Positions 1 to 64,000 of a DNA stretch of 64,000 nt are shown here, one piece after another. A model generated the notes under the pieces. That model saw nothing but the letters and a program-made list of their open reading frames with translations, was not told the origin of the DNA and did not search any database. Origin of the DNA: Sabellastarte sp. h YS-2021 (lineage: Eukaryota; Annelida; Polychaeta; Sabellida; Sabellidae). The stretch spans positions 152,048,881-152,112,880 of the forward strand of contig OZ024928.1 of the NCBI GenBank assembly GCA_964017235.1. The letters run 5' to 3'. Numbering within the stretch: the stretch's first letter is position 1; every line of letters begins with the position of its first letter. The position numbers and the translations under genes are program-made.

Positions 1-831
1 TTAAGGACATTGATTGGGGATGTAAGTCTGCAATATCATGGCATGGCCTATATGTACTTTTACCTAATTGTACTGTCTCCTTTGACAGCTATACTTCTGT
101 TAAGAAATTTTGCAGTTTCATAACTTTTAGTTATGAACTAACTAATGCTGTCATCTTGCTATTGAATTACCTTGTTTTGCTACTTTTCTTTATATACATA
201 TTTGCTGTCTTACATTTTCTTTTCTCCTGCACCTTTACAAAACTTACACTATGAGTTCTGAAAGTCTTCTGACCTTTATACTATTTTACCTCTTCTATTA
301 TATCTCATGGTGTTCAATGCTATTTTCCTAGGCTGTGGGGTATGGGCATCTTTGATGCTATTTTAAAATGTTTCTGAAAAAGGGAAACATAACTCTGGAG
401 TAACTCACATTTTGTTCAGGTTAATGTATAGAACAGGAAAAGGGGGGGGGGGATATATTTTTACCCCTGGGGTTGGGGGAGATTTTCAGCAAGGCAGGAT
501 TTCATGCTACATTGGTAATTAAGGTTTTTTCATTTGGATTTTTACCTCAATGAATTCTGATCTCCAAGCCACCACAGTGCAATTAAAAACAAAAAAATAT
601 AAAAAAAAATCCCAAATTTCAAGTTCTTCTGTTGCAATCTGTCTGCAATCATTAAGAGGTTAAGCTTGGTATCTTTCAGTGAAATGTACCCCCTTTAGTG
701 TGTGCTATATTAGCTGTGTCAATGAGTACCAGTGGTCACCTCATACCAGACAGATTCCAGTAAAACACTCTGCTGTGCATGGTATTCGCTTATTGACTCA
801 GTGTGTGTGTGATTATTATTGCCTGTTTCAG
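1..831 (+). other. Intron of calcineurin B gene (upstream part)
   Basis: No coding segment was found on either strand. The sequence is AT-rich with A, T and G homopolymer runs (about 441-452 is poly-G). It must be intronic because the exon at 832 starts inside the calcineurin B reading frame. The only structure noticed is a diverged repeat shared with 8325-8530. Confidence 0.7.
81..370 (+). repeat. Diverged dispersed repeat, copy 1
   Basis: Shares an ordered series of matching blocks with 8325-8530: TTGACAGCTAT, GTTAAGAAATTTTGCAG, TCTGAAAGT, TCATGGTGTT and GCTATTTT. The other copy is shorter by several internal gaps. No ends or target duplications could be identified. It may be a relic of the same family as the DIRS relic flanking the second copy; that link is inference. 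Confidence 0.55.
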
Positions 832-891
832 AGTTTATAGAAGGAGTGTCCCAGTTTAGTGTTCGAGGTGATAAGGACTCCAAGCTGAGGT
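832..891 (+). CDS. PPP3R1: Calcineurin B exon: linker between EF-hands 2 and 3
   Basis: Encodes (E)FIEGVSQFSVRGDKDSKLR plus the first base of the next Phe codon. This is the highly conserved segment of calcineurin regulatory subunit B joining the Ca-binding EF-hand pairs. Acceptor TGTTTCAG ends at 831 and donor GTAAGT is 892-897. The exon ends in phase 1, and the next exon (14460) begins with the two missing bases TT, restoring Phe. An alternative acceptor AG at 832-833 would move the exon start to 834 with phase 0; the sequence alone does not decide. Calcineurin B is the Ca-binding partner of the calcineurin A phosphatase in the cytosol. Exons coding for the N-terminus and EF-hands 1-2 are not in the window. 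Confidence 0.95.
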
Positions 892-3417
892 GTAAGTAAA
901 CTCACCAAATTGCAAAAGAAAAAAAAATTATTTTGTGATACCCTTTCTTTCCAATTTATTCTTACTTGTATATAGTTAAGTATCCATCTTTTATTTTCAT
1001 TTTTTTTCATTATATTTGCTCTATAAGTAACCCTTTTTATTCTTTTTTTTTAGATTACATGGTTCTTACATTCTACTGTAACTATCAATTATTTAAGGTC
1101 TTTTATATTTGGTAGAATTTAATTTTGTGAAATCTCACAAACCAATACAGTATGCATGTGTTTTGAATTGGTTTGGGTGCAGAGGTTCGTCGTACAATTT
1201 TTTCTTGTGCTGCCGTCAGTACCACCAAAATTTTGACCAATTTGTGCCATCAAGACTGTAATTTCTTTATTCTGGGAAGCACCAACTTTCCACGCAGACA
1301 GGTGTAACCAGATTTTGTGGGAAAAGTTAACAGTGGGCATATTTACTAAGTCTTTGTTTAGAAAAGTTAACTCCACTTTGAGGCGGACTTAACATTTAGC
1401 CCAAGATTCCCATAAATCTAAGAATATAAACTTACCCTAAGTGTAAGACAATAGTCTTAATCTTAAGGTCTAAGTCTGAGCTAATTCCTTTTGTGAGACT
1501 GCCCCAGTTTCTGAAGAACAATGGTGCTATACTTCACAAGCATAAAATTTCATTACAGTTTCATTAGTTTAATATGAACAAACTTAAAATGTCATTTAAT
1601 AATATTTAATTCTTAATTCTTTCAAAATTTTTGGCCCAGGTAAATCAGCTAATATAAGCATAGTACTTGTGACAAGGGTATATTACTGGAACTTTGGATA
1701 AATGGATGAAATTCTAATGAACATGCCAAAGTAATTCTTTCTGCCATTTATCATTGACACTTCAATAAGGGTTTCATTTGATAGGTCAAAAAATTTACAA
1801 ATCTATTTTAGCAACTGTCAGTGTTACAATGATAAAAAAATTGCACTGTAAAACATGCCTTAAGTGGTTCACTGTACACGGTAGCTTCTGTCATCAACGT
1901 CGTAGCTAACATTGTGGATAATATAATGCTACTATTGCCATTTTGGGTTGTCAACACATAAATAATTATGTACAATAGACCATGCAAAAAGGGCTACCTG
2001 AACAATGAACATTGACTCATATTATCATTAAATGTTATCATTTTAAAACTAAATACTAAAGTTTGAATGTATGAAACACACTTGTTTTCACTTATTCTTT
2101 GTACTCAGTGGGTGATAATAAAAAAGGTGCATTCCAGTATTGGTCAACTTATGATGAATTAAAAAGTACTATTCATAAACAGAAAAGAAAAAAAATGAAA
2201 TATAACCCATTTGTTCAATATGTGTGACCAATTCTCCATTTTCAAAGTATAATAGAGAAATAATAATAATAATTCCATTCAGAACATTATTGCAGTAAGC
2301 TTAAGATTGTATTTGAGAAAGTATGTACAGTTGCAATTATAACATGAAAGTAAAGGAGAGCTGCTATAAAATATTCAGCAGATATCTGGTATAACAACTG
2401 CCTGTCACTGCTTGTCCCATATTGATTCATGCATTGGTACAATAATGGCCTGGCTAAATTGTCTATGTACATGTTAAAGATCAGTATTTGCTGGCTATGA
2501 ATGCCAACAGTGCGCAATAAAGGCCTTTGTTGATAGCTTGTTCAACTGTGCTAAAGATAAAGGTTTCCAGGAGAAAGGAAAGCTGCGTAATTTTCGACAA
2601 AAAGTTTTATTTCTAATTTTTGAAGGTGAATATGTGGAATAGTGAATAATCCTGTTTTCCATATTGGACACAATGGGACATTAAATTTGTCTAAATTTAA
2701 GTAGTGGAAAATAAGGCAAATTAAATAGTTAGCTAAATCCATCTTTATACATTCATGTAGTTTTAGCAAATTCATGACCATATCACTTATTCAAACTATG
2801 TGTAGGTCTGTAGGATCTATGTCAAAAGTTGATATTAAAATGCCATTTTACTCCATAAAATGTACCAATATACACCAACTTATATCTCAGTTACCAAAAA
2901 ATATATAAGATATTAAAGAAAGATTATAAATTGAGGACAGGTCTACTGTTCAAATACATCTAATCAAAGTCCTTCTAATTCTTAGAATAAATCATCCAAC
3001 ATATGAATATTCATTTTCTAGATATAAAATACACCATAATTGTAAAATACTACCTCCTAAAGTATTTGACATAATATTGAAAATAAAATTTTGGTATCAA
3101 TAGCAAACTCCAGGAAGATCCATGATCAATATTGAGATGTCAGTGTATGATCTCCTAATTGATTTTTATGCCAGAACTGAGGTTATAAGATGGGGTTTAT
3201 AATTCTTCTGGTGAAAAGTGCACAGTAAATCCAGCACCAATGAAAATGGAGTGTTTGTTACATTTCAAGCACTCAAGCAATAATGGCCCAGGCATTAATG
3301 TTGACAATACAACATAATGCTAAAATATTATGTATAAATTTCTTGAATGCGTTTACTCCAGGTATTTAGTTTAATACAGGTGATAGCTATAGCTAACTAT
3401 GCGGCATTGCTTGGTCA

Positions 3418-5810
3418 TTAAGCATCACGCAAGGGACGCTTGGTTGTATACAGGAGAAATTCACGTGGAAATGGCCGCTGGCTCCCGCATTTTCTAATGG
3501 TTATAGCTCGGCAACCGCAGGGCAGATTCTCTTCAAATTTGGAACATAGTAGTCTCGGGAAAATTTTCTGAATATGGTGTCATGACATTTCAACCAATCA
3601 GAGATGTCACGTAACCAAAAATGTGTTTTTCGGAAGGGTGTGCTTGTCCGGATGATAACTTAAAAAGTGCTTCACTTATTCATATGAAACATGGCAAGTA
3701 GGTTAGTTGTATAGATATCTGGAAATCATTAACTTTTGGAATTGACCTGACACAAAATGGATGACTTATTAACGATTAACTAAATATTGCAATTTTTCTT
3801 AATGATGGAACTGTAAAATCTTTAATAAATTTTTTTTGGTCCTGCAGTGTATATGCAGTCATATGGCACTTTTTGCCAAAAAGATTTTCCTGACATTTTT
3901 AGTGGTCATCTTGAATTTCTGCGTACACTGCAAAAAAGCTCTTGGAAATGGTGGAGGTACAGTGATTTCGAGAAAATGTTTGGCCCACAGGGTATATGCA
4001 GATCCATCCACCACTTTTGCCAAAAATCTTTTTCTTGCCATTTTGGCAGCCACCTTGAATTTTTGCATAAAATTCAAAAACGCATTTGTTTGGAAACAGT
4101 GTGAGATAGAGCAATTTTGATGAAACTTTTAATCTGTGGGGTTTTTGCAAAAAAAGGTTTTACGCCATTTTTGGCGGCCATCTTGAATGTGTATGTAAAA
4201 CACAAAATCGTATTTATCTCGGAAACAGTGCAAGATACAGCAATTTCAACGAAATTCTCAACCGGCATGATATAAGCAGGGTCATGTGCCACTTTTTTGC
4301 CAAAAAAAACATGTTTCCCCACCATTTTTGGCTGCCATCTTGCATTTCTGGGACAATGCAAAAATTTTATCTGGGAAACATTCCAACATAGAGCAATTTC
4401 AACAAAATTTTTTAAAAGCAGGGTATTCGTATAATCATCTGCTATGTTTTATTAGGCAGGTTGCATGTAACCAACCCGCCTATTAGATTGATGTGTCCAA
4501 TGTTCGTCTGTCCATCCGTCAACATTTTCGTTTCCGGACTCTAACTCGAAAATGCTATGTCCAATCGAATTCAAACTTGGCAGGGAGATAGATCACCCTT
4601 ATAGTTAGGTTCCTTTCGAAATTGTTATAATTCCGTCCTTTCGTTTGTCCGTTTTTTGTCCGTTTGTCTCTCCATCAACATTTCTGTTTCCGGTCTCTAA
4701 CTCGAAAACACTTTGTCCAATCAAATTCAAACTTGGCACAGAAATAGATCACCCTTATAGCTAGGTTCCTTTCGAAATTGGTGTAATTCTGTCCGATCGT
4801 TTGTCCGTTTTTTGTCCGTTTGTCTCTCCGTCAACATTTCCGTTTCCGGACTCTAACTCGAAAACACTTTGTTTAATCGAATTCAAACTTGGCAGGGAGA
4901 TAGATCACCCTTATAGCTAGGTTCTTTTCGAAATTGGTGTAATTCTGTCCGTTTGTTTGTCCGTTTTTTGTCCGTTTGTCTGTCCGTCCATATTTCCATT
5001 TCCGGACTCTAACTCAAAAACACTTTGTTCAATCGAATTCAAACTTGGCAGGGAGATAGATCACCCTTACAGCTAGGTTCCTTTTGAAATTGGTGTAATT
5101 CTGTCTGTTCATTTGTCCGGGGGTTTTTTCGTTTGTCCATCAACATTTCCATTTCCGGACTCTAACTCGAAAATGCTTTGTCCAATTGAATTCAAACTTG
5201 ACAGGGAGATAGATCACCCTCGTAGCTAGGTTCCTTTCGAAATTTGTGTAATTCCGTCTGTTCATTTGTCCGTTTATAGCATAGATACAATTATGGAACC
5301 TAGATTACAAGTTTTACATTTCACAGCACTGGGTGACCTAACATTTCTTTCCTTGTTTCTAAATTTAATTACAGCAGTCCCTAACCTTATTGCTGCCTGT
5401 GCAACCCGCCTTTTGGGGCATCTTTGACCCTCTTGTTATAAATCGTGTTCCTACCATTTTTGGCGACCATCTGGAATGTGTGTATAAAACGCAAAATTGC
5501 ATTCATCTCGGAAACAGTGTGAGAAACAGTGATTAAGACAAAATTTTCAACCCACAGGGTATACGCAGGGTCAACTGCCACATTTTTGGTTGTCGTCTTG
5601 AATTTTTGTGTAAAACAGACAGTCATTGTCACTTTTTCAAAAAATCATTTTCCTGCAAGTCTTGGCAGGCAGGTTGATTTTTTGTATAAATGGAAAACAT
5701 ATTAAACAGACCAAGTTAGTCATTTCAGCAAAATCATTGATGCTCATTTTGACGCTTTGTTTTTGCTGTGCAAAAACAATTTCTTTTCTCTTGCAAAGTA
5801 ATACTCTAGT
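3418..5810 (+). mobile_element. Tandem-repeat element, family D copy 1
   Basis: Starts with TTAAGCATCACG after an A, with a GC-rich imperfect palindrome (AAGCATC ... GGGACGCTT). A head of about 380 bp shares blocks such as CATTTCAACCAATCAGAG and TGGAAATCATTA with 36288-36660. Then come units of about 150-170 bp with TTTTGCCA ... TTTTTGGCGGCCATCTTG. The 3' end has a hairpin with stem TGTTTTTGC/GCAAAAACA near 5758-5779 and terminates in CTAG (5807-5810) before T. No coding potential. A second element (4452-5435) is inserted in its array. Confidence 0.75.
4452..5435 (+). mobile_element. Nested tandem-repeat element, family A (156-bp units)
   Basis: Begins TTAGGCAGGTTGCA after an A, with left palindrome GGCAGGTTGCA / ACCAACCCGCC. 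The right end near 5399 has TGCAACCCGCC, complementary to the first arm with one mismatch, and stops at CTTG (5432-5435) before T. The interior is five units of 153-156 bp, each with CTCTAACTCGAAAA, AATTCAAACTTGGCA and a TTTGTCCGTTTTTTGTCCG stretch. Flanks rejoin as an array unit of family D, so it inserted after the D array existed. Confidence 0.75.
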
Positions 5811-6167
5811 TTGAATGTCTTTTTTTACATCTGGTTGAAACCATTTTGCTTTTAAAATATACTGATCACCAGACAAGACAGAATAAACATTTTCTGCACA
5901 TTTTCTTTTGTGGGTTGAACACATGGTTGGAACTGGCATTGGTTATTTGTTTGGAAAAAAAAACGTACTCACTGCACCTGAGCACTGTATCCTATGATGT
6001 GTAATGGCAAGTTTTCTGCATATGAAAATCACGGGGAGAATTATTGATTACCAAAACAAGCACAATGCACTGCGTTAATTCAACTCACAACTGAAAAGTT
6101 TTTCACGCATTTTTACTGTTCAACAACAATTGTTGTTTTCTTTTATAAAAGCAGCTTTTGTTCCTAT

Positions 6168-6222
6168 TTTTTTATATATATATATATATATTTTTTTTGG
6201 GGGGGGGGGGGGGGGGGGTGGT
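6168..6222. repeat. T-rich, (TA)n and poly-G simple sequence
   Basis: A T-rich run, then alternating TA, then about nine T, then roughly 20 G interrupted once. This is low-complexity DNA. The G run length may be unreliable in the assembly. Confidence 0.9.
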
Positions 6223-6817
6223 AGTTTTTTATAGTCACTAGTTACTTGTAGATGTGATTGTTGTCGTTTAGTTCTGCACTTGATTTTATGTTATAATATA
6301 AAGATTGGTTCCAAGATTGGTTCTTTAGTGAAGCATGTATAGTTGTGGTTCTGTGTGTAATTTTTTCAGTATATTTTAAGGGAACCTTTCACTAGATGAC
6401 ATTTTGTTGTCTAAAATTAATTAAAGTGTAGAAAAATATTGATGTGTTTGTCATTATCAATGACTACCCAGTATGGTTCATACTCCAGTTTATAAATGTT
6501 ACCTATAGAGGGATTCCTGAAGTCCACCTGTTTTTCCATACACCATCTTTGGAAAACTGACCATTTTGAAGTGTAGATGTCTAGATGACCCTTGTGGAGA
6601 CTCTCTGAGGATCAGTGACTTTTTGTCACCTCAGCAGTGAATCCTTGTTCTTGGGAGCACTGTACTCCTAGATATCATACATGGAGGTTCAGGGATGCCA
6701 AATTGATATTTTAATGATTGTTGAGTGGTAAAGCCGAGTGTATATGGGTGGAAGTTGTCTAGGTGTGTTGGGGAACATCTCCACCAGATCCCAAAACCAT
6801 GTTTTTGTTGTCCTGAT

Positions 6818-7960
6818 TTAAGCGATTAAAATTAACTTGCATGTCTGTGATTTTAGCTTTTGTACAACTTTGGTCAATAGGGTAGTTTGAACAAAAGGGT
6901 ATACAGGCAGGTTTTCCCATGGGGTGTTCAGGGCATCCTCTGCCAAGCCTGAGCGTCCAGGATTGGAGAGATATAGAGTGGAAGTTCCTTGTTCAGGTTG
7001 GTTGTGAAAAGGATCCCCCCTCCAAACTCTTGCAAATTTGTTTGATGATCTGTGTAGACATACACCACTGTCTCTTAGATCATGTTCCTGCTGGAAAGGC
7101 CATCCACTAGTACACTGAGCGACCCCAGAGTGTGTCTTGTTCTGAGTGTCAGATTGTTCTGATAGCAACATTCTCTACATGACAGCACATACGTCTGCTG
7201 ATCTTACTCTACCCTGTTTGTTGATATAGCTCTCTGCTGAACACTTTACTGCGGCTATAAGGACTTGATTGACTGCAACTTATCTTGAAGAACTACAGAA
7301 CCAGAAGAAGCACCTTCATTTCTAGTAGATTGATGTGCAGATGCTTTTAGGTTTGAGACCAAACTAGTGTGTCCTGAGGCGTCGGACATCTCCAATGAGC
7401 TCTGAGATATTGGTGAATTGGTCTCCAATTTCACTGTCATATTCATTGATGCAAGCAGTCTATTGGTTGATATCATAGTCCACTGAACAAACTTCAAGGA
7501 AAGGTATTGGAATAGATGTTGTCTTGTGTGGGCTTCACAAGAACTAAATCAAGAAAAAGATGGTATCCTGTGAAGTCAAATCTCTGGCAGGGATGGAGTT
7601 CTCAATGCAAGAGGTTACTACAAAGCCTAATTCTTCACAAGGTTTACAGCTTTAGTAGTCTTTGGATCAGCTTGTTACTCTCCTCTTTGGAAGGAGCACA
7701 AATAAGCCAGCTCTCCAAATGCTGGTGTAGTCCAATTCTCAACTGAATAGCTATCAGTTTCACTTTCTTTGCTAGACTAGTAGATATCAGGGGGTGTGTG
7801 GCTTTGATAGAGGGTATGCTGGTAAACTGGTAGAGAGCACCTTTGTGGCAGGACCTGAGCTATTTTTGTGACTTGGTATGGATAGGTACATGCAGGTAAG
7901 TATCTGTGAGATCTATGAAGGAAACATACTCACTTTCCTAAGTAGGCACAGATTGACTCG
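6818..7960 (-). pseudogene. Decayed DIRS-type retrotransposon: RT and RNase H remnants
   Basis: Read on the minus strand in broken frames, the order matches the DIRS copy at 53-55 kb. An RT start block with IDLTDTYL lies near 7950-7900. A degenerate RT catalytic region follows as LHQHLESWLI, where the family has LDDWLI. LVLVKPTQ corresponds to ALVKPTQ near 53850 in the other copy, then RNase H-like SDASGH (about 7390), and DALNTPWENLPVYPF near 6930 corresponds to DALNINWTALTAYAY. Many stops and frameshifts, so it is dead. Flanking 7960-8302 and 6750-6818 may belong to it, but I could not read domains there. Confidence 0.7.
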
Positions 7961-8324
7961 TCAACATCATGGTGTGACCTGGATTTGACCTTTGATCTTG
8001 TATATCTGATGCTATTTTATCTCTTTACAGGCATATGTGATACTATTTCATCTCTTATATCTCCCATATCTTTTTACTTGAATCTTGGTTGTTGCACCTT
8101 TGGGTGTCTTTTGATGTAGATTAAGCACTGTTAAAGTCATATTAGAATTCATTAGGGGTTTTACTTTTGCAACTTCCCATTGTAACAGCTGGTATTGCAT
8201 CAAGTGAGTCACAGGTTTTGCCCCAACTCCACATTTAAGCATGTATTGCCACATCTGTATGTATGGGTAATATTCAAAACATTCAAACCATAATTTGACC
8301 ATACATAATTATGATATTTTCATT

Positions 8325-8530
8325 GACAGCTATTCTCCAGTTAAGAAATTTTGCAGCTTTATAACTTTTTGTTTACTGAATTGTCTTGTTTTAATACTTA
8401 ATCTTTACATGCAGTGCTCTGAAAGTATCCCAATTGGTGTACTGTTTCACTACTTCTATATTTCATGGTGTTGAAAAATATTTCCCCAGCCTATGGGGTA
8501 CTTGCATCTCTGGTGCTATTTTTAGATTTC
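8325..8530 (+). repeat. Diverged dispersed repeat, copy 2
   Basis: Partner of 81-370: GACAGCTATTCT, AGTTAAGAAATTTTGCAG, CTCTGAAAGT, TTTCATGGTGTTG and GGTGCTATTTT occur in the same order. It lies directly beside the minus-strand DIRS relic and could be a terminal part of it. Confidence 0.55.
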
Positions 8531-8532
8531 GG

Positions 8533-8800
8533 ACCCCAGGGGAATACCCAAATCTCCTAGATTGGACTTTCTACCAGTAGAATTTGAAATTCTACCAGAT
8601 CGGACTTTCTACCATGACATATATGTCGGAGTGGAGACTCCGATTCAGGAGAATCGGTCATTCCTCTAAGAGAGATACCATTCAAAGTTTCCACTAGTGG
8701 AGACTACTATCCATTATTTAAACACTGGAATCTCGGTTTCCACTAGAGGAAACTCTGATCGGAGTCTCCACTGGTGGAATCGCTGATTCCCCTAGCTCTA
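8533..8800. repeat. Palindrome-rich foldback repeat
   Basis: Outer arms AGGGGAAT (about 8539) and ATTCCCCT (about 8788) are inverted. Inside are repeated GGACTTTCTACC blocks and self-complementary TCCACTAGTGGA, TCCACTGGTGGA and GGAGTCTCCA blocks. This looks like a foldback MITE, but no clean target duplication was found. Confidence 0.5.
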
Positions 8801-9053
8801 GGCTTTGTAAGGCCGATACAGTATATGGTAATGAGGTTTTTTGTGTAAATACAAAATGCTAATTCAGAAGGTTTGCAGAGGCTTTTGCTAAAAATTAGCT
8901 TGCAATATTTATTAATAAAATATGAATAATATAAAATGAACATCATATTGTTTCAATTAACTTCACTATTCTAGAAAGATAAAAATATACCAGGACAAAG
9001 TAGCTGAACATTTCATTGTATCAACTTGTAATTGTTGTAACATGAATAATATA

Positions 9054-10186
9054 TTAAGCCATGTTAAAATTTTATGAATATGGTTATATGAGATTTGACC
9101 ACACAGAGAAGTCACATGATCAAAAGCATGTTTTTAAAAGGGGTGTCCAGATGCTAAATTAAAAAGTGTTTCACCTTTTCACATTAAATTTGGCAAGTAG
9201 GTATGTCATATAGACGTCTGGAAATCATTTACTTTTGAAAGTGATCCGATACAAAATGGCCAACTTATTAGCAATTAACTAAATGCCACAGTTTTTCTTA
9301 ACAGTGAAAATAAAAAGTCTTTAATATCTCAGAAATGTTACGAGATAGAGCGATTCTGGCGGAATTTTTGGCCGCTAGGGTATATGCAGAGTAAGCTACC
9401 ACTTTTGGGCAAAAACCGTTTTCCCACCATTTTTGCCAGCCATCTTGAATTTCAGTGTAAAACATAGAACAAATTTATGTTGGGAAATGGTGCAAGATAG
9501 TGCAATTTTGACAAAATTTTTGTATCTGGCGACTTTTTACCCAAAATTGTTTTCCCACCACTTTTGGCGGTCATCTTGAATTTCTGTGTAAAGCGCAAAA
9601 ACGCATTAATCTCGGAAACGGTTTTGTCAAAAATCATTTTCCCCCACCGTTTTTGACCCCATTGTATAGGAAGAGTCATCTAGCACTTGTCAAAAATCGT
9701 TTTCCCCACCATTTTTGGTGCCCACCTTGAATTTCTAAGTAAAACTCAAAAAACGCATTCAACTCAAAAACAATGCAAGATTGAGCAATTTCAACAAAAT
9801 TTTTGTCCTGAAGGTACACGCAGATTCATCTGCCACTTTTTGTCAAAAATCATTTCACAGCAATTTGTCGGAAATGGTGTGCGATAGAGAGTTTTGGGGG
9901 AAATTTTGGGCTCCCGGGTCATATGCAGTTATCTGACACTTTTTGTCAACCATATTTGGTGGCTATTTTGAATTCCTGGGTAAAACGCCGAAATGCATTC
10001 ATCGTGGAAGTGGTGAGAGATACAGCGATTTTGATGAAATTTATATACGCAGAGTCATCTGGCACTCTTTCAAGAAAGCATTTTCCAGCCATTTTTGGCT
10101 GGCTGGTTGAGTTTTTGCATAAAAATTACTAAACAGATCAAAATAGTCATTTCAGCAAATTTTTAATGCTCTTTGGGATGCATCTT
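9054..10186 (+). mobile_element. Tandem-repeat element, family D copy 2 (degraded)
   Basis: Begins TTAAGC after A, but the terminal palindrome is missing. The head from about 9068 matches family D (AAAATTTTATGAATATGG, GTCACATGATCAAAA, TCTGGAAATCATTTAC). Five or so degenerate units with TTTTTGGCGGTCATCTTGAA follow to about 10100. The 3' block GTCATTTCAGCAAAT also occurs in copy 1 (about 5718). The distal hairpin and CTAG are not recognisable. It sits between two parts of the minus-strand DIRS relic. Confidence 0.65.
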
Positions 10187-11174
10187 TGTGCCTGTCAAGT
10201 TGAAATTGGATACGATATCCACATAGGCCTTTGACATACTCGTACAGATATCCAGCATGAACTGCATTTGGGAAGATCCTGTTGGATCTCTGACGTGATC
10301 TCCCTGGTGGGCCCAAATATGGTGGCATGAAACTTATCAAACAGTCTCTCCCTTTGGTCCTTAGAGAGTTGGAGGGTGTTGAGACATGACTCACTGGCTA
10401 TCCCAAAGGTAGAGAGTTGGCCATGCTGATATCTTCTCAAGTCAAATGTTCCAGTTTAACCAGGTCCCTTTGTTGGACTTACACTGGGAGTCCACTCTTA
10501 TAACCAGGCTTAGTAATATTTTAGAGGGCCTGGGGTATCATCTGTTGTCTCTGCGAGTACTTGTCATCCTCTAGACTGTCTCAGTTTCCCTTGTGTGGTG
10601 GATTAACAGGAAACTTCTCTGTCTCAACTTCTCAAGAGTAATGGAAGGCCTGGGCTTCACCAACATATCCTTGTCAACGAGAAAGGTGTGTGACCATTTG
10701 GAGTATTATGGATGATGGTCTGTCACCCTTCTGTTGCTGAAGGAGAAGTGGATCATGTCCCAGGGCTGATCCTAGCTTGTGCTTCTTTTCAGATGCTGGA
10801 CCTTCTGAACCAATTCGCTGAATGGGAAATTAGGGGGAGTCACTTGTTCACCAGTGTCAGTAGGCTCTTCTCACCTTGAAGTGGTAGCAAAGGAAGATGC
10901 TGAGGTGCCTGTCCCATATACTTCTTCTAAAATGCTTCTCAACTTGATTGGGGTTGTGATAGAGATAGGTTGTTGGTTCCTCTGACTTGGCAACAAGTGG
11001 CAAGGCAAACAGTTGTGTAATTGACACAATAATTGTGTGAGTTGGTGCTGTGGATGCAGGTGCTGGCAGAGGAGCAGAAGCTGTATGTGCAGGTACCAAG
11101 TAGTCAAACACCTGCTCCATGGGCTGCTGTAGGAAGGCTTGCAGTCCTGTTTGCACAGCAGAGATGTTCCTCAT
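10187..11174 (-). pseudogene. Possible gag-like part of the DIRS relic
   Basis: Minus-strand fragments contain RRYQHGQLSTFGIASE followed by LQLSKDQRERLFDKF (about 10440-10330). This resembles the conserved Arg/His/Trp block and LFD/LFG segment I associate with DIRS gag-like proteins, and a Pro/Ala-rich open stretch lies at 10857-11174. The position upstream of the RT relic on the same strand fits a single element split by insertion of 9054-10186. Assignment is tentative; stops interrupt every frame. Confidence 0.4.
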
Positions 11175-12976
11175 TTATTTCTGGTTTTTTCTACTGTAGA
11201 TTGTACATCATTTCAAAATTCTTATGCCTTAGATGACTTGATCAACTGAGTCCTTGTGGTCTGAGGGATCTGAAAAAAGGAAGTCTGGAAAGCTGGGTAT
11301 TATGAGTTACAGTCTATAACATAGGCTAAAGAATCAGTGGCAGATTGATGAACCAGGCCCAGGCTAGAAAGCATTGCCTGGGAGATGCAAGCAGTGGAGC
11401 TAGCTCGCTGGAATGATGCCAGCCATTAGAGCACTTGATTGGGATTTCCGCGGGCTCTAAATCAAGAGGAGTCTCATCTGCTAGAGAAAATCCTCACTAG
11501 TAAATCCTGGGTTGTTGGTGTTTCCCGGGTCTTTGAAAGAGTCACCATGTGAGTCTGAATGGTTTCTTCACAAAGTTTTCCCTTAGATGAGACCATTGCT
11601 CTTCTGAAATTGCTGTACAAGTAACACAGTGTGTCATGACTGGCTCTTGACCACGGGATTTTCTTTACACTTAACCCTACAACTGTGACCATCAAACTGA
11701 GGCATAAAATGTCTGTACTTGTCCCATTTCTGGTGAGGAGAGTCTTCACCATCTTTACTACATTGGTGTGAACTATTCTAAAACACATCAGACAAAATAT
11801 AACAATACCCATGGTTAGAACACTTAAACTGATCAACAAAGTAAAAGTCACGAAATAGCCAGCTTCATAAAAAAAAAAAAAGAAGAAGAAGAACGTGAGA
11901 GAGAGATAGAAAGTAAAATGTGAGCATCTAATAGGTTGCCGAGATCACGTTGCCCTGTTAATAGGTGTACAATATACCCGTGCTGTAATATAGCAGTGAC
12001 ATTCCATTGTTCTGGATTGCCCCGGCTATCTGTATTTGTTAGTAAAGGGTTTTTAACTTTTTACTGCTTCATCTAGTAAACCACTGGTAAAGCACATTGT
12101 TTCAATAGGTGGGATTATTATATAACAATAAAAGAATAAGTGTTTAAAAGCTCTGCCCAGCAAAACTAATAACTTTCATCTCATTATTCATTAGTCTTAT
12201 GATCTTTTAAGCACTAGCTGTAGAGACCAAATTTCTCTTATTGACATGCATAAAACAGAAAAACATCTTTCAGGTAAAATCAATTGAGAAGAGCAATATA
12301 AAGGAAAATATTACTTTCCCACTAACATTATTGGATTGTTGTACTTTTTCCAACAAAGATATACTAAATCTCAGGCGATATTCATAGGTTATTGCCTGTA
12401 CACTCGTTGTACAGCTAATGATACAAGTCAGCACCAAAATTTTTTGATTGTGAAATATGTTGTCAGTCATCAAGGTCTGTGCCAACTGTAAAAATGTAAC
12501 AGATTCATTCAGTTACTGATTATTGGTTGTGCTCCTCTGCCAATGAGGTATTAAATTCATGCCATCCGTCTGTTTGTTAGCAGGATCATGCAAATACTAC
12601 TAGTTGGAACTTCATAAAAGAGAAAAGATCAGAAGATCGGTCTAAGTCCAACTGATCCCATTTAATTTTCAGAGTGATGTGGATCACTGCGTGGTTTTAA
12701 ACCTAATTTGAAACTGATCTTGAAGTTTATAAAAGAAATTTCCTGGCTACCTTAAAAATTTATATGTTAATGATATATTGGCTATCTTAAAAAATTTTAA
12801 AAATGGAGTTTTTAGCCCTTAGCTCACTTTAAAATCAACGTTGTTCACATATTAATGTTTACAACTGAAACATTTTTATTCTGATGACCTTTAAGTCAAA
12901 GATTTATTAAATTAAGCCACCTTACAGTGACAAAGGGAATTTCAGGCCTAAGTGTTTAACTTAACTTCGTTGGGTT

Positions 12977-13200
12977 TATTTGGGGTTTACGTCGCTTTCA
13001 ACACTGTATAGGTCATATCACGACGGGTAGTTGGAAGGGCAGAGGAAACCAGTACATAGAGTTCGCTAGGGTTGTGTACTGTAAACTGCCGACCAACGGC
13101 AAGCAACTACCAGCTTTCCCACTTGAGCCCGTGCGGGGATCGAACCCCGGCCTCAGAGGTGGGAGGCGAGAGTGTTACCACTCTGCCACCGTGGCCCCGC
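12977..13200 (-). mobile_element. tRNA-derived SINE (antisense)
   Basis: Reverse complement of the SINE at 21488-21717. On the minus strand it has a tRNA-like head with A box TGGCAGAGTGGTAACAC and B box GGTTCGATCCC, a conserved body (GTTGGTCGGCAGTTTACAGT) and a short tail with AAATAAA. It is flanked by perfect 17-bp target duplications CTTAACTTCGTTGGGTT at 12960-12976 and 13201-13217. Confidence 0.9.
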
Positions 13201-14459
13201 CTTAACTTCGTTGGGTTAACTTGACACATTTATTGTTACCCAATGGAAGACTTCTATGATCTGTCCACCTTAGAATCCTTATGTGCAGGAAAGTATGGTC
13301 ACCTTAAAGTAATGAAAGTGGAGTTTCTAACTTCCTGCCTTTTATTTTCAACCAAATATCAGCTCTGTAACTGTAATAGGTATCAAGTATTGGGGGTACT
13401 TAAAACAGAATCTTAATTTGTTTTGTGGTTATTATTCAAAACTTACTCTAAATTTGCATGTCTAAATGGATAAAACTTATCCCATGTTTGTCATTTGTGG
13501 ACCAACAATGGTGAGAAGATACTTTTAGCTGAATAGAGTATATTTGTCTTGTATGTGGTTGTTACATAGTCTGAATGTGTCCTGTTATTTGAGTGGATCA
13601 TGCTCATATAAAATACTTCAGAGACAATTCATACTGTATAGTTTTCACTGCCAAGCATCAATCTTGCATTGGTGGGAAGTGTGAACAGAACCATCTAAAC
13701 TTTATCAGAGGATAGACTCTTTATTAGTGTCTCTAAATGATTTTGTTTTTGAATCGTGATTTGGTTAACTATTTATATAAATTATGACTTTTAGTGAAAT
13801 TTAGATTAACAGGAGTTGTTAACCTTTTGTAAATGGCATTAATTAACTACTTAAAAGTGCCATTGTTATCAAGTTACCAAAGTTACCAAGTAAACTGGTA
13901 AAGAGTGGGAAGTATATCCAAATAAATATTTTTTCCCTTCTATTCCTAAAGGGCCATGTCAGTATTGTATTCTCCCATGGCGTCTGGCTTGGTAGGTGGT
14001 TGTACTGGCGGCAAGAAATAACTTTTCTGGGCACTACCTCAAAAATTGTGAGGCATAGGAATTTTATACATTTGGGGGACATAGATTAGGAGTTGTAGGT
14101 GTGCAACATCATTGTGTGGTCTTGATTTAATCTTGCTCTAGTGACCCTGACCCTTAACATCATGTCTGGGCTATATTTCAGGCATCTCTGAAACTATTTT
14201 ATTTTAAGACTTCACTAGGCATTAATTTCAGCTATTTTAGCTAGTGAGCTTAGATGGTGGAAATTAATTCTAATGAATTATTTTAATAATGAAATATGAG
14301 CAGAAATTGACTTATACTTGTAATAGTTGTATTTAAGACATATGCAATCAGTATGGAAGGGTACTCATATCAGTAGTTTGTTTGACATATATGTGTATAT
14401 GTGTCTGCATCTCATTTCCGGATCTAAAAATATTAATTCTACAGCATGTGTTCTTGCAG

Positions 14460-14644
14460 TTGCATTTAAGATCTATGACATGGACAAAGATGGGTACATC
14501 TCAAATGGCGAGCTGTTCCAGGTTCTGAAGATGATGGTTGGTAACAATCTCAAGGACGCACAACTCCAACAAATTGTAGACAAAACCATCATATTTGCTG
14601 ACGTGGATGGCGACGGCAAGATCTCATTTGATGAGTTCTGTGGT
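14460..14644 (+). CDS. PPP3R1: Calcineurin B exon: EF-hands 3 and 4
   Basis: Completes the split Phe codon, then encodes [19 protein letters not shown] through FDEFCG (61 full codons). EF-hand 3 loop is [12 protein letters not shown] and EF-hand 4 loop is [12 protein letters not shown]. Positions 1, 3, 5, 9 and 12 of both loops carry the expected Asp/Ser/Glu ligands and position 6 is Gly, so both should bind Ca. The stretch LQQIVDKTI between the loops is the conserved calcineurin B helix. Acceptor TTCTTGCAG ends at 14459, and donor GGT|GTAAGT (14645-14650) is in phase 0. The open frame upstream of 14460 is intron. Eight nt after the exon the intron becomes transposon. Confidence 0.97.
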
Positions 14645-14674
14645 GTAAGTGATTATGTCCACCCCACTGGGGGG

Positions 14675-15186
14675 TAGAGATGGCATCATAGCTTGCGATA
14701 TCGTGGATCTTTCGAGGTGCATTATTAATGGACGATATCGAGAAGTTCCGTTGATGGGCGATAATATCGTCATTGAAATAAATAAACAAACATGCAATAT
14801 ACTACCAACCTAAAATGCCATATTCCAACAAATATTCATAATCCCCAACAACATATAACAAAAAACTTCACATTTTTCATTATAAAATGACGACAATGTA
14901 ACAAATTTTCTGATTGGCTAATGGGGTGTGTGACCTTTCAACTCCAGCAACAGGAAGTAGATAGGAAGTGAAAAAACGAAATGAAAACAAGTATTCTAAA
15001 CTGCATTATTTTTTTTAAAAACAACAAAATTTGAGTATTTTTACAATATTTTGTGTTAGTTTACTGTTTTAATAATGAAAACAAAACAACTACCAGGATA
15101 TGTAGGTTTTCACGAACCGTTCACGATATTGTCATGAAAAGCATTGGCGATATCGACAGAAAATATTCCTCACGATGCCATCCCTA
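14675..15186. mobile_element. hAT-like MITE, 512 bp
   Basis: Perfect 8-bp target duplication CTGGGGGG at 14667-14674 and 15187-15194. Terminal inverted repeats TAGAGATGGCATCAT (left) and TAGGGATGGCATCGT (right, reverse complement). The 8-bp duplication and TAGRG termini are hallmarks of hAT elements. The interior has about five CGATAT-type motifs in both orientations and no transposase. Confidence 0.88.
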
Positions 15187-15194
15187 CTGGGGGG

Positions 15195-15897
15195 GGTGGA
15201 CATATTATTTTTGCTTTTTCCGGCGTCCGCCGTCCGTCACACTTGGTATCCGGTCATTTCTAGGAAAAGTATTTATCCTATGTGTACCAAATTTGGTGTG
15301 GGGTGTTTATTGGGTTAATAGCTTGCATGGGATTGCTTTTGGTGAAGATAGCTGTATAACTAACTGAGTAATAGCTACTTAACTACTTTTGTGTACTTCT
15401 TTTGTTTCCGGGCATTTTAAGGAAAAATATTTGACCTATCTTTACCAAATTTGGTATGAGCAATAGATAGGTCAATAGCTTGCTTGGGATTTCTTTTAGT
15501 GATAATATCTGTATAACTCACTCAGTAATAGCTACTTAGCTACTTTTAGTAGCTTTTTTATTTTAAGCATTTTAAAGGAAAAGTATTTCACCTATATTCA
15601 GGAAAAGTATTTATCCTATCTTTACCAAATTTGGTATGGGTGTTTATTGGGTTAATAGCTTGCATGGGATTGCTTTTGGTGAAGATAGCTGTATAGCTAA
15701 CTGAGTAATAGCTACTTAGCTCCTTTTGTATACTTCTTTTGTTTCCAGGCATTTTAAGGAAAAATATTTTACATATCTTTACCAAATTTGGTATGAGTAA
15801 TAGTTAGGTCAATAGCTTGCTTGGGATTGCTTTTAGTGATAATAGCTATATAACTGACTGAGTAATAGCTACTTAGCTACTTTGAGTAGCTTCTTTA
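15195..15897 (+). repeat. Family B head: units with ACCAAATTTGGT
   Basis: Second half of the terminal palindrome, then T-rich sequence, CpG-rich CCGGCGTCCGCCGTCCGTC, then about four units of 150-200 bp with GGAAAAGTATTT, ACCAAATTTGGTATG, ATAGCTTGC, TTGCTTTTGGTGA and GAGTAATAGCTACTTA. The same units resume at 29676 after the nested insertion. Confidence 0.8.
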
Positions 15898-16099
15898 TTG
15901 TCTCCCGCCGGGCTTTAGCCCGGGAGGGAGATTATGAAATGATGCCTGTGTGTGCGTGCGTGCGTGCGTGCGTGTGTGCGTGCGTTAGTTAGTCACGCAG
16001 ATTCCTCCAAAACTACTACAGCTACAGATTTTTTGTAAATTAATTGTCCCAATGAATTTTCACACCCTCGAAAATTTTTTTGGTTTTATGGACTTAGGC

Positions 16100-18215
16100 C
16101 TAAAGATAACTGAGTAATAGCTATCTTAGCTACTTGGAGTAAAGGGCTCATAACTCAAAAACCATTGCAGTTACAACTTTTTCTTCAAATATGTTGTTCA
16201 GCTACTTTGTCCTTAGCTATAAGATGGTACATAGTTTGGGGTCCCATTGCATGCCATAAGTGAGTAATAGCTATTTTCTCATTTGTAGCTAAATAACAAA
16301 AGGAGTAAATGTCAAATATCTTCAAAAGTATTAGAGTTACAGAAATCTTTTCAAATATGTTGTTCATCTACATTTTGGTAAGCTATCACATAGTAAAGTT
16401 TCAGACCTGTTGCACCTTGGATAGCTGAGTAATAGCTACTTTGAAATTCTGACTGTTGAGTAAAGCCATTGTAACTCCAAAACTATTGCAGTTAGAGTGT
16501 TTTCCTAAAATATCTTGTTCAGCTACTTTGTCCTTAGCTATAAGATGGTACATAGTTTGGGGTTCTATTGCATGCCATAAGTGAGTAATAGCTATTTTCT
16601 CATTTGTAGCTAAATAACAAAAGAAGTAAATGCCAAGTATCTTCAAAAGTATTACAGTTACAGAAATCTTTTCAAATATGTTATTCATCTACTTTTGGGT
16701 AAGCTATCACATAATAAAGTTTCAGACCTGTTGCACCGTGGATAGCTGAGTAATAGCTACTTTCAAATTCCGACTGTTGAGTAAAGCCATTGTATCTCCA
16801 AAACTATTGCAGTTAGAGTGTTTTCCTAAAATATGTTGTTCAGCTACTTTGTCCTTAGCTATAAGATGGTACATAGTTTGGGGTTCTATTGCATGCCATA
16901 AGTGAGTAATAGCTATTTTCTCATTTGTAGCTAAATAACAAAAGAAGTAAATGCCAAGTATCTTCAAAAGTATTACAGTTACAGAAATCTTTTCAAATAT
17001 GTTATTCATCTACTTTTGGGTAAGCTATCACATAATAAGGTTTCAGACCTGTTGCACTGTGGATAGCTGAGTAATAGCTACTTTCAAATTCCGACTGTTG
17101 AGTAAAGCCATTGTATCTCCAAAACTATTGCAGTTCGAGTGTTTTCCTAAAATATGTTGTTCAGCTACTTTGTCCTTAGCTATAAGATGGTACATAGTTT
17201 GGGGTTCTATTGCATGCCATAAGTGAGTAATAGCTATTTTCTCATTTGTAGCTAAATAACAAAAGAAGTAAATGCCAAATATCTTCAAAAGTATTAGAGT
17301 TACAGAAATCTTTTCAAATATGTTATTCATCTACTTTTGGGTAAGCTATCACATAGTTAAGTTTCAGACCTGTTGCACCATGGATAGCTGAGTAATAGCT
17401 ACTTTCAAATTCCGACTGTTGAGTAAAGCCATTGTATCTCCAAAACTATTGCAGTTACAGTGTTTTCCTAAAATATGTTGTTCAGCTACTTTGTCCTTAG
17501 CTATAAGATGGTACATAGTTTGGGGTTCTATTGCATGCCATAAGTGAGTAATAGCTATTTTCTCATTTGTAGCTAAATAACAAAAGAAGTAAATGTCAAA
17601 TATCTTCAAAAGTATTAAAGTTAGTGAAATCTTTTCAAATATGTTGTCCATCTACTTTTTGGTAAGCTATCACATAGTAAAGTTTCAGACCTGTTGAACC
17701 TTTGATAGCTGAGTAATAGCTACTTTCAAATTCCGACGGTTGAGTAAAGCCATTGTAGCTCCAAAACTATTGCAGTTAGAGTGTTTTCCTAAAATATGTT
17801 CTTCAGCTACTTTGTCCTTAGCTATAAGATGGTACATAGTTTGGGGTTCTATTGCGTGCCATAAGTGAGTAATAGCTATTTTCTCATTTGTAGCTAAATA
17901 ACAAAAGAAGTAAATGTCAAATATCTTCAAAAGTATTAAAGTTAGGGAAATCTTTTCAAATATGTTGTCCATCTACTTTTTGGTAAGCTATCACATAGTA
18001 AAGTTTCAGACCTGTTGAATCTTTGATAGCTGAGTAATAGCTACTTTGAAATTCTGACTGTTGAGTAAAGCCATTGTAACTCCAAAACTATTGCAGTTAG
18101 AGTGTTTGCCTAAAATATGTTGTTCAGCTACTTTGTCCTTAGCTATAAGATGGTACATAGTTTGGGGTTCTATTGCATGCCATAAGTGAGTAATAGCTAT
18201 TTTCTCATTTGTAGC
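16100..18215 (+). repeat. 321-bp tandem repeat (dimer of about 160 bp), 6-7 copies
   Basis: Strict 321-bp spacing of matching sites (for example 16401, 16722, 17043, 17364, 17685). Each unit holds two related halves, one with AACTCCAAAACTATTGCAG and one with TATCTTCAAAAGTATTA. Units are nearly identical. A 95-codon open minus-strand frame recurs in each unit because of the periodicity; nothing suggests it is coding. Confidence 0.92.
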
Positions 18216-20007
18216 TAATTGAGAGCTTTCACTTGGTGAAGTTTCAGACCCTTAGCTAATTACTCACCTACTCAAAATGAGTAAATGCGAATTATCTCTA
18301 AAAGTATTGCAGATAGCCAATTTTTCTCAACTCATTCACCTACTTTTGGAAGAGCTTTCACATGGTCAAGTTTCAGACCCGTAGCTAATTACTCAAAATG
18401 AGTAAATGCTAATTATCTCTAAAAGTATTGCAGATAGCCAATTTTTCTCAAATAACTCATTCACCGACTTTTGGGAGAGCTTTCACTTGGTCAAGTTTCA
18501 GACCCGTAGCTAATTACTCACCTACTCAAAATGAGTAAAGGCGAATTATCTCTAAAAGTATTGCAGATAGCCAATTTTTCTCAAATAACTCATTCACCTA
18601 CTTTTGAGAGAGCTTTCACTTGCTGAAGTTTCAGACCTGTAGCTAATTATTCACCTACTCAAAATGAGTAAATGCAAATTATCTGTAAAAGTATTGCAGA
18701 TAGCCAATTTTTCTCAAATAACTCATTCACCTACTTTTGGAAGAGCTTTCACTTGGTGAAGTTTCAGACCCGTAGCTAATTACTCACCTGCTCAAAATGA
18801 GTAAATGCGAATCATCTCTAAAAGTATTGCAGATAGCCAATTTTTCTCAAATAACTCATTCACCTACTTTTGAGAGAGCTTTCACTTGGTGAAGTTTCAG
18901 ACCTGTAGCTAATTATTCACCTACTCAAAATGAGTAAATGCTAATTATCTCTAAAAGTATTGCAGATAGCCAATTTTTCTCAAATAACTCATTCACCTAC
19001 TTTTGAAAGAGCTTTCACTTCGTGAAGTTTCAGACCCGTAGCTAATAATTCACCTGCTGAAAATGAATAAATGCTAATTATCTCTAAAAGTATTGCAGGT
19101 AGCCAATTTTTCTCAAATAACTCCTTCAGGTACTTTTGGAAGAGCTTTCACATGGTGAAGTTTCAGATCCGTAGCTAATTACTCACCTACTCAAAATGAG
19201 TAAATGCTAATTATCTCTAAAATTATTGCAGATAGACAACTTTTCTCAAATAACTCGTTCATCTACTTTTGGGAGAGCTTTCACTTGGTAAAGTTTCAGA
19301 CCTGTAGCTAATTATTCACCTGCTGAAAATGAGTAAATGCTAATTATCTCTAAAAGTATTGCAGGTAGCCAATTTTTCTCAAATAACTCCTTCACATACT
19401 TTTGGAAGAGCTTTCACATGGTCAAGTTTCAGATCCGTAGCTAATTACTCACCTACTCAAAATGAGTAAATACGAATTATCTCTAAAAGTATTGCAGATA
19501 GCCAATTTTCTCAGATAACTCATTCACCTACTTTTGGGAGAGCTTTCACATGGTGAAATTTCAGACCCACAGCTAATTACTCACCTACTCAAAATGAGTA
19601 AATGCTAATTATCTCTAAAAGTATTGCAGATAGCCAATTTTTCTCAAATAACTCATTCACCTACTATTGGGAGAGCTTTCACTTGGTGAAGTTTCAGACC
19701 CGTAGCTAATTGTTCACCTACTTAAAATGAGTAAATGCGAATTATCTCTAAAAGTATTGCGGATAGCCAATTTTTCTCATATAACTCATTCACCTACTTT
19801 TGGGAGAGCTTTCACTTGGTGAAGTTTCAGACCTGTAGCTAATTACTCACCTACTCAAAATGAGTAAATGCTAATTATCTCTAAAAGGATTGCAGATAGC
19901 CATTTTTTGTCAAATAACTCATTCACCTACTTTTAGGAGAGCTTTCACTTGGTGAAGTTTCAGACCCATAGCTAATTACTCACCTGCTCAAAATGAGTAA
20001 ATGCTAA
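18216..20007 (+). repeat. 133-bp tandem repeat, about 13 copies
   Basis: Unit with GAGAGCTTTCACTTGGTGAA, GTTTCAGACCCGTAGCTAA, CTCAAAATGAGTAAATGC and AAAAGTATTGCAGATAGCC. Spacing measured at 18611, 18744 and 18877 is 133 bp. The array continues at 25746-26312 and 29256-29580 after nested insertions and recurs at 37620-40160. Confidence 0.93.
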
Positions 20008-20159
20008 TTATATCCCCAGACGAAAGTCGGGGATATATTGGATTCAGGTCCGTCGCGCCGCCGCCGCCGCCGCCGCCGTAGAAATTTCCTTGTGGACGCG
20101 ATAACTCAAAAACAAATTAATATTTTTTTTTCAAACTTGGTACACATGTTAAGGGTGCC

Positions 20160-22320
20160 CAAAGGAAGATCCCTATTTTAAGGTGACCTTAAACTCCCAG
20201 TAAAAAAGAACTTATGGCCACCTTAAGGTCAGAAATTGGACTTTTGGCCACTTAGAGCCCTGTAGGTCACAAACTATGATGCTCAGCTGGCTGAAATTTT
20301 ACCTGACAACACATTAATATGTTCTTAGTACATGTGCCGAAAATCACGACTTTAAGTTGAGGAGAAAATTGTCTTTGAGGCCCATAAATACCCCCACTTA
20401 GGGATTTTTTGCTATACTTTTCACATATTTTGCCCTATAATTTGGAAGTGGTAATTCTGATGAGTCTCAAACTGTGCTAGGTATAACTTTGATATGTAAT
20501 CCTTGTCTGTAGAAAATTTTAGGGCTGTAGGTTTACCCAAAGGGGTCGACTTAAGGTCTCAAAAGTGCCCACAGAGACCCAATTTATGCACTTTTTGCCA
20601 CTTTCAAGCACTGTAGCTTTAAAACTATGTCTCTCATCTAAGTTAAATATCATCTGGGAATATATCTATGTGTTTTCTTATATGTGCCCCAACATTTAGG
20701 CCTTTAATAGACAGTTAACCTGTGTATCAGGACCATAAACACCCACCCGAGTGACCCTTATAAGACATTTTTCACATCTTTTTCCCTGTAACTTGGAAAT
20801 GGTAAGTCTGAGAAGTTTCAAACTGTATTAGATATATATTCTGTGTGTAATCTTAGTATGTAACAGATTTTAAGTCTGAAGCTTTAATTTTGAAGGTCAA
20901 ATTGAGGTCTCTAAAAGGCTCCCAAAGACCCAATATTTGGACTTTTTGCTACTTTTAAGCCCTGTGACTGTCAAACTATGTGACTGATAGAGCTCAAATC
21001 CTATCTGGGAAGATATTAGTATGTTATTTATATATGTGCCAAAAATTAAGGCTTTAAGAAGACATTTAACCTGTGTATGAGGACCATAAATCCCCACCCG
21101 AGTGACCATTTTTAGACATTTTTCACATATTTTGCCCTGTAACTTGGAAATGGTAAGTCTAAGAAGTTTCAAACTGTATTAGATGCATATTCTATGTGTA
21201 ATCTTAGTATGTGACAAATTTTAAGTCTGAAGCTTTAATTTGAAGGCCACATTTAGGTCTCTAGAAGGCCCCATAAAGACCCAGTATTTGGACTTTTTGC
21301 CAATTTTAAGGCCTTTGACTGTTAAACTATGTGACTGATAGAGCTGAAATCTCATCTAGGAATACATTATTATGTTCTTTTTACATGTGCCAAAAATCAA
21401 GGCTTCAAGTAGACATTTAACCTGTGTATGAGGACCTTAAACACCCACCTGAGTGACCCTTTTAAGACATTTTTCACATATTTTGCTGGGGCCACGGTGG
21501 CAGAGTGGTAACACTCTCGCCTCCCACCTCTGCGGCCGGGGTTCGATCCCCGTCATGGCCGTAAGTGGGAAAGCTGGTAGTTGCTTGCCGTTGGTCGGCA
21601 GTTTACAGTACAGAACCCTAGCGAACTATATGTACTGGTTTCCTCTGCCCTTCCAACTACCCGTCGTGATATGACCTGTACAGTGTTGAAAGCGACGTAA
21701 AACTCCAAATAAACAAATCACATATTTTGCTCTGTAACTTGGAAATGGTAAGTCTGAGAAGTTTCAAACTTTATTAGATACATATTCTATGTGTAATCTT
21801 AGTATGTAACAAATTTTAAGTCTGAAGCTTTAATTTGAAAGCCACATCGAGATCTCTAAAAGGCCCACAGAGACCCAATATTTGGACTTTTTGCCACCTT
21901 TAAGCCCTGTGACTGTTAAACTATGTGATTGATGGAGCTGAAATCCCATCTGGGAATGCATTATTATGTCCTTTTTACATATGGCGAAAATCAAGGTTTT
22001 TAGTAGACATTTAACCTGTGTATGAGGGCCATAGACACTCGCCCAAGTGCCTTTTTGGACATTTTTTCCGTATTTTGCCCTGTTATTTGGAAATGCTTAG
22101 TGTGACAAGTCTTAAACTGTATTATATATAATTTTTGTTTGTTATGTATGTCCCCCAAAAAGTTTCAGATCTGTAGTTTAATTGCTAAGGTCTCTTTAAC
22201 AATTGTAAAATGCCCACAGAAACCCAATTTATGGACATTATGCCACTTTAAAGCCCAGTAACTGTCAAACTATGTGGGTTATAGAGCTGAAATCTTTGAA
22301 TTTTTAAAAGGAAATGCCTG
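20160..22320 (+). repeat. 351-bp tandem repeat inside family G, about 5 copies
   Basis: CACATATTTTGCCCT-type sites recur at 20422, 20773, 21124 and 21475 (351-bp steps) and, after the SINE, at 21719 and about 22068. Each unit also has GTAACTTGGAAATGGTAAG and TTTAAGCCCTGTGACTGT. Copies are diverged, so the array is old relative to the 169-bp arrays. Confidence 0.88.
21488..21717 (+). mobile_element. tRNA-derived SINE (sense)
   Basis: tRNA-like head GGGGCCACGGTGGCAG with A box TGGCAGAGTGGTAACAC and B box GGTTCGATCCCC, a body shared with 12977-13200 and a tail AACTCCAAATAAACAAA. Perfect 14-bp target duplications TCACATATTTTGCT at 21474-21487 and 21718-21731, inside a 351-bp unit. Confidence 0.92.
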
Positions 22321-22440
22321 TCTATTTAAATTTTGAATATTAATAATGTTATGGCTATCTTAGTCTTTTAAGAACTTATTTTTGTGTGTTATACCTCTGC
22401 TTGCTGAGTTTTTAACTTTTTAAAATGAAACTGGTTAAAC

Positions 22441-23893
22441 GCCGGTGTAGCGCCAGATTTTACACCCCACATAAAATGCATGGGGGTGTAATATATGGCA
22501 AGTTCACTTGCCATATATTACACCCCTTGCCATATTCTACACCCCCCTGCCATATTTTACACCCCTTGGTGGATTTCTTTACAGTTACTATATTATGAAA
22601 TAAGTGAAATTCAACAGCGATAAACGTCCACAAATTAAGCATCAAAACTCAAAGACAATAATTCCTTTGCTTACAAATTGTTAAATGTCTAAGAACAGCA
22701 AACTAAATGAAATAAAATATATTTAGTGTCAATACAGTGGGACAAAATTCTTTCTATATATTTTCCTTTGAAGTGAGAGGCCAACCCATTGTTGTTGATT
22801 TGTATTCACTAGGCTAGTCCCTGATTGAAAATATCCCTAATGTTGTCTTAAGACCCCACAGCTCTTTGATTGGAATCTTGCTACTCACTAGACCTGCAAC
22901 TATGTGCAAGGCTTTAAACTTCTGTGGCTTCTCACCTGGGGGTTCTTGTTTATAAACTGTTAGTGTTTTTTTTACTTTAAAAAGACTTGCAATAATAGGT
23001 GATACATAGGTTATTGTTCTAGGATAAGTTAGTGATTAGTTAATTAGATAATCTATGCATTGTTTCTTTTGGTTGGATTTACATCACATAATGAACAAAA
23101 TGGGTCCATTGACCAACTTAGCTCTGACTTCTCATCTAGAAACCATGAACAAGCAAAAATGACATATGTACATAAATTAAATGAATTGTAATATATTATT
23201 GATATCCATGAATATTGAAATATATAAACAATGGTATTTTACAGTTTTCTATGTAATAATAATAATGTAATAATAAAGTTCTTCAAGAATGATTTTTACT
23301 CTGAATATAATATAAATCATACAAGCATATGTAAATAAAGAAATTTATGTTACATTATCAGGGAGGAGAAATATCTCCCAAAATACCTTAAAAAAGAGTT
23401 TTTCAACAATACCAATTAATCCTGTTAGCTTAGCTAGTCACTTAACCACAAGTGAAACAAATCAAGTTCAAAAGAATGCTAGAACAAAAGGCAAATCTAA
23501 GACTAATCCATTTACCAAGTCACATACATAGCCAAACAAATCAACTTAAAGAGTCTTATAACAATAGACATATCATAATCTAATCCAGTTTCTGTCACAC
23601 CCCAGAAGTAAAATAAATCAAGTTCTAAGCAGTGGTTAGACAATAGACAATTACAAACTCAATTGCAATCTAACCAATAAAAGGTTTGCTCTTAATCCCC
23701 AATTGATTTGTTCTGTATGACCCAGTAGGGGGTGTAACTTTTGATGGGGGTGTAAAATATGGCAGCAATATTTTACACCCCCTAAATCCCCTATTGTTAG
23801 GGGTGTAAAATATGATTGCCATATAATGCACCCCCTAAAAGATCAAAGAGAGGGTGTAAAATATGGCAGGGGTGTAAAATATGGCGTTACACC
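22441..23893. mobile_element. Unclassified DNA transposon (TTTTACACCCC repeats), 1.45 kb
   Basis: Flanked by GGTTAAAC at 22433-22440 and 23894-23901. Termini CGGTGTAGCGCCAGATTTTA (left) and CGGTGTAACGCCATATTTTA (right, reverse complement) are inverted repeats. Both subterminal zones carry many copies of (A)TTTTACACCCC / GGGGTGTAAAAT with TGCCAT or ATGGCA. The middle (22580-23700) is AT-rich with no transposase. An 8-bp duplication would fit hAT, but the termini are not typical; a MULE-like or other class is possible. Confidence 0.75.
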
Positions 23894-23901
23894 GGTTAAA
23901 C

Positions 23902-24157
23902 ATATTCAAGTAGACAAAATGGACACTTTAAGTGAGCTTTAAGTCCCAATATTAATGAAATTATATCCGTATGTAGTAAAACTAGGGGATTTTTAACCCT
24001 CAACTAGCCCAGTTTTATTCAACTTGCCTCAGTTAATTTTGACACAGCTCCTACAGTTATGAACTCATTTCAGTTGATAATCACATACTTAAAATTCTCA
24101 ATTCTTTTTGTATTTGAGTACCCCTTTTATATAGATTGTTTGTTTACCATTTTTGCT
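23902..24157 (+). repeat. Direct duplication, copy 1 (partner 24640-24942)
   Basis: Sequence from GCTTGCTGAGTTTTT (22400, before the DNA transposon) through TTTGTTTACCATTTTTGCT is repeated almost exactly at 24640-24942. Copy one is interrupted by the transposon at 22441 and ends at the LINE insertion. The second copy lacks both, so the duplication predates both insertions. Confidence 0.85.
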
Positions 24158-24600
24158 GTAGCACTCCATCTCTTTGAGAGAACATGTAAACTGTGTAAAA
24201 AAGATGTAGAAGATGAGATACATTTTGTTTGTGTTTGTCCAGCTTTAGAGCTGATTCGTATGAAATATTTCAAAATTTTAAATATAGATAAATCTGAATT
24301 ATTAATAGATCAATTATCAAGGGTATTAACTCATATGAATGTCAATATGGTTATTAATTTTATTTTTGATTTGTGGCAAGAAAGAAAAAGTAAATTATAT
24401 TGTTAATTTTTATGTATTGAATTGCTGTCTTTATTTACTGTATCTTACCTCAAAATATGTTTGCTCTGTTTGTTATTAACTCTCTATTTAAAGTGACTTA
24501 TAAGCCCATATAGGGCTGGGTATTACTTCAATAGTTTTTGTATAATCCTTGTCAACATAATACATGTCACTATAATAAACTAATAAACTAAACTAAGTCC
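24158..24600 (+). pseudogene. 5'-truncated LINE: ORF2 C-terminus and 3' tail
   Basis: The open frame to the stop at 24406 encodes RTCKLCKKDVEDEIHFVC-type sequence: a CCHC zinc knuckle C-x2-C-x8-H-x4-C followed by CPALELIR, typical of the C-terminus of non-LTR retrotransposon ORF2 proteins. The 3' tail has GCCCATATAGGGC and ends in a TAATAAACTAATAAACTAAA repeat. The left junction is exact against the duplicated copy at 24942. 5' truncation at this point is normal for target-primed reverse transcription. No RT domain remains. Confidence 0.8.
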
Positions 24601-24639
24601 CAACCCACATCCCCCACCCGGATTCCCCCCACCCACCTC

Positions 24640-24942
24640 TGCTTGCTGAGTTTTTCACTTTTTAAAATGAAACTGGTGAAACATATTGAAGTAGACAAAA
24701 TGGACACTTTAAGTGAGCTTTAAGTCCCAATATTAATGAAATTATATCCTTATGTAGTAAAACTAGGGGATTTTTAACCCTCAACTAGCCCAGTTTTATT
24801 CAACTTGCCTCAGTTAATTTTGGCACAGCTCCTACAGTTATGAACTCATTTCAGTTGATAATCACATACTTAAAATTCTCAATTCTTTTTGTATTTGAGT
24901 ACCCCTTTTATATAGATTGTTTGTTTACCATTTATGCTCAAC
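24640..24942 (+). repeat. Direct duplication, copy 2
   Basis: Uninterrupted partner of 22400-22440 plus 23902-24157. It is followed by CAACCCACATCCCCCACCC, which also follows the LINE at 24601, so the repeat unit includes that C-rich stretch. Confidence 0.85.
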
Positions 24943-25059
24943 CCACATCCCCCACCCACCTCTGGGACCTCCAGCTATATTGAGTGACACTAAATAAACA
25001 AAGGTATTTAATGATATCAGATGAGAAACAAAGAACTCAATGGGGTTGCAGATCTTGTG

Positions 25060-25115
25060 TAATAGTGAGAGAGGTGTGGAGAAGGGGAGAGGGGTGGGGG
25101 TGGGAGGTGGTGGGC
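25060..25115 (+). repeat. Purine-rich G tract
   Basis: Almost pure A/G strand with GGGGAGAGGGG and GGTGGGGGTGGG blocks. It could form triplex or G-quadruplex structure; no gene nearby. Confidence 0.7.
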
Positions 25116-25274
25116 TTCATTACATATAACACAAAGGGGAGTCAGAACTGAGATTGTGTCACATATTTAGGTTGCATATATATGGACCACATATATAGGT
25201 ATAGAGGAAATGAATAACTGAAAACAATTTGCAAATTCTAAAAATAATATAATAAAATAATAATATAAATAATT

Positions 25275-25520
25275 TTTTTTTAAATAATATTTTATTTGTG
25301 AACAAATATAGAAACAGATATGCGCTTTTGGGATTATGAATTTTAGAATGGACATTGAATCATCAATCATTTAAATACTTTGAAGGAAGATTGAAAAGTA
25401 TGATGAGTTGAGTTAAAAATAATATTTTATTTGTCAACAAATATAGAAACAGATATGCTCTTTTGGGATTATTATTTTAGAATGGACATTCAATCATCAA
25501 TCATTTAAATACTTTGAAAA
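25275..25520 (+). repeat. Two-copy tandem duplication, about 140 bp unit
   Basis: TAATATTTTATTTGT, ACAAATATAGAAACAGATAT, TTTTGGGATTAT and CAATCATCAATCATTTAAAT occur twice, about 140 bp apart. Non-coding; lies in the 3' part of family G. Confidence 0.85.
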
Positions 25521-26333
25521 TAGGTTTAGAGTTATCATTGCAGGAAGATTGAAAATATAATTTGAGTTATGTATTCGGCGTCTGGGGATACACCATCTTC
25601 CTTGGAAGATATAAACAGAGTAGATTGATGTGCTGAAGTTCATATAATAATGGGTAATTATGTTTTTAAAAATTCCCGATCAAAACCTGTGGCGTGAGTG
25701 ATGACCTGTCTGGGGATATGTTGGCGCCGAGTTGGCCCAATCTAGTTATCTCTAAAAGTATTGCAGATAGCCAATTTTTCTCAAATAACTCATTCACCTA
25801 CTTTTGGGAGAGCTTTCACATGGTGAAGTTTCAGCCCCATAGCTAATTACTCACCTGCTCAAAATGAGTAAATGCTAATTATCTCTAAAAGTATTGCAGA
25901 TAGCCAATTTTTCTCAAATAACTCATTCATCTACTATTGGGAGAGCCATCACTTGGTGAAGTTTCAGACCCGTAGCTAATTATTCACCTACTCAAAATGA
26001 GTAAATGCTAATTATCCCTAGAAGTATTGCAGATAGCCTTCACATGGTGAAGTTCCAGACCCGTAGGTAATTACTCACCTACTCAAAATGAGTAAATGCG
26101 AATTATCTCTAAAAGTATTGCAGATAGCCAATTTTTCTCAAATAAGTCATTCACCTACTTTTGGGACAGCTTTCACTTGGTGAAGTTTCAGACCTGTAGC
26201 TAATTACTCACCTACTCAAAATAAGTAAATCCCTATTATCACTAAAAGTATTGCAGATAGCCAGTATTTCTCAAATAACTCATTCACCTACATTTTGGAG
26301 AAGTTTCACATGCTTAAGTTTTTTTATGAATTT

Positions 26334-28544
26334 TTATGTCCACCCCCCTGGGGGGTGGATATATTATTTTTGCTTTTTTCGCCGTCCGATGTCCGGCGTC
26401 CGATGTCCGGCGTCACGCATGGTTTCCGCTCATTTAAAGGAAAAGTATTAGAGCTATTGTCACCAAATTTGGTATGCAGTCTTATTGGGTCAGTAGCTTG
26501 CTTGGGATTGCTTTTGGCTGTTGTATCTCTTTTGCTTACTGAGTAATACTTAAGTACAGCTATTTTCAGTACCCATTGGTTTCCGTGCATTTAAGCCAAG
26601 ATAATTAAAGATATTTTACTACAATTTTGAATACAAGATTGTTATGTCCATAGCTCGCTTGGTATTGCATTTGGGACTGATAGCTTTGTCAGTACATGAG
26701 TAATAGCCATTTAGGTACTTCATTGTGTATTTTCAGTACTACTTTTGAGTAATTTGCTAATATCTCAGAAACCGTAAGAGATAGAGCGATTTTGACAGAA
26801 TTTTTGACTCACAGGGTAGTAGAAGAGTATTCTGTACAAAATTGAAAATTTTCAATTTTCGCCACTTTTGGCGGCCATCTTGAATTTTTGCGAAAAACGA
26901 AAAAATCTTAATATCTCAGAAACCGTAAGAGATAGAGCGATTTGGACAGAATTTTTGAGTCACAGGGTATCTAAGGAATGTACTCTTTGCAATTTTCCAA
27001 AAATTTTCCCCTCCCCAAAAATGGCGGCCATTTTGAATTTTAGAATTTTTGCCAAAAATGGCAAAACACAAATTTGCTTCTATCTCCTTAACCGTGCGAG
27101 ATAGAGCGATTTCGTCGAAATTTTCGACCCACAGGGTATCTAAGGAATGTAATCTTTACAATTTTCAAAAAATTTTCCCCTCCCCAAAAATGGCGGCTAT
27201 TTTGAATTTTCGAATTTTTGCCAAAAATGGCAAAACACAAATTTGCTTCTATCTCCTTAACCGTGCGAGATAGAGCGATTTCGTCGAAATTTTCGACCCA
27301 CAGGGTATCTAATGAATGCAATTTTTTGCAATTTTCCAAAAATTTTCCCCTCCCCAAAAATGGCGGCTATTTTGAATTTTCGAATTTTTGCCAAAAATGG
27401 CAAAACACAAATTTGCTTCTATCTCCTTAACCGTGCGAGATAGAGCGATTTCGTCGAAATTTTCGACCCACAGGGTATCTAATGAATGCAATTTTTTGCA
27501 ATTTTCCAAAAATTTTCCCCTCCCCAAAAATGGCGGCCATTTTGAATTTTCGAATTTTTGCCAAAAATGGCAAAACACAAATTTGCTTCTATCTCCTTAA
27601 CCGTACGAGATAGAGCGATTTCGTCGAAATTTTCGACCCACAGGGTATCTAAGGAATGTAATCTTTACAATTTTCAAAAAATTTTCCCCTCCCCAAAGAT
27701 GGCGGCCATTTTGAATTTTAGAATTTTTGCCAAAAATGGAAAAACACAAATTTGCTTCTATCTCCTTAACCGTGCGAGATAGAGCGATTTCGTCAAAAAT
27801 TTCGACCCACAGGGTATCTGAGCATTGTACTCTTGTTAATTTTTAAAAAATTTTCCCCTCCCCAAAAATGGCGGCCATTTTGAATTTTAGAATTTTTGCC
27901 AAAAATGGCAAAACACAAATTTGCTTCTATCTCCTTAACTGTGTGAGATAGAGCGATTTCGTCGAAATTTTCAACCCACAGGGTATCTAAGGAGTGTACT
28001 CTTCGCAATTTTCAAAAAATTTTCCCCTTCCCGAAAATGGCGGCCATTTTGAATTTTCGAATTTTTGCCAAAAATGGCAAAACACAAATTTGCTTCTATC
28101 TCCTTAACCGTGCGAGATAGAGCGATTTCGTCGAAATTTTCGACCCAAGGGGTATCTAAGAAATGTACTCTTTGCAATTTTCCAAAAATTTTCCCCTCCC
28201 CACATATGGCGGCCATTTTGAATTTTCGAATTTTTGCCAAAAATGGAAAAACACAAACTGGCCTTAACCGTGCAAAATAGAGTTATTTTGTTGAAATTTT
28301 CGACCCATAGGCTATCTAAGAAATGTACTCTTGCCAATTTTAAAAAAATTTTCCTTTTCCCAAAAATGGCGGCCATTTTGAATTTTCGAATTTTTGCCAA
28401 AAATAGATAAACAGGAATTTGCTTCTATCTTCTTAGCAAAAGGTTGATAGGGTGGACATTACACATGATAATGTGTGTTCTTCTATGCTATCCTGTTTCT
28501 ATTCATATGTCGCAGCTACAAGCAACAGGGCGTCCTATTTCTAG
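26334..28544 (+). mobile_element. Family B element, copy B1
   Basis: TTATGTCCACCCCCCTGGGG palindrome, TTATTTTTGC, the CpG-rich (GTCCGATGTCCGGC)n block and a 430-bp head nearly identical to 41753-42190. Then about ten 169-bp monomers with ATGGCGGCCATTTTGAAT. The right end has GGGTGGACATTAC, hairpin ACACAT/ATGTGT, GCGTCCTATTT and CTAG at 28541-28544 before T. It is inserted in the family F fragment. Confidence 0.85.
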
Positions 28545-29255
28545 TTAAAATAAATTTTAATACATTAAAATTAATTAAATCATGCACTAAATCAATTATA
28601 ACTTGAAAAGTACTGCATTTAGAGCACTTTGTGCAAATATGTTATGCAGCTACTTTTGGGTCAGCTATAACATAGTAAAATTTCAGACCTGTAGCTCATG
28701 GCATAGCTGAATAATAACTACTTTTAGGTTATCACTGTTGGGTAAATCGCTTATAACTTGAAAACTTTTGCATTTACATTATTTAGTTTCAGTATGTTAT
28801 TCACCTATTTTGAGGCAGCTATAACATAGTAAAATTCCAGACCTGTGGCTCATTGCATAGCGGAGTAATAGCTACTTTGAAGTTCTTACTCAACACTAAA
28901 TCATTTATAACTTGAAAAGTATTACATTTAGAGCATTTTGTTAAAATATGTCATTCACCTACTTTTTCCATAGCAACAACATGGTGAGTAACTTGGGTGT
29001 CTATCTGAATAGCTAAGTGAGTAATAGCTACTTTTGGGCTTTTCACTAACTTCCATCATGAGTAAAATCACTTGTAACTTGAAAACTATTGCATTTAGAG
29101 AATTTTGTGCAAATATGTTATTCACCTACTTTTGGGTCAGCTATAACATACTAAAATTTCAGACCTCTAGCTCGTGCCATAGCTGAGTAATAGCTACTTT
29201 TGCCTTTGCCGGTGGATACATTTTGCATCTGGCCACAGATGCATCCTTGGTCTAG
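28545..29255 (+). mobile_element. Family F element, 5'-truncated, 3' part
   Basis: About four 155-bp units related to those at 59.7-63.9 kb (AACTTGAAAA, TTTAGAG, CTACTTTTGGGTCAGCTAT). The right end has GGTGGATACATTTTGCATCT, hairpin GGATGCATCTG/CAGATGCATCC (read on opposite arms) and CTAG at 29252-29255, then host TCTCTAAAAG. A small 5' piece (26313-26333) lies before the nested B1. No left palindrome was found. Confidence 0.65.
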
Positions 29256-31164
29256 TCTCTAAAAGTATTACAGGTGGGCAATTTCTTCTAAATAAGTCAT
29301 TCACCTACTTTTGGGTGATCTACCACATAGTGAAGTTGCAGAACTGTAGCTCTTTAGATGGCAGAGTAATAGCCACTAAAATAAGTAAATGTCTTGTATC
29401 TCTAAAAGTAGTACAGATAGGCTATTTCTTCTAAAGACGTGCTTCCCTACTTTGAGTTGATCTGCATAATGAAGTGGCAGAACTGTAGCTCTTTGGATGG
29501 CAAAGTAATAGCTACTAAAATGAGTAAATGCCTTTTGTCTTTAAAAGTATTGCAATCAAACATTAAACTTGTCACTTCTACATGTGCCTCCATCTCGCAG
29601 GAAAATTTATATTCCACTATCTTTAGGACATCTAATTTATACGGCGGGAGATAAATGCATGCGTCAGAATGCTTGTTTTAAGCATTTTAAAGGAAAAGTA
29701 TTTCACCTATGTTCACAAAATTTGGGGTGGGGGATTATTGGATCAGTAGCTTGCTGGGGATTGCTTTTGGTGATAATACCTTTATAGCTAACTGAGTAAT
29801 AGCTACTGTGCTATATAGCTATTATGCTATTTTGAGTTGACTTTTTCTGGACATTTTAATAAAACAATGTTTTCTATCTTCACAAAAATTTATTTGAAGG
29901 ATAATTGGGTCAGTAGTTTGGCCAGGATAGCTTTTCGTCGATGATAGGTTTGTAGCTATCTGAGTAATAGCTGCTTTGCTACTTTGAGCCTTCTCTGACT
30001 TGCATTTGTTTTCACTCTTTTAAAGGAAACATATTTAACTCATCTTTTTAAAATTTCGTGTGAAGGTTTATAGCATCAATTGCTTGCTTGGTATTGTTGT
30101 TGGTGGTAATAGCTTTAACCACCTCAGTAATAGCTACAGAGCAAAAAACGTAAATATGTCTATCTCCTAAACTGTGTGAGATAGATCGATTTTGGCGAAA
30201 TTTTCGACCCACAGGGTATCTAAGCAATGTACTCTTGGCAATTTTCAAAACATTTTACTCTCCCCAAAAAATGGCGGCCATTTTGAATTTTCGAATTTTG
30301 GCCAAAACTGCAAAAACGCAAATTTGCTTTTATCTTCTTAACCATGCGAGTTATAGCGATTTCGTCGAAATTTTCAATCCACAGGGTGTCTAAGCAATGT
30401 ACTCTTGGCAATTTTCAAAAGAATTTCTTCCCCCAAAATGGCGCCCATTTTGAATTTTTTGAATTTTTGCCAAGAATGGAAAAACACAAATTTGCTTCTA
30501 TCTCCTTAACCGTGTGAGATAGAGCAATTTCGTCGAAATTTTCGACCCACATGGTATCTAAGAAATGTACTATTGGCAATTTTCAAAAAAAATTTCCTCT
30601 CCCCAAATATGGCGGCCATTTTGAATTTTGGAATTTTTGCCAAAAATGGAAAAACACAAATTTGCTTCTATCTACTTAACTGTGCAAGATAGAGCGATTT
30701 CATCGAAATTTTCGATCCACAGGGTACCTTATGCCCCTGTTCCACCAAAAGATTAAGCCCCGATCCTGTCGGCGACCCTTAATCGTGCACAGTCGGTTGA
30801 AAAAAGACAAAAATGGGCGGGAATACTGGGTCGGTACTGAAGTCTGGGATTAAGAACAGATCGTCCCCAGGACGCCTCAGGCGGCCGCAGACAGTCCCCG
30901 ACTGGTCTGGGACTAAGAACCGACTAAGCCAGTTTTCGGGTCGGTTTCAACCACGATCCTGTCGGACACAAACCGACTGGGTCCCAGGACGCCTCAGGCC
31001 TCCTGGGACTAAGAGCCGACTAACACACGATTAACTACCGGCGTCCTCAGGCCTCCCCAGACCACGATCCCCGATTATTGTTTTGCAAAGTTGCTGGATT
31101 TTCTGGGTATATATATATAAAATTTGTGATCTAATCATCATTGCTTTTCTAGGAACACACCAGG

Positions 31165-32458
31165 ATGCCACCTTTTAATGGAAGACAGATTCAACAACAA
31201 CTTAGAGCTTTTTTGGTTTTTATTCAGTTACAAATAATCATGTATTTCCATTTTTTACGTCAAGCACAGCAACCACCACCACCACCAGCACCACCAGCAC
31301 CCATACAGAGACCTAGAAGAAGGCACAACATGTGGGTCAGGCCATGGCTACTGCAGAGAGAGGAGAGGGGGGCCTACCACAACATTATGGCTGATCTGTA
31401 TGCCACAGACATTCCAGGATTCACCAACTACATGAGGATGACCCCAGAATTCTTTGAAATGATGAAGACCAGACTGGAACCACGTCTAGCCAGGCAGGCC
31501 ACCAACTACAGAGCTCCTATCAGTGTTGGGGAGAAGTTAGCCCTCACCATCAGATATCTGGCCACTGGAGAGTCATACACATCATTATCCTGTCAGTTCA
31601 GGGTTGGCAGATCCACCATTTCCAAGTTTCTACCAGAGGTCTGCAGGGCCATCCAGGATGAGTTCACCAGAGAGTACCTCAAATGTCCTACTACTCCAGA
31701 TGAGTGGAAAGAACTGGAAAGGGAATTCAGGATCAGGTGGAATGTTCCACATGCCCTGGGAGCCCTTGATGGAAAGCATGTGGCCCTGAAGAAACCCAAG
31801 AACTCTGGAGCCCTCTACCACAACTACAAGGGGTTCTTTTCCATTGTCATGTTGGCCTTGGTAGATGGGCAGTACAAATTCAGATGGGTGGATGTGGGTA
31901 CAGAAGGGTCTTGCTCAGATGCCCAGATATTTAATGCCTCTCAGCTGAAGAGGAGGATTGAAGATGGCAGGATAGGCTTCCCTGACCCAGCTCCTATAAC
32001 ACATCATTTTGGCAGATGATGCCTTTGCCCTGAAGACCTGGCTCATGAAACCCTATGGCAGAAGGCTGTTAACAAGGGAGGAAAGGATTGCCAACTACAG
32101 AATATCAAGGGGCAGGAGAGTTGTGGAGAACGCTTTTGGCATCCTTGTGTCAAGATTTAGAGTCATGAGGACCACCATTGAACTACCCCCAGAAACAGTT
32201 AGAGAAGTGGTCATGACCTGTGTGGTTCTGCACAATATACTCAGAAGCCAGTATCAAGGTCAACCTGCTGGTCAGCAGCCTGGGGGGGATGATGATGATG
32301 ATGATGATGATGTGCCTGGTGATTGTGGATTGATTGGTGGTGCTGCTGGTGGTGGCCAAGACAGAAACCCTGCTAGAGAGGCCAAAAGACAGAGGGATTA
32401 CCTGAAGGACTACTTCAATAATGAGGGAGCAGTGGCCTGGCAAGATGGCAGAATATAA
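31165..32458 (+). pseudogene. Harbinger transposase (DDE), one frameshift
   Basis: DDE superfamily nuclease that would cut and rejoin the element ends. The first frame (31165-about 32000) has a Pro-rich N-terminus, a helix-turn-helix-like region (SLSCQFRVGRSTISKFL), then ALDGKHV with catalytic Asp about residue 202, NYKGFFSIV, and GSCSDAQIF with Asp about residue 252. The second frame (from about 32009) has DDAF, then VVENAFGIL with the catalytic Glu at 32126-32128, and an acidic run of eight Asp near the C-terminus. The frame changes by one base near 31995-32010 (+1 shift); otherwise the reading is complete. An error in the assembly could also explain the shift. A start at 31165 follows TCTAGGAACACACCAGG. 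Confidence 0.9.
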
Positions 32459-32550
32459 GTCCTGTTGCAGTAAACAGTCCTTTTCAGGACTAACTATAAC
32501 AGTCCTTTTCAGGACTACCAAATATTCCAAAAACAATTAATCAGCTATGT

Positions 32551-32945
32551 GGACAAACAGACAAATCCCATGCCAAGCATAACTTGTTGAGACGGACAAA
32601 CAGACAAACCCCATGCCAAACATAACTTGTTGAGATGGACAAACAGACAAACCCCATGCCAAACATAACTTGTTGAGACGGACAAACAGACAAACCCCAT
32701 GCCAAACATAACTTGTTGAGACGGACAAACAGACAAACCCCATGCCAAACATAACTTGTTGAGACGGACAAACAGACAAACCCCATGCCAAACATAACTT
32801 GTTGAGACGGACAAACAGACAAACCCCATGCCAAACATAACTTGTTGAGACGGACAAACAGACAAACCCCATGCCAAACATAACTTGTTCAGACGGACAA
32901 ACAGACAAACCCCATGCCAAACATAACTTGTTCAGACAGACAAAC
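32551..32945. repeat. 43-bp minisatellite, about 9 copies
   Basis: Unit GACGGACAAACAGACAAACC followed by CCATGCCAAACATAACTTGT and TGA; measured spacing is 43 bp. Units are nearly identical. Because 43 is not a multiple of 3 and units lack minus-strand stops, long frames appear in all three minus frames; these are artefacts. It lies between the stop of the transposase and the MADF gene. Confidence 0.95.
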
Positions 32946-33209
32946 AGACACACACAACTTACTCACCCAACAAACAGACAAACCCACTGTTAAACAAAAG
33001 CGAAACACAAAGTCACACATAATATCCTAAATTGAATAATTATTTTATATATTTTCAAATCCACATCATAATTTAAACATTTTTCTTTTTTCATGGCTGG
33101 GAAACTTATTTGTAGCAGAATTTTTTTTATAGAAATATTCAATTTTAAATATTAATTTCTAATCACAAAAATTTGGAAAATATAACCATGGAACTAGTTT
33201 TGCTTTCAA

Positions 33210-33420
33210 TAATGGGGGATTGTGTTTGCTAAATAGTTTGTCAGTTCGTTGGCATGGGTTCTATTTACTTTTGGGTTTGGGTGTTTGTTGGTTGGTGGTT
33301 ACTGGGGTTGGGTTTATTTTTGGTAGTTGGGTGTTAGGTTTGGTACTGGGTTTGTTATTTGGGGGTTATGTTTGGTGTTGGGTTTGTCTGTTTGTGGGTT
33401 GGTAAGTATGTGATAATGCC
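33210..33420 (+). repeat. G/T-rich strand-asymmetric stretch
   Basis: About 200 bp nearly free of C and A, with GGTTGG, GGGTTGGG, TTGGG and GGGGGTT blocks at short spacing, compatible with G-quadruplex folding on the + strand. Inside Harbinger, downstream of both convergent genes. No coding support. Confidence 0.6.
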
Positions 33421-33771
33421 TTTTAAATCTAGGGAAGGTGTAAGTGTTGGACTTTTCTATTAAAGATTTTAAACTATCCCATGGATTTTAATCTAAAAAT
33501 GGGCTGATTAATGGCCATATTGGGAGTTACTTTTTATTTTTTTTTTATGTGGCCTTTTTTGTTATGTGTGGTACCATGGGTTATTTGTTTCATGTTTGGG
33601 GTGGTGTAGGTGTTGGACTTGAACTTTTTTTTTCTTGTGATAAGTATTTGTACTGAACTTTTTTGTTTTGGGAGGGGAATTGGAAGAACACGTAGCTGAA
33701 TAATTGTTTTTGGAAGATTTGGTGGCCCTGAAAGGGGCCTGGCAGGTCAAAGACCCGCCCTGACTGGATGG

Positions 33772-34989
33772 CTACTGAGGAGGCTGCTGCTGCTGTTGAG
33801 GTGGTGCTGAAGTGGTGATAGTAAAGAGCTGCTGCTGCGGTTGTTGCTGCTGCTGCTGAGGCTGCTCGACGATCTGTGTTGATGTCAGATCTGGTAGCTG
33901 GCTTAAGATTCCACTCAGATTGTGTCTGCTCCCTTCGTCCTGTACAGTTAGGACAGATGTAGGGTTGCTGAAGCCAATGGGGCTTGGTGTATAGTACACA
34001 AAACTGCTGCTAGCTGCTGCTTGAGTGGAACTTGACGCCTGTGGAGTGGTTGTTGGCAGTAGGCCGACCCTCTGGGACTCCGTGGTAACAGTGGCTGATC
34101 TTCTGGGCAATGGCTGACGTCTGCGGTTACTCTTAATATTTTCGATATCTCTGAATATCTTGCCCTTTAATTCTTCAAATTCTTCTTGAGTCATCTTTTC
34201 GGCCTCTGATGCCACGTAGTCAAAGAAGGGCTGCCTGTCTGACTTCTGATGCAGAAAACCTGAGATAAGTGTCCTCATCTGCTCAAAGTGTTCGAGAATC
34301 TTGGAGTCTGTAGTTGAAACGGGTGTTGATGTAATGATGGACTGACTCCTCTCCCTCAGGACACTGGACTCGAGGTGTTCTGTGTCAGTAGTTGACCCAC
34401 GTGATTCGTCCTGCTTGCTGGTATTTGGACTGGCCTCAAAACCTGAACTTCTATTGGCCCCCTTTCTTCTGATGTGGGTTTTAAGAAAACCCATCTGTTG
34501 GTAGACCCAGGACTGTCTCTTGGTCATCTCCCTCGGGGCTTGGCCAGATTGGAGCTTAGACAGCTTTCCATAACGGGTTCGCTGGGACTCAAACCACCTT
34601 CTCACATCAAAGGGCTGGAGCTTAAGTTCTGCAGATATTTCTGCCCAGAGAGCCTCTCTTCTGTTCCTGTCGTGGAAACGTGAATGTTCCTTGTCATACA
34701 GTTCAGGGTGCAGCTTGACGAATTCTACAATGGAAACTTTATCACTGTCTGTAAAAGTGGCACACACCCTGGCTCTCTTGGCTGAAGAATGGCACTCCGG
34801 ATCTTCCTCACACCTCTCTTCTTCTTCTGCCACAGCTTCCCCAATAGCTGGATCTTCCTGAATCTCCTCCTCCTCTCTCCTCTCACTTCCTTCTTCTGTA
34901 ATAACTTCACTCCTCTCCTCTACTTGACTTTCCTTCTCCCTCTCATCCATCTTTTTCCTTCCTCTCTTCCCTCCTTTCTCTTTTCTCAT
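33772..34989 (-). CDS. Harbinger accessory protein with MADF (Myb/SANT-like) domain
   Basis: Intact 405-codon frame. The N-terminus is basic (KEKGGKRGRKK, likely nuclear signal) then strongly acidic to about residue 65. Residues about 85-172 form a MADF/Myb-like DNA-binding domain: IVEFVKLHPELYD, then ALWAEISAEL, VRRWFESQRTRYGKL and SWVYQQMGFL. The rest is Ser/Thr-rich, with a C-terminal Gln/Pro-rich tract (about 375-405). In Harbinger elements a Myb/SANT-like partner carries the transposase to the nucleus and to the element ends. Convergent arrangement with the transposase fits this role. The intact frame beside a single-frameshift transposase suggests a young insertion. Confidence 0.88.
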   Translation of the reverse strand: MRKEKGGKRGRKKMDEREKESQVEERSEVITEEGSERREEEEIQEDPAIGEAVAEEEERCEEDPECHSSAKRARVCATFTDSDKVSIVEFVKLHPELYDKEHSRFHDRNRREALWAEISAELKLQPFDVRRWFESQRTRYGKLSKLQSGQAPREMTKRQSWVYQQMGFLKTHIRRKGANRSSGFEASPNTSKQDESRGSTTDTEHLESSVLRERSQSIITSTPVSTTDSKILEHFEQMRTLISGFLHQKSDRQPFFDYVASEAEKMTQEEFEELKGKIFRDIENIKSNRRRQPLPRRSATVTTESQRVGLLPTTTPQASSSTQAAASSSFVYYTPSPIGFSNPTSVLTVQDEGSRHNLSGILSQLPDLTSTQIVEQPQQQQQQPQQQLFTITTSAPPQQQQQPPQ

Positions 34990-35790
34990 GATCCAGTCGA
35001 CAAAATAATAAAAAAATAGTAAAATGTGTCTCCTAACTGTGAAATTTGCCTTAAGCTCAAGTATATAAAATGTAAAATAAAAATTGAAGACCCCTACAAA
35101 TCAGTGACACACGTCTCTCAGTAGCCAAACAGTCAGTAACAATGACAAAGTGTGCGCGGTCGCTTATATAGTCCCAGACCTGCTCATTGCCTCGTTTTAA
35201 TTTCCAACACGCGGAAAACAGTCGGTTCTTAATCGGTTGTTAGTCCCAGGCCGCCTGGGGCGTCCTCAGGACGCCGCAGACTGAAAATGCGTGGTCCCAG
35301 GCGTCCTGGGGAGGCCGGTTTGGATCGGTTAGGGTCGGTTACCCTTAGTCGGTTCTTAGTCCCAGACCTTGATTTTTGGGTCGCAGGACACCGCAGACGG
35401 TCTGAGGCTTCCGGGGACTAATGAAACCGACTCACTTTCAGACGCATGAAATTCATACGCATCATATTTGAGTCTGGGATTAAGAACCGGCCGCCTGGGA
35501 CTAAGCTACGGAGGTCTGGGACTAAGGGTCGCAGGACGCCTGGGACAACAACCGACTGTGTAAATTTGGGTCTGAGGAGGCCTGAGGACGCCTGGGACTG
35601 GACATTTTGTTGACGGCGGGAAATAGGAATCGGTTGTAGTCGTGTGAAATATCAAACATGTTTGATTTTTCACACGGCCTCAACCGACCACAACCGATCC
35701 TTACAGGAAGCCTGGGACTAAGCAAATATTTCAAACCGACCCCCCAAAACCCTTAATCGGGAGCCTTAGTCATGTGGTGGAACACCCACA

Positions 35791-36220
35791 TAACAAATGT
35801 ACTATTGGCAATTTTCAAAAAATTTTCCTCTTCTCAAAAATGGCGGCCATTTTGAATTTTCGAATTTTTTGGCCAAAAATGGAAGAGCAGAAATTTCCTT
35901 CTATCTCCTTAACCGTGCCAGATAGAGCGATTTCGTCGAAATTTTCAACCCACAGGGTATCTAAGCAATGTACTAATGGCAATTTTCAAAAAAAAAATTT
36001 CTCTCCCCAAAAATGGCAGCCATTTTGATTTTCTAATTTTTGCCAAAAATGCAAAAACACAAATTTCCTTCTATCTCCTTAACCGTGTGAGATAGAGCGA
36101 TTTCGTCGAAATTTTCCACCCACAGTGTATCTACTCTTGCCAATTTTGTCCAAGATTTAGAGCAAAACTCATGCTTCCCTTTGGGTGGACATTACGCATG
36201 CCAATGCGTCCTATTTCTAG
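35791..36220 (+). repeat. End of the family B array and 3' terminus
   Basis: Two to three 169-bp monomers after the Harbinger right end, then GGGTGGACATTAC, hairpin ACGCAT/ATGCGT, CCTATTT and CTAG. This compact terminus lacks the extra 50 nt found between the hairpin and CTAG in the copies ending at 28544 and 51880. Confidence 0.8.
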
Positions 36221-36287
36221 TTAATTGCCTAATTGGTTTGGTTTTAATAGCCCTGGGAACATGGATGCTATTATTGTTTCGTAATGA

Positions 36288-39200
36288 TTAAGCATCCTGC
36301 AAGGGACGCTTGCTTGTGTATGGGAGAGCTTCAGGCTCCGCCGGCTCCGCATTTTGTTTTCCTTATAACTCTGTAACCGTTAGGCGGATTCTTTTCAAAT
36401 TTGGCAGGTTTAGGCAGTAGCCTTGGGGAATTTTTTTGAATATGCTGCAGTGACATTTCAACCAATCAGAGAGGTCACATGACCAAAAATGTCTTTTTTC
36501 GATGGGGAAGCTTGTTTGGATGATAACTTGAAAGGAATTTTATCAATTCACCTGAAACTTGGCAAATACATTCATTCTATTAAAATCTGGAAATCATTAG
36601 ATTTTGGCATTGATTGGTCAAGAAATGGCCGAGTAATAATTGATTAATTAATCATTACGAATTTTCCAAATAAGGAAAACACAAAAATGCTTATATCTCG
36701 AAAAACGTGCTAGATAGAGCGATTTCGACGAAATTTTTGACCCACAGGGTATCTCTGCGGAGTAGTTTTACCAATTTTCAAAAAATTTTTATCTCGCCCA
36801 AAATGGCGGCCATTTTGAATTTTCGAAATTTTCGCAAAAATTGCAAAACACAAAAATGCTTATATCTCAAAAACCGTGCTAGATAGAGCAATTTCAACAA
36901 AATTTTTGACCCGCAGGATATCTCTGCGGAGTACTTTTCCCAATTTTCAAAAAAATTTTGTCTCGCCAAAAATGGCGGCCATTTTGAATTTTCGAAATTT
37001 TCGCAAAAATTGCAAAACATAAAAATGCTTATATCTCGAAAACCCTGCTAGATAGAGCGATTTCGACAAAATTTTTGACCCGCAGGGTATCTCTGCAGAG
37101 TAGCCATGCCAATTTTCAAAAAAAAATTTTTCTCGCCAAAAATGGCGGCCATTTTGAATTTTCGAATTTTTCGCAAAAATTGCAAAACATAAAAATGCTT
37201 ATATCTCAAAAACCCTGCTAGATAGAGCGATTTCGACGAAATTTTTGACCCGCAGGGTATCTCTGCAGAGTAGCCATGCCAATTTTCAAACAAAAAATTT
37301 CTCGCAAAAAATGGCGGCCATTTTGAATTTTCGAATTTCTCGCAAAATTGCAAAACACAAAAATGCTTATATCTCGAAAACCGTGCTAGATAGAGCGATT
37401 TCGACGAAATTTTTGACCCACAGGATATCTCTGCAGAGTAGCCATGCCAATTTTCAAAAAAAATTTTGTCTTGCCAAAAATGGCGGCCATTTTGAATTTT
37501 CGAATTTTTGCGCAAAAATTGCAAAACACAAAAATGCTAATATTTCGAAAACCGTGCTACATAGAGCGATTTCGACGAAATTTTTTTATCTTCAGGGTAT
37601 CTCTGCAGAGCAGCTATCCCAAAGAGCTTTCACTTGGTGAAGTTTCAGACCCATAGCTAATTGCTCACCTACTCAAAAAAGAGTAAATGCGAATTACCTC
37701 TAAAAGTATTGCAGATGGCCAATTTTTCTCAAATAACTCATTCACCTACTTTTGGAAGAGCTTTCACTTGGTGAAGTTTCAGACCCGTAGCTAATTACTC
37801 AACTACTCAAAATGAGTAAATGCTAATTATCTCAAAAACTATTGCGGATACCCAATTTTTATCAAATAACTCATTCATGTACTTTTGGGAGAGCTTTCAC
37901 ATGGTGAAGTTTCAGACCCATAGCTAATTACTCACCTACTCAAAATGAGTAAATGCGAATTATCTCTTAAAAGTATTGCAGATAGCCAATTTTTCTCAAA
38001 TAACTCATTCACCTACTTTTGGAAGAGCTTTCACATGGTGAAGTTTCAGACCCATAGCCAATTACTCACCTACTCAAAATGAGTAAATGCGAATTATCTC
38101 TAAAAGTATTGCAGATAGCCAATTTTTCTCAAATAACTCGTTCACCTACTTTTGGGAGAGCTTTCACATGGTGAAGTTTCAGACCCATAGCTAATTATTT
38201 ACCTACTCAAAATGAGTAAATGCTAATTATCTGTAAAAGTATTGCGGATACCCAATTTTTATCAAATAACTCATTCATCTACTTGTGGGAGAGCTTTCAC
38301 ATGGTGAAGTTTCAGACCCATAGCTAATTACTCACCTACTCAAAATGAGTAAATGCGAATTATCTCTAAAAGTATTGCAGATAGCCAATTTTTCTCAAAT
38401 AAATCATTCACCTACTTTTGGGAGAGCTTTCACTTGGTGAAGTTTCAGACCCATAGCTAATTACTCACCTACTCAAAATGAGTAAATGCGAATTATCTCT
38501 AAAAGTATTGCAGATAGCCAATTTTTCTCAAATAACTCATTCACCTACTTTTGGGAGAGCTTTCACATGGTGAAGTTTCAGACCCATAGCTAATTACTCA
38601 CCTACTCAAAATGAGTAAATGCGAATTATCTGTAAAAGTATTGCGGATACCCAATTTTTATCAAATAACTCATTCATCTACTTGTGGGAGAGCTTTCACA
38701 TGGTGAAGTTTCAGACCCATAGCTAATTACTCGCCTACTCAAAATGAGTAAATGCGAATTATCTCTAAAAGTATTGCAGATAGCCAATTTTTCTCAAATA
38801 ACTCATTCACCTACTTTTGGGAGAACTTTCACTCTGTGAAGTTTCAGACCCATAGCTAATTACTCACCTACTCAAAATGAGTAAATGCGAATTATCTCTA
38901 AAAGTATTGCAGATAGCCAATTTTTCTCAAATAACTCATTCACCTACTTTTGGAAGAGCTTTCACATGGTGAAGTTTCAGACCCATAGCTAATTACTCAC
39001 CTACTCAAAATGAGTAAATGCGAATTATCTCTAAAAGTATTGCAGATAGCCAATTTTTCTCAAATAACTCATTCACCTACTTTTGGAAGAGCTTTCACTC
39101 TGTGAAGTTTCAGACCCATAGCTAATTACTCACCTACTCAAAATGAGTAAATGCGAATTATCTCGAAAAGTATTGCAGATAGCCAATTTTTCTCAAATTA

Positions 39201-40676
39201 ATCATTCACCTACTTTTGGGAGAGCTTTCACTTGGTGAAGTTTCAGACCCATAGCTAATTACTCACCTACTCAAAATGAGTAAATGCGAATTATCTGTAA
39301 AAGTATTGCAGATAGCCAATTTTTCTCAAATAACTCATTCACCTACTTTTGGGAGAGCTTTCACTTGGTGAAGTTTCAGACCCATAGCTAATTACTCACC
39401 TACTCAAAATGAGTAAATGCGAATTATCTCTAAAAGTATTGCAGATAGCCAATTTTTCTCAAATAACTCATTCACCTACTTTTGGGAGAGCTTTCACTCT
39501 GTGAAGTTTCAGACCCATAGCTATTTATTCACCTACTCAAAATGAGTAAATGCTAATTATCTGTAAAAGTATTGCGGATACCCAATTTTTATCAAATACT
39601 CATTCATCTACTTGTGGGAGAGCTTTCACATGGTGAAGTTTCAGACCCATAGCTAATTACTCACCTACTCAAAATGAGTAAATGCGAATTATCTCTAAAA
39701 GTATTGCAGATAGCCAATTTTTCTCAAATAACTCATTCACCTACTTTTGGGAGAGCTTTCACTCTGTGAAGTTTCAGACCCATAGCTATTTATTCACCTA
39801 CTCAAAATGAGTAAATGCTAATTATCTGTAAAAGTATTGCGGATACCCAATTTTTATCAAATACTCATTCATCTACTTGTGGGAGAGCTTTCACATGGTG
39901 AAGTTTCAGACCCATAGCTAATTACTCACCTACTCAAAATGAGTAAATGCGAATTATCTCTAAAAGTATTGCAGATAGCCAATTTTTCTCAAATAACTCA
40001 TTCACCTACTTTTGGGAGAGCTTTCACTTGGTGAAGTTTCAGACCCATAGATAATTATTCACCTACTCAAAATGAGTAAATGTGAATTATCTCTTAATAG
40101 TATTGCAGATAGCCAATTTTTCTCAAATAACTCATTCACCTACTTTTGGAAGACCTTTCACACACGAAAATGAAAAATTGTGAATATCTCGGAAAAGCTA
40201 TTTCTTCTGCTTTAATGCTCGGCGGGAGATACACGCCACAGCAGTGGTCTTGACAAAAAATTTTGTCTCCCCAAAAATGGTGGCCATTTTGAATTTTCAA
40301 AGTTTTTGCAAAACACAAAAATGCTTATATCTCGAAAACCGTGCTATATGGAGCGAACTCAACAAAATTTTGGACCTGCTGGGTATCTCTGCAGAGTAGC
40401 CATGCCAATTTTCAAAATATTTTTGTCTCGCCAAATATAGCGGACATTTTTAATTTTTTTATTTTTTGCAAAACACAAAAATGCTTATATCTTGAAAACC
40501 GTGCTAGTTAGAGCAGACTGCGCTGACTTTGGTTGCCACAACAGTATAAGGCTAGAAACGAAGCATTTTCTTAATACTTTAGCACTCACCTTTATATCCT
40601 TTTCGGGACGCTTTGTTTTTGATATGCAAAAACATTATCTTTTTTTTTTTGCGAGCGATCCTCTAGTTTTATTTTT
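36288..40676 (+). mobile_element. Tandem-repeat element, family D copy 3
   Basis: TTAAGCATCCTGC after A, palindrome arm GGGACGCTT, and a head matching 3418-3800 (CATTTCAACCAATCAGAG, CTGGAAATCATTAGATTTT). Then six monomers of about 170 bp with CGCCAAAAATGGCGGCCATT and GATAGAGCGATTTCGACGAA. The array is interrupted at 37620-40252 by a family C fragment and resumes to the right end with GGGACGCTT, hairpin TGTTTTTG/CAAAAACA and CTAG at 40673-40676. Confidence 0.78.
37620..40252 (+). mobile_element. Family C fragment: about 19 copies of the 133-bp unit
   Basis: The array starts abruptly with AAAGAGCTTTCACTTGG, without the left palindrome, and runs to about 40155. The right end has GGCGGGAGAT (40220) and CTTG at 40249-40252, after which the family D monomer resumes. 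Within the array, variants (ATTGCGGATACCCAATTTTT versus ATTGCAGATAGCC) recur at intervals of several units, indicating amplification of multi-unit blocks. 5' truncated. Confidence 0.82.
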
Positions 40677-41752
40677 CTCCGGAGCCTGTATTTGAGATTG
40701 TTCTGACTTAATATGATATTAAAATGAAACTTTTATTTTGCTACAATAGCTTACCATGTGGGACTGATTGCTGTTCTCGGATGGCCGCAAGGCATCATGG
40801 CCAACGTCTAAGAAAAATAGACATTTGTAGTTGGCTGTAGCCTCTGGTTGTCGTCTCGCGGTACACTCTGACATTCGTCTCCTTTTCTCGTTGACCGCGT
40901 GATTTAACAATGCTTTATTTTAGAAGGAAAGTTTTTTTCATTTTTACAATAATTTACTTGTCGTTGGATCTGGAAACTACATCAGTTTCTTTGTTTTAGT
41001 ACATAGAATCATAATTCGGTGACTTTTCATATTTCAGATAAGTATTTTTAGCATATTTTACTACTGAAGTCCACTTCCGGGTTCACATTGTAAAGAAACA
41101 GCGACTCGTTTATGTCGTTTCTAATACATGATATATATATGCCTGTCAGTTAAATAAAATAAAATATTTAACCCCTATCTGCTTCATTATTTGACCATTT
41201 TTAGGGTTTAAAAATATATAAATGTAACACAAACGAGTCCTTGTCGAGTGAAATCATCGGAAACAACGTTTGTCATTTTTGTTGAGACGGCTTGCAAACT
41301 AATGCACGTAGTTTATATACAGGAATATATGCCTGTTGAAATCAAATAAAATAAATTTTGTAAGGGTTTATCCAGATTCTTCTATTCTATTGGTCCATTT
41401 TAAGGGTTAAAATGTAATATAAAGCACGAAACTAACTTGGGGGAATCCTCGGGGAAACCCCTGTGGTGACGTCACGTCTTGACAGCATGTGCTGAGAGAC
41501 GCGTGTTTTTTACAGTACGTTTACCAATAAAATTAAATAAAATTGAATAAATAAACTGAAATAAAATATTTTATCCCTTGACCATTTAAAATGTTAATAC
41601 TTAAATAAACAGGAATAGAATCCTTCCTCAAATCGTCTAGACAGTATGTGCTTCTTCAAACTAAGGTACAGTAACCTTGGTTTGGCATTATTTTAATTCA
41701 TCCAATTTTATAATATAAGAAATATTATACTTGCTTTTTAGATTCTATGTTA
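40677..41752 (+). other. Inter-element intron with a degenerate triplicate
   Basis: Contains the DIRS terminal fragment at 40748-40897. From about 41100 to 41640 there are three diverged units sharing ATATATGCCTGT or ATAAAATAAA, TTGACCATTT or TGGTCCATTTTAAGGGTT, and AACGAGTCC-like blocks. The remainder shows nothing recognisable. Confidence 0.55.
40748..40897 (-). repeat. DIRS terminal-region fragment
   Basis: Near-identical over about 150 bp to the reverse complement of 56694-56843, including AGCTTACCATGTGGGACTGA, GGCCGCAAGGCATCATGGCC and GTCGTCTCGCGGTA. In the DIRS copy it lies between inverted repeats at the 3' end. Here it stands alone in the opposite orientation. Confidence 0.85.
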
Positions 41753-42189
41753 TTATGTCCACCCCCCTGGGGGGTGGATATATTATTTTTGCTTTTTTCG
41801 CCGTCCGATGTCCGGCGTCCGATGTCCGGCGTCACGCATGGTTTCCGCTCATTTAAAGGAAAAGTATTAGAGCTATTGTCACCAAATTTGGTATGCAGGC
41901 TTATTGGGTCAGTAGCTTGCTTGGGATTGCTTTTGGCTGTTGTACCTCTTTTGCTTACTGAGTAATACTTAAGTACAGCTATTTTCAGTACCCATTGGTT
42001 TCCGTGCATTTAAGCCAAAATAATTAAAGATATTTTACTACAATTTTGAATACAAGATTGTTATGTCCATAGCTCGCTTGGTATTGCATTTGGGACTGAT
42101 AGCTTTGTCAGTACATGAGTAATAGCCATTTAGGTACTTCATTGTGTATTTTCAGTACTACTTTTGAGTAATTTGCTAATATCTCAGAA

Positions 42190-45100
42190 ACCGTAAGAGA
42201 TAGAGCGATTTCGTCGAAATTTTCGACCCACAGGGTATCTAAGGAATGTAATGTTTGCAATTTTCAAAAAATTTTCCCCTCCCCAAAAATGGCGGCCATT
42301 TTGAATTTTCGAATTTTTGCCAAAAATGGCAAAACACAAATTTGCTTCTATCTCCTTAACCGTGCGAGATAGAGTGATTTCGTCGAAATTTTCGACCCAC
42401 AGGGTATCTAAGGAATGCAATCTTTGCAATTTTCCAAAAATTTTCCCCTCCCCAAAAATGGCGGCCATTTTGAATTTTCGAATTTTTGCCAAAAATGGCA
42501 AAACACTAATTTGCTTCTATCTCCTTAACCGTGCGAGATAGAGCGATTTCGTCGAAATTTTCGACCCACAGGGTATCTAAGGAATGTAATATTTGCAATT
42601 TTCAAAAAATTTTCCCCTCCCCAAAAATGGCGGCCATTTTGAATTTTCGAATTTTTGCCAAAAATGGCAAAACACAAATTTGCTTCTATCTCCTTAACCG
42701 TGCGAGATAGAGCGATTTCGTCGAAATTTTCGACCCACAGGGTATCTGCGCATTGTACTCTTGGTAATTAATAAAAATTTTCCCCTCCCCAAAAATTGCG
42801 GCCATTTTGAATTTTCGAATTTTTGCCAAAAATGGCAAAACACCAATCTGCTTCTATCTCCTTAACCGTGCGAGATAGAGCGATTTCGTCAAAATTTTCG
42901 ACCCACAGGGTATCTGAGCATTGTACTCTTGGTAATTTTTAAAAAATTTTCCCCTCCCCAAAAATGGCGGCCATTTTGAATTTTCGAATTTTTGCCAAAA
43001 ATGGCAAAACACAAATTTGCTTCTATCTCCTTAACCGTGCGAGATAGAGCGATTTCGTCGAAATTTTCGACCCACAGGGTATCTAAGGAATGCAATCTTT
43101 GCAATTTCCCAAAAATTTTCCCCTCCCCAAAAATGGCGGCCATTTTGAATTTTCGAATTTTTGCCAAAAATGGCAAAACACCAATCTGCTTCTATCTCCT
43201 TAACCGTGCGAGATAGAGCGATTTCGTCAAAATTTTCGACCCACAGGGTATCTGAGCATTGTACTCTTAGTAATTTTTAAAAAATTTTCCCCTCCCCAAA
43301 AATGGCAGCCATTTTGAATTTTCGAATTTTTGCCAAAAATGGCAAAACACTAATTTGCTTCTATCTCCTTAACCGTGCGAGATAGAGCGATTTCGGCAAA
43401 ATTTTCGACGCACAGGGTATCTAGACAATGCAATCTTTGCAATTTTCCAAAAATTTTCCCCTCCCCAAAAATGGCGGCCATTTTGAATTTTCGAATTTTT
43501 GCCAAAAATGGCAAAACACAAATTTGCTTCTATCTCCTTAACCGTGCGAGATAGAGCGATTTCGTTGAAATTTTCGACCCACAGGGTATCTGAGCATTGT
43601 ACTCTTGGTAATTAAAAAAAAATTTTCCCCTCCCCTAAAATGGCGGCCATTTTGAATTTTCGAATTTTTGGCAACAATGGCAAAACACAAATTTGCTTCT
43701 ATCTCCTTAACCGTGCGAGATAGAGCGATTTCGTCGAAATTTTCGACCCACAGGGTATCTGAGCATTGTACTCTTCGTAATTAAAAAAAAATTTTCCCCT
43801 CCCCAAAAATGGCGGCCATTTTGAATTTTCGAATTTTTGCCAAAAATGGCAAAACACAAATTTGCTTCAGGGTATCTAAGGAATGCAATCTTTGCAATTT
43901 TCAAAAAATTTTCCCCTCCCCAAAAATGGCGGCCATTTTGAATTTTCGAATTTTTGCCAAAAATGGCAAAACACAAATTTGCTTCTATCTCCTTAACCGT
44001 GCGAGATAGAGCGATTTCGTCGAAATTTTCGACCCACAGATTATCTAAGGAATGCAATATTTGCAATTTTCCAAAAATTTTCCCCTCCCCAAAAATGGCA
44101 GCCATTTTGAATTTTCGAATTTTTGCCAAAAATGGCAAAACACCAATCTGCTTCTATCTCCTTAACCGTGCGAGATAGAGCGATTTCGTCAAAATTTTCG
44201 ACCCACAGGGTATCTGAGCATTGTACTCTTGTTAACTTTTAAAAAATTTTCCCCTCCCCAAAAATGGCGGCCATTTTGAATTTTCGAATTTTTGCCAAAA
44301 ATGGCAAAACACCAATCTGCTTCTATCTCCTTAACCGTGCGAGATAGAGCGATTTCGTCAAAATTTTCGACCCACAGGGTATCTGAGCATTGTACTCTTG
44401 GTAATTTTTAAAAAATTTTCCCCTCCCCAAAAATGGCGGCCATTTTGAATTTTCGAATTTTTGCCAAAAATGGCAAAACACAAATTTGCTTCTATCTCCT
44501 TAACCGTGCGAGATAGAGCGATTTCGTCGAAATTTTCGACCCACAGGGTATCTAAGGAATGCAATCTTTGCAATTTTCCAAAAATTTTCCCCTCCCCAAA
44601 AATGGCGGCCATTTTGAATTTTCGAATTTTTGCCAAAAATGGCAAAACACCAATCTGCTTCTATCTCCTTAACCGTGCGAGATAGAGCGATTTCGTCAAA
44701 ATTTTCGACCCACAGGGTATCTGAGCATTGTACTCTTAGTAATTTTTAAAAAATTTTCCCCTCCCCAAAAATGGCAGCCATTTTGAATTTTCGAATTTTT
44801 GCCAAAAATGGCAAAACACTAATTTGCTTCTATCTCCTTAACCGTGCGAGATAGAGCGATTTCGGCAAAATTTTCGACGCACAGGGTATCTAAGCAATGC
44901 AATCTTTGCAATTTTCCAAAAATTTTCCCCTCCCCAAAAATGGCGGCCATTTTGAATTTTCGAATTTTTGCCAAAAATGGCAAAACACAAATTTGCTTCT
45001 ATCTCCTTAACCGTGCGAGATAGAGCGATTTCGTCGAAATTTTCGACCCACAGGGTATCTGAGCATTGTACTCTTGGTATTTAAAAAAAAATTTTCCCCT

Positions 45101-45418
45101 CCCCAAAAATGGCGGCCATTTTGAATTTTCGAATTTTTGCCAAAAATGGCAAAACACAAATTTGCTTCTATCTCCTTAACCGTGCGAGATAGAGCGATTT
45201 CGTCGAAATTTTCGACCCACAGGGTATCTAAGGAATGCAATCTTTGCAATTTTCCAAAAATTTTCCCCTCCCCAAAAATGGCGGCCATTTTGAATTTTCG
45301 AATTTTTGCCAAAAATGGCAAAACACCAATCTGCTTCTATCTCCTTAACCGTGCGAGATAGAGCGATTTCGTCAAAATTTTCGACCCACAGGGTATCTGA
45401 GCATTGTACTCTTAGTAA
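42190..45418 (+). repeat. 169-bp satellite array 1
   Basis: Monomer: CTATCTCCTTAACCGTGCGA, GATAGAGCGATTTCGTCGAA, TTTTCGACCCACAGGGTATC, TTTTCCCCTCCCC, AAAAATGGCGGCCATTTTGA, ATTTTTGCCAAAAATGGC. A block around 42.8-43.8 kb recurs 1469 bp downstream (for example 42992 and 44461, with shared rare variants such as TTCGACGCACAGG). Recurrent short frames on both strands are by-products. Confidence 0.95.
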
Positions 45419-45879
45419 TTATGTCCACCCCCCTGGGGGGTGGATATATTATTTTTGCTTTTTTCGCCGTCCGATGTCCGATGTCCGGCGTCCGGCGTCC
45501 GGCGTCCGATGTCCGGCGTCACGCATGGTTTCCGCTCATTTAAAGGAAAAGTATTAGAGCTATTGTCACCAAATTTGGTATGCAGGCTTATTGGGTCAGT
45601 AGCTTGCTTGGGATTGCTTTTGGCTGTTGTACCTCTTTTGCTTACTGAGTAATACTTAAGTACAGCTATTTTCAGTACCCATTGGTTTCCGTGCATTTAA
45701 GCCAAAATAATTAAAGATATTTTACTACAATTTTGAATACAAGATTGTTATGTCCATAGCTCGCTTGGTATTGCATTTGGGACTGATAGCTTTGTCAGTA
45801 CATGAGTAATAGCCATTTAGGTACTTCATTGTGTATTTTCAGTACTACTTTTGAGTAATTTGCTAATATCTCAGAAACC

Positions 45880-48800
45880 GTGTGAGATAGAGCGATTTCG
45901 TCGAAATTTTCGACCCACAGGGTATTTAAGGAATGTAATATTTGCAATTTTCAAAAAATTTTCCCCTCCCCGAAAATGGCGGCCATTTTGAATTTTCGAA
46001 TTTTTGCCAAAAATGGCAAAACACAAATTTGCTTCTATCTCCTTAACCGTGCGAGATAGAGCGATTTCGTCGAAATTTTCGACCCACAGGGTATCTAAGG
46101 AATGCAATCTTTGCAATTTTCAAAAAAATTTTCCCCTCCCCAAAAATGGCGGCCATTTTGAATTTTCGAATTTTTGCCAAAAATGGCAAAACACCAATCT
46201 GCTTCTATCTCCTTAACCGTGCGAGATAGAGCGATTTCGTCAAAATTTTCGACCCACAGGGTATCTGAGCATTGTACTCTTGGTAATTTTAAAAAAATTT
46301 TCCCCTCCCCAAAAATGGCGGCCATTTTGAATTTTCGAATTTTTGCCAAAAATGGCAAAACACAAATTTGCTTCTATCTCCTTAACCGTGCCAGATAGAG
46401 CGATTTCGTCAAAATTTTCGACCCACAGGGTATCTGAGCATTGTGCTCTTGGTAATTTTTACAAAATTTTCCCCTCCCCAAAAATGGCGGCCATTTTGAA
46501 TTTTCGAATTTTTGCCAAAAATGACAAAACACTAATTTGCTTCTATCTCCTTAACCGTGCGAGATAGAGCGATTTCGTCGAAATTTTCGACCCACAGGGT
46601 ATCTGAGCATTGTGCTCTTGGTAATTTTCCAAAAATTTTCCCCTCCCCAAAAATGGCGGCCATTTTGAATTTTCGAATTTTTGCCAAAAATGGCAAAACA
46701 CTAATTTGCTTCTATCTCCTTAACCGTGCGAGATAGAGCGATTTCGTCGAAATTTTCGACCCACAGGGTATCTATGGAATGCAATCTTTGCAATTTTCAA
46801 AAAAATTTTCCCCTCCCCAAAAATGGCGGCCATTTTGAATTTTCGAATTTTTGCCAAAAATGGCAAAACACCAATCTGCTTCTATCTCCTTCTCGCACTG
46901 CGAGATAGAGCGATTTCGTCGAAATTTTCGACCCACAGGGTATCTATGGAATGCAATCTTTGCAATTTTCAAAAAAATTTTCCCCTCCCCAAAAATGGCG
47001 GCCATTTTGAATTTTCGAATTTTTGCCAAAAATGGCAAAACACCAATCTGCTTCTATCTCCTTAACCGTGCGAGATAGAGCGATTTCGTCAAAATTTTCG
47101 ACCCACAGGGTATCTGAGCATTGTACTCTTGGTAATTTTAAAAAAATTTTCCCCTCCCCAAAAATGGCGGCCATTTTGAATTTTCGAATTTTTGCCAAAA
47201 ATGGCAAAACACAAATTTGCTTCTATCTCCTTAACCGTGCCAGATAGAGCGATTTCGTCAAAATTTTCGACCCACAGGGTATCTGAGCATTGTGCTCTTG
47301 GTAATTTTTACAAAATTTTCCCCTCCCCAAAAATGGCGGCCATTTTGAATTTTCGAATTTTTGCCAAAAATGACAAAACACTAATTTGCTTCTATCTCCT
47401 TAACCGTGCGAGATAGAGCGATTTCGTCGAAATTTTCGACCCACAGGGTATCTGAGCATTGTGCTCTTGGTAATTTTCCAAAAATTTTCCCCTCCCCAAA
47501 AATGGCGGCCATTTTGAATTTTCGAATTTTTGCCAAAAATGGCAAAACACAAATTTGCTTCTATCTCCTTAACCGTGCGAGATAGAGCGATTTCGTCGAA
47601 ATTTTCGACCCACAGGGTATCTAAGGAATGCAATCTTTGCAATTTTCAAAAAAATTTTCCCCTCCCCAAAAATGGCGGCCATTTTGAATTTTCGAATTTT
47701 TGCCAAAAATGGCAAAACACCAATCTGCTTCTATCTCCTTAACCGTGCGAGATAGAGCGATTTCGTCAAAATTTTCGACCCACAGGGTATCTGAGCATTG
47801 TACTCTTGGTAATTTTAAAAAAATTTTCCCCTCCCCAAAAATGGCGGCCATTTTGAATTTTCGAATTTTTGCCAAAAATGGCAAAACACAAATTTGCTTC
47901 TATCTCCTTAACCGTGCCAGATAGAGCGATTTCGTCAAAATTTTCGACCCACAGGGTATCTGAGCATTGTGCTCTTGGTAATTTTTACAAAATTTTCCCC
48001 TCCCCAAAAATGGCGGCCATTTTGAATTTTCGAATTTTTGCCAAAAATGACAAAACACTAATTTGCTTCTATCTCCTTAACCGTGCGAGATAGAGCGATT
48101 TCGTCGAAATTTTCGACCCACAGGGTATCTGAGCATTGTGCTCTTGGTAATTTTCCAAAAATTTTCCCCTCCCCAAAAATGGCGGCCATTTTGAATTTTC
48201 GAATTTTTGCCAAAAATGGCAAAACACTAATTTGCTTCTATCTCCTTAACCGTGCGAGATAGAGCGATTTCGTCGAAATTTTCGACCCACAGGGTATCTA
48301 AGGAATGCAATCTTTGCAATTTTCCAAAAATTTTCCCCTCCCCAAAAATGGCGGCCATTTTGAATTTTCGAATTTTTGCCAAAAATGGCAAAACACAAAT
48401 TTCCTTCTATCTCCTTAACCGTGCCAGATAGAGCGATTTCGTCAAAATTTTCGACCCACAGGGTATCTGAGCATTGTACTCTTGGTAATTTAAAAAAAAT
48501 TTTCCCCTCCCCAAAAATGGCGGCCATTTTGAATTTTTGAATTTTTGCCAAAAATGGCAAAACACAAATTTGCTTCTATCTCCTTAACCGTACCAGATAG
48601 AGCGATTTCGTCAAAATTTTCGACCCACAGGGTATCTGAGCATTGTACTCTTTGCAATTTTCCAAAAATTTTCCCCTCCCCAAAAATGGCGGCCATTTTG
48701 AATTTTCGAATTTTTGCCAAAAATGGCAAAACACTAATTTGCTTCTATCTCCTTAACCGTGCGAGATAGAGCGATTTCGTCGAAATTTTCGACCCACAGG

Positions 48801-51670
48801 GTAACTAAGGAATGCAATCTTTGCAATTTTCCAAAAATTTTCCCCTCCCCAAAAAATGGCGGCCATTTTGAATTTTCGAATTTTTGCCAAAAATGGCAAA
48901 ACACAAATTTCCTTCTATCTCCTTAACCGTGCGAGATAGAGCGATTTCGTCAAAATTTTCGACCCACAGGGTATCTGAGCATTGTACTCTTGGCAATTTT
49001 TTAAAAAATTTCCCCTCCCCAAATATGGCGGCCATTTTGAATTTTCGAATTTTTGCCAAAAATGGCAAAACACTAATTTGCTTCTATCTCCTTAACCGTG
49101 CGAGATAGAGTGATTTCGTCGAAATTTTCGACCCACAGGGTATCTAAGGAATGCAATCTTTGCAATTTTCCAAAAATTTTCCCCTCCCCAAAAATGGCGG
49201 CCATTTTGAATTTTCGAATTTTTGCCAAAAATGGCAAAACACAAATTTCCTTCTATCTCCTTAACCGTGCGAGATAGAGCGATTTCGTCGAAATTTTCAA
49301 CCCACAGGGTATCTAAGGAATGCAATCTTTGCAATTTTCAAAAAATTTTCCCCTCCCCAAAAATGGCGGCCATTTTGAATTTTCGAATTTTTGCCAAAAA
49401 TGGCAAAACACCAATCTGCTTCTATCTCCTTAACCGTGCGAGATAGAGCGATTTCGTCAAAATTTTCGACCCACAGGGCATCTGAGCATTGTACTCTTGG
49501 TAATTTTTAAAAAATTTTCCCCTCCCCAAAAATGGCGGCCATTTTGAATTTTCGAATTTTTGCCAAAAATGGCAAAACACAAATTTCCTCCTATCTCCTT
49601 AACCGTGCCAGATAGAGCAATTTCGTCAAAATTTTCGACCCACAGGGTATCTGAGCATTGTGCTCTTGGTAATTTTTACAAAATTTTCCCCTCCCCAAAA
49701 ATGGCGGCCATTTTGAATTTTCGAATTTTTGCCAAAAATGACAAAACACTAATTTGCTTCTATCTCCTTAACCGTGCGAGATAGAGCGATTTCGTCGAAA
49801 TTTTCGACCCACAGGGTATCTGAGCATTGTGCTCTTGGTAATTTTCCAAAAATTTTCCCCTCCCCAAAAATGGCGGCCATTTTGAATTTTCGAATTTTTG
49901 CCAAAAATGGCAAAACACTAATTTGCTTCTATCTCCTTAACCGTGCGAGATAGAGCGATTTCGTCGAAATTTTCGACCCACAGGGTATCTAAGGAATGCA
50001 ATCTTTGCAATTTTCCAAAAATTTTCCCCTCCCCAAAAATGGCGGCCATTTTGAATTTTCGAATTTTTGCCAAAAATGGCAAAACACAAATTTGCTTCTA
50101 TCTCCTTAACCGTGCCAGATAGAGCGATTTCGTCAAAATTTTCGACTCACAGGGTATCTGAGCATTGTACTCTTGGTAATTTAAAAAAAATTTTCCCCTC
50201 CCCAAAAATGGCGGCCATTTTGAATTTTCGAATTTTTGCCAAAAATGGCAAAACACAAATTTCCTCCTATCTCCTTAACCGTGCCAGATAGAGCGATTTC
50301 GTCAAAATTTTCGACCCACAGGGTATCTGAGCATTGTACTCTTGGTAATTTTTAAAAAATTTTCCCCTCCCCAAAAATGGCGGCCATTTGAATTTTCGAA
50401 TTGTTGCCAAAAATGGCAAAACACTAATTTGCTTCTATCTCCTTAACCGTGCAAGATAGAGTGATTTCGTCGAAATTTTCGACCCACAGGGTATCTAAGG
50501 AATGCAATCTTTGCAATTTTCAAAAAATTTTCCCCTCCCCAAAAATGGCGGCCATTTTGAATTTTCGAATTTTTGCCATAAATGGTAAAACACAAATTTG
50601 CTTCTATCTCCTTAACCGTGCGAGATAGAGCGATTTCGTCGAAATTTTCGACCCACAGGGTATCTAAGGAATGCAATCTTTGCAATTTTCCAACAAATTT
50701 TCCCCTCCCCAAAAATGGCAGCCATTTTGAATTTTCGAATTTTTGCCAAAAATGGCAAAACACAAATTTGCTTCTATCTCCTTAACCGTGCGAGATAGAG
50801 CGATTTCGTCGAAATTTTCGACCCACAGGGTATTTAAGGAATGCAATCTTTGCAATTTTCCAAAAAATTTTCCCCTCCCCAAAAATGGCAGCCATTTTGA
50901 ATTTTCGAATTTTTGCCAAAAATGGCAAAACACAAATTTGCTTCTATCTCCTTAACCGTGCGAGATAGAGCGATTTCGTCGAAATTTTCGACCCACAGGG
51001 TATCGAAGAAATGCAATCTTTGCAATTTTCCGAAAAATTTTCCCCTCCCCAAAAATGGCGGCCATTTTGAATTTTCGAATTTTTGCCAAAAATGGCAAAA
51101 CACAAATTTGCTTCTATCTCCTTAACCGTGCGAGATAGATCGATTTCATCAAAATTTTCGACCCACAGGTATTTCAGCATTGTATTCTTGGTAATTTAAA
51201 AAAAAATTTCCCGTCCCCTAAAATGGCGGCCATTTTGAATTTTCAAATTTTTGTCAAAAATGGCAAAACACAAATTTGCTTCTATCTCCTTAACCATGCG
51301 AGATAGAGCGATTTCGTCGAAATTTTCAACCCACAGGGTATCTAAGGAATGTAATCTTTGCAATTTTCAAAAAATTTTCCCCTCCCCAAAAATGGCAGCC
51401 ATTTTGAATTTTCGAATTTTTGCCCAAAATGGAAAAACACAAACTGGCCTTAACCGTGCAAAATAGAGTTATTTCGTTGAAATTTTCGACCCATAGGGTA
51501 TCTAAAAAATGTACTCTTGGCAATTTTCAAAAAAATTTCCTTTTCCCAAAAATGGCGGCCATTTTGAATTTTCAAATTTTTGCCAAAAATAGAAAAACAG
51601 GAATTTGCTTCTATCTTCTTAACCGTGCCAGATAGAGTGATTTCGTCAAAATTTTCAACCCAACCAATGC
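45880..51670 (+). repeat. 169-bp satellite array 2 with multi-unit blocks
   Basis: About 34 monomers of the same unit. A four-unit block of 677 bp is directly repeated at 47023 and 47700, and a related copy begins at 46174. Monomers in a block differ from each other more than copies of the block do. The last units (51.2-51.67 kb) are more diverged, as expected at array edges. One monomer near 46890 has a local CTTCTCGCACTGCG replacement. Confidence 0.95.
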
Positions 51671-52079
51671 AAAAAGGCATGAAGCTGAAATAATTTACAT
51701 CTACACTAACAAATATTTAAGCATCATTGATATATTTTACAAATGAAACAGGGTCTTGTAAGACTACTGTACAATTTGGGCAAAAGGTTCATGGGTGGAC
51801 ATTACACATGATAATGTGTGTTCTTCTATGCTATCCTGTTTCTATTCGCATCTACTATCAACAGGGCGGCCGATTTCTAGTTTAATAAAATTCTGTGTAA
51901 TTATTGCTTTCCTTATCTCACAACTAGCCCTACCTGCAGTGAGGCGGGTGGGGCAGATGACCTTGTGTCACTCTTGATTTACATACGTAAATCCAGTTGT
52001 GTAGTTCTCTTCAAACAATCATTAAGGAAAGCTTACATGGAAATTATAATATCCAACTTCTTTCTAGCCAGGGTGGATC

Positions 52080-52330
52080 AGATCCCTGCTTGATTCTGAA
52101 GCCAGATCCGAACCTAGTTCATCCGAGTTTTTTTAATTCAACCGAGAATCGGATGTATTATTCCTAACTACTATCCACCCGAGTATGGTTTGATTCTCGG
52201 ATTTTCATTTAATCTAAAATCCGTTGCTCGGATGGTTGTATCTAGATCTGATCCTTGGATGATCGGATCTTAAATCTGATGTTCGGATGATGCTTCCAGA
52301 TCCAAACTCTGAACAATCCTAACACACACT
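52080..52330. repeat. CGGAT/ATCCG-rich palindromic stretch
   Basis: More than ten GGATC, CGGAT or ATCCG motifs in both orientations over 250 bp (AGATCCGAACC, GAGAATCGGATG, GATGATCGGATC). Possibly a foldback MITE; no clear ends or target duplication. Confidence 0.45.
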
Positions 52331-53178
52331 TGGACTAATAGTACTCAAGCCTGGCAGTAAATATCACTTATTGGAGGTTTAGTGCAAGTCCAAATCCTCA
52401 AGCCCAAGAGGGCTTATTCTAAACAAGGCCCTTCATTCAGTCCTGACTCTGTATTTTTAGGGAAGTAGGTTGCCTGACTTAACCCTATCCATTCTGAGGA
52501 CATTGAAACTTAGGCAGTTTTTGAATCTCCCTGTCTCCAGGGAATTTATGCCTAGATCCTCCACCCTCTGGACTCTGAATGATTTACCAGGCCAACGGGA
52601 ACTTAAGTTGCTAATTTCCCTTAAAATGGGACAACCTTGTGTTGAAGACAAATTACCAGTTTTTAAATCTGTATCTTCTGGTCATCAAGAGTTGAGCTTC
52701 AGGCTGCTCTTCACTAGGTTTTTCGGAATGCAACCTGGTAATGGATATCTGTTAAGACAGTAGCAAGGCTACTCCCAGACAGGTTAATCTCAATTTCATG
52801 GTGCATATAAGTAGTCAGAAGGGGTATGGCGAATTCAGGTGAGATACTGGATCACAGGAGTTCCTCATCAAGGTACCTGTAATAACACTTAGGGTTTAGG
52901 CCCTATTAATCAGCCCTTTCCCATTCCCCACAATCTAGAGGCTCCTACAGGAAACACCCCAATGGGGGTCATTCCATTCCAAGCAGTAACCAATCATTTC
53001 CTCAGGCAGGGGGAAAACAAATTTCAGAGGCTCCAGGCGTCGTTTTCGACCCCACATCAGGGGACAGTGGCATGGAAACCCCTTTCCCCAATGACTCCTT
53101 GAAAGCCTCCCTCAGTCCACCAGTAGGAGGTCTCCTCCGTTCTTTCAGAAGAGACTGACAAACAAATGTTCATCAAAC

Positions 53179-53870
53179 GTGTTAAACATTATCACCAATG
53201 GCTACTTACTGCCATTCATTTCAGATCCAAGTCTGGTCAGATTCCCTCTGATTCTGTCAGAATACAAGGCCCTTCAAAAAGACCAAGCTCTGACCACTTG
53301 TATCCAGGGTAGAAAATTTAAAATCTCTCGGGTTTTACAGTCTCCTGTTTTCAGTCCCCAAGCCTCACCAAAGGTGGAGGCTAGTCATAGACTTAAGCAG
53401 GCTGAACACTTTTCTATATGTAGAAAAGTTCAAAATGAAACTCCAAACTCCATCAGGATCTCCCTGATTTCAGGGTAATGGGTATCGGCGATAGACCTAT
53501 CGGACGCTTACCTTCACATCCCTATCCACCCAAACTCAAGGAAATACCCAAGGTTTTGCCACAGGTCGCAGGTGTTCCAATTCACCTCCCTCCCCTTCAG
53601 ACTAGCCAATCCCCAGGTCTTTACAATGATTGTAAAGGAAGTCAAACTAATGGCCCTCTCCAGAGGACTCAGACTTCTCCAATTCCTGGACGACTGTCTG
53701 ATCAGGCCCCAGTCTCAGGAGGAAGCCCAAGTCAACACTCAGATGGTGGTAGACCTAACCTAGTCCTTGGGGTGGATAATAAATGGGAAGAAATCAGAAC
53801 TAAACCTTCTCAGGTGTTTTTTCACCTATGAATACCATCTAGATTCAGCCCTTGTAAAACCCACTCAAGA
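53179..53870 (+). pseudogene. DIRS reverse transcriptase remnant
   Basis: One frame holds N-terminal RT sequence (NIITNGYLLPF), KVEASHRLKQAEHF, a stop at 53476, then SAIDLSDAYLHIPIHP (the conserved D-containing motif), PFRLANPQVFT and FLDDCLI, the catalytic motif (usually LDDWLI in this group). A second stop lies at 53761, then further family sequence (ALVKPTQERW). Two stops in an otherwise continuous frame suggest point decay. Confidence 0.85.
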
Positions 53871-54120
53871 GAGATGGCTCAACTTCAGGATTTGATCCTG
53901 CGTCTCAAGTCAAAACATGTTGACTGCAAGATGTTTGATGTCGCTAATTGGGTTGCTTACCTCAACAGAGAAAATGGTCCCGGAGGGACGCCTTCACATG
54001 AGGCCCTTCAGTTTCACCTCAAGGAGCACTCTCCTCACTCGCTGGACAACCTCCTTCCTTGGACAGAAACAATTTCTGCACACCTAGACTGGTGGCAGAA
54101 CCCCACAAACGTGATGAGAG

Positions 54121-54970
54121 GTGCAGACCTTCATCCCAAGACCACAGCATCCAACTCTTTACAGACGCCTCAAACGAAGGTTGGGGCTCTCACTTAAATC
54201 AAAGTTCTACAAAGGGTCTGTGATCAGATGGGAAAAAAGGCTACACATAAATGTTCCAGAGTTGAAGGTGGTCTCCCTGGCCCTTCGAAGCTTCAAGGAC
54301 CAGTGTCAGAACCAAACAGTGCTATTTGCAATGGACATCTCAACAGTGGTAGCCTACTTACACAAACAAGGAGGAATTCACTCAGCGGAGATGTGCACGC
54401 TCCTGTGGAAAATCATGACATGGTGCCATCATTATCACATAACATTGAAAGCCAGACACGTTCCAGGGTGCCTGAATGTGATGGCTGACCTTCTATCCAG
54501 GTCAAACCAAGTGCAGTCAACAGAATGGTCACTGCATCCGCAGGTGTTCAAACAGATCTGCCAAAGTGGTTCACACCTCATGTGGACTTATTTGCCACTC
54601 ATCTGAACCACAAACTTCCACTGTCCGTATCTCCTGTCCCAGACCCAAAGGCTTTGGACATAAATGCTCTGAACATAAACTGGACGGCTCTCACTGCCTA
54701 TGCTTACCCTCTGACGGCTCTGCTTCACAGGGTGATCAAAAAAATCAGGCAATGCTATTGCCTAAGCATCGTAGTAGCCCCAGGCTAGCCAGGGATGCCC
54801 TGGCTTTGGGACCTAGTGCAGCTCTCAACAGAGATCCCACTGCAACTTCCGGTGTCAACGACTCTTCTCAACAGTCCCACAATTATGTGTTCCACAGCAA
54901 TCCACACCATCTCAACCTCCATGCCTGGTGTCTAGGAGTGGACAGCTCCAAGAACAAGGCTTCTCTGTAG
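54121..54970 (+). pseudogene. DIRS RNase H and connection remnant
   Basis: The RNase H start LFTDASNEGWG is in frame 2 (54152-54184), then after a frame change HINVPELKVVSLALRSF (residues with the catalytic Glu) and MDISTVVAYLHKQGG (the TDNxT motif region, here altered to MDIST), with ADLLSR as the closing D motif. LFATHLNHKLPL and NINWTALTAYAYP mark the connection to the recombinase. Multiple frameshifts. Confidence 0.8.
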
Positions 54971-56150
54971 AGGTGGCAGAGAGAATTGCTGCACCTCAGA
55001 GGTCATCAACAAGAACCATCTGCAAGTCAAAGTGGGCCTTATTTGAGAAATGGTACAGAGAAAATTCGGTGGACTTCTCCACCCCCATCTGTGAAACAAG
55101 TCTCAGACTTTTCATGTACCTGTACCAAGATCTAAACAGGCTCCCCTCGACCATCGATGGTTACAGGACCGCCATTGTTGACACTTTGGGCCCAACGGGC
55201 CACCATATTGCACAAGTTCAGACCTTCATAGGTTACTCTCCAGCTTTCACAGGGATCATCCCAAAAGTTCCAGGAATCTTCCTAAGTGGAACCTTTCTGT
55301 TGTTCTTAATGAGCTCACAAAAGCACCCTTTGAGCCTATGAAAGACACAGACCTCAGACATCTTACTCTCAAAACTGCTTTCTTGCTAGCTTTGGCCTCC
55401 GGCAAGTGCCGCAGCGAAATCCATGCCTGGGTTGCAAACAAAGTATCTAATCTAGGCCAATGGGAAAAGGTTGCCTTGTTCCCTTCTTCTGACTTCATAG
55501 CCAAAAACCAACTAGCAAGAGAAGGTTTTCAAAGTGTGTCTCCGGTGACTATTCCTGCTTTGACTACCATTGTAGATAGACAATTCAAAGAAGACAGGAC
55601 CCTGTGTCCGGTACGGGCCCTGAGGTACTATTTGGATTCAACCAAAGACCTGAGAGGGTCTCGATCCCTCCTTTTCATCTCGTTCAAGAAAGGACATACC
55701 TCAGACATTAGACCCGCTACTCTCTCTTCCTGGTTGAAACAGACCATTCTACTTTGTTATAAACAAGCAGACCAACAAGCCTTGGACTTCGTCCAAGTTA
55801 AAGCGCATGACATCCGGGCCTTCGTGGCCTCTAAGGCCTTTTACGGTGGGGTATCGGTGGACCAAATCATGCAAGCCTGTCACTGGAAAGCTCACAACAC
55901 ATTTACAAATTTTTACCTGAAAGACCTTACTTGGTCAGACAACGACAACAATATGTATCTGGGACCAGTGGTGGCGGCACAACAAGTCCTAGACCCTTCC
56001 CCTCAGACCAGTCATCCTCGGAAAGAAAGAAAGAAAGAAAGGGGGGGGGCACTTCCGCTACAGCCAAGTCTTCAGGAGTCTATAATCCTAGGATCTAGGT
56101 ATAGGTTTACCTTTCAAGATGTTACGGGTAAGGTCATTTTGTATTTTTAG
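54928..56150 (+). pseudogene. DIRS tyrosine recombinase remnant
   Basis: Catalyses integration of the circular cDNA in DIRS elements. The N-terminal SAM-like part is at 54928-55250 (KWALFEKWYREN, STIDGYRTAI), then after a frameshift the catalytic part is at 55338-56150. Visible active-site residues in the second frame: HDIR (His157, Arg160), HWKAHNTF (His182/Trp183) and NFYL with nucleophile Tyr193. The first Arg position of the family (R-x-S-E) reads Cys24 in ASGKCRSEIHA (codon TGC), a plausible CpG transition that would inactivate it. A GAAA repeat follows the domain. Confidence 0.85.
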
Positions 56151-56539
56151 TTTATCAAGTATAAGATGTATTAAGGACTTATCAAGGTTGTCATTAATCG
56201 CATGTTCGGTGGAAAAAATTTATGAGAATTCCAACCAGTGGGCTGGTTTTTTTCTCTCGTGGATGGTCCCTAAGGACCCTTACACTCCTTAAGTGAGCAT
56301 GTCTGCACTTCTCTCCTACAATCAAAACATCTTGATAGTTTTAGCACTGTCATCCATTCTATTCAGGTTTTTGGCTCTTTACATTCCCGGTCTTCGGGAT
56401 TGGGGCACTGTAAACGGGACTCAGACTGGTATTTCTAACATTCATTCTATCTATTACTTCAAAATCTAAGAAAAATTAAAATTGACATATCTTCCAGTCT
56501 CAGCTGTAATCCCTCCACCGAGCGGTTGGATTCAGCAAT

Positions 56540-56888
56540 TAGTCCCACATGGTAAGCTATTGTAGCGCAATAAAATTGAAAATTTTAATTACTTAAATGT
56601 AGCTTTTATAAGCTACAAGCTTACCATGTGGGACTGAGAAGAGTCCCATCCTGCCTCCCCGCTGTATTACAGCTGAGGGGGTATGGTTTAACATTGCAAC
56701 GAGAAAAAGGAGACGAATATCAGAGTATACCGCGAGACGACAACCAGAGGCTACAGCCAACTACAAATGTCTATTTTTCTTAGACGTTGGCCATGATGCC
56801 TTGCGGCCATCCAAGAACATCAATCAGTCCCACATGGTAAGCTTGTAGCTTATAAAATCTACATTTAAGTAATTAAAATTTTCAAATT
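56540..56888. repeat. Nested inverted repeats at the DIRS 3' end
   Basis: AGTCCCACATGGTAAGCT (about 56540) pairs with AGCTTACCATGTGGGACT (about 56618). The larger block 56573-56636 (AAATTTTAATTACTTAAATG ... TGTGGGACTGA) is repeated in inverse at 56825-56888. So three copies of the TCCCACATGGTAAGCT motif alternate in orientation, consistent with DIRS terminal and internal complementary regions. Confidence 0.85.
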
Positions 56889-57007
56889 TAATTCCGTCCC
56901 ATCCTTTAAAAATATGAGACTGACCAGAAAACCCATGAAAACGAAGACAACTGATCCCCCTTGATTGCTACTTTTGGTGACAAGTTTTGTATTGCTTGTA
57001 TTTTCAG

Positions 57008-57055
57008 GTTGTTGGTAGCCTAGATTTTTACAAGAAGATGGTGGTGGAAGTATAG
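57008..57055 (+). CDS. PPP3R1: Calcineurin B last coding exon
   Basis: Acceptor GTATTTTCAG ends at 57007. The exon encodes VVGSLDFYKKMVVEV and a TAG stop at 57053-57055, in phase with the exon ending at 14644. This is the calcineurin B C-terminus; the last residues (KKMVV) are near-invariant in the family. Compared with the usual GLDIHKKMVVDV ending, this copy has Ser for Gly, Phe for Ile, Tyr for His and Glu for Asp. A short exon at this position matches the known gene structure, so I take it as the true last exon even though the intron is 42 kb. Confidence 0.93.
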   Translation, partial: VVGSLDFYKKMVVEV

Positions 57056-57774
57056 TGGAATAACATAGATAGATAGGATGTGTTTGGTTCTCAGTGCGTG
57101 TCTGTTGTTCTTTGTCCATTTACAAACTCTTGGTCCACTTCATGGGCTTTTCTCAAAATATCTAGAAACGACTACACTGGCAATGAGGGCATACAGCCAT
57201 GATATGAATGTCTATATCATAGTAAGTTTATTGCTAGAGAAAAAAAGTCAGCATAAAAAAAAATTTAAAAAAAAAACAAAAAAAACCATGGCTTGGAGGT
57301 TTTACCAGAAGTACATTTTTTTCATTTATGTATTTATTCGTATTTTCCTGAATATCAAGATATCCTAGAAAATAGCAGTTCTGATTTTTGATTACAAACA
57401 AAAAATTAGCATCTATCACTTGATAATTTCTACTGATATTAAAATGTAAAATCAAAGTTGCATTTCAAATTAACCATATTTCATTTTTCTTCTGTTACTA
57501 ATGCTGAAAAAGACCATTTGGGTGGTAGATATACTGATATTGTTAAACAGCATCAGTTGATTTGAGTTAAGTGAGACTGTCACATTTAATTGCTTTACAG
57601 TGTGTAATGTTCTGTCATATGTCATTAACATGTCTGTAAAAGAATATTCAGTGTAATTTAGTAATTTGATGATGTCCACAGTGCTTAAATGACACAACAC
57701 ATCAAAATATATAGTAATTTCTGTATATCTAGAAACTCTAACTTCACAGTATTTGCCTAACTTACATATACAAG

Positions 57775-57780
57775 AATAAA
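57775..57780 (+). terminator. Candidate polyadenylation signal AATAAA (proximal)
   Basis: AATAAA about 720 nt after the stop codon, followed by GGGTTTTCTGATGTTGG, a GT-rich stretch. Confidence 0.35.
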
Positions 57781-59231
57781 GGGTTTTCTGATGTTGGAAC
57801 ATCAAACTACTCCCAGTTCCACCTGTATTCCACTGGTATTCATTGGGGGGGGGGGGACATTTTGCCTTCACTTAATGGAGTTCAACTTTTTCTGTCCGTG
57901 GGAGTTTTATAAATTGTGACACCATGTAACTCTCACATCCAGCTGATTCTGTGTAAGTTGTCAATATCAGAATGTCTGAATGTTGTAGTTGTAAGGCAGT
58001 TATTGCAGAAATAGTAAAACTATTATTGTATTAAACAGTAATTCGTGGATATTTTCCGAAGTATAAAGAGTTTTTTTCACAGTTGCTGATGTGAGTTTAC
58101 TATCCACCATGTACTGTATTTGACCAAAATATTGGGGAGTAAAGTCTGGTACAAATTTGTTTATTCCCTTTAACCCTTCCTCTGGATGATTAGCATTAGC
58201 ACTACAGTGAAATGCTGATTTTTCGTAAATGTTTCTGAAACTGTGTAACTTACAAAAATGTTATTTATATCATCGGAAAGGCATTTTTACATTTCTTCTG
58301 TTGATTTTTGTTGCAGTAAAATCCATGCAGAAATTGTGGGGATCTATAGTTAAAAATTAAAATTTTACATGCACTGGTGCTCATACTATGGATGAGTGTC
58401 ACAGCTGATTTTTGGGTCTTTTAGCTAAATATGGACTTTTATCTTTATATATTTTTTTTCAATTTTATCACTCAAGAAGATAAAATTCACCCACTGTAAG
58501 TTACAATTATTAAATCCTGGCTTTAGGAAGGAATCCGAATTTTACATTTGTGGTTTGTGAAATAGGTTTACTGGACATGTCAAGTCAGTAACATTGAAAT
58601 TTGCTAGTATCATGGCTTGCAGTCGGTTCTGTAAGGTGTTCTTTATCTTTTTGCTGTACTTCAGACAAAATCTATCACTGCATACTTACAAAAGCATTCA
58701 TGGTGTGCAATATTTTCTTGTATAGAGAGTGAAGTAAGGTCCCGATTTCTTTTATTGATGTTTTCCCACAGATATATGTAGAACCAAAGTTCCTTTACAT
58801 TTTGTGTAAAAATTGGGTTTCTTACTGGCTTTGTATCTGTTACAACAGTATTGTAGTGGTAATAAACGTTTTCAGTGTTGTAAGTATATATCAAGTTATA
58901 ATTCGTGAATACATTGTCATGTTCCTTTCTTATTCTTGTTGTAACTTGTCTTAAAGCAATTAGGATCTTATGGATATTCAGTAGGGATGGGTCAGTAGCA
59001 TATTTTCTGTATTGGTATCCAGCCAATGCCAAACTGCTCGGAATCCAGTATTCTGAAATAACAAGTGTTTTGGTACATCCCCAATCAGATAGGCCCACTA
59101 ACAGGAAGTGCAACTCATGAAAACAAAACATGACAGTTCCATGTCTAGAAATCACTACAAAAGTGTGTAAACCCACAAAAATTGGGGTTCAGATTTAATA
59201 TTTGATTTCTCCCACAATTATATGTCCTGGC

Positions 59232-59237
59232 AATAAA
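59232..59237 (+). terminator. Candidate polyadenylation signal AATAAA (distal)
   Basis: AATAAA followed by GATGCCGGTTGTTAGTC. It is the last such signal before the family E element and so the likely outer limit of the transcript. Confidence 0.35.
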
Positions 59238-59334
59238 GATGCCGGTTGTTAGTCATGATAGTATTCTATTGAAATTGTCTTGATACTAGGGATGGGTCGG
59301 TAGTTTCGGTATCGAGAGCAATTTTTATGTCAGC

Positions 59335-62300
59335 TGACTTGTCAGTCAGCTGACATTATGTCGTCACTCTGCGGCGTGGGCGTCCGCGTGAACAACTTCT
59401 CCTCCAAAACTACAAGGCCTAGAGACGTGCTGTTTTTTTTAAAAGATACCTTATCTATCGAGGATGAAAAATTGTTCAAGGCATGCAAATCTGTCTGTTC
59501 GTCTGTTTGCTAGAGACATTACAAGGGGGGTACCCCCACCAAAAGTATGAAAATTTCAACACTTAATCAAAATTTTCTCAGTGACTATTGCAGGGATTTC
59601 TCTCATATCTTGCATATATGTACTAGGCCAGAGGTAGATTCTCTTGTGTGAGTATGAGACCTGGATCTGTCTTACTTTTTTTTAAATAAATTTTTTTAAT
59701 AATTTTTAATGCATTAAAATTCATGAAATCATGCACAAAATCATTTATAACTTGAAAAGTGTTGCATTTAGAGCATTTTGTTAAAATATGTTATTCAGCT
59801 ACTTTTTTCATAGCTACAATATGGTGAGTAAGTTGGGTGCCTGTCTCAATAGCTAAGTGAGTAATAGCTACTTTTGGGCTTTTCAGTAACTTCCATCATG
59901 AGTAAAATCACTTGAAACTTAAAAACTATTGCATTTAGAGAATTTCGTATAAATATGTTATTCAGCTACTTTTGGGTCAGCTATAACATAGTAAAATTTT
60001 AGACCTGTAGCTCATGGCATAGCTGAGTAATAGCTACTTTTAGGTTATCACTGTTGAGTAAATCGCTTATAACTTCAAAACTATTGCATTTAGAGAATTT
60101 CGTATGAATATGTTATTCAGCTACTTTTGGGTCAGCTATAACATAGTAAAATTTCAGACCTGTAGCTCATGGATTAGCTGAGTAATAGCTACTTTTAGGT
60201 TATCACTGTTGAGTAAATCGCTTATAACTTGGAAACTATTGCATTTACAGTATTTTGTTTCAATATGTTATTCACCTATTTTGGGATCAGCTATAACATA
60301 GTGAAGTTTCAGATCTGTGGCTCATTGCATAGCTGAGTAATAGCTACTTTGAAGTTCTCACTATTGAGTAAATCACTTGTAACTTAAAACCTATTGCATT
60401 TAGAGAATTTTGTATAAACATGTTATTCAGCTACTTTTGGGCCAGCTATAACATAGTGAAATTTCAGATCTGTAGGTCATGGCATAGCTGAGTAATAGCT
60501 ACTTTAAAGTTCTCACTATTGAGTAAATCAGTTGTAATTGGAAAACTATTGCATTTAGAGTATTTCGTATAAATATGTTATTCAGCTACTTTTGGGTCAG
60601 CTATAACATAGTAAAATTTCAGACCTGTAGCTCATGGCATAGCTGAGTAATAGCTACTTTTAGGTCATCACTATTGAGTAAATCAGTTGTAACTTGAAAA
60701 CTATTGCATTTACAGTATTTTGCTTAAATATGTTGTTCACCTACTTTTGGGTCAGCTATAACATAGTAAAATTTCAGACCTGTAGCTCATTGCATAGCTG
60801 AGTAATAACTGCTTTGAGGTTCTCACTATTGAGTAAATCAGTTGTAATTGCAAAACTATTGCATTTAGAGAATTTAGTATAAATATGTTATTCAGCTACT
60901 TTTGGGCCAGCTATAACATAGTGAAATTTCAGATCTGTAGGTCATGGCACAGCTGAGTAATAGCTACTTTGAAGTTCTCACTATTGAGTAAATCAGTTGT
61001 AATTGGAAAACTATTGCATTTACAGAATTTCGTATAAATATGTTATTCAGCTACTTTTGGGTCAGCTATAACATAGTAAAATTTCTGACCTGTAGCTCAT
61101 GGCATAGCTGAGTCATAGCTACTTTTAGGTTATCACTGTTGAGTAAATCGCTTATAACTTGGAAACTATTGCATTTACAGTATTTTGTTTCAATATGTTA
61201 TTCACCTATTTTGGGATCAGCTATAACATAGTGAAGTTTCAGATCTGTGGCTCATTGCATAGCTGAGTAATAGCTACTTTGAAGTTCTCACTATTGAGTA
61301 AATCACTTGTAACTTAAAACCTATTGCATTTAGAGAATTTTGCATAAACATGTTATTCAGCTACTTTTGGGCCAGCTATAACATAGTGAAATTTCAGATC
61401 TGTAGGTCATGGCATAGCTGAGTAATAGCTACTTTAAAGTTCTCACTATTGAGTAAATCAGTTGTAATTGGAAAACTATTGCATTTAGAGTATTTCGTAT
61501 AAATATGTTATTCAGCTACTTTTGGGTCAGCTATAACATAGTAAAATTTCAGACCTGTAGCTCATGGCATAGCTGAGTAATAGCTACTTTTAGGTCATCA
61601 CTATTGAGTAAATCAGTTGTAACTTGAAAACTATTGCATTTACAGTATTTTGCTTAAATATGTTGTTCACCTACTTTTGGGTCAGCTATAACATAGTAAA
61701 ATTTCAGACCTGTAGCTCATTGCATAGCTGAGTAATAACTGCTTTGAGGTTCTCACTATTGAGTAAATCAGTTGTAATTGCAAAACTATTGCATTTAGAG
61801 AATTTAGTATAAATATGTTATTCAGCTACTTTTGGGCCAGCTATAACATAGTGAAATTTCAGATCTGTAGGTCATGGCACAGCTGAGTAATAGCTACTTT
61901 GAAGTTCTCACTATTGAGTAAATCAGTTGTAATTGGAAAACTATTGCATTTACAGAATTTCGTATAAATATGTTATTCAGCTACTTTTGGGTCAGCTATA
62001 ACATAGTAAAATTTCTGACCTGTAGCTCATGGCATAGCTGAGTCATAGCTACTTTTAGGTTATCACTGTTGAGTAAATCGCTTATAACTTGGAAACTATT
62101 GCATTTACAGTATTTTGTTTCAATATGTTATTCACCTATTTTGGGATCAGCTATAACATAGTGAAGTTTCAGATCTGTGGCTCATTGCATAGCTGAGTAA
62201 TAGCTACTTTGAAGTTCTCACTATTGAGTAAATCACTTGTAACTTAAAACCTATTGCATTTAGAGAATTTTGCATAAACATGTTATTCAGCTACTTTTGG

Positions 62301-64000
62301 GCCAGCTATAACATAGTGAAATTTCAGATCTGTAGGTCATGGCATAGCTGAGTAATAGCTACTTTAAAGTTCTCACTATTGAGTAAATCAGTTGTAATTG
62401 GAAAACTATTGCATTTAGAGTATTTCGTATAAATATGTTATTCAGCTACTTTTGGGTCAGCTATAACATAGTAAAATTTCAGACCTGTAGCTCATGGCAT
62501 AGCTGAGTAATAGCTACTTTTAGGTCATCACTATTGAGTAAATCAGTTGTAACTTGAAAACTATTGCATTTACAGTGTTTTGCTTAAATATGTTGTTCAC
62601 CTACTTTTGGGTCAGCTATAACATAGTAAAATTTCAGACCTGTAGCTCATTGCATAGCTGAGTAATAACTACTTTGAGGTTCTCACTATTGAGTAAATCA
62701 GTTGTAATTGCAAAACTATTGCATTTAGAGAATTTCGTATAAATATGTTATTCAGCTACTTTTGGGCCAGCTATAACATAGTGAAATTTCAGATCTGTAG
62801 ATCATGGCACAGCTGAGTAATAGCTACTTTGAAGTTCTCACTATTGAGTAAATCAGTTGTAATTGGAAAACTATTGCATTTACAGAATTTCGTATAAATA
62901 TGTTATTCAGCTACTTTTGGGTCAGCTATAACATAGTAAAATTTCAGACCTGTAGCTCATGGCATAGCTGAGTAATAGCTACTTTTAGGTCATCACTATT
63001 GAGTAAATCAGTTGTAACTTCAAAACTATTGCATTTACAGTATTTTGCTTAAATATGTTGTTCACCTACTTTTGGGTCAGCTATAACATAGTAAAATTTT
63101 AGACCTGTAGCTCATTGCATAGCTGAGTAATGACTACTTTGAGGTTCTCACTATTGAGTAAATCAGTTGTAATTGCAAAACTATTGCATTTAGAGAATTT
63201 AGTATAAATATGTTATTCAGCTACTTTTGGGTCAGCTATAACATAGTAAAATTTCAGACCTGTAGCTCATGGCATAGCTGAGTAATAGCTACTTTTAGGT
63301 CATCACTATTGAGTAAATCAGTTGTAACTTGAAAACTATTGCATGTACAGTATTTTGCTTAAATATGTTGTTCACCTACTTTTGGGTCAGCTATAACATA
63401 GTAAAATTTCAGACCTGTAGCTCATGGCACAACTGAGCAATAGCTATTCTCAGGCACTGACTGTTGAGTAAATTGGCTATAACTTGAAAAATATTGCATT
63501 TGGAGTATTTTGTTAAAATATATTGTTCACCTACTTTTGGGTTAGCTATAACATAGTGAAATTACAGACCTATAGCTCATGGCATAGCAGAGCAATAGCT
63601 ATTTTCAGGTTCTCACTATTGAGTAAATCAGTTGTAACTTGAAAACTATTGGATTTACAGTATTTTGCTTAAATATGTTGTTCACCTACTTTTAGGTCAG
63701 CTATAACAGAGCAAAAATTCAGACATGTAGCTCATGGCATAGCTGAGTAATAGTTACTTTGAGGTTCTCACTCTTGAGTAAATCAGTAGTAACTTGAAAA
63801 CTATTTAGAGTATTTTGTTAAATATGTTATTCACAGACGTTTTGGTCAGCTATAACATAGTGAAATTGCAGTCCTCTATGTCATGGCATAGCTGATCAAT
63901 AGCTTCTTTCAGGTTCTCACTGTTGAGTAAATCATTGTATCCAACCTGTAGGAAATCATGGGCTGGGAATCTGTTAATATGGTCCGATTTGACTTTGGAA
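59335..64000 (+). mobile_element. Family E element with 155-bp satellite (runs off the window)
   Basis: TTATGTCAGCTGAC and GTCAGCTGACATTATG form a perfect 12-bp-arm palindrome at 59337-59366. CGGCGTGGGCGTCCGCGTG and CTGTCTGTTCGTCTGTTT stretches follow, then from about 59690 a 155-bp array (AACTTGAAAACTATTGCATT, TTTGGGTCAGCTATAACATA, ATAGCTGAGTAATAGCTAC) continues to the window end. The 3' terminus is not in view. Confidence 0.75.
60190..63900 (+). repeat. 155-bp satellite with 930-bp higher-order repeat
   Basis: Six distinct monomers form a 930-bp block repeated almost identically: GAGTAAATCGCTTATAACTT at 60211, 61141 and 62071; AATTTAGTAT at 60871 and 61801 (AATTTCGTAT at 62731). From about 63.0 kb the order shifts by three units and monomers become more diverged toward 63.9 kb. 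Confidence 0.95.

Follow-up and report, generated by a model that had tools for sequence, protein, structure and literature searches.

The window, a stretch of 64,000 nt (C2:152048881-152112880 of a 1.786-Gb genome), contains a nest of repeat-bearing elements in which 44,290 of the 64,000 bases belong to named elements, counting the foreign insertions inside them and with the edge of one copy (D2) approximate. TRF returned 45 array rows for the window, including monomers of 156, 157/337, 321, 133, 351, 169, 154, and 155 bp, and Rfam at gathering thresholds gave no match within it. All of the elements lie on the forward strand. The first is D1 (3418-5809, right end CTAG), a family D copy interrupted by the family A element (4452-5435), which is read here as a HINE, a non-autonomous Helentron, and which comprises a TTAGG 5′ palindrome, a GTCC-type simple repeat, an array of five 156-bp monomers, and the right end CTTG. 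A decayed D-like copy, D2, follows at 9054-10200, with its right edge set approximately by eye. B1 (14653-36220, right end CTAG) is a family B copy that reaches 21.6 kb with its nested insertions, and its array holds the 13.8-kb C element (15898-29675), which consists of 321-bp and then 133-bp monomers and ends in CTTG. Nested within C are G (20008-25745, right end CTAG), inserted in the 133-bp array; B2 (26334-28544), a family B copy with a 169-bp array and the right end CTAG; and the right part of an F copy (28585-29255), with a 154-bp array, an inverted repeat, a hairpin with an 8-bp stem, and CTAG followed by T. The left end of F was not seen within the window; an F-type left end, TTGTATCCCC, is present in other genome loci.

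Downstream of B1, D3 (36288-40666, right end CTAG) contains a 5′-truncated C-family segment (37623-40252) made up of a 133-bp array and a C-type right end CTTG, then A. The 133-bp array sets in at nearly the same monomer phase, as judged by eye, in C (at 18221) and in this segment (at 37623). B3 (41753-45418) has a left end and a 169-bp array, and no right-end motif comes between it and B4 (45419-51880), whose left end lies inside a B3 monomer and whose 169-bp array runs to 34 copies (5.8 kb). Four left-end motifs of B were therefore counted in the window against three right-end motifs, with B3 (41753) and B4 (45419) sharing the single CTAG right end at 51880. The last element, E, with a 155-bp array, occupies 59325-64000 and extends out of the window to 65037, where its right end CTTG places it with the CTTG group; its start, given as 59335 in an earlier reading made from the sequence only, was corrected to 59325.

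Several other features were recorded in and around these elements. An insertion in B1 (30726-35795, approximate), which we take to be PIF/Harbinger, has DDE_Tnp_4 across two ORFs (31165-32019 and 32009-32458), a MADF/Myb protein on the opposite strand (33772-34989), and a 43-bp array (32551-32950); its own ends were not found. The 5′ palindrome of B1 is split by a MITE at 14667-15194, presumably hAT-like, with 8-bp direct repeats CTGGGGGG on both flanks. Just before B1, 14500-14645 reads like an exon of an EF-hand protein, presumably calcineurin B-like. SINE-like copies in opposite orientation at 21488-21717 and 12970-13198, with arms 91% and 98% complementary, are read by us as a putative tRNA-derived SINE. 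Within G, the stretch 22430-23890 is bounded by repeated ACACCCC inverted motifs, and a copy of G elsewhere in the genome, in the locus R4 described below, is ∼1.7 kb shorter there.

The nine elements with both ends (A, B1, B2, B4, C, D1, D3, E, and G) were compared in one frame, with the right end of E taken from locus L045 and that of B4 being the one common to B3 and B4. All nine start with TTA or TTG, end in CTAG or CTTG, and are followed by T, and the C-like segment in D3, which precedes A, is an exception to the T rule. The base preceding the left end was A in seven and T in two, in agreement with the sequence-only reading. Its left ends at 4452, 14653, 15898, 20008, 26334, 36288, 41753, and 45419 were confirmed, as were its right ends, CTAG for B, D, F, and G and CTTG for A and C, and the arrays of 130- to 350-bp monomers it had described were found at 133 to 351 bp. 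Of the left ends it had assigned to family D, the one at 36288 held, and the one at 9054 proved to belong to a decayed relative in which a palindrome is not clearly recognizable.

To score inverted repeats, the first 30 nt of each element were matched against its last 110 nt, allowing at most one mismatch, and compared with 1,500 random pairs (median 7, 95% point 9). The longest match was 11 positions in A, 11 in each of three B copies, 12 in C, 12 in G, and 13 in E, values that were equalled in 8 to 28 of the 1,500 random pairs. Subterminal inverted repeats of 11 to 13 positions are thus above chance in seven of the nine elements, whereas the matches of D1 (8) and D3 (7) are not, being equalled in 392 and 866 random pairs, respectively. 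A hairpin scan of the right ends in the window gave strong stems near D1 and F only; two E relatives also have strong stems, and the 3′ stems of A, B, and C appeared short or weak by eye. The shared terminal plan proposed from the sequence is real and is that of HINEs, with the qualification that both D copies are at chance level in the inverted-repeat test and that some elements start with TTG. The families have this plan and the CTNG end in common, not sequence; the refuting condition of ends with nothing in common between families comes close to applying, but at the level of sequence only.

Genome-wide, the right ends of A and B were found to be fixed, not variable. A 34-nt pattern for A-type ends, in which two positions were left open to include both A and its coding relatives, has 1,555 exact copies (0 for the reversed-pattern control), of which 1,545 are followed by T and 10 are not. 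The 27-nt right-end motif of B occurs 8,661 times (control, 0); when the genome was searched by DNA similarity for the B end, using a tool that passes over very common words, no candidates were returned. Two of the B right-end motifs, at C1:5772114 and 5772283, are 169 bp apart, which is the monomer length, and the end motif may therefore itself have joined a tandem array.

B copies were also found joined end to start. The seamless junction, CTAG directly followed by TTATGTCC, has 26 exact copies genome-wide (control, 0), and four B junctions on C1 are spaced 4,673 to 4,674 bp apart. Locus L046 contains two of these junctions and has a unit length of 4,674 bp; two of its units agree at 99.3% in their 1,516-nt tails, and a gapped comparison with the next unit gave 99.97% identity over 3,811 aligned bases, with one gap. 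The copies in these concatemers adjoin without any host base between them, and such seamless junctions are a signature of rolling-circle replication. It is possible, though we consider it doubtful, that the head-to-tail arrays and the paired left ends of B3 and B4 instead arose from unequal crossing-over or segmental duplication. The left flank of B4 matches the B3 monomer at 24/24 positions, while the right flank does not fit, so that B4 probably started out as an insertion, and one right end could afterwards have been lost by recombination of alike arrays. Crossing-over can also lengthen an existing first tandem, which the near-identical L046 units would fit. However, host bases would be expected between end and start after crossing-over of separate insertions, and the 26 exact junctions hold none. 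For the B3/B4 pair taken alone, an origin by crossing-over or duplication is possible.

The sequence-only reading had stated that no Rep gene lies in the window, and none of the 24 matches to PF14214 (Rep) listed for the genome, a minimum number, is located there. Twenty kilobases were read around ten of these matches. Four of the loci (R4, R6, R7, and R9) share at least 98.5% identity across long stretches, and the A right end is present in full in R6, R7, and R9 and cut in R4, which diverges within it. The 5′ ends were examined in R7 and R9, and each has two A-type 5′ ends with arrays upstream of the Rep gene; in R7, a simple repeat was detected after the first of the two. The R7 element spans C3:168666690-168678957 (12.3 kb). 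Compared with the A element of the window, the partner agrees at 44 of 47 nt at the 5′ end and at 33 of 36 nt at the 3′ end (for R7, 51 of the last 60 nt, counted from the alignment); identity is 73 to 80% within the array part and 77% in the final 184 aligned columns. The subTIR is identical between the two at the 3′ end (GCAACCCGCCT), and at the 5′ end the identical stretch does not reach 11 bp. The sequence TTAGTAAATAATT, at which the R4/R7 alignment begins, was rejected as the 5′ end of the partner because 80 of its 81 genome copies share letters upstream and A-type 5′ ends lie up to ∼1.45 kb further upstream.

The open frame of R7 has 2,245 codons from stop to stop, with the first Met at codon 41, and encodes the domains DUF6570, Helitron_like_N, and PIF1, with the HUH motif SPHLH at residue 1031 and the two-tyrosine stretch YIASY. 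Its C-terminal stretch resembles the AP-endonuclease of R2; tblastn from a clear endonuclease to R7 gave an E value of 8e-20, and the Pfam endonuclease score on the R4 copy was 24.0 bits against a cut-off of 24.5. The top-scoring named relative of the Rep protein belongs to the gastropod Littorina saxatilis (identity 47%, query coverage 91%), and bivalves, corals, and other marine invertebrates are represented among the best 120 of 197 hits. By its content of Rep, PIF1, and AP-endonuclease, the element is a Helentron, and with its A-type ends and related satellite array it is the likely autonomous partner of family A in the same genome. Nested insertions are common here, and the four loci could in principle be unrelated Helentrons hit by an A HINE. 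This is very unlikely, however, as in R7 and R9 the gene has an A-type 5′ end and array in front of it, oriented alike, and the boundaries are shared by copies from different chromosomal locations.

A Rep/helicase element sharing its ends, as the sequence-only reading had proposed to look for, was thus found for family A. For family B there is one decayed candidate, R5, a single copy that may be the partner and is treated as a lead only; B-type 5′ remains with arrays are followed there by what is left of a Rep gene, an F insertion, remains of an endonuclease, and a truncated B right end, in this order. No partner for C, D, E, F, or G was found among the ten loci read of the at least 24. An end-motif scan of five of the ten (R1, R2, R3, R8, and R13) gave no match, end-finding scripts around the same five gave no convincing end, and reading parts of R1 and R3 revealed none. 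R8 has a reverse F-type left end and R1 a C-like left end, which are not necessarily those of the Rep element itself. R2 and R8, which have Rep, helicase, and endonuclease, contain F-like arrays in reverse, and the ends of these two elements could not be defined. In R1 (L025 and L026 joined), a 352-bp repeat of nine copies with 100% TRF matches was observed at 16838-20000, running to the edge of the stretch.

Empty sites provided direct evidence on the mode of insertion. When the flanks of G were joined, they matched an uninterrupted 133-bp monomer at 25855 with 0 mismatches of 48, and the joined flanks of C matched a B1 monomer with 2 mismatches of 48. The second copy of G lies in the Rep locus R4, and the three near-identical Rep copies R6, R7, and R9 are empty there (TTTA^TTTTGG). 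Zero bases are duplicated at these sites (G twice, C once), so that insertion between A and T was observed for C and G without the target duplications that had been named as evidence against the proposed plan. Empty sites sought within the window for B1, B2, D1, and D3 were not found (best, 16 to 22 of 48 mismatches), and the best one for A was weak (16 of 48). Canonical Helitrons (Helitron1) that acquired satellites would also insert between A and T, without target duplication and with CTNG right ends. Their combination of 5′ TC with 3′ CTRR is however absent from all nine elements, which have TT...CTAG or TT...CTTG; inverted repeats are present at both ends, and the A partner bears an endonuclease domain, making such an origin extremely improbable. 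MITE-like cut-and-paste elements, to which the inverted repeats and palindromes at the ends might point, are barely conceivable given the lack of target duplication in C and G, the subterminal position of the right-hand repeats, and the asymmetry of the ends, and for C and G they are ruled out by the empty sites.

The ends, the empty sites of C and G, the head-to-tail B concatemers, and the A-family Rep/helicase/endonuclease element with both A ends argue that the elements of the window are HINEs, that is, non-autonomous Helentrons and hence rolling-circle transposons, with a probability of roughly 0.93. With the enzymology of nicking, peeling, and joining inferred from Helitron work, a Rep/PIF1/endonuclease protein encoded elsewhere would cut a single strand at the 5′ TT terminus, and this strand would be peeled off by rolling-circle replication up to the 3′ signal (subterminal repeat, often a hairpin, and CTNG) and joined between A and T without target duplication. 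The end-to-start concatemers of B would arise when termination fails. The satellite array lies between fixed ends and travels with them, and it may grow by recombination or by partial rolling-circle runs. Satellite arrays in turn serve as landing sites for further elements, as for C, G, and B4. Since both partner copies read at the 5′ end hold two A-type 5′ ends, each with an array, before the Rep gene, it can tentatively be suggested that the autonomous Helentron acts as a satellite nursery, in which partial rolling-circle runs from the 5′ end might build the parent array and HINEs might be internal-deletion derivatives that spread it.

This type of element is already known from oysters and flies, and the families described here are further members of it. 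The large satellite cargo and the 5′ palindrome had been called non-standard in the sequence-only reading, but both have been described for HINEs, in Cg_HINE of the oyster Crassostrea gigas (PMC7492417) and in Drosophila DINE-1 (PMC4067079). In the available passages on Cg_HINE (PMC7492417), the features shared with the present elements are a 5′ subTIR with a complementary inverted repeat, a short GTCY/GTCC-type microsatellite, a satellite array, a 3′ subTIR with a palindrome, T-rich insertion without duplication, several unrelated families, and two arrays in one element. The arrays of Cg_HINE are called short there, whereas one found here reaches 34 monomers (5.8 kb), and the elements here are deeply nested. 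DINE-1/HINE elements and Helentrons, as described in passages of PMC4067079, likewise have palindromic subTIRs, a 3′ stem-loop, no duplication, a TT target with variable Ts, a Rep/helicase/endonuclease partner, and tandem repeats in some copies; the ends found here, TT...CTNG between A and T, are close to the proto-Helentron ends of that paper. The partner found here bears a satellite array itself, and none is stated for autonomous Helentrons in those passages. A literature search covering mostly abstracts and few subscription papers, without supplements, and thus giving weak evidence of absence, returned no report of an autonomous Helentron with the satellite of its HINEs. Helitron concatemers, described at second hand (PMC5876387, PMC12628747), also show head-to-tail junctions and several 5′ ends with one 3′ end; the concatemers found here differ in belonging to animal HINEs with satellite cargo.

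It has been proposed that satellite DNA can originate from Helentrons that carry satellites. The oyster study of 2020 named no enzyme source, and in the parts of it available its autonomous elements could not be related to its HINEs (PMC7492417). The likely advance here is that a satellite HINE family, A, is tied to a coding parent bearing a related satellite. A single animal genome now joins a coding partner, its derivatives with satellite cargo, end-to-start concatemers, and clean empty sites, and a connection of rolling-circle transposition with the birth of satellites can thereby be tested. In contrast to Cg_HINE as presented in those parts of the oyster study (PMC7492417), family A has an autonomous element linked to it.
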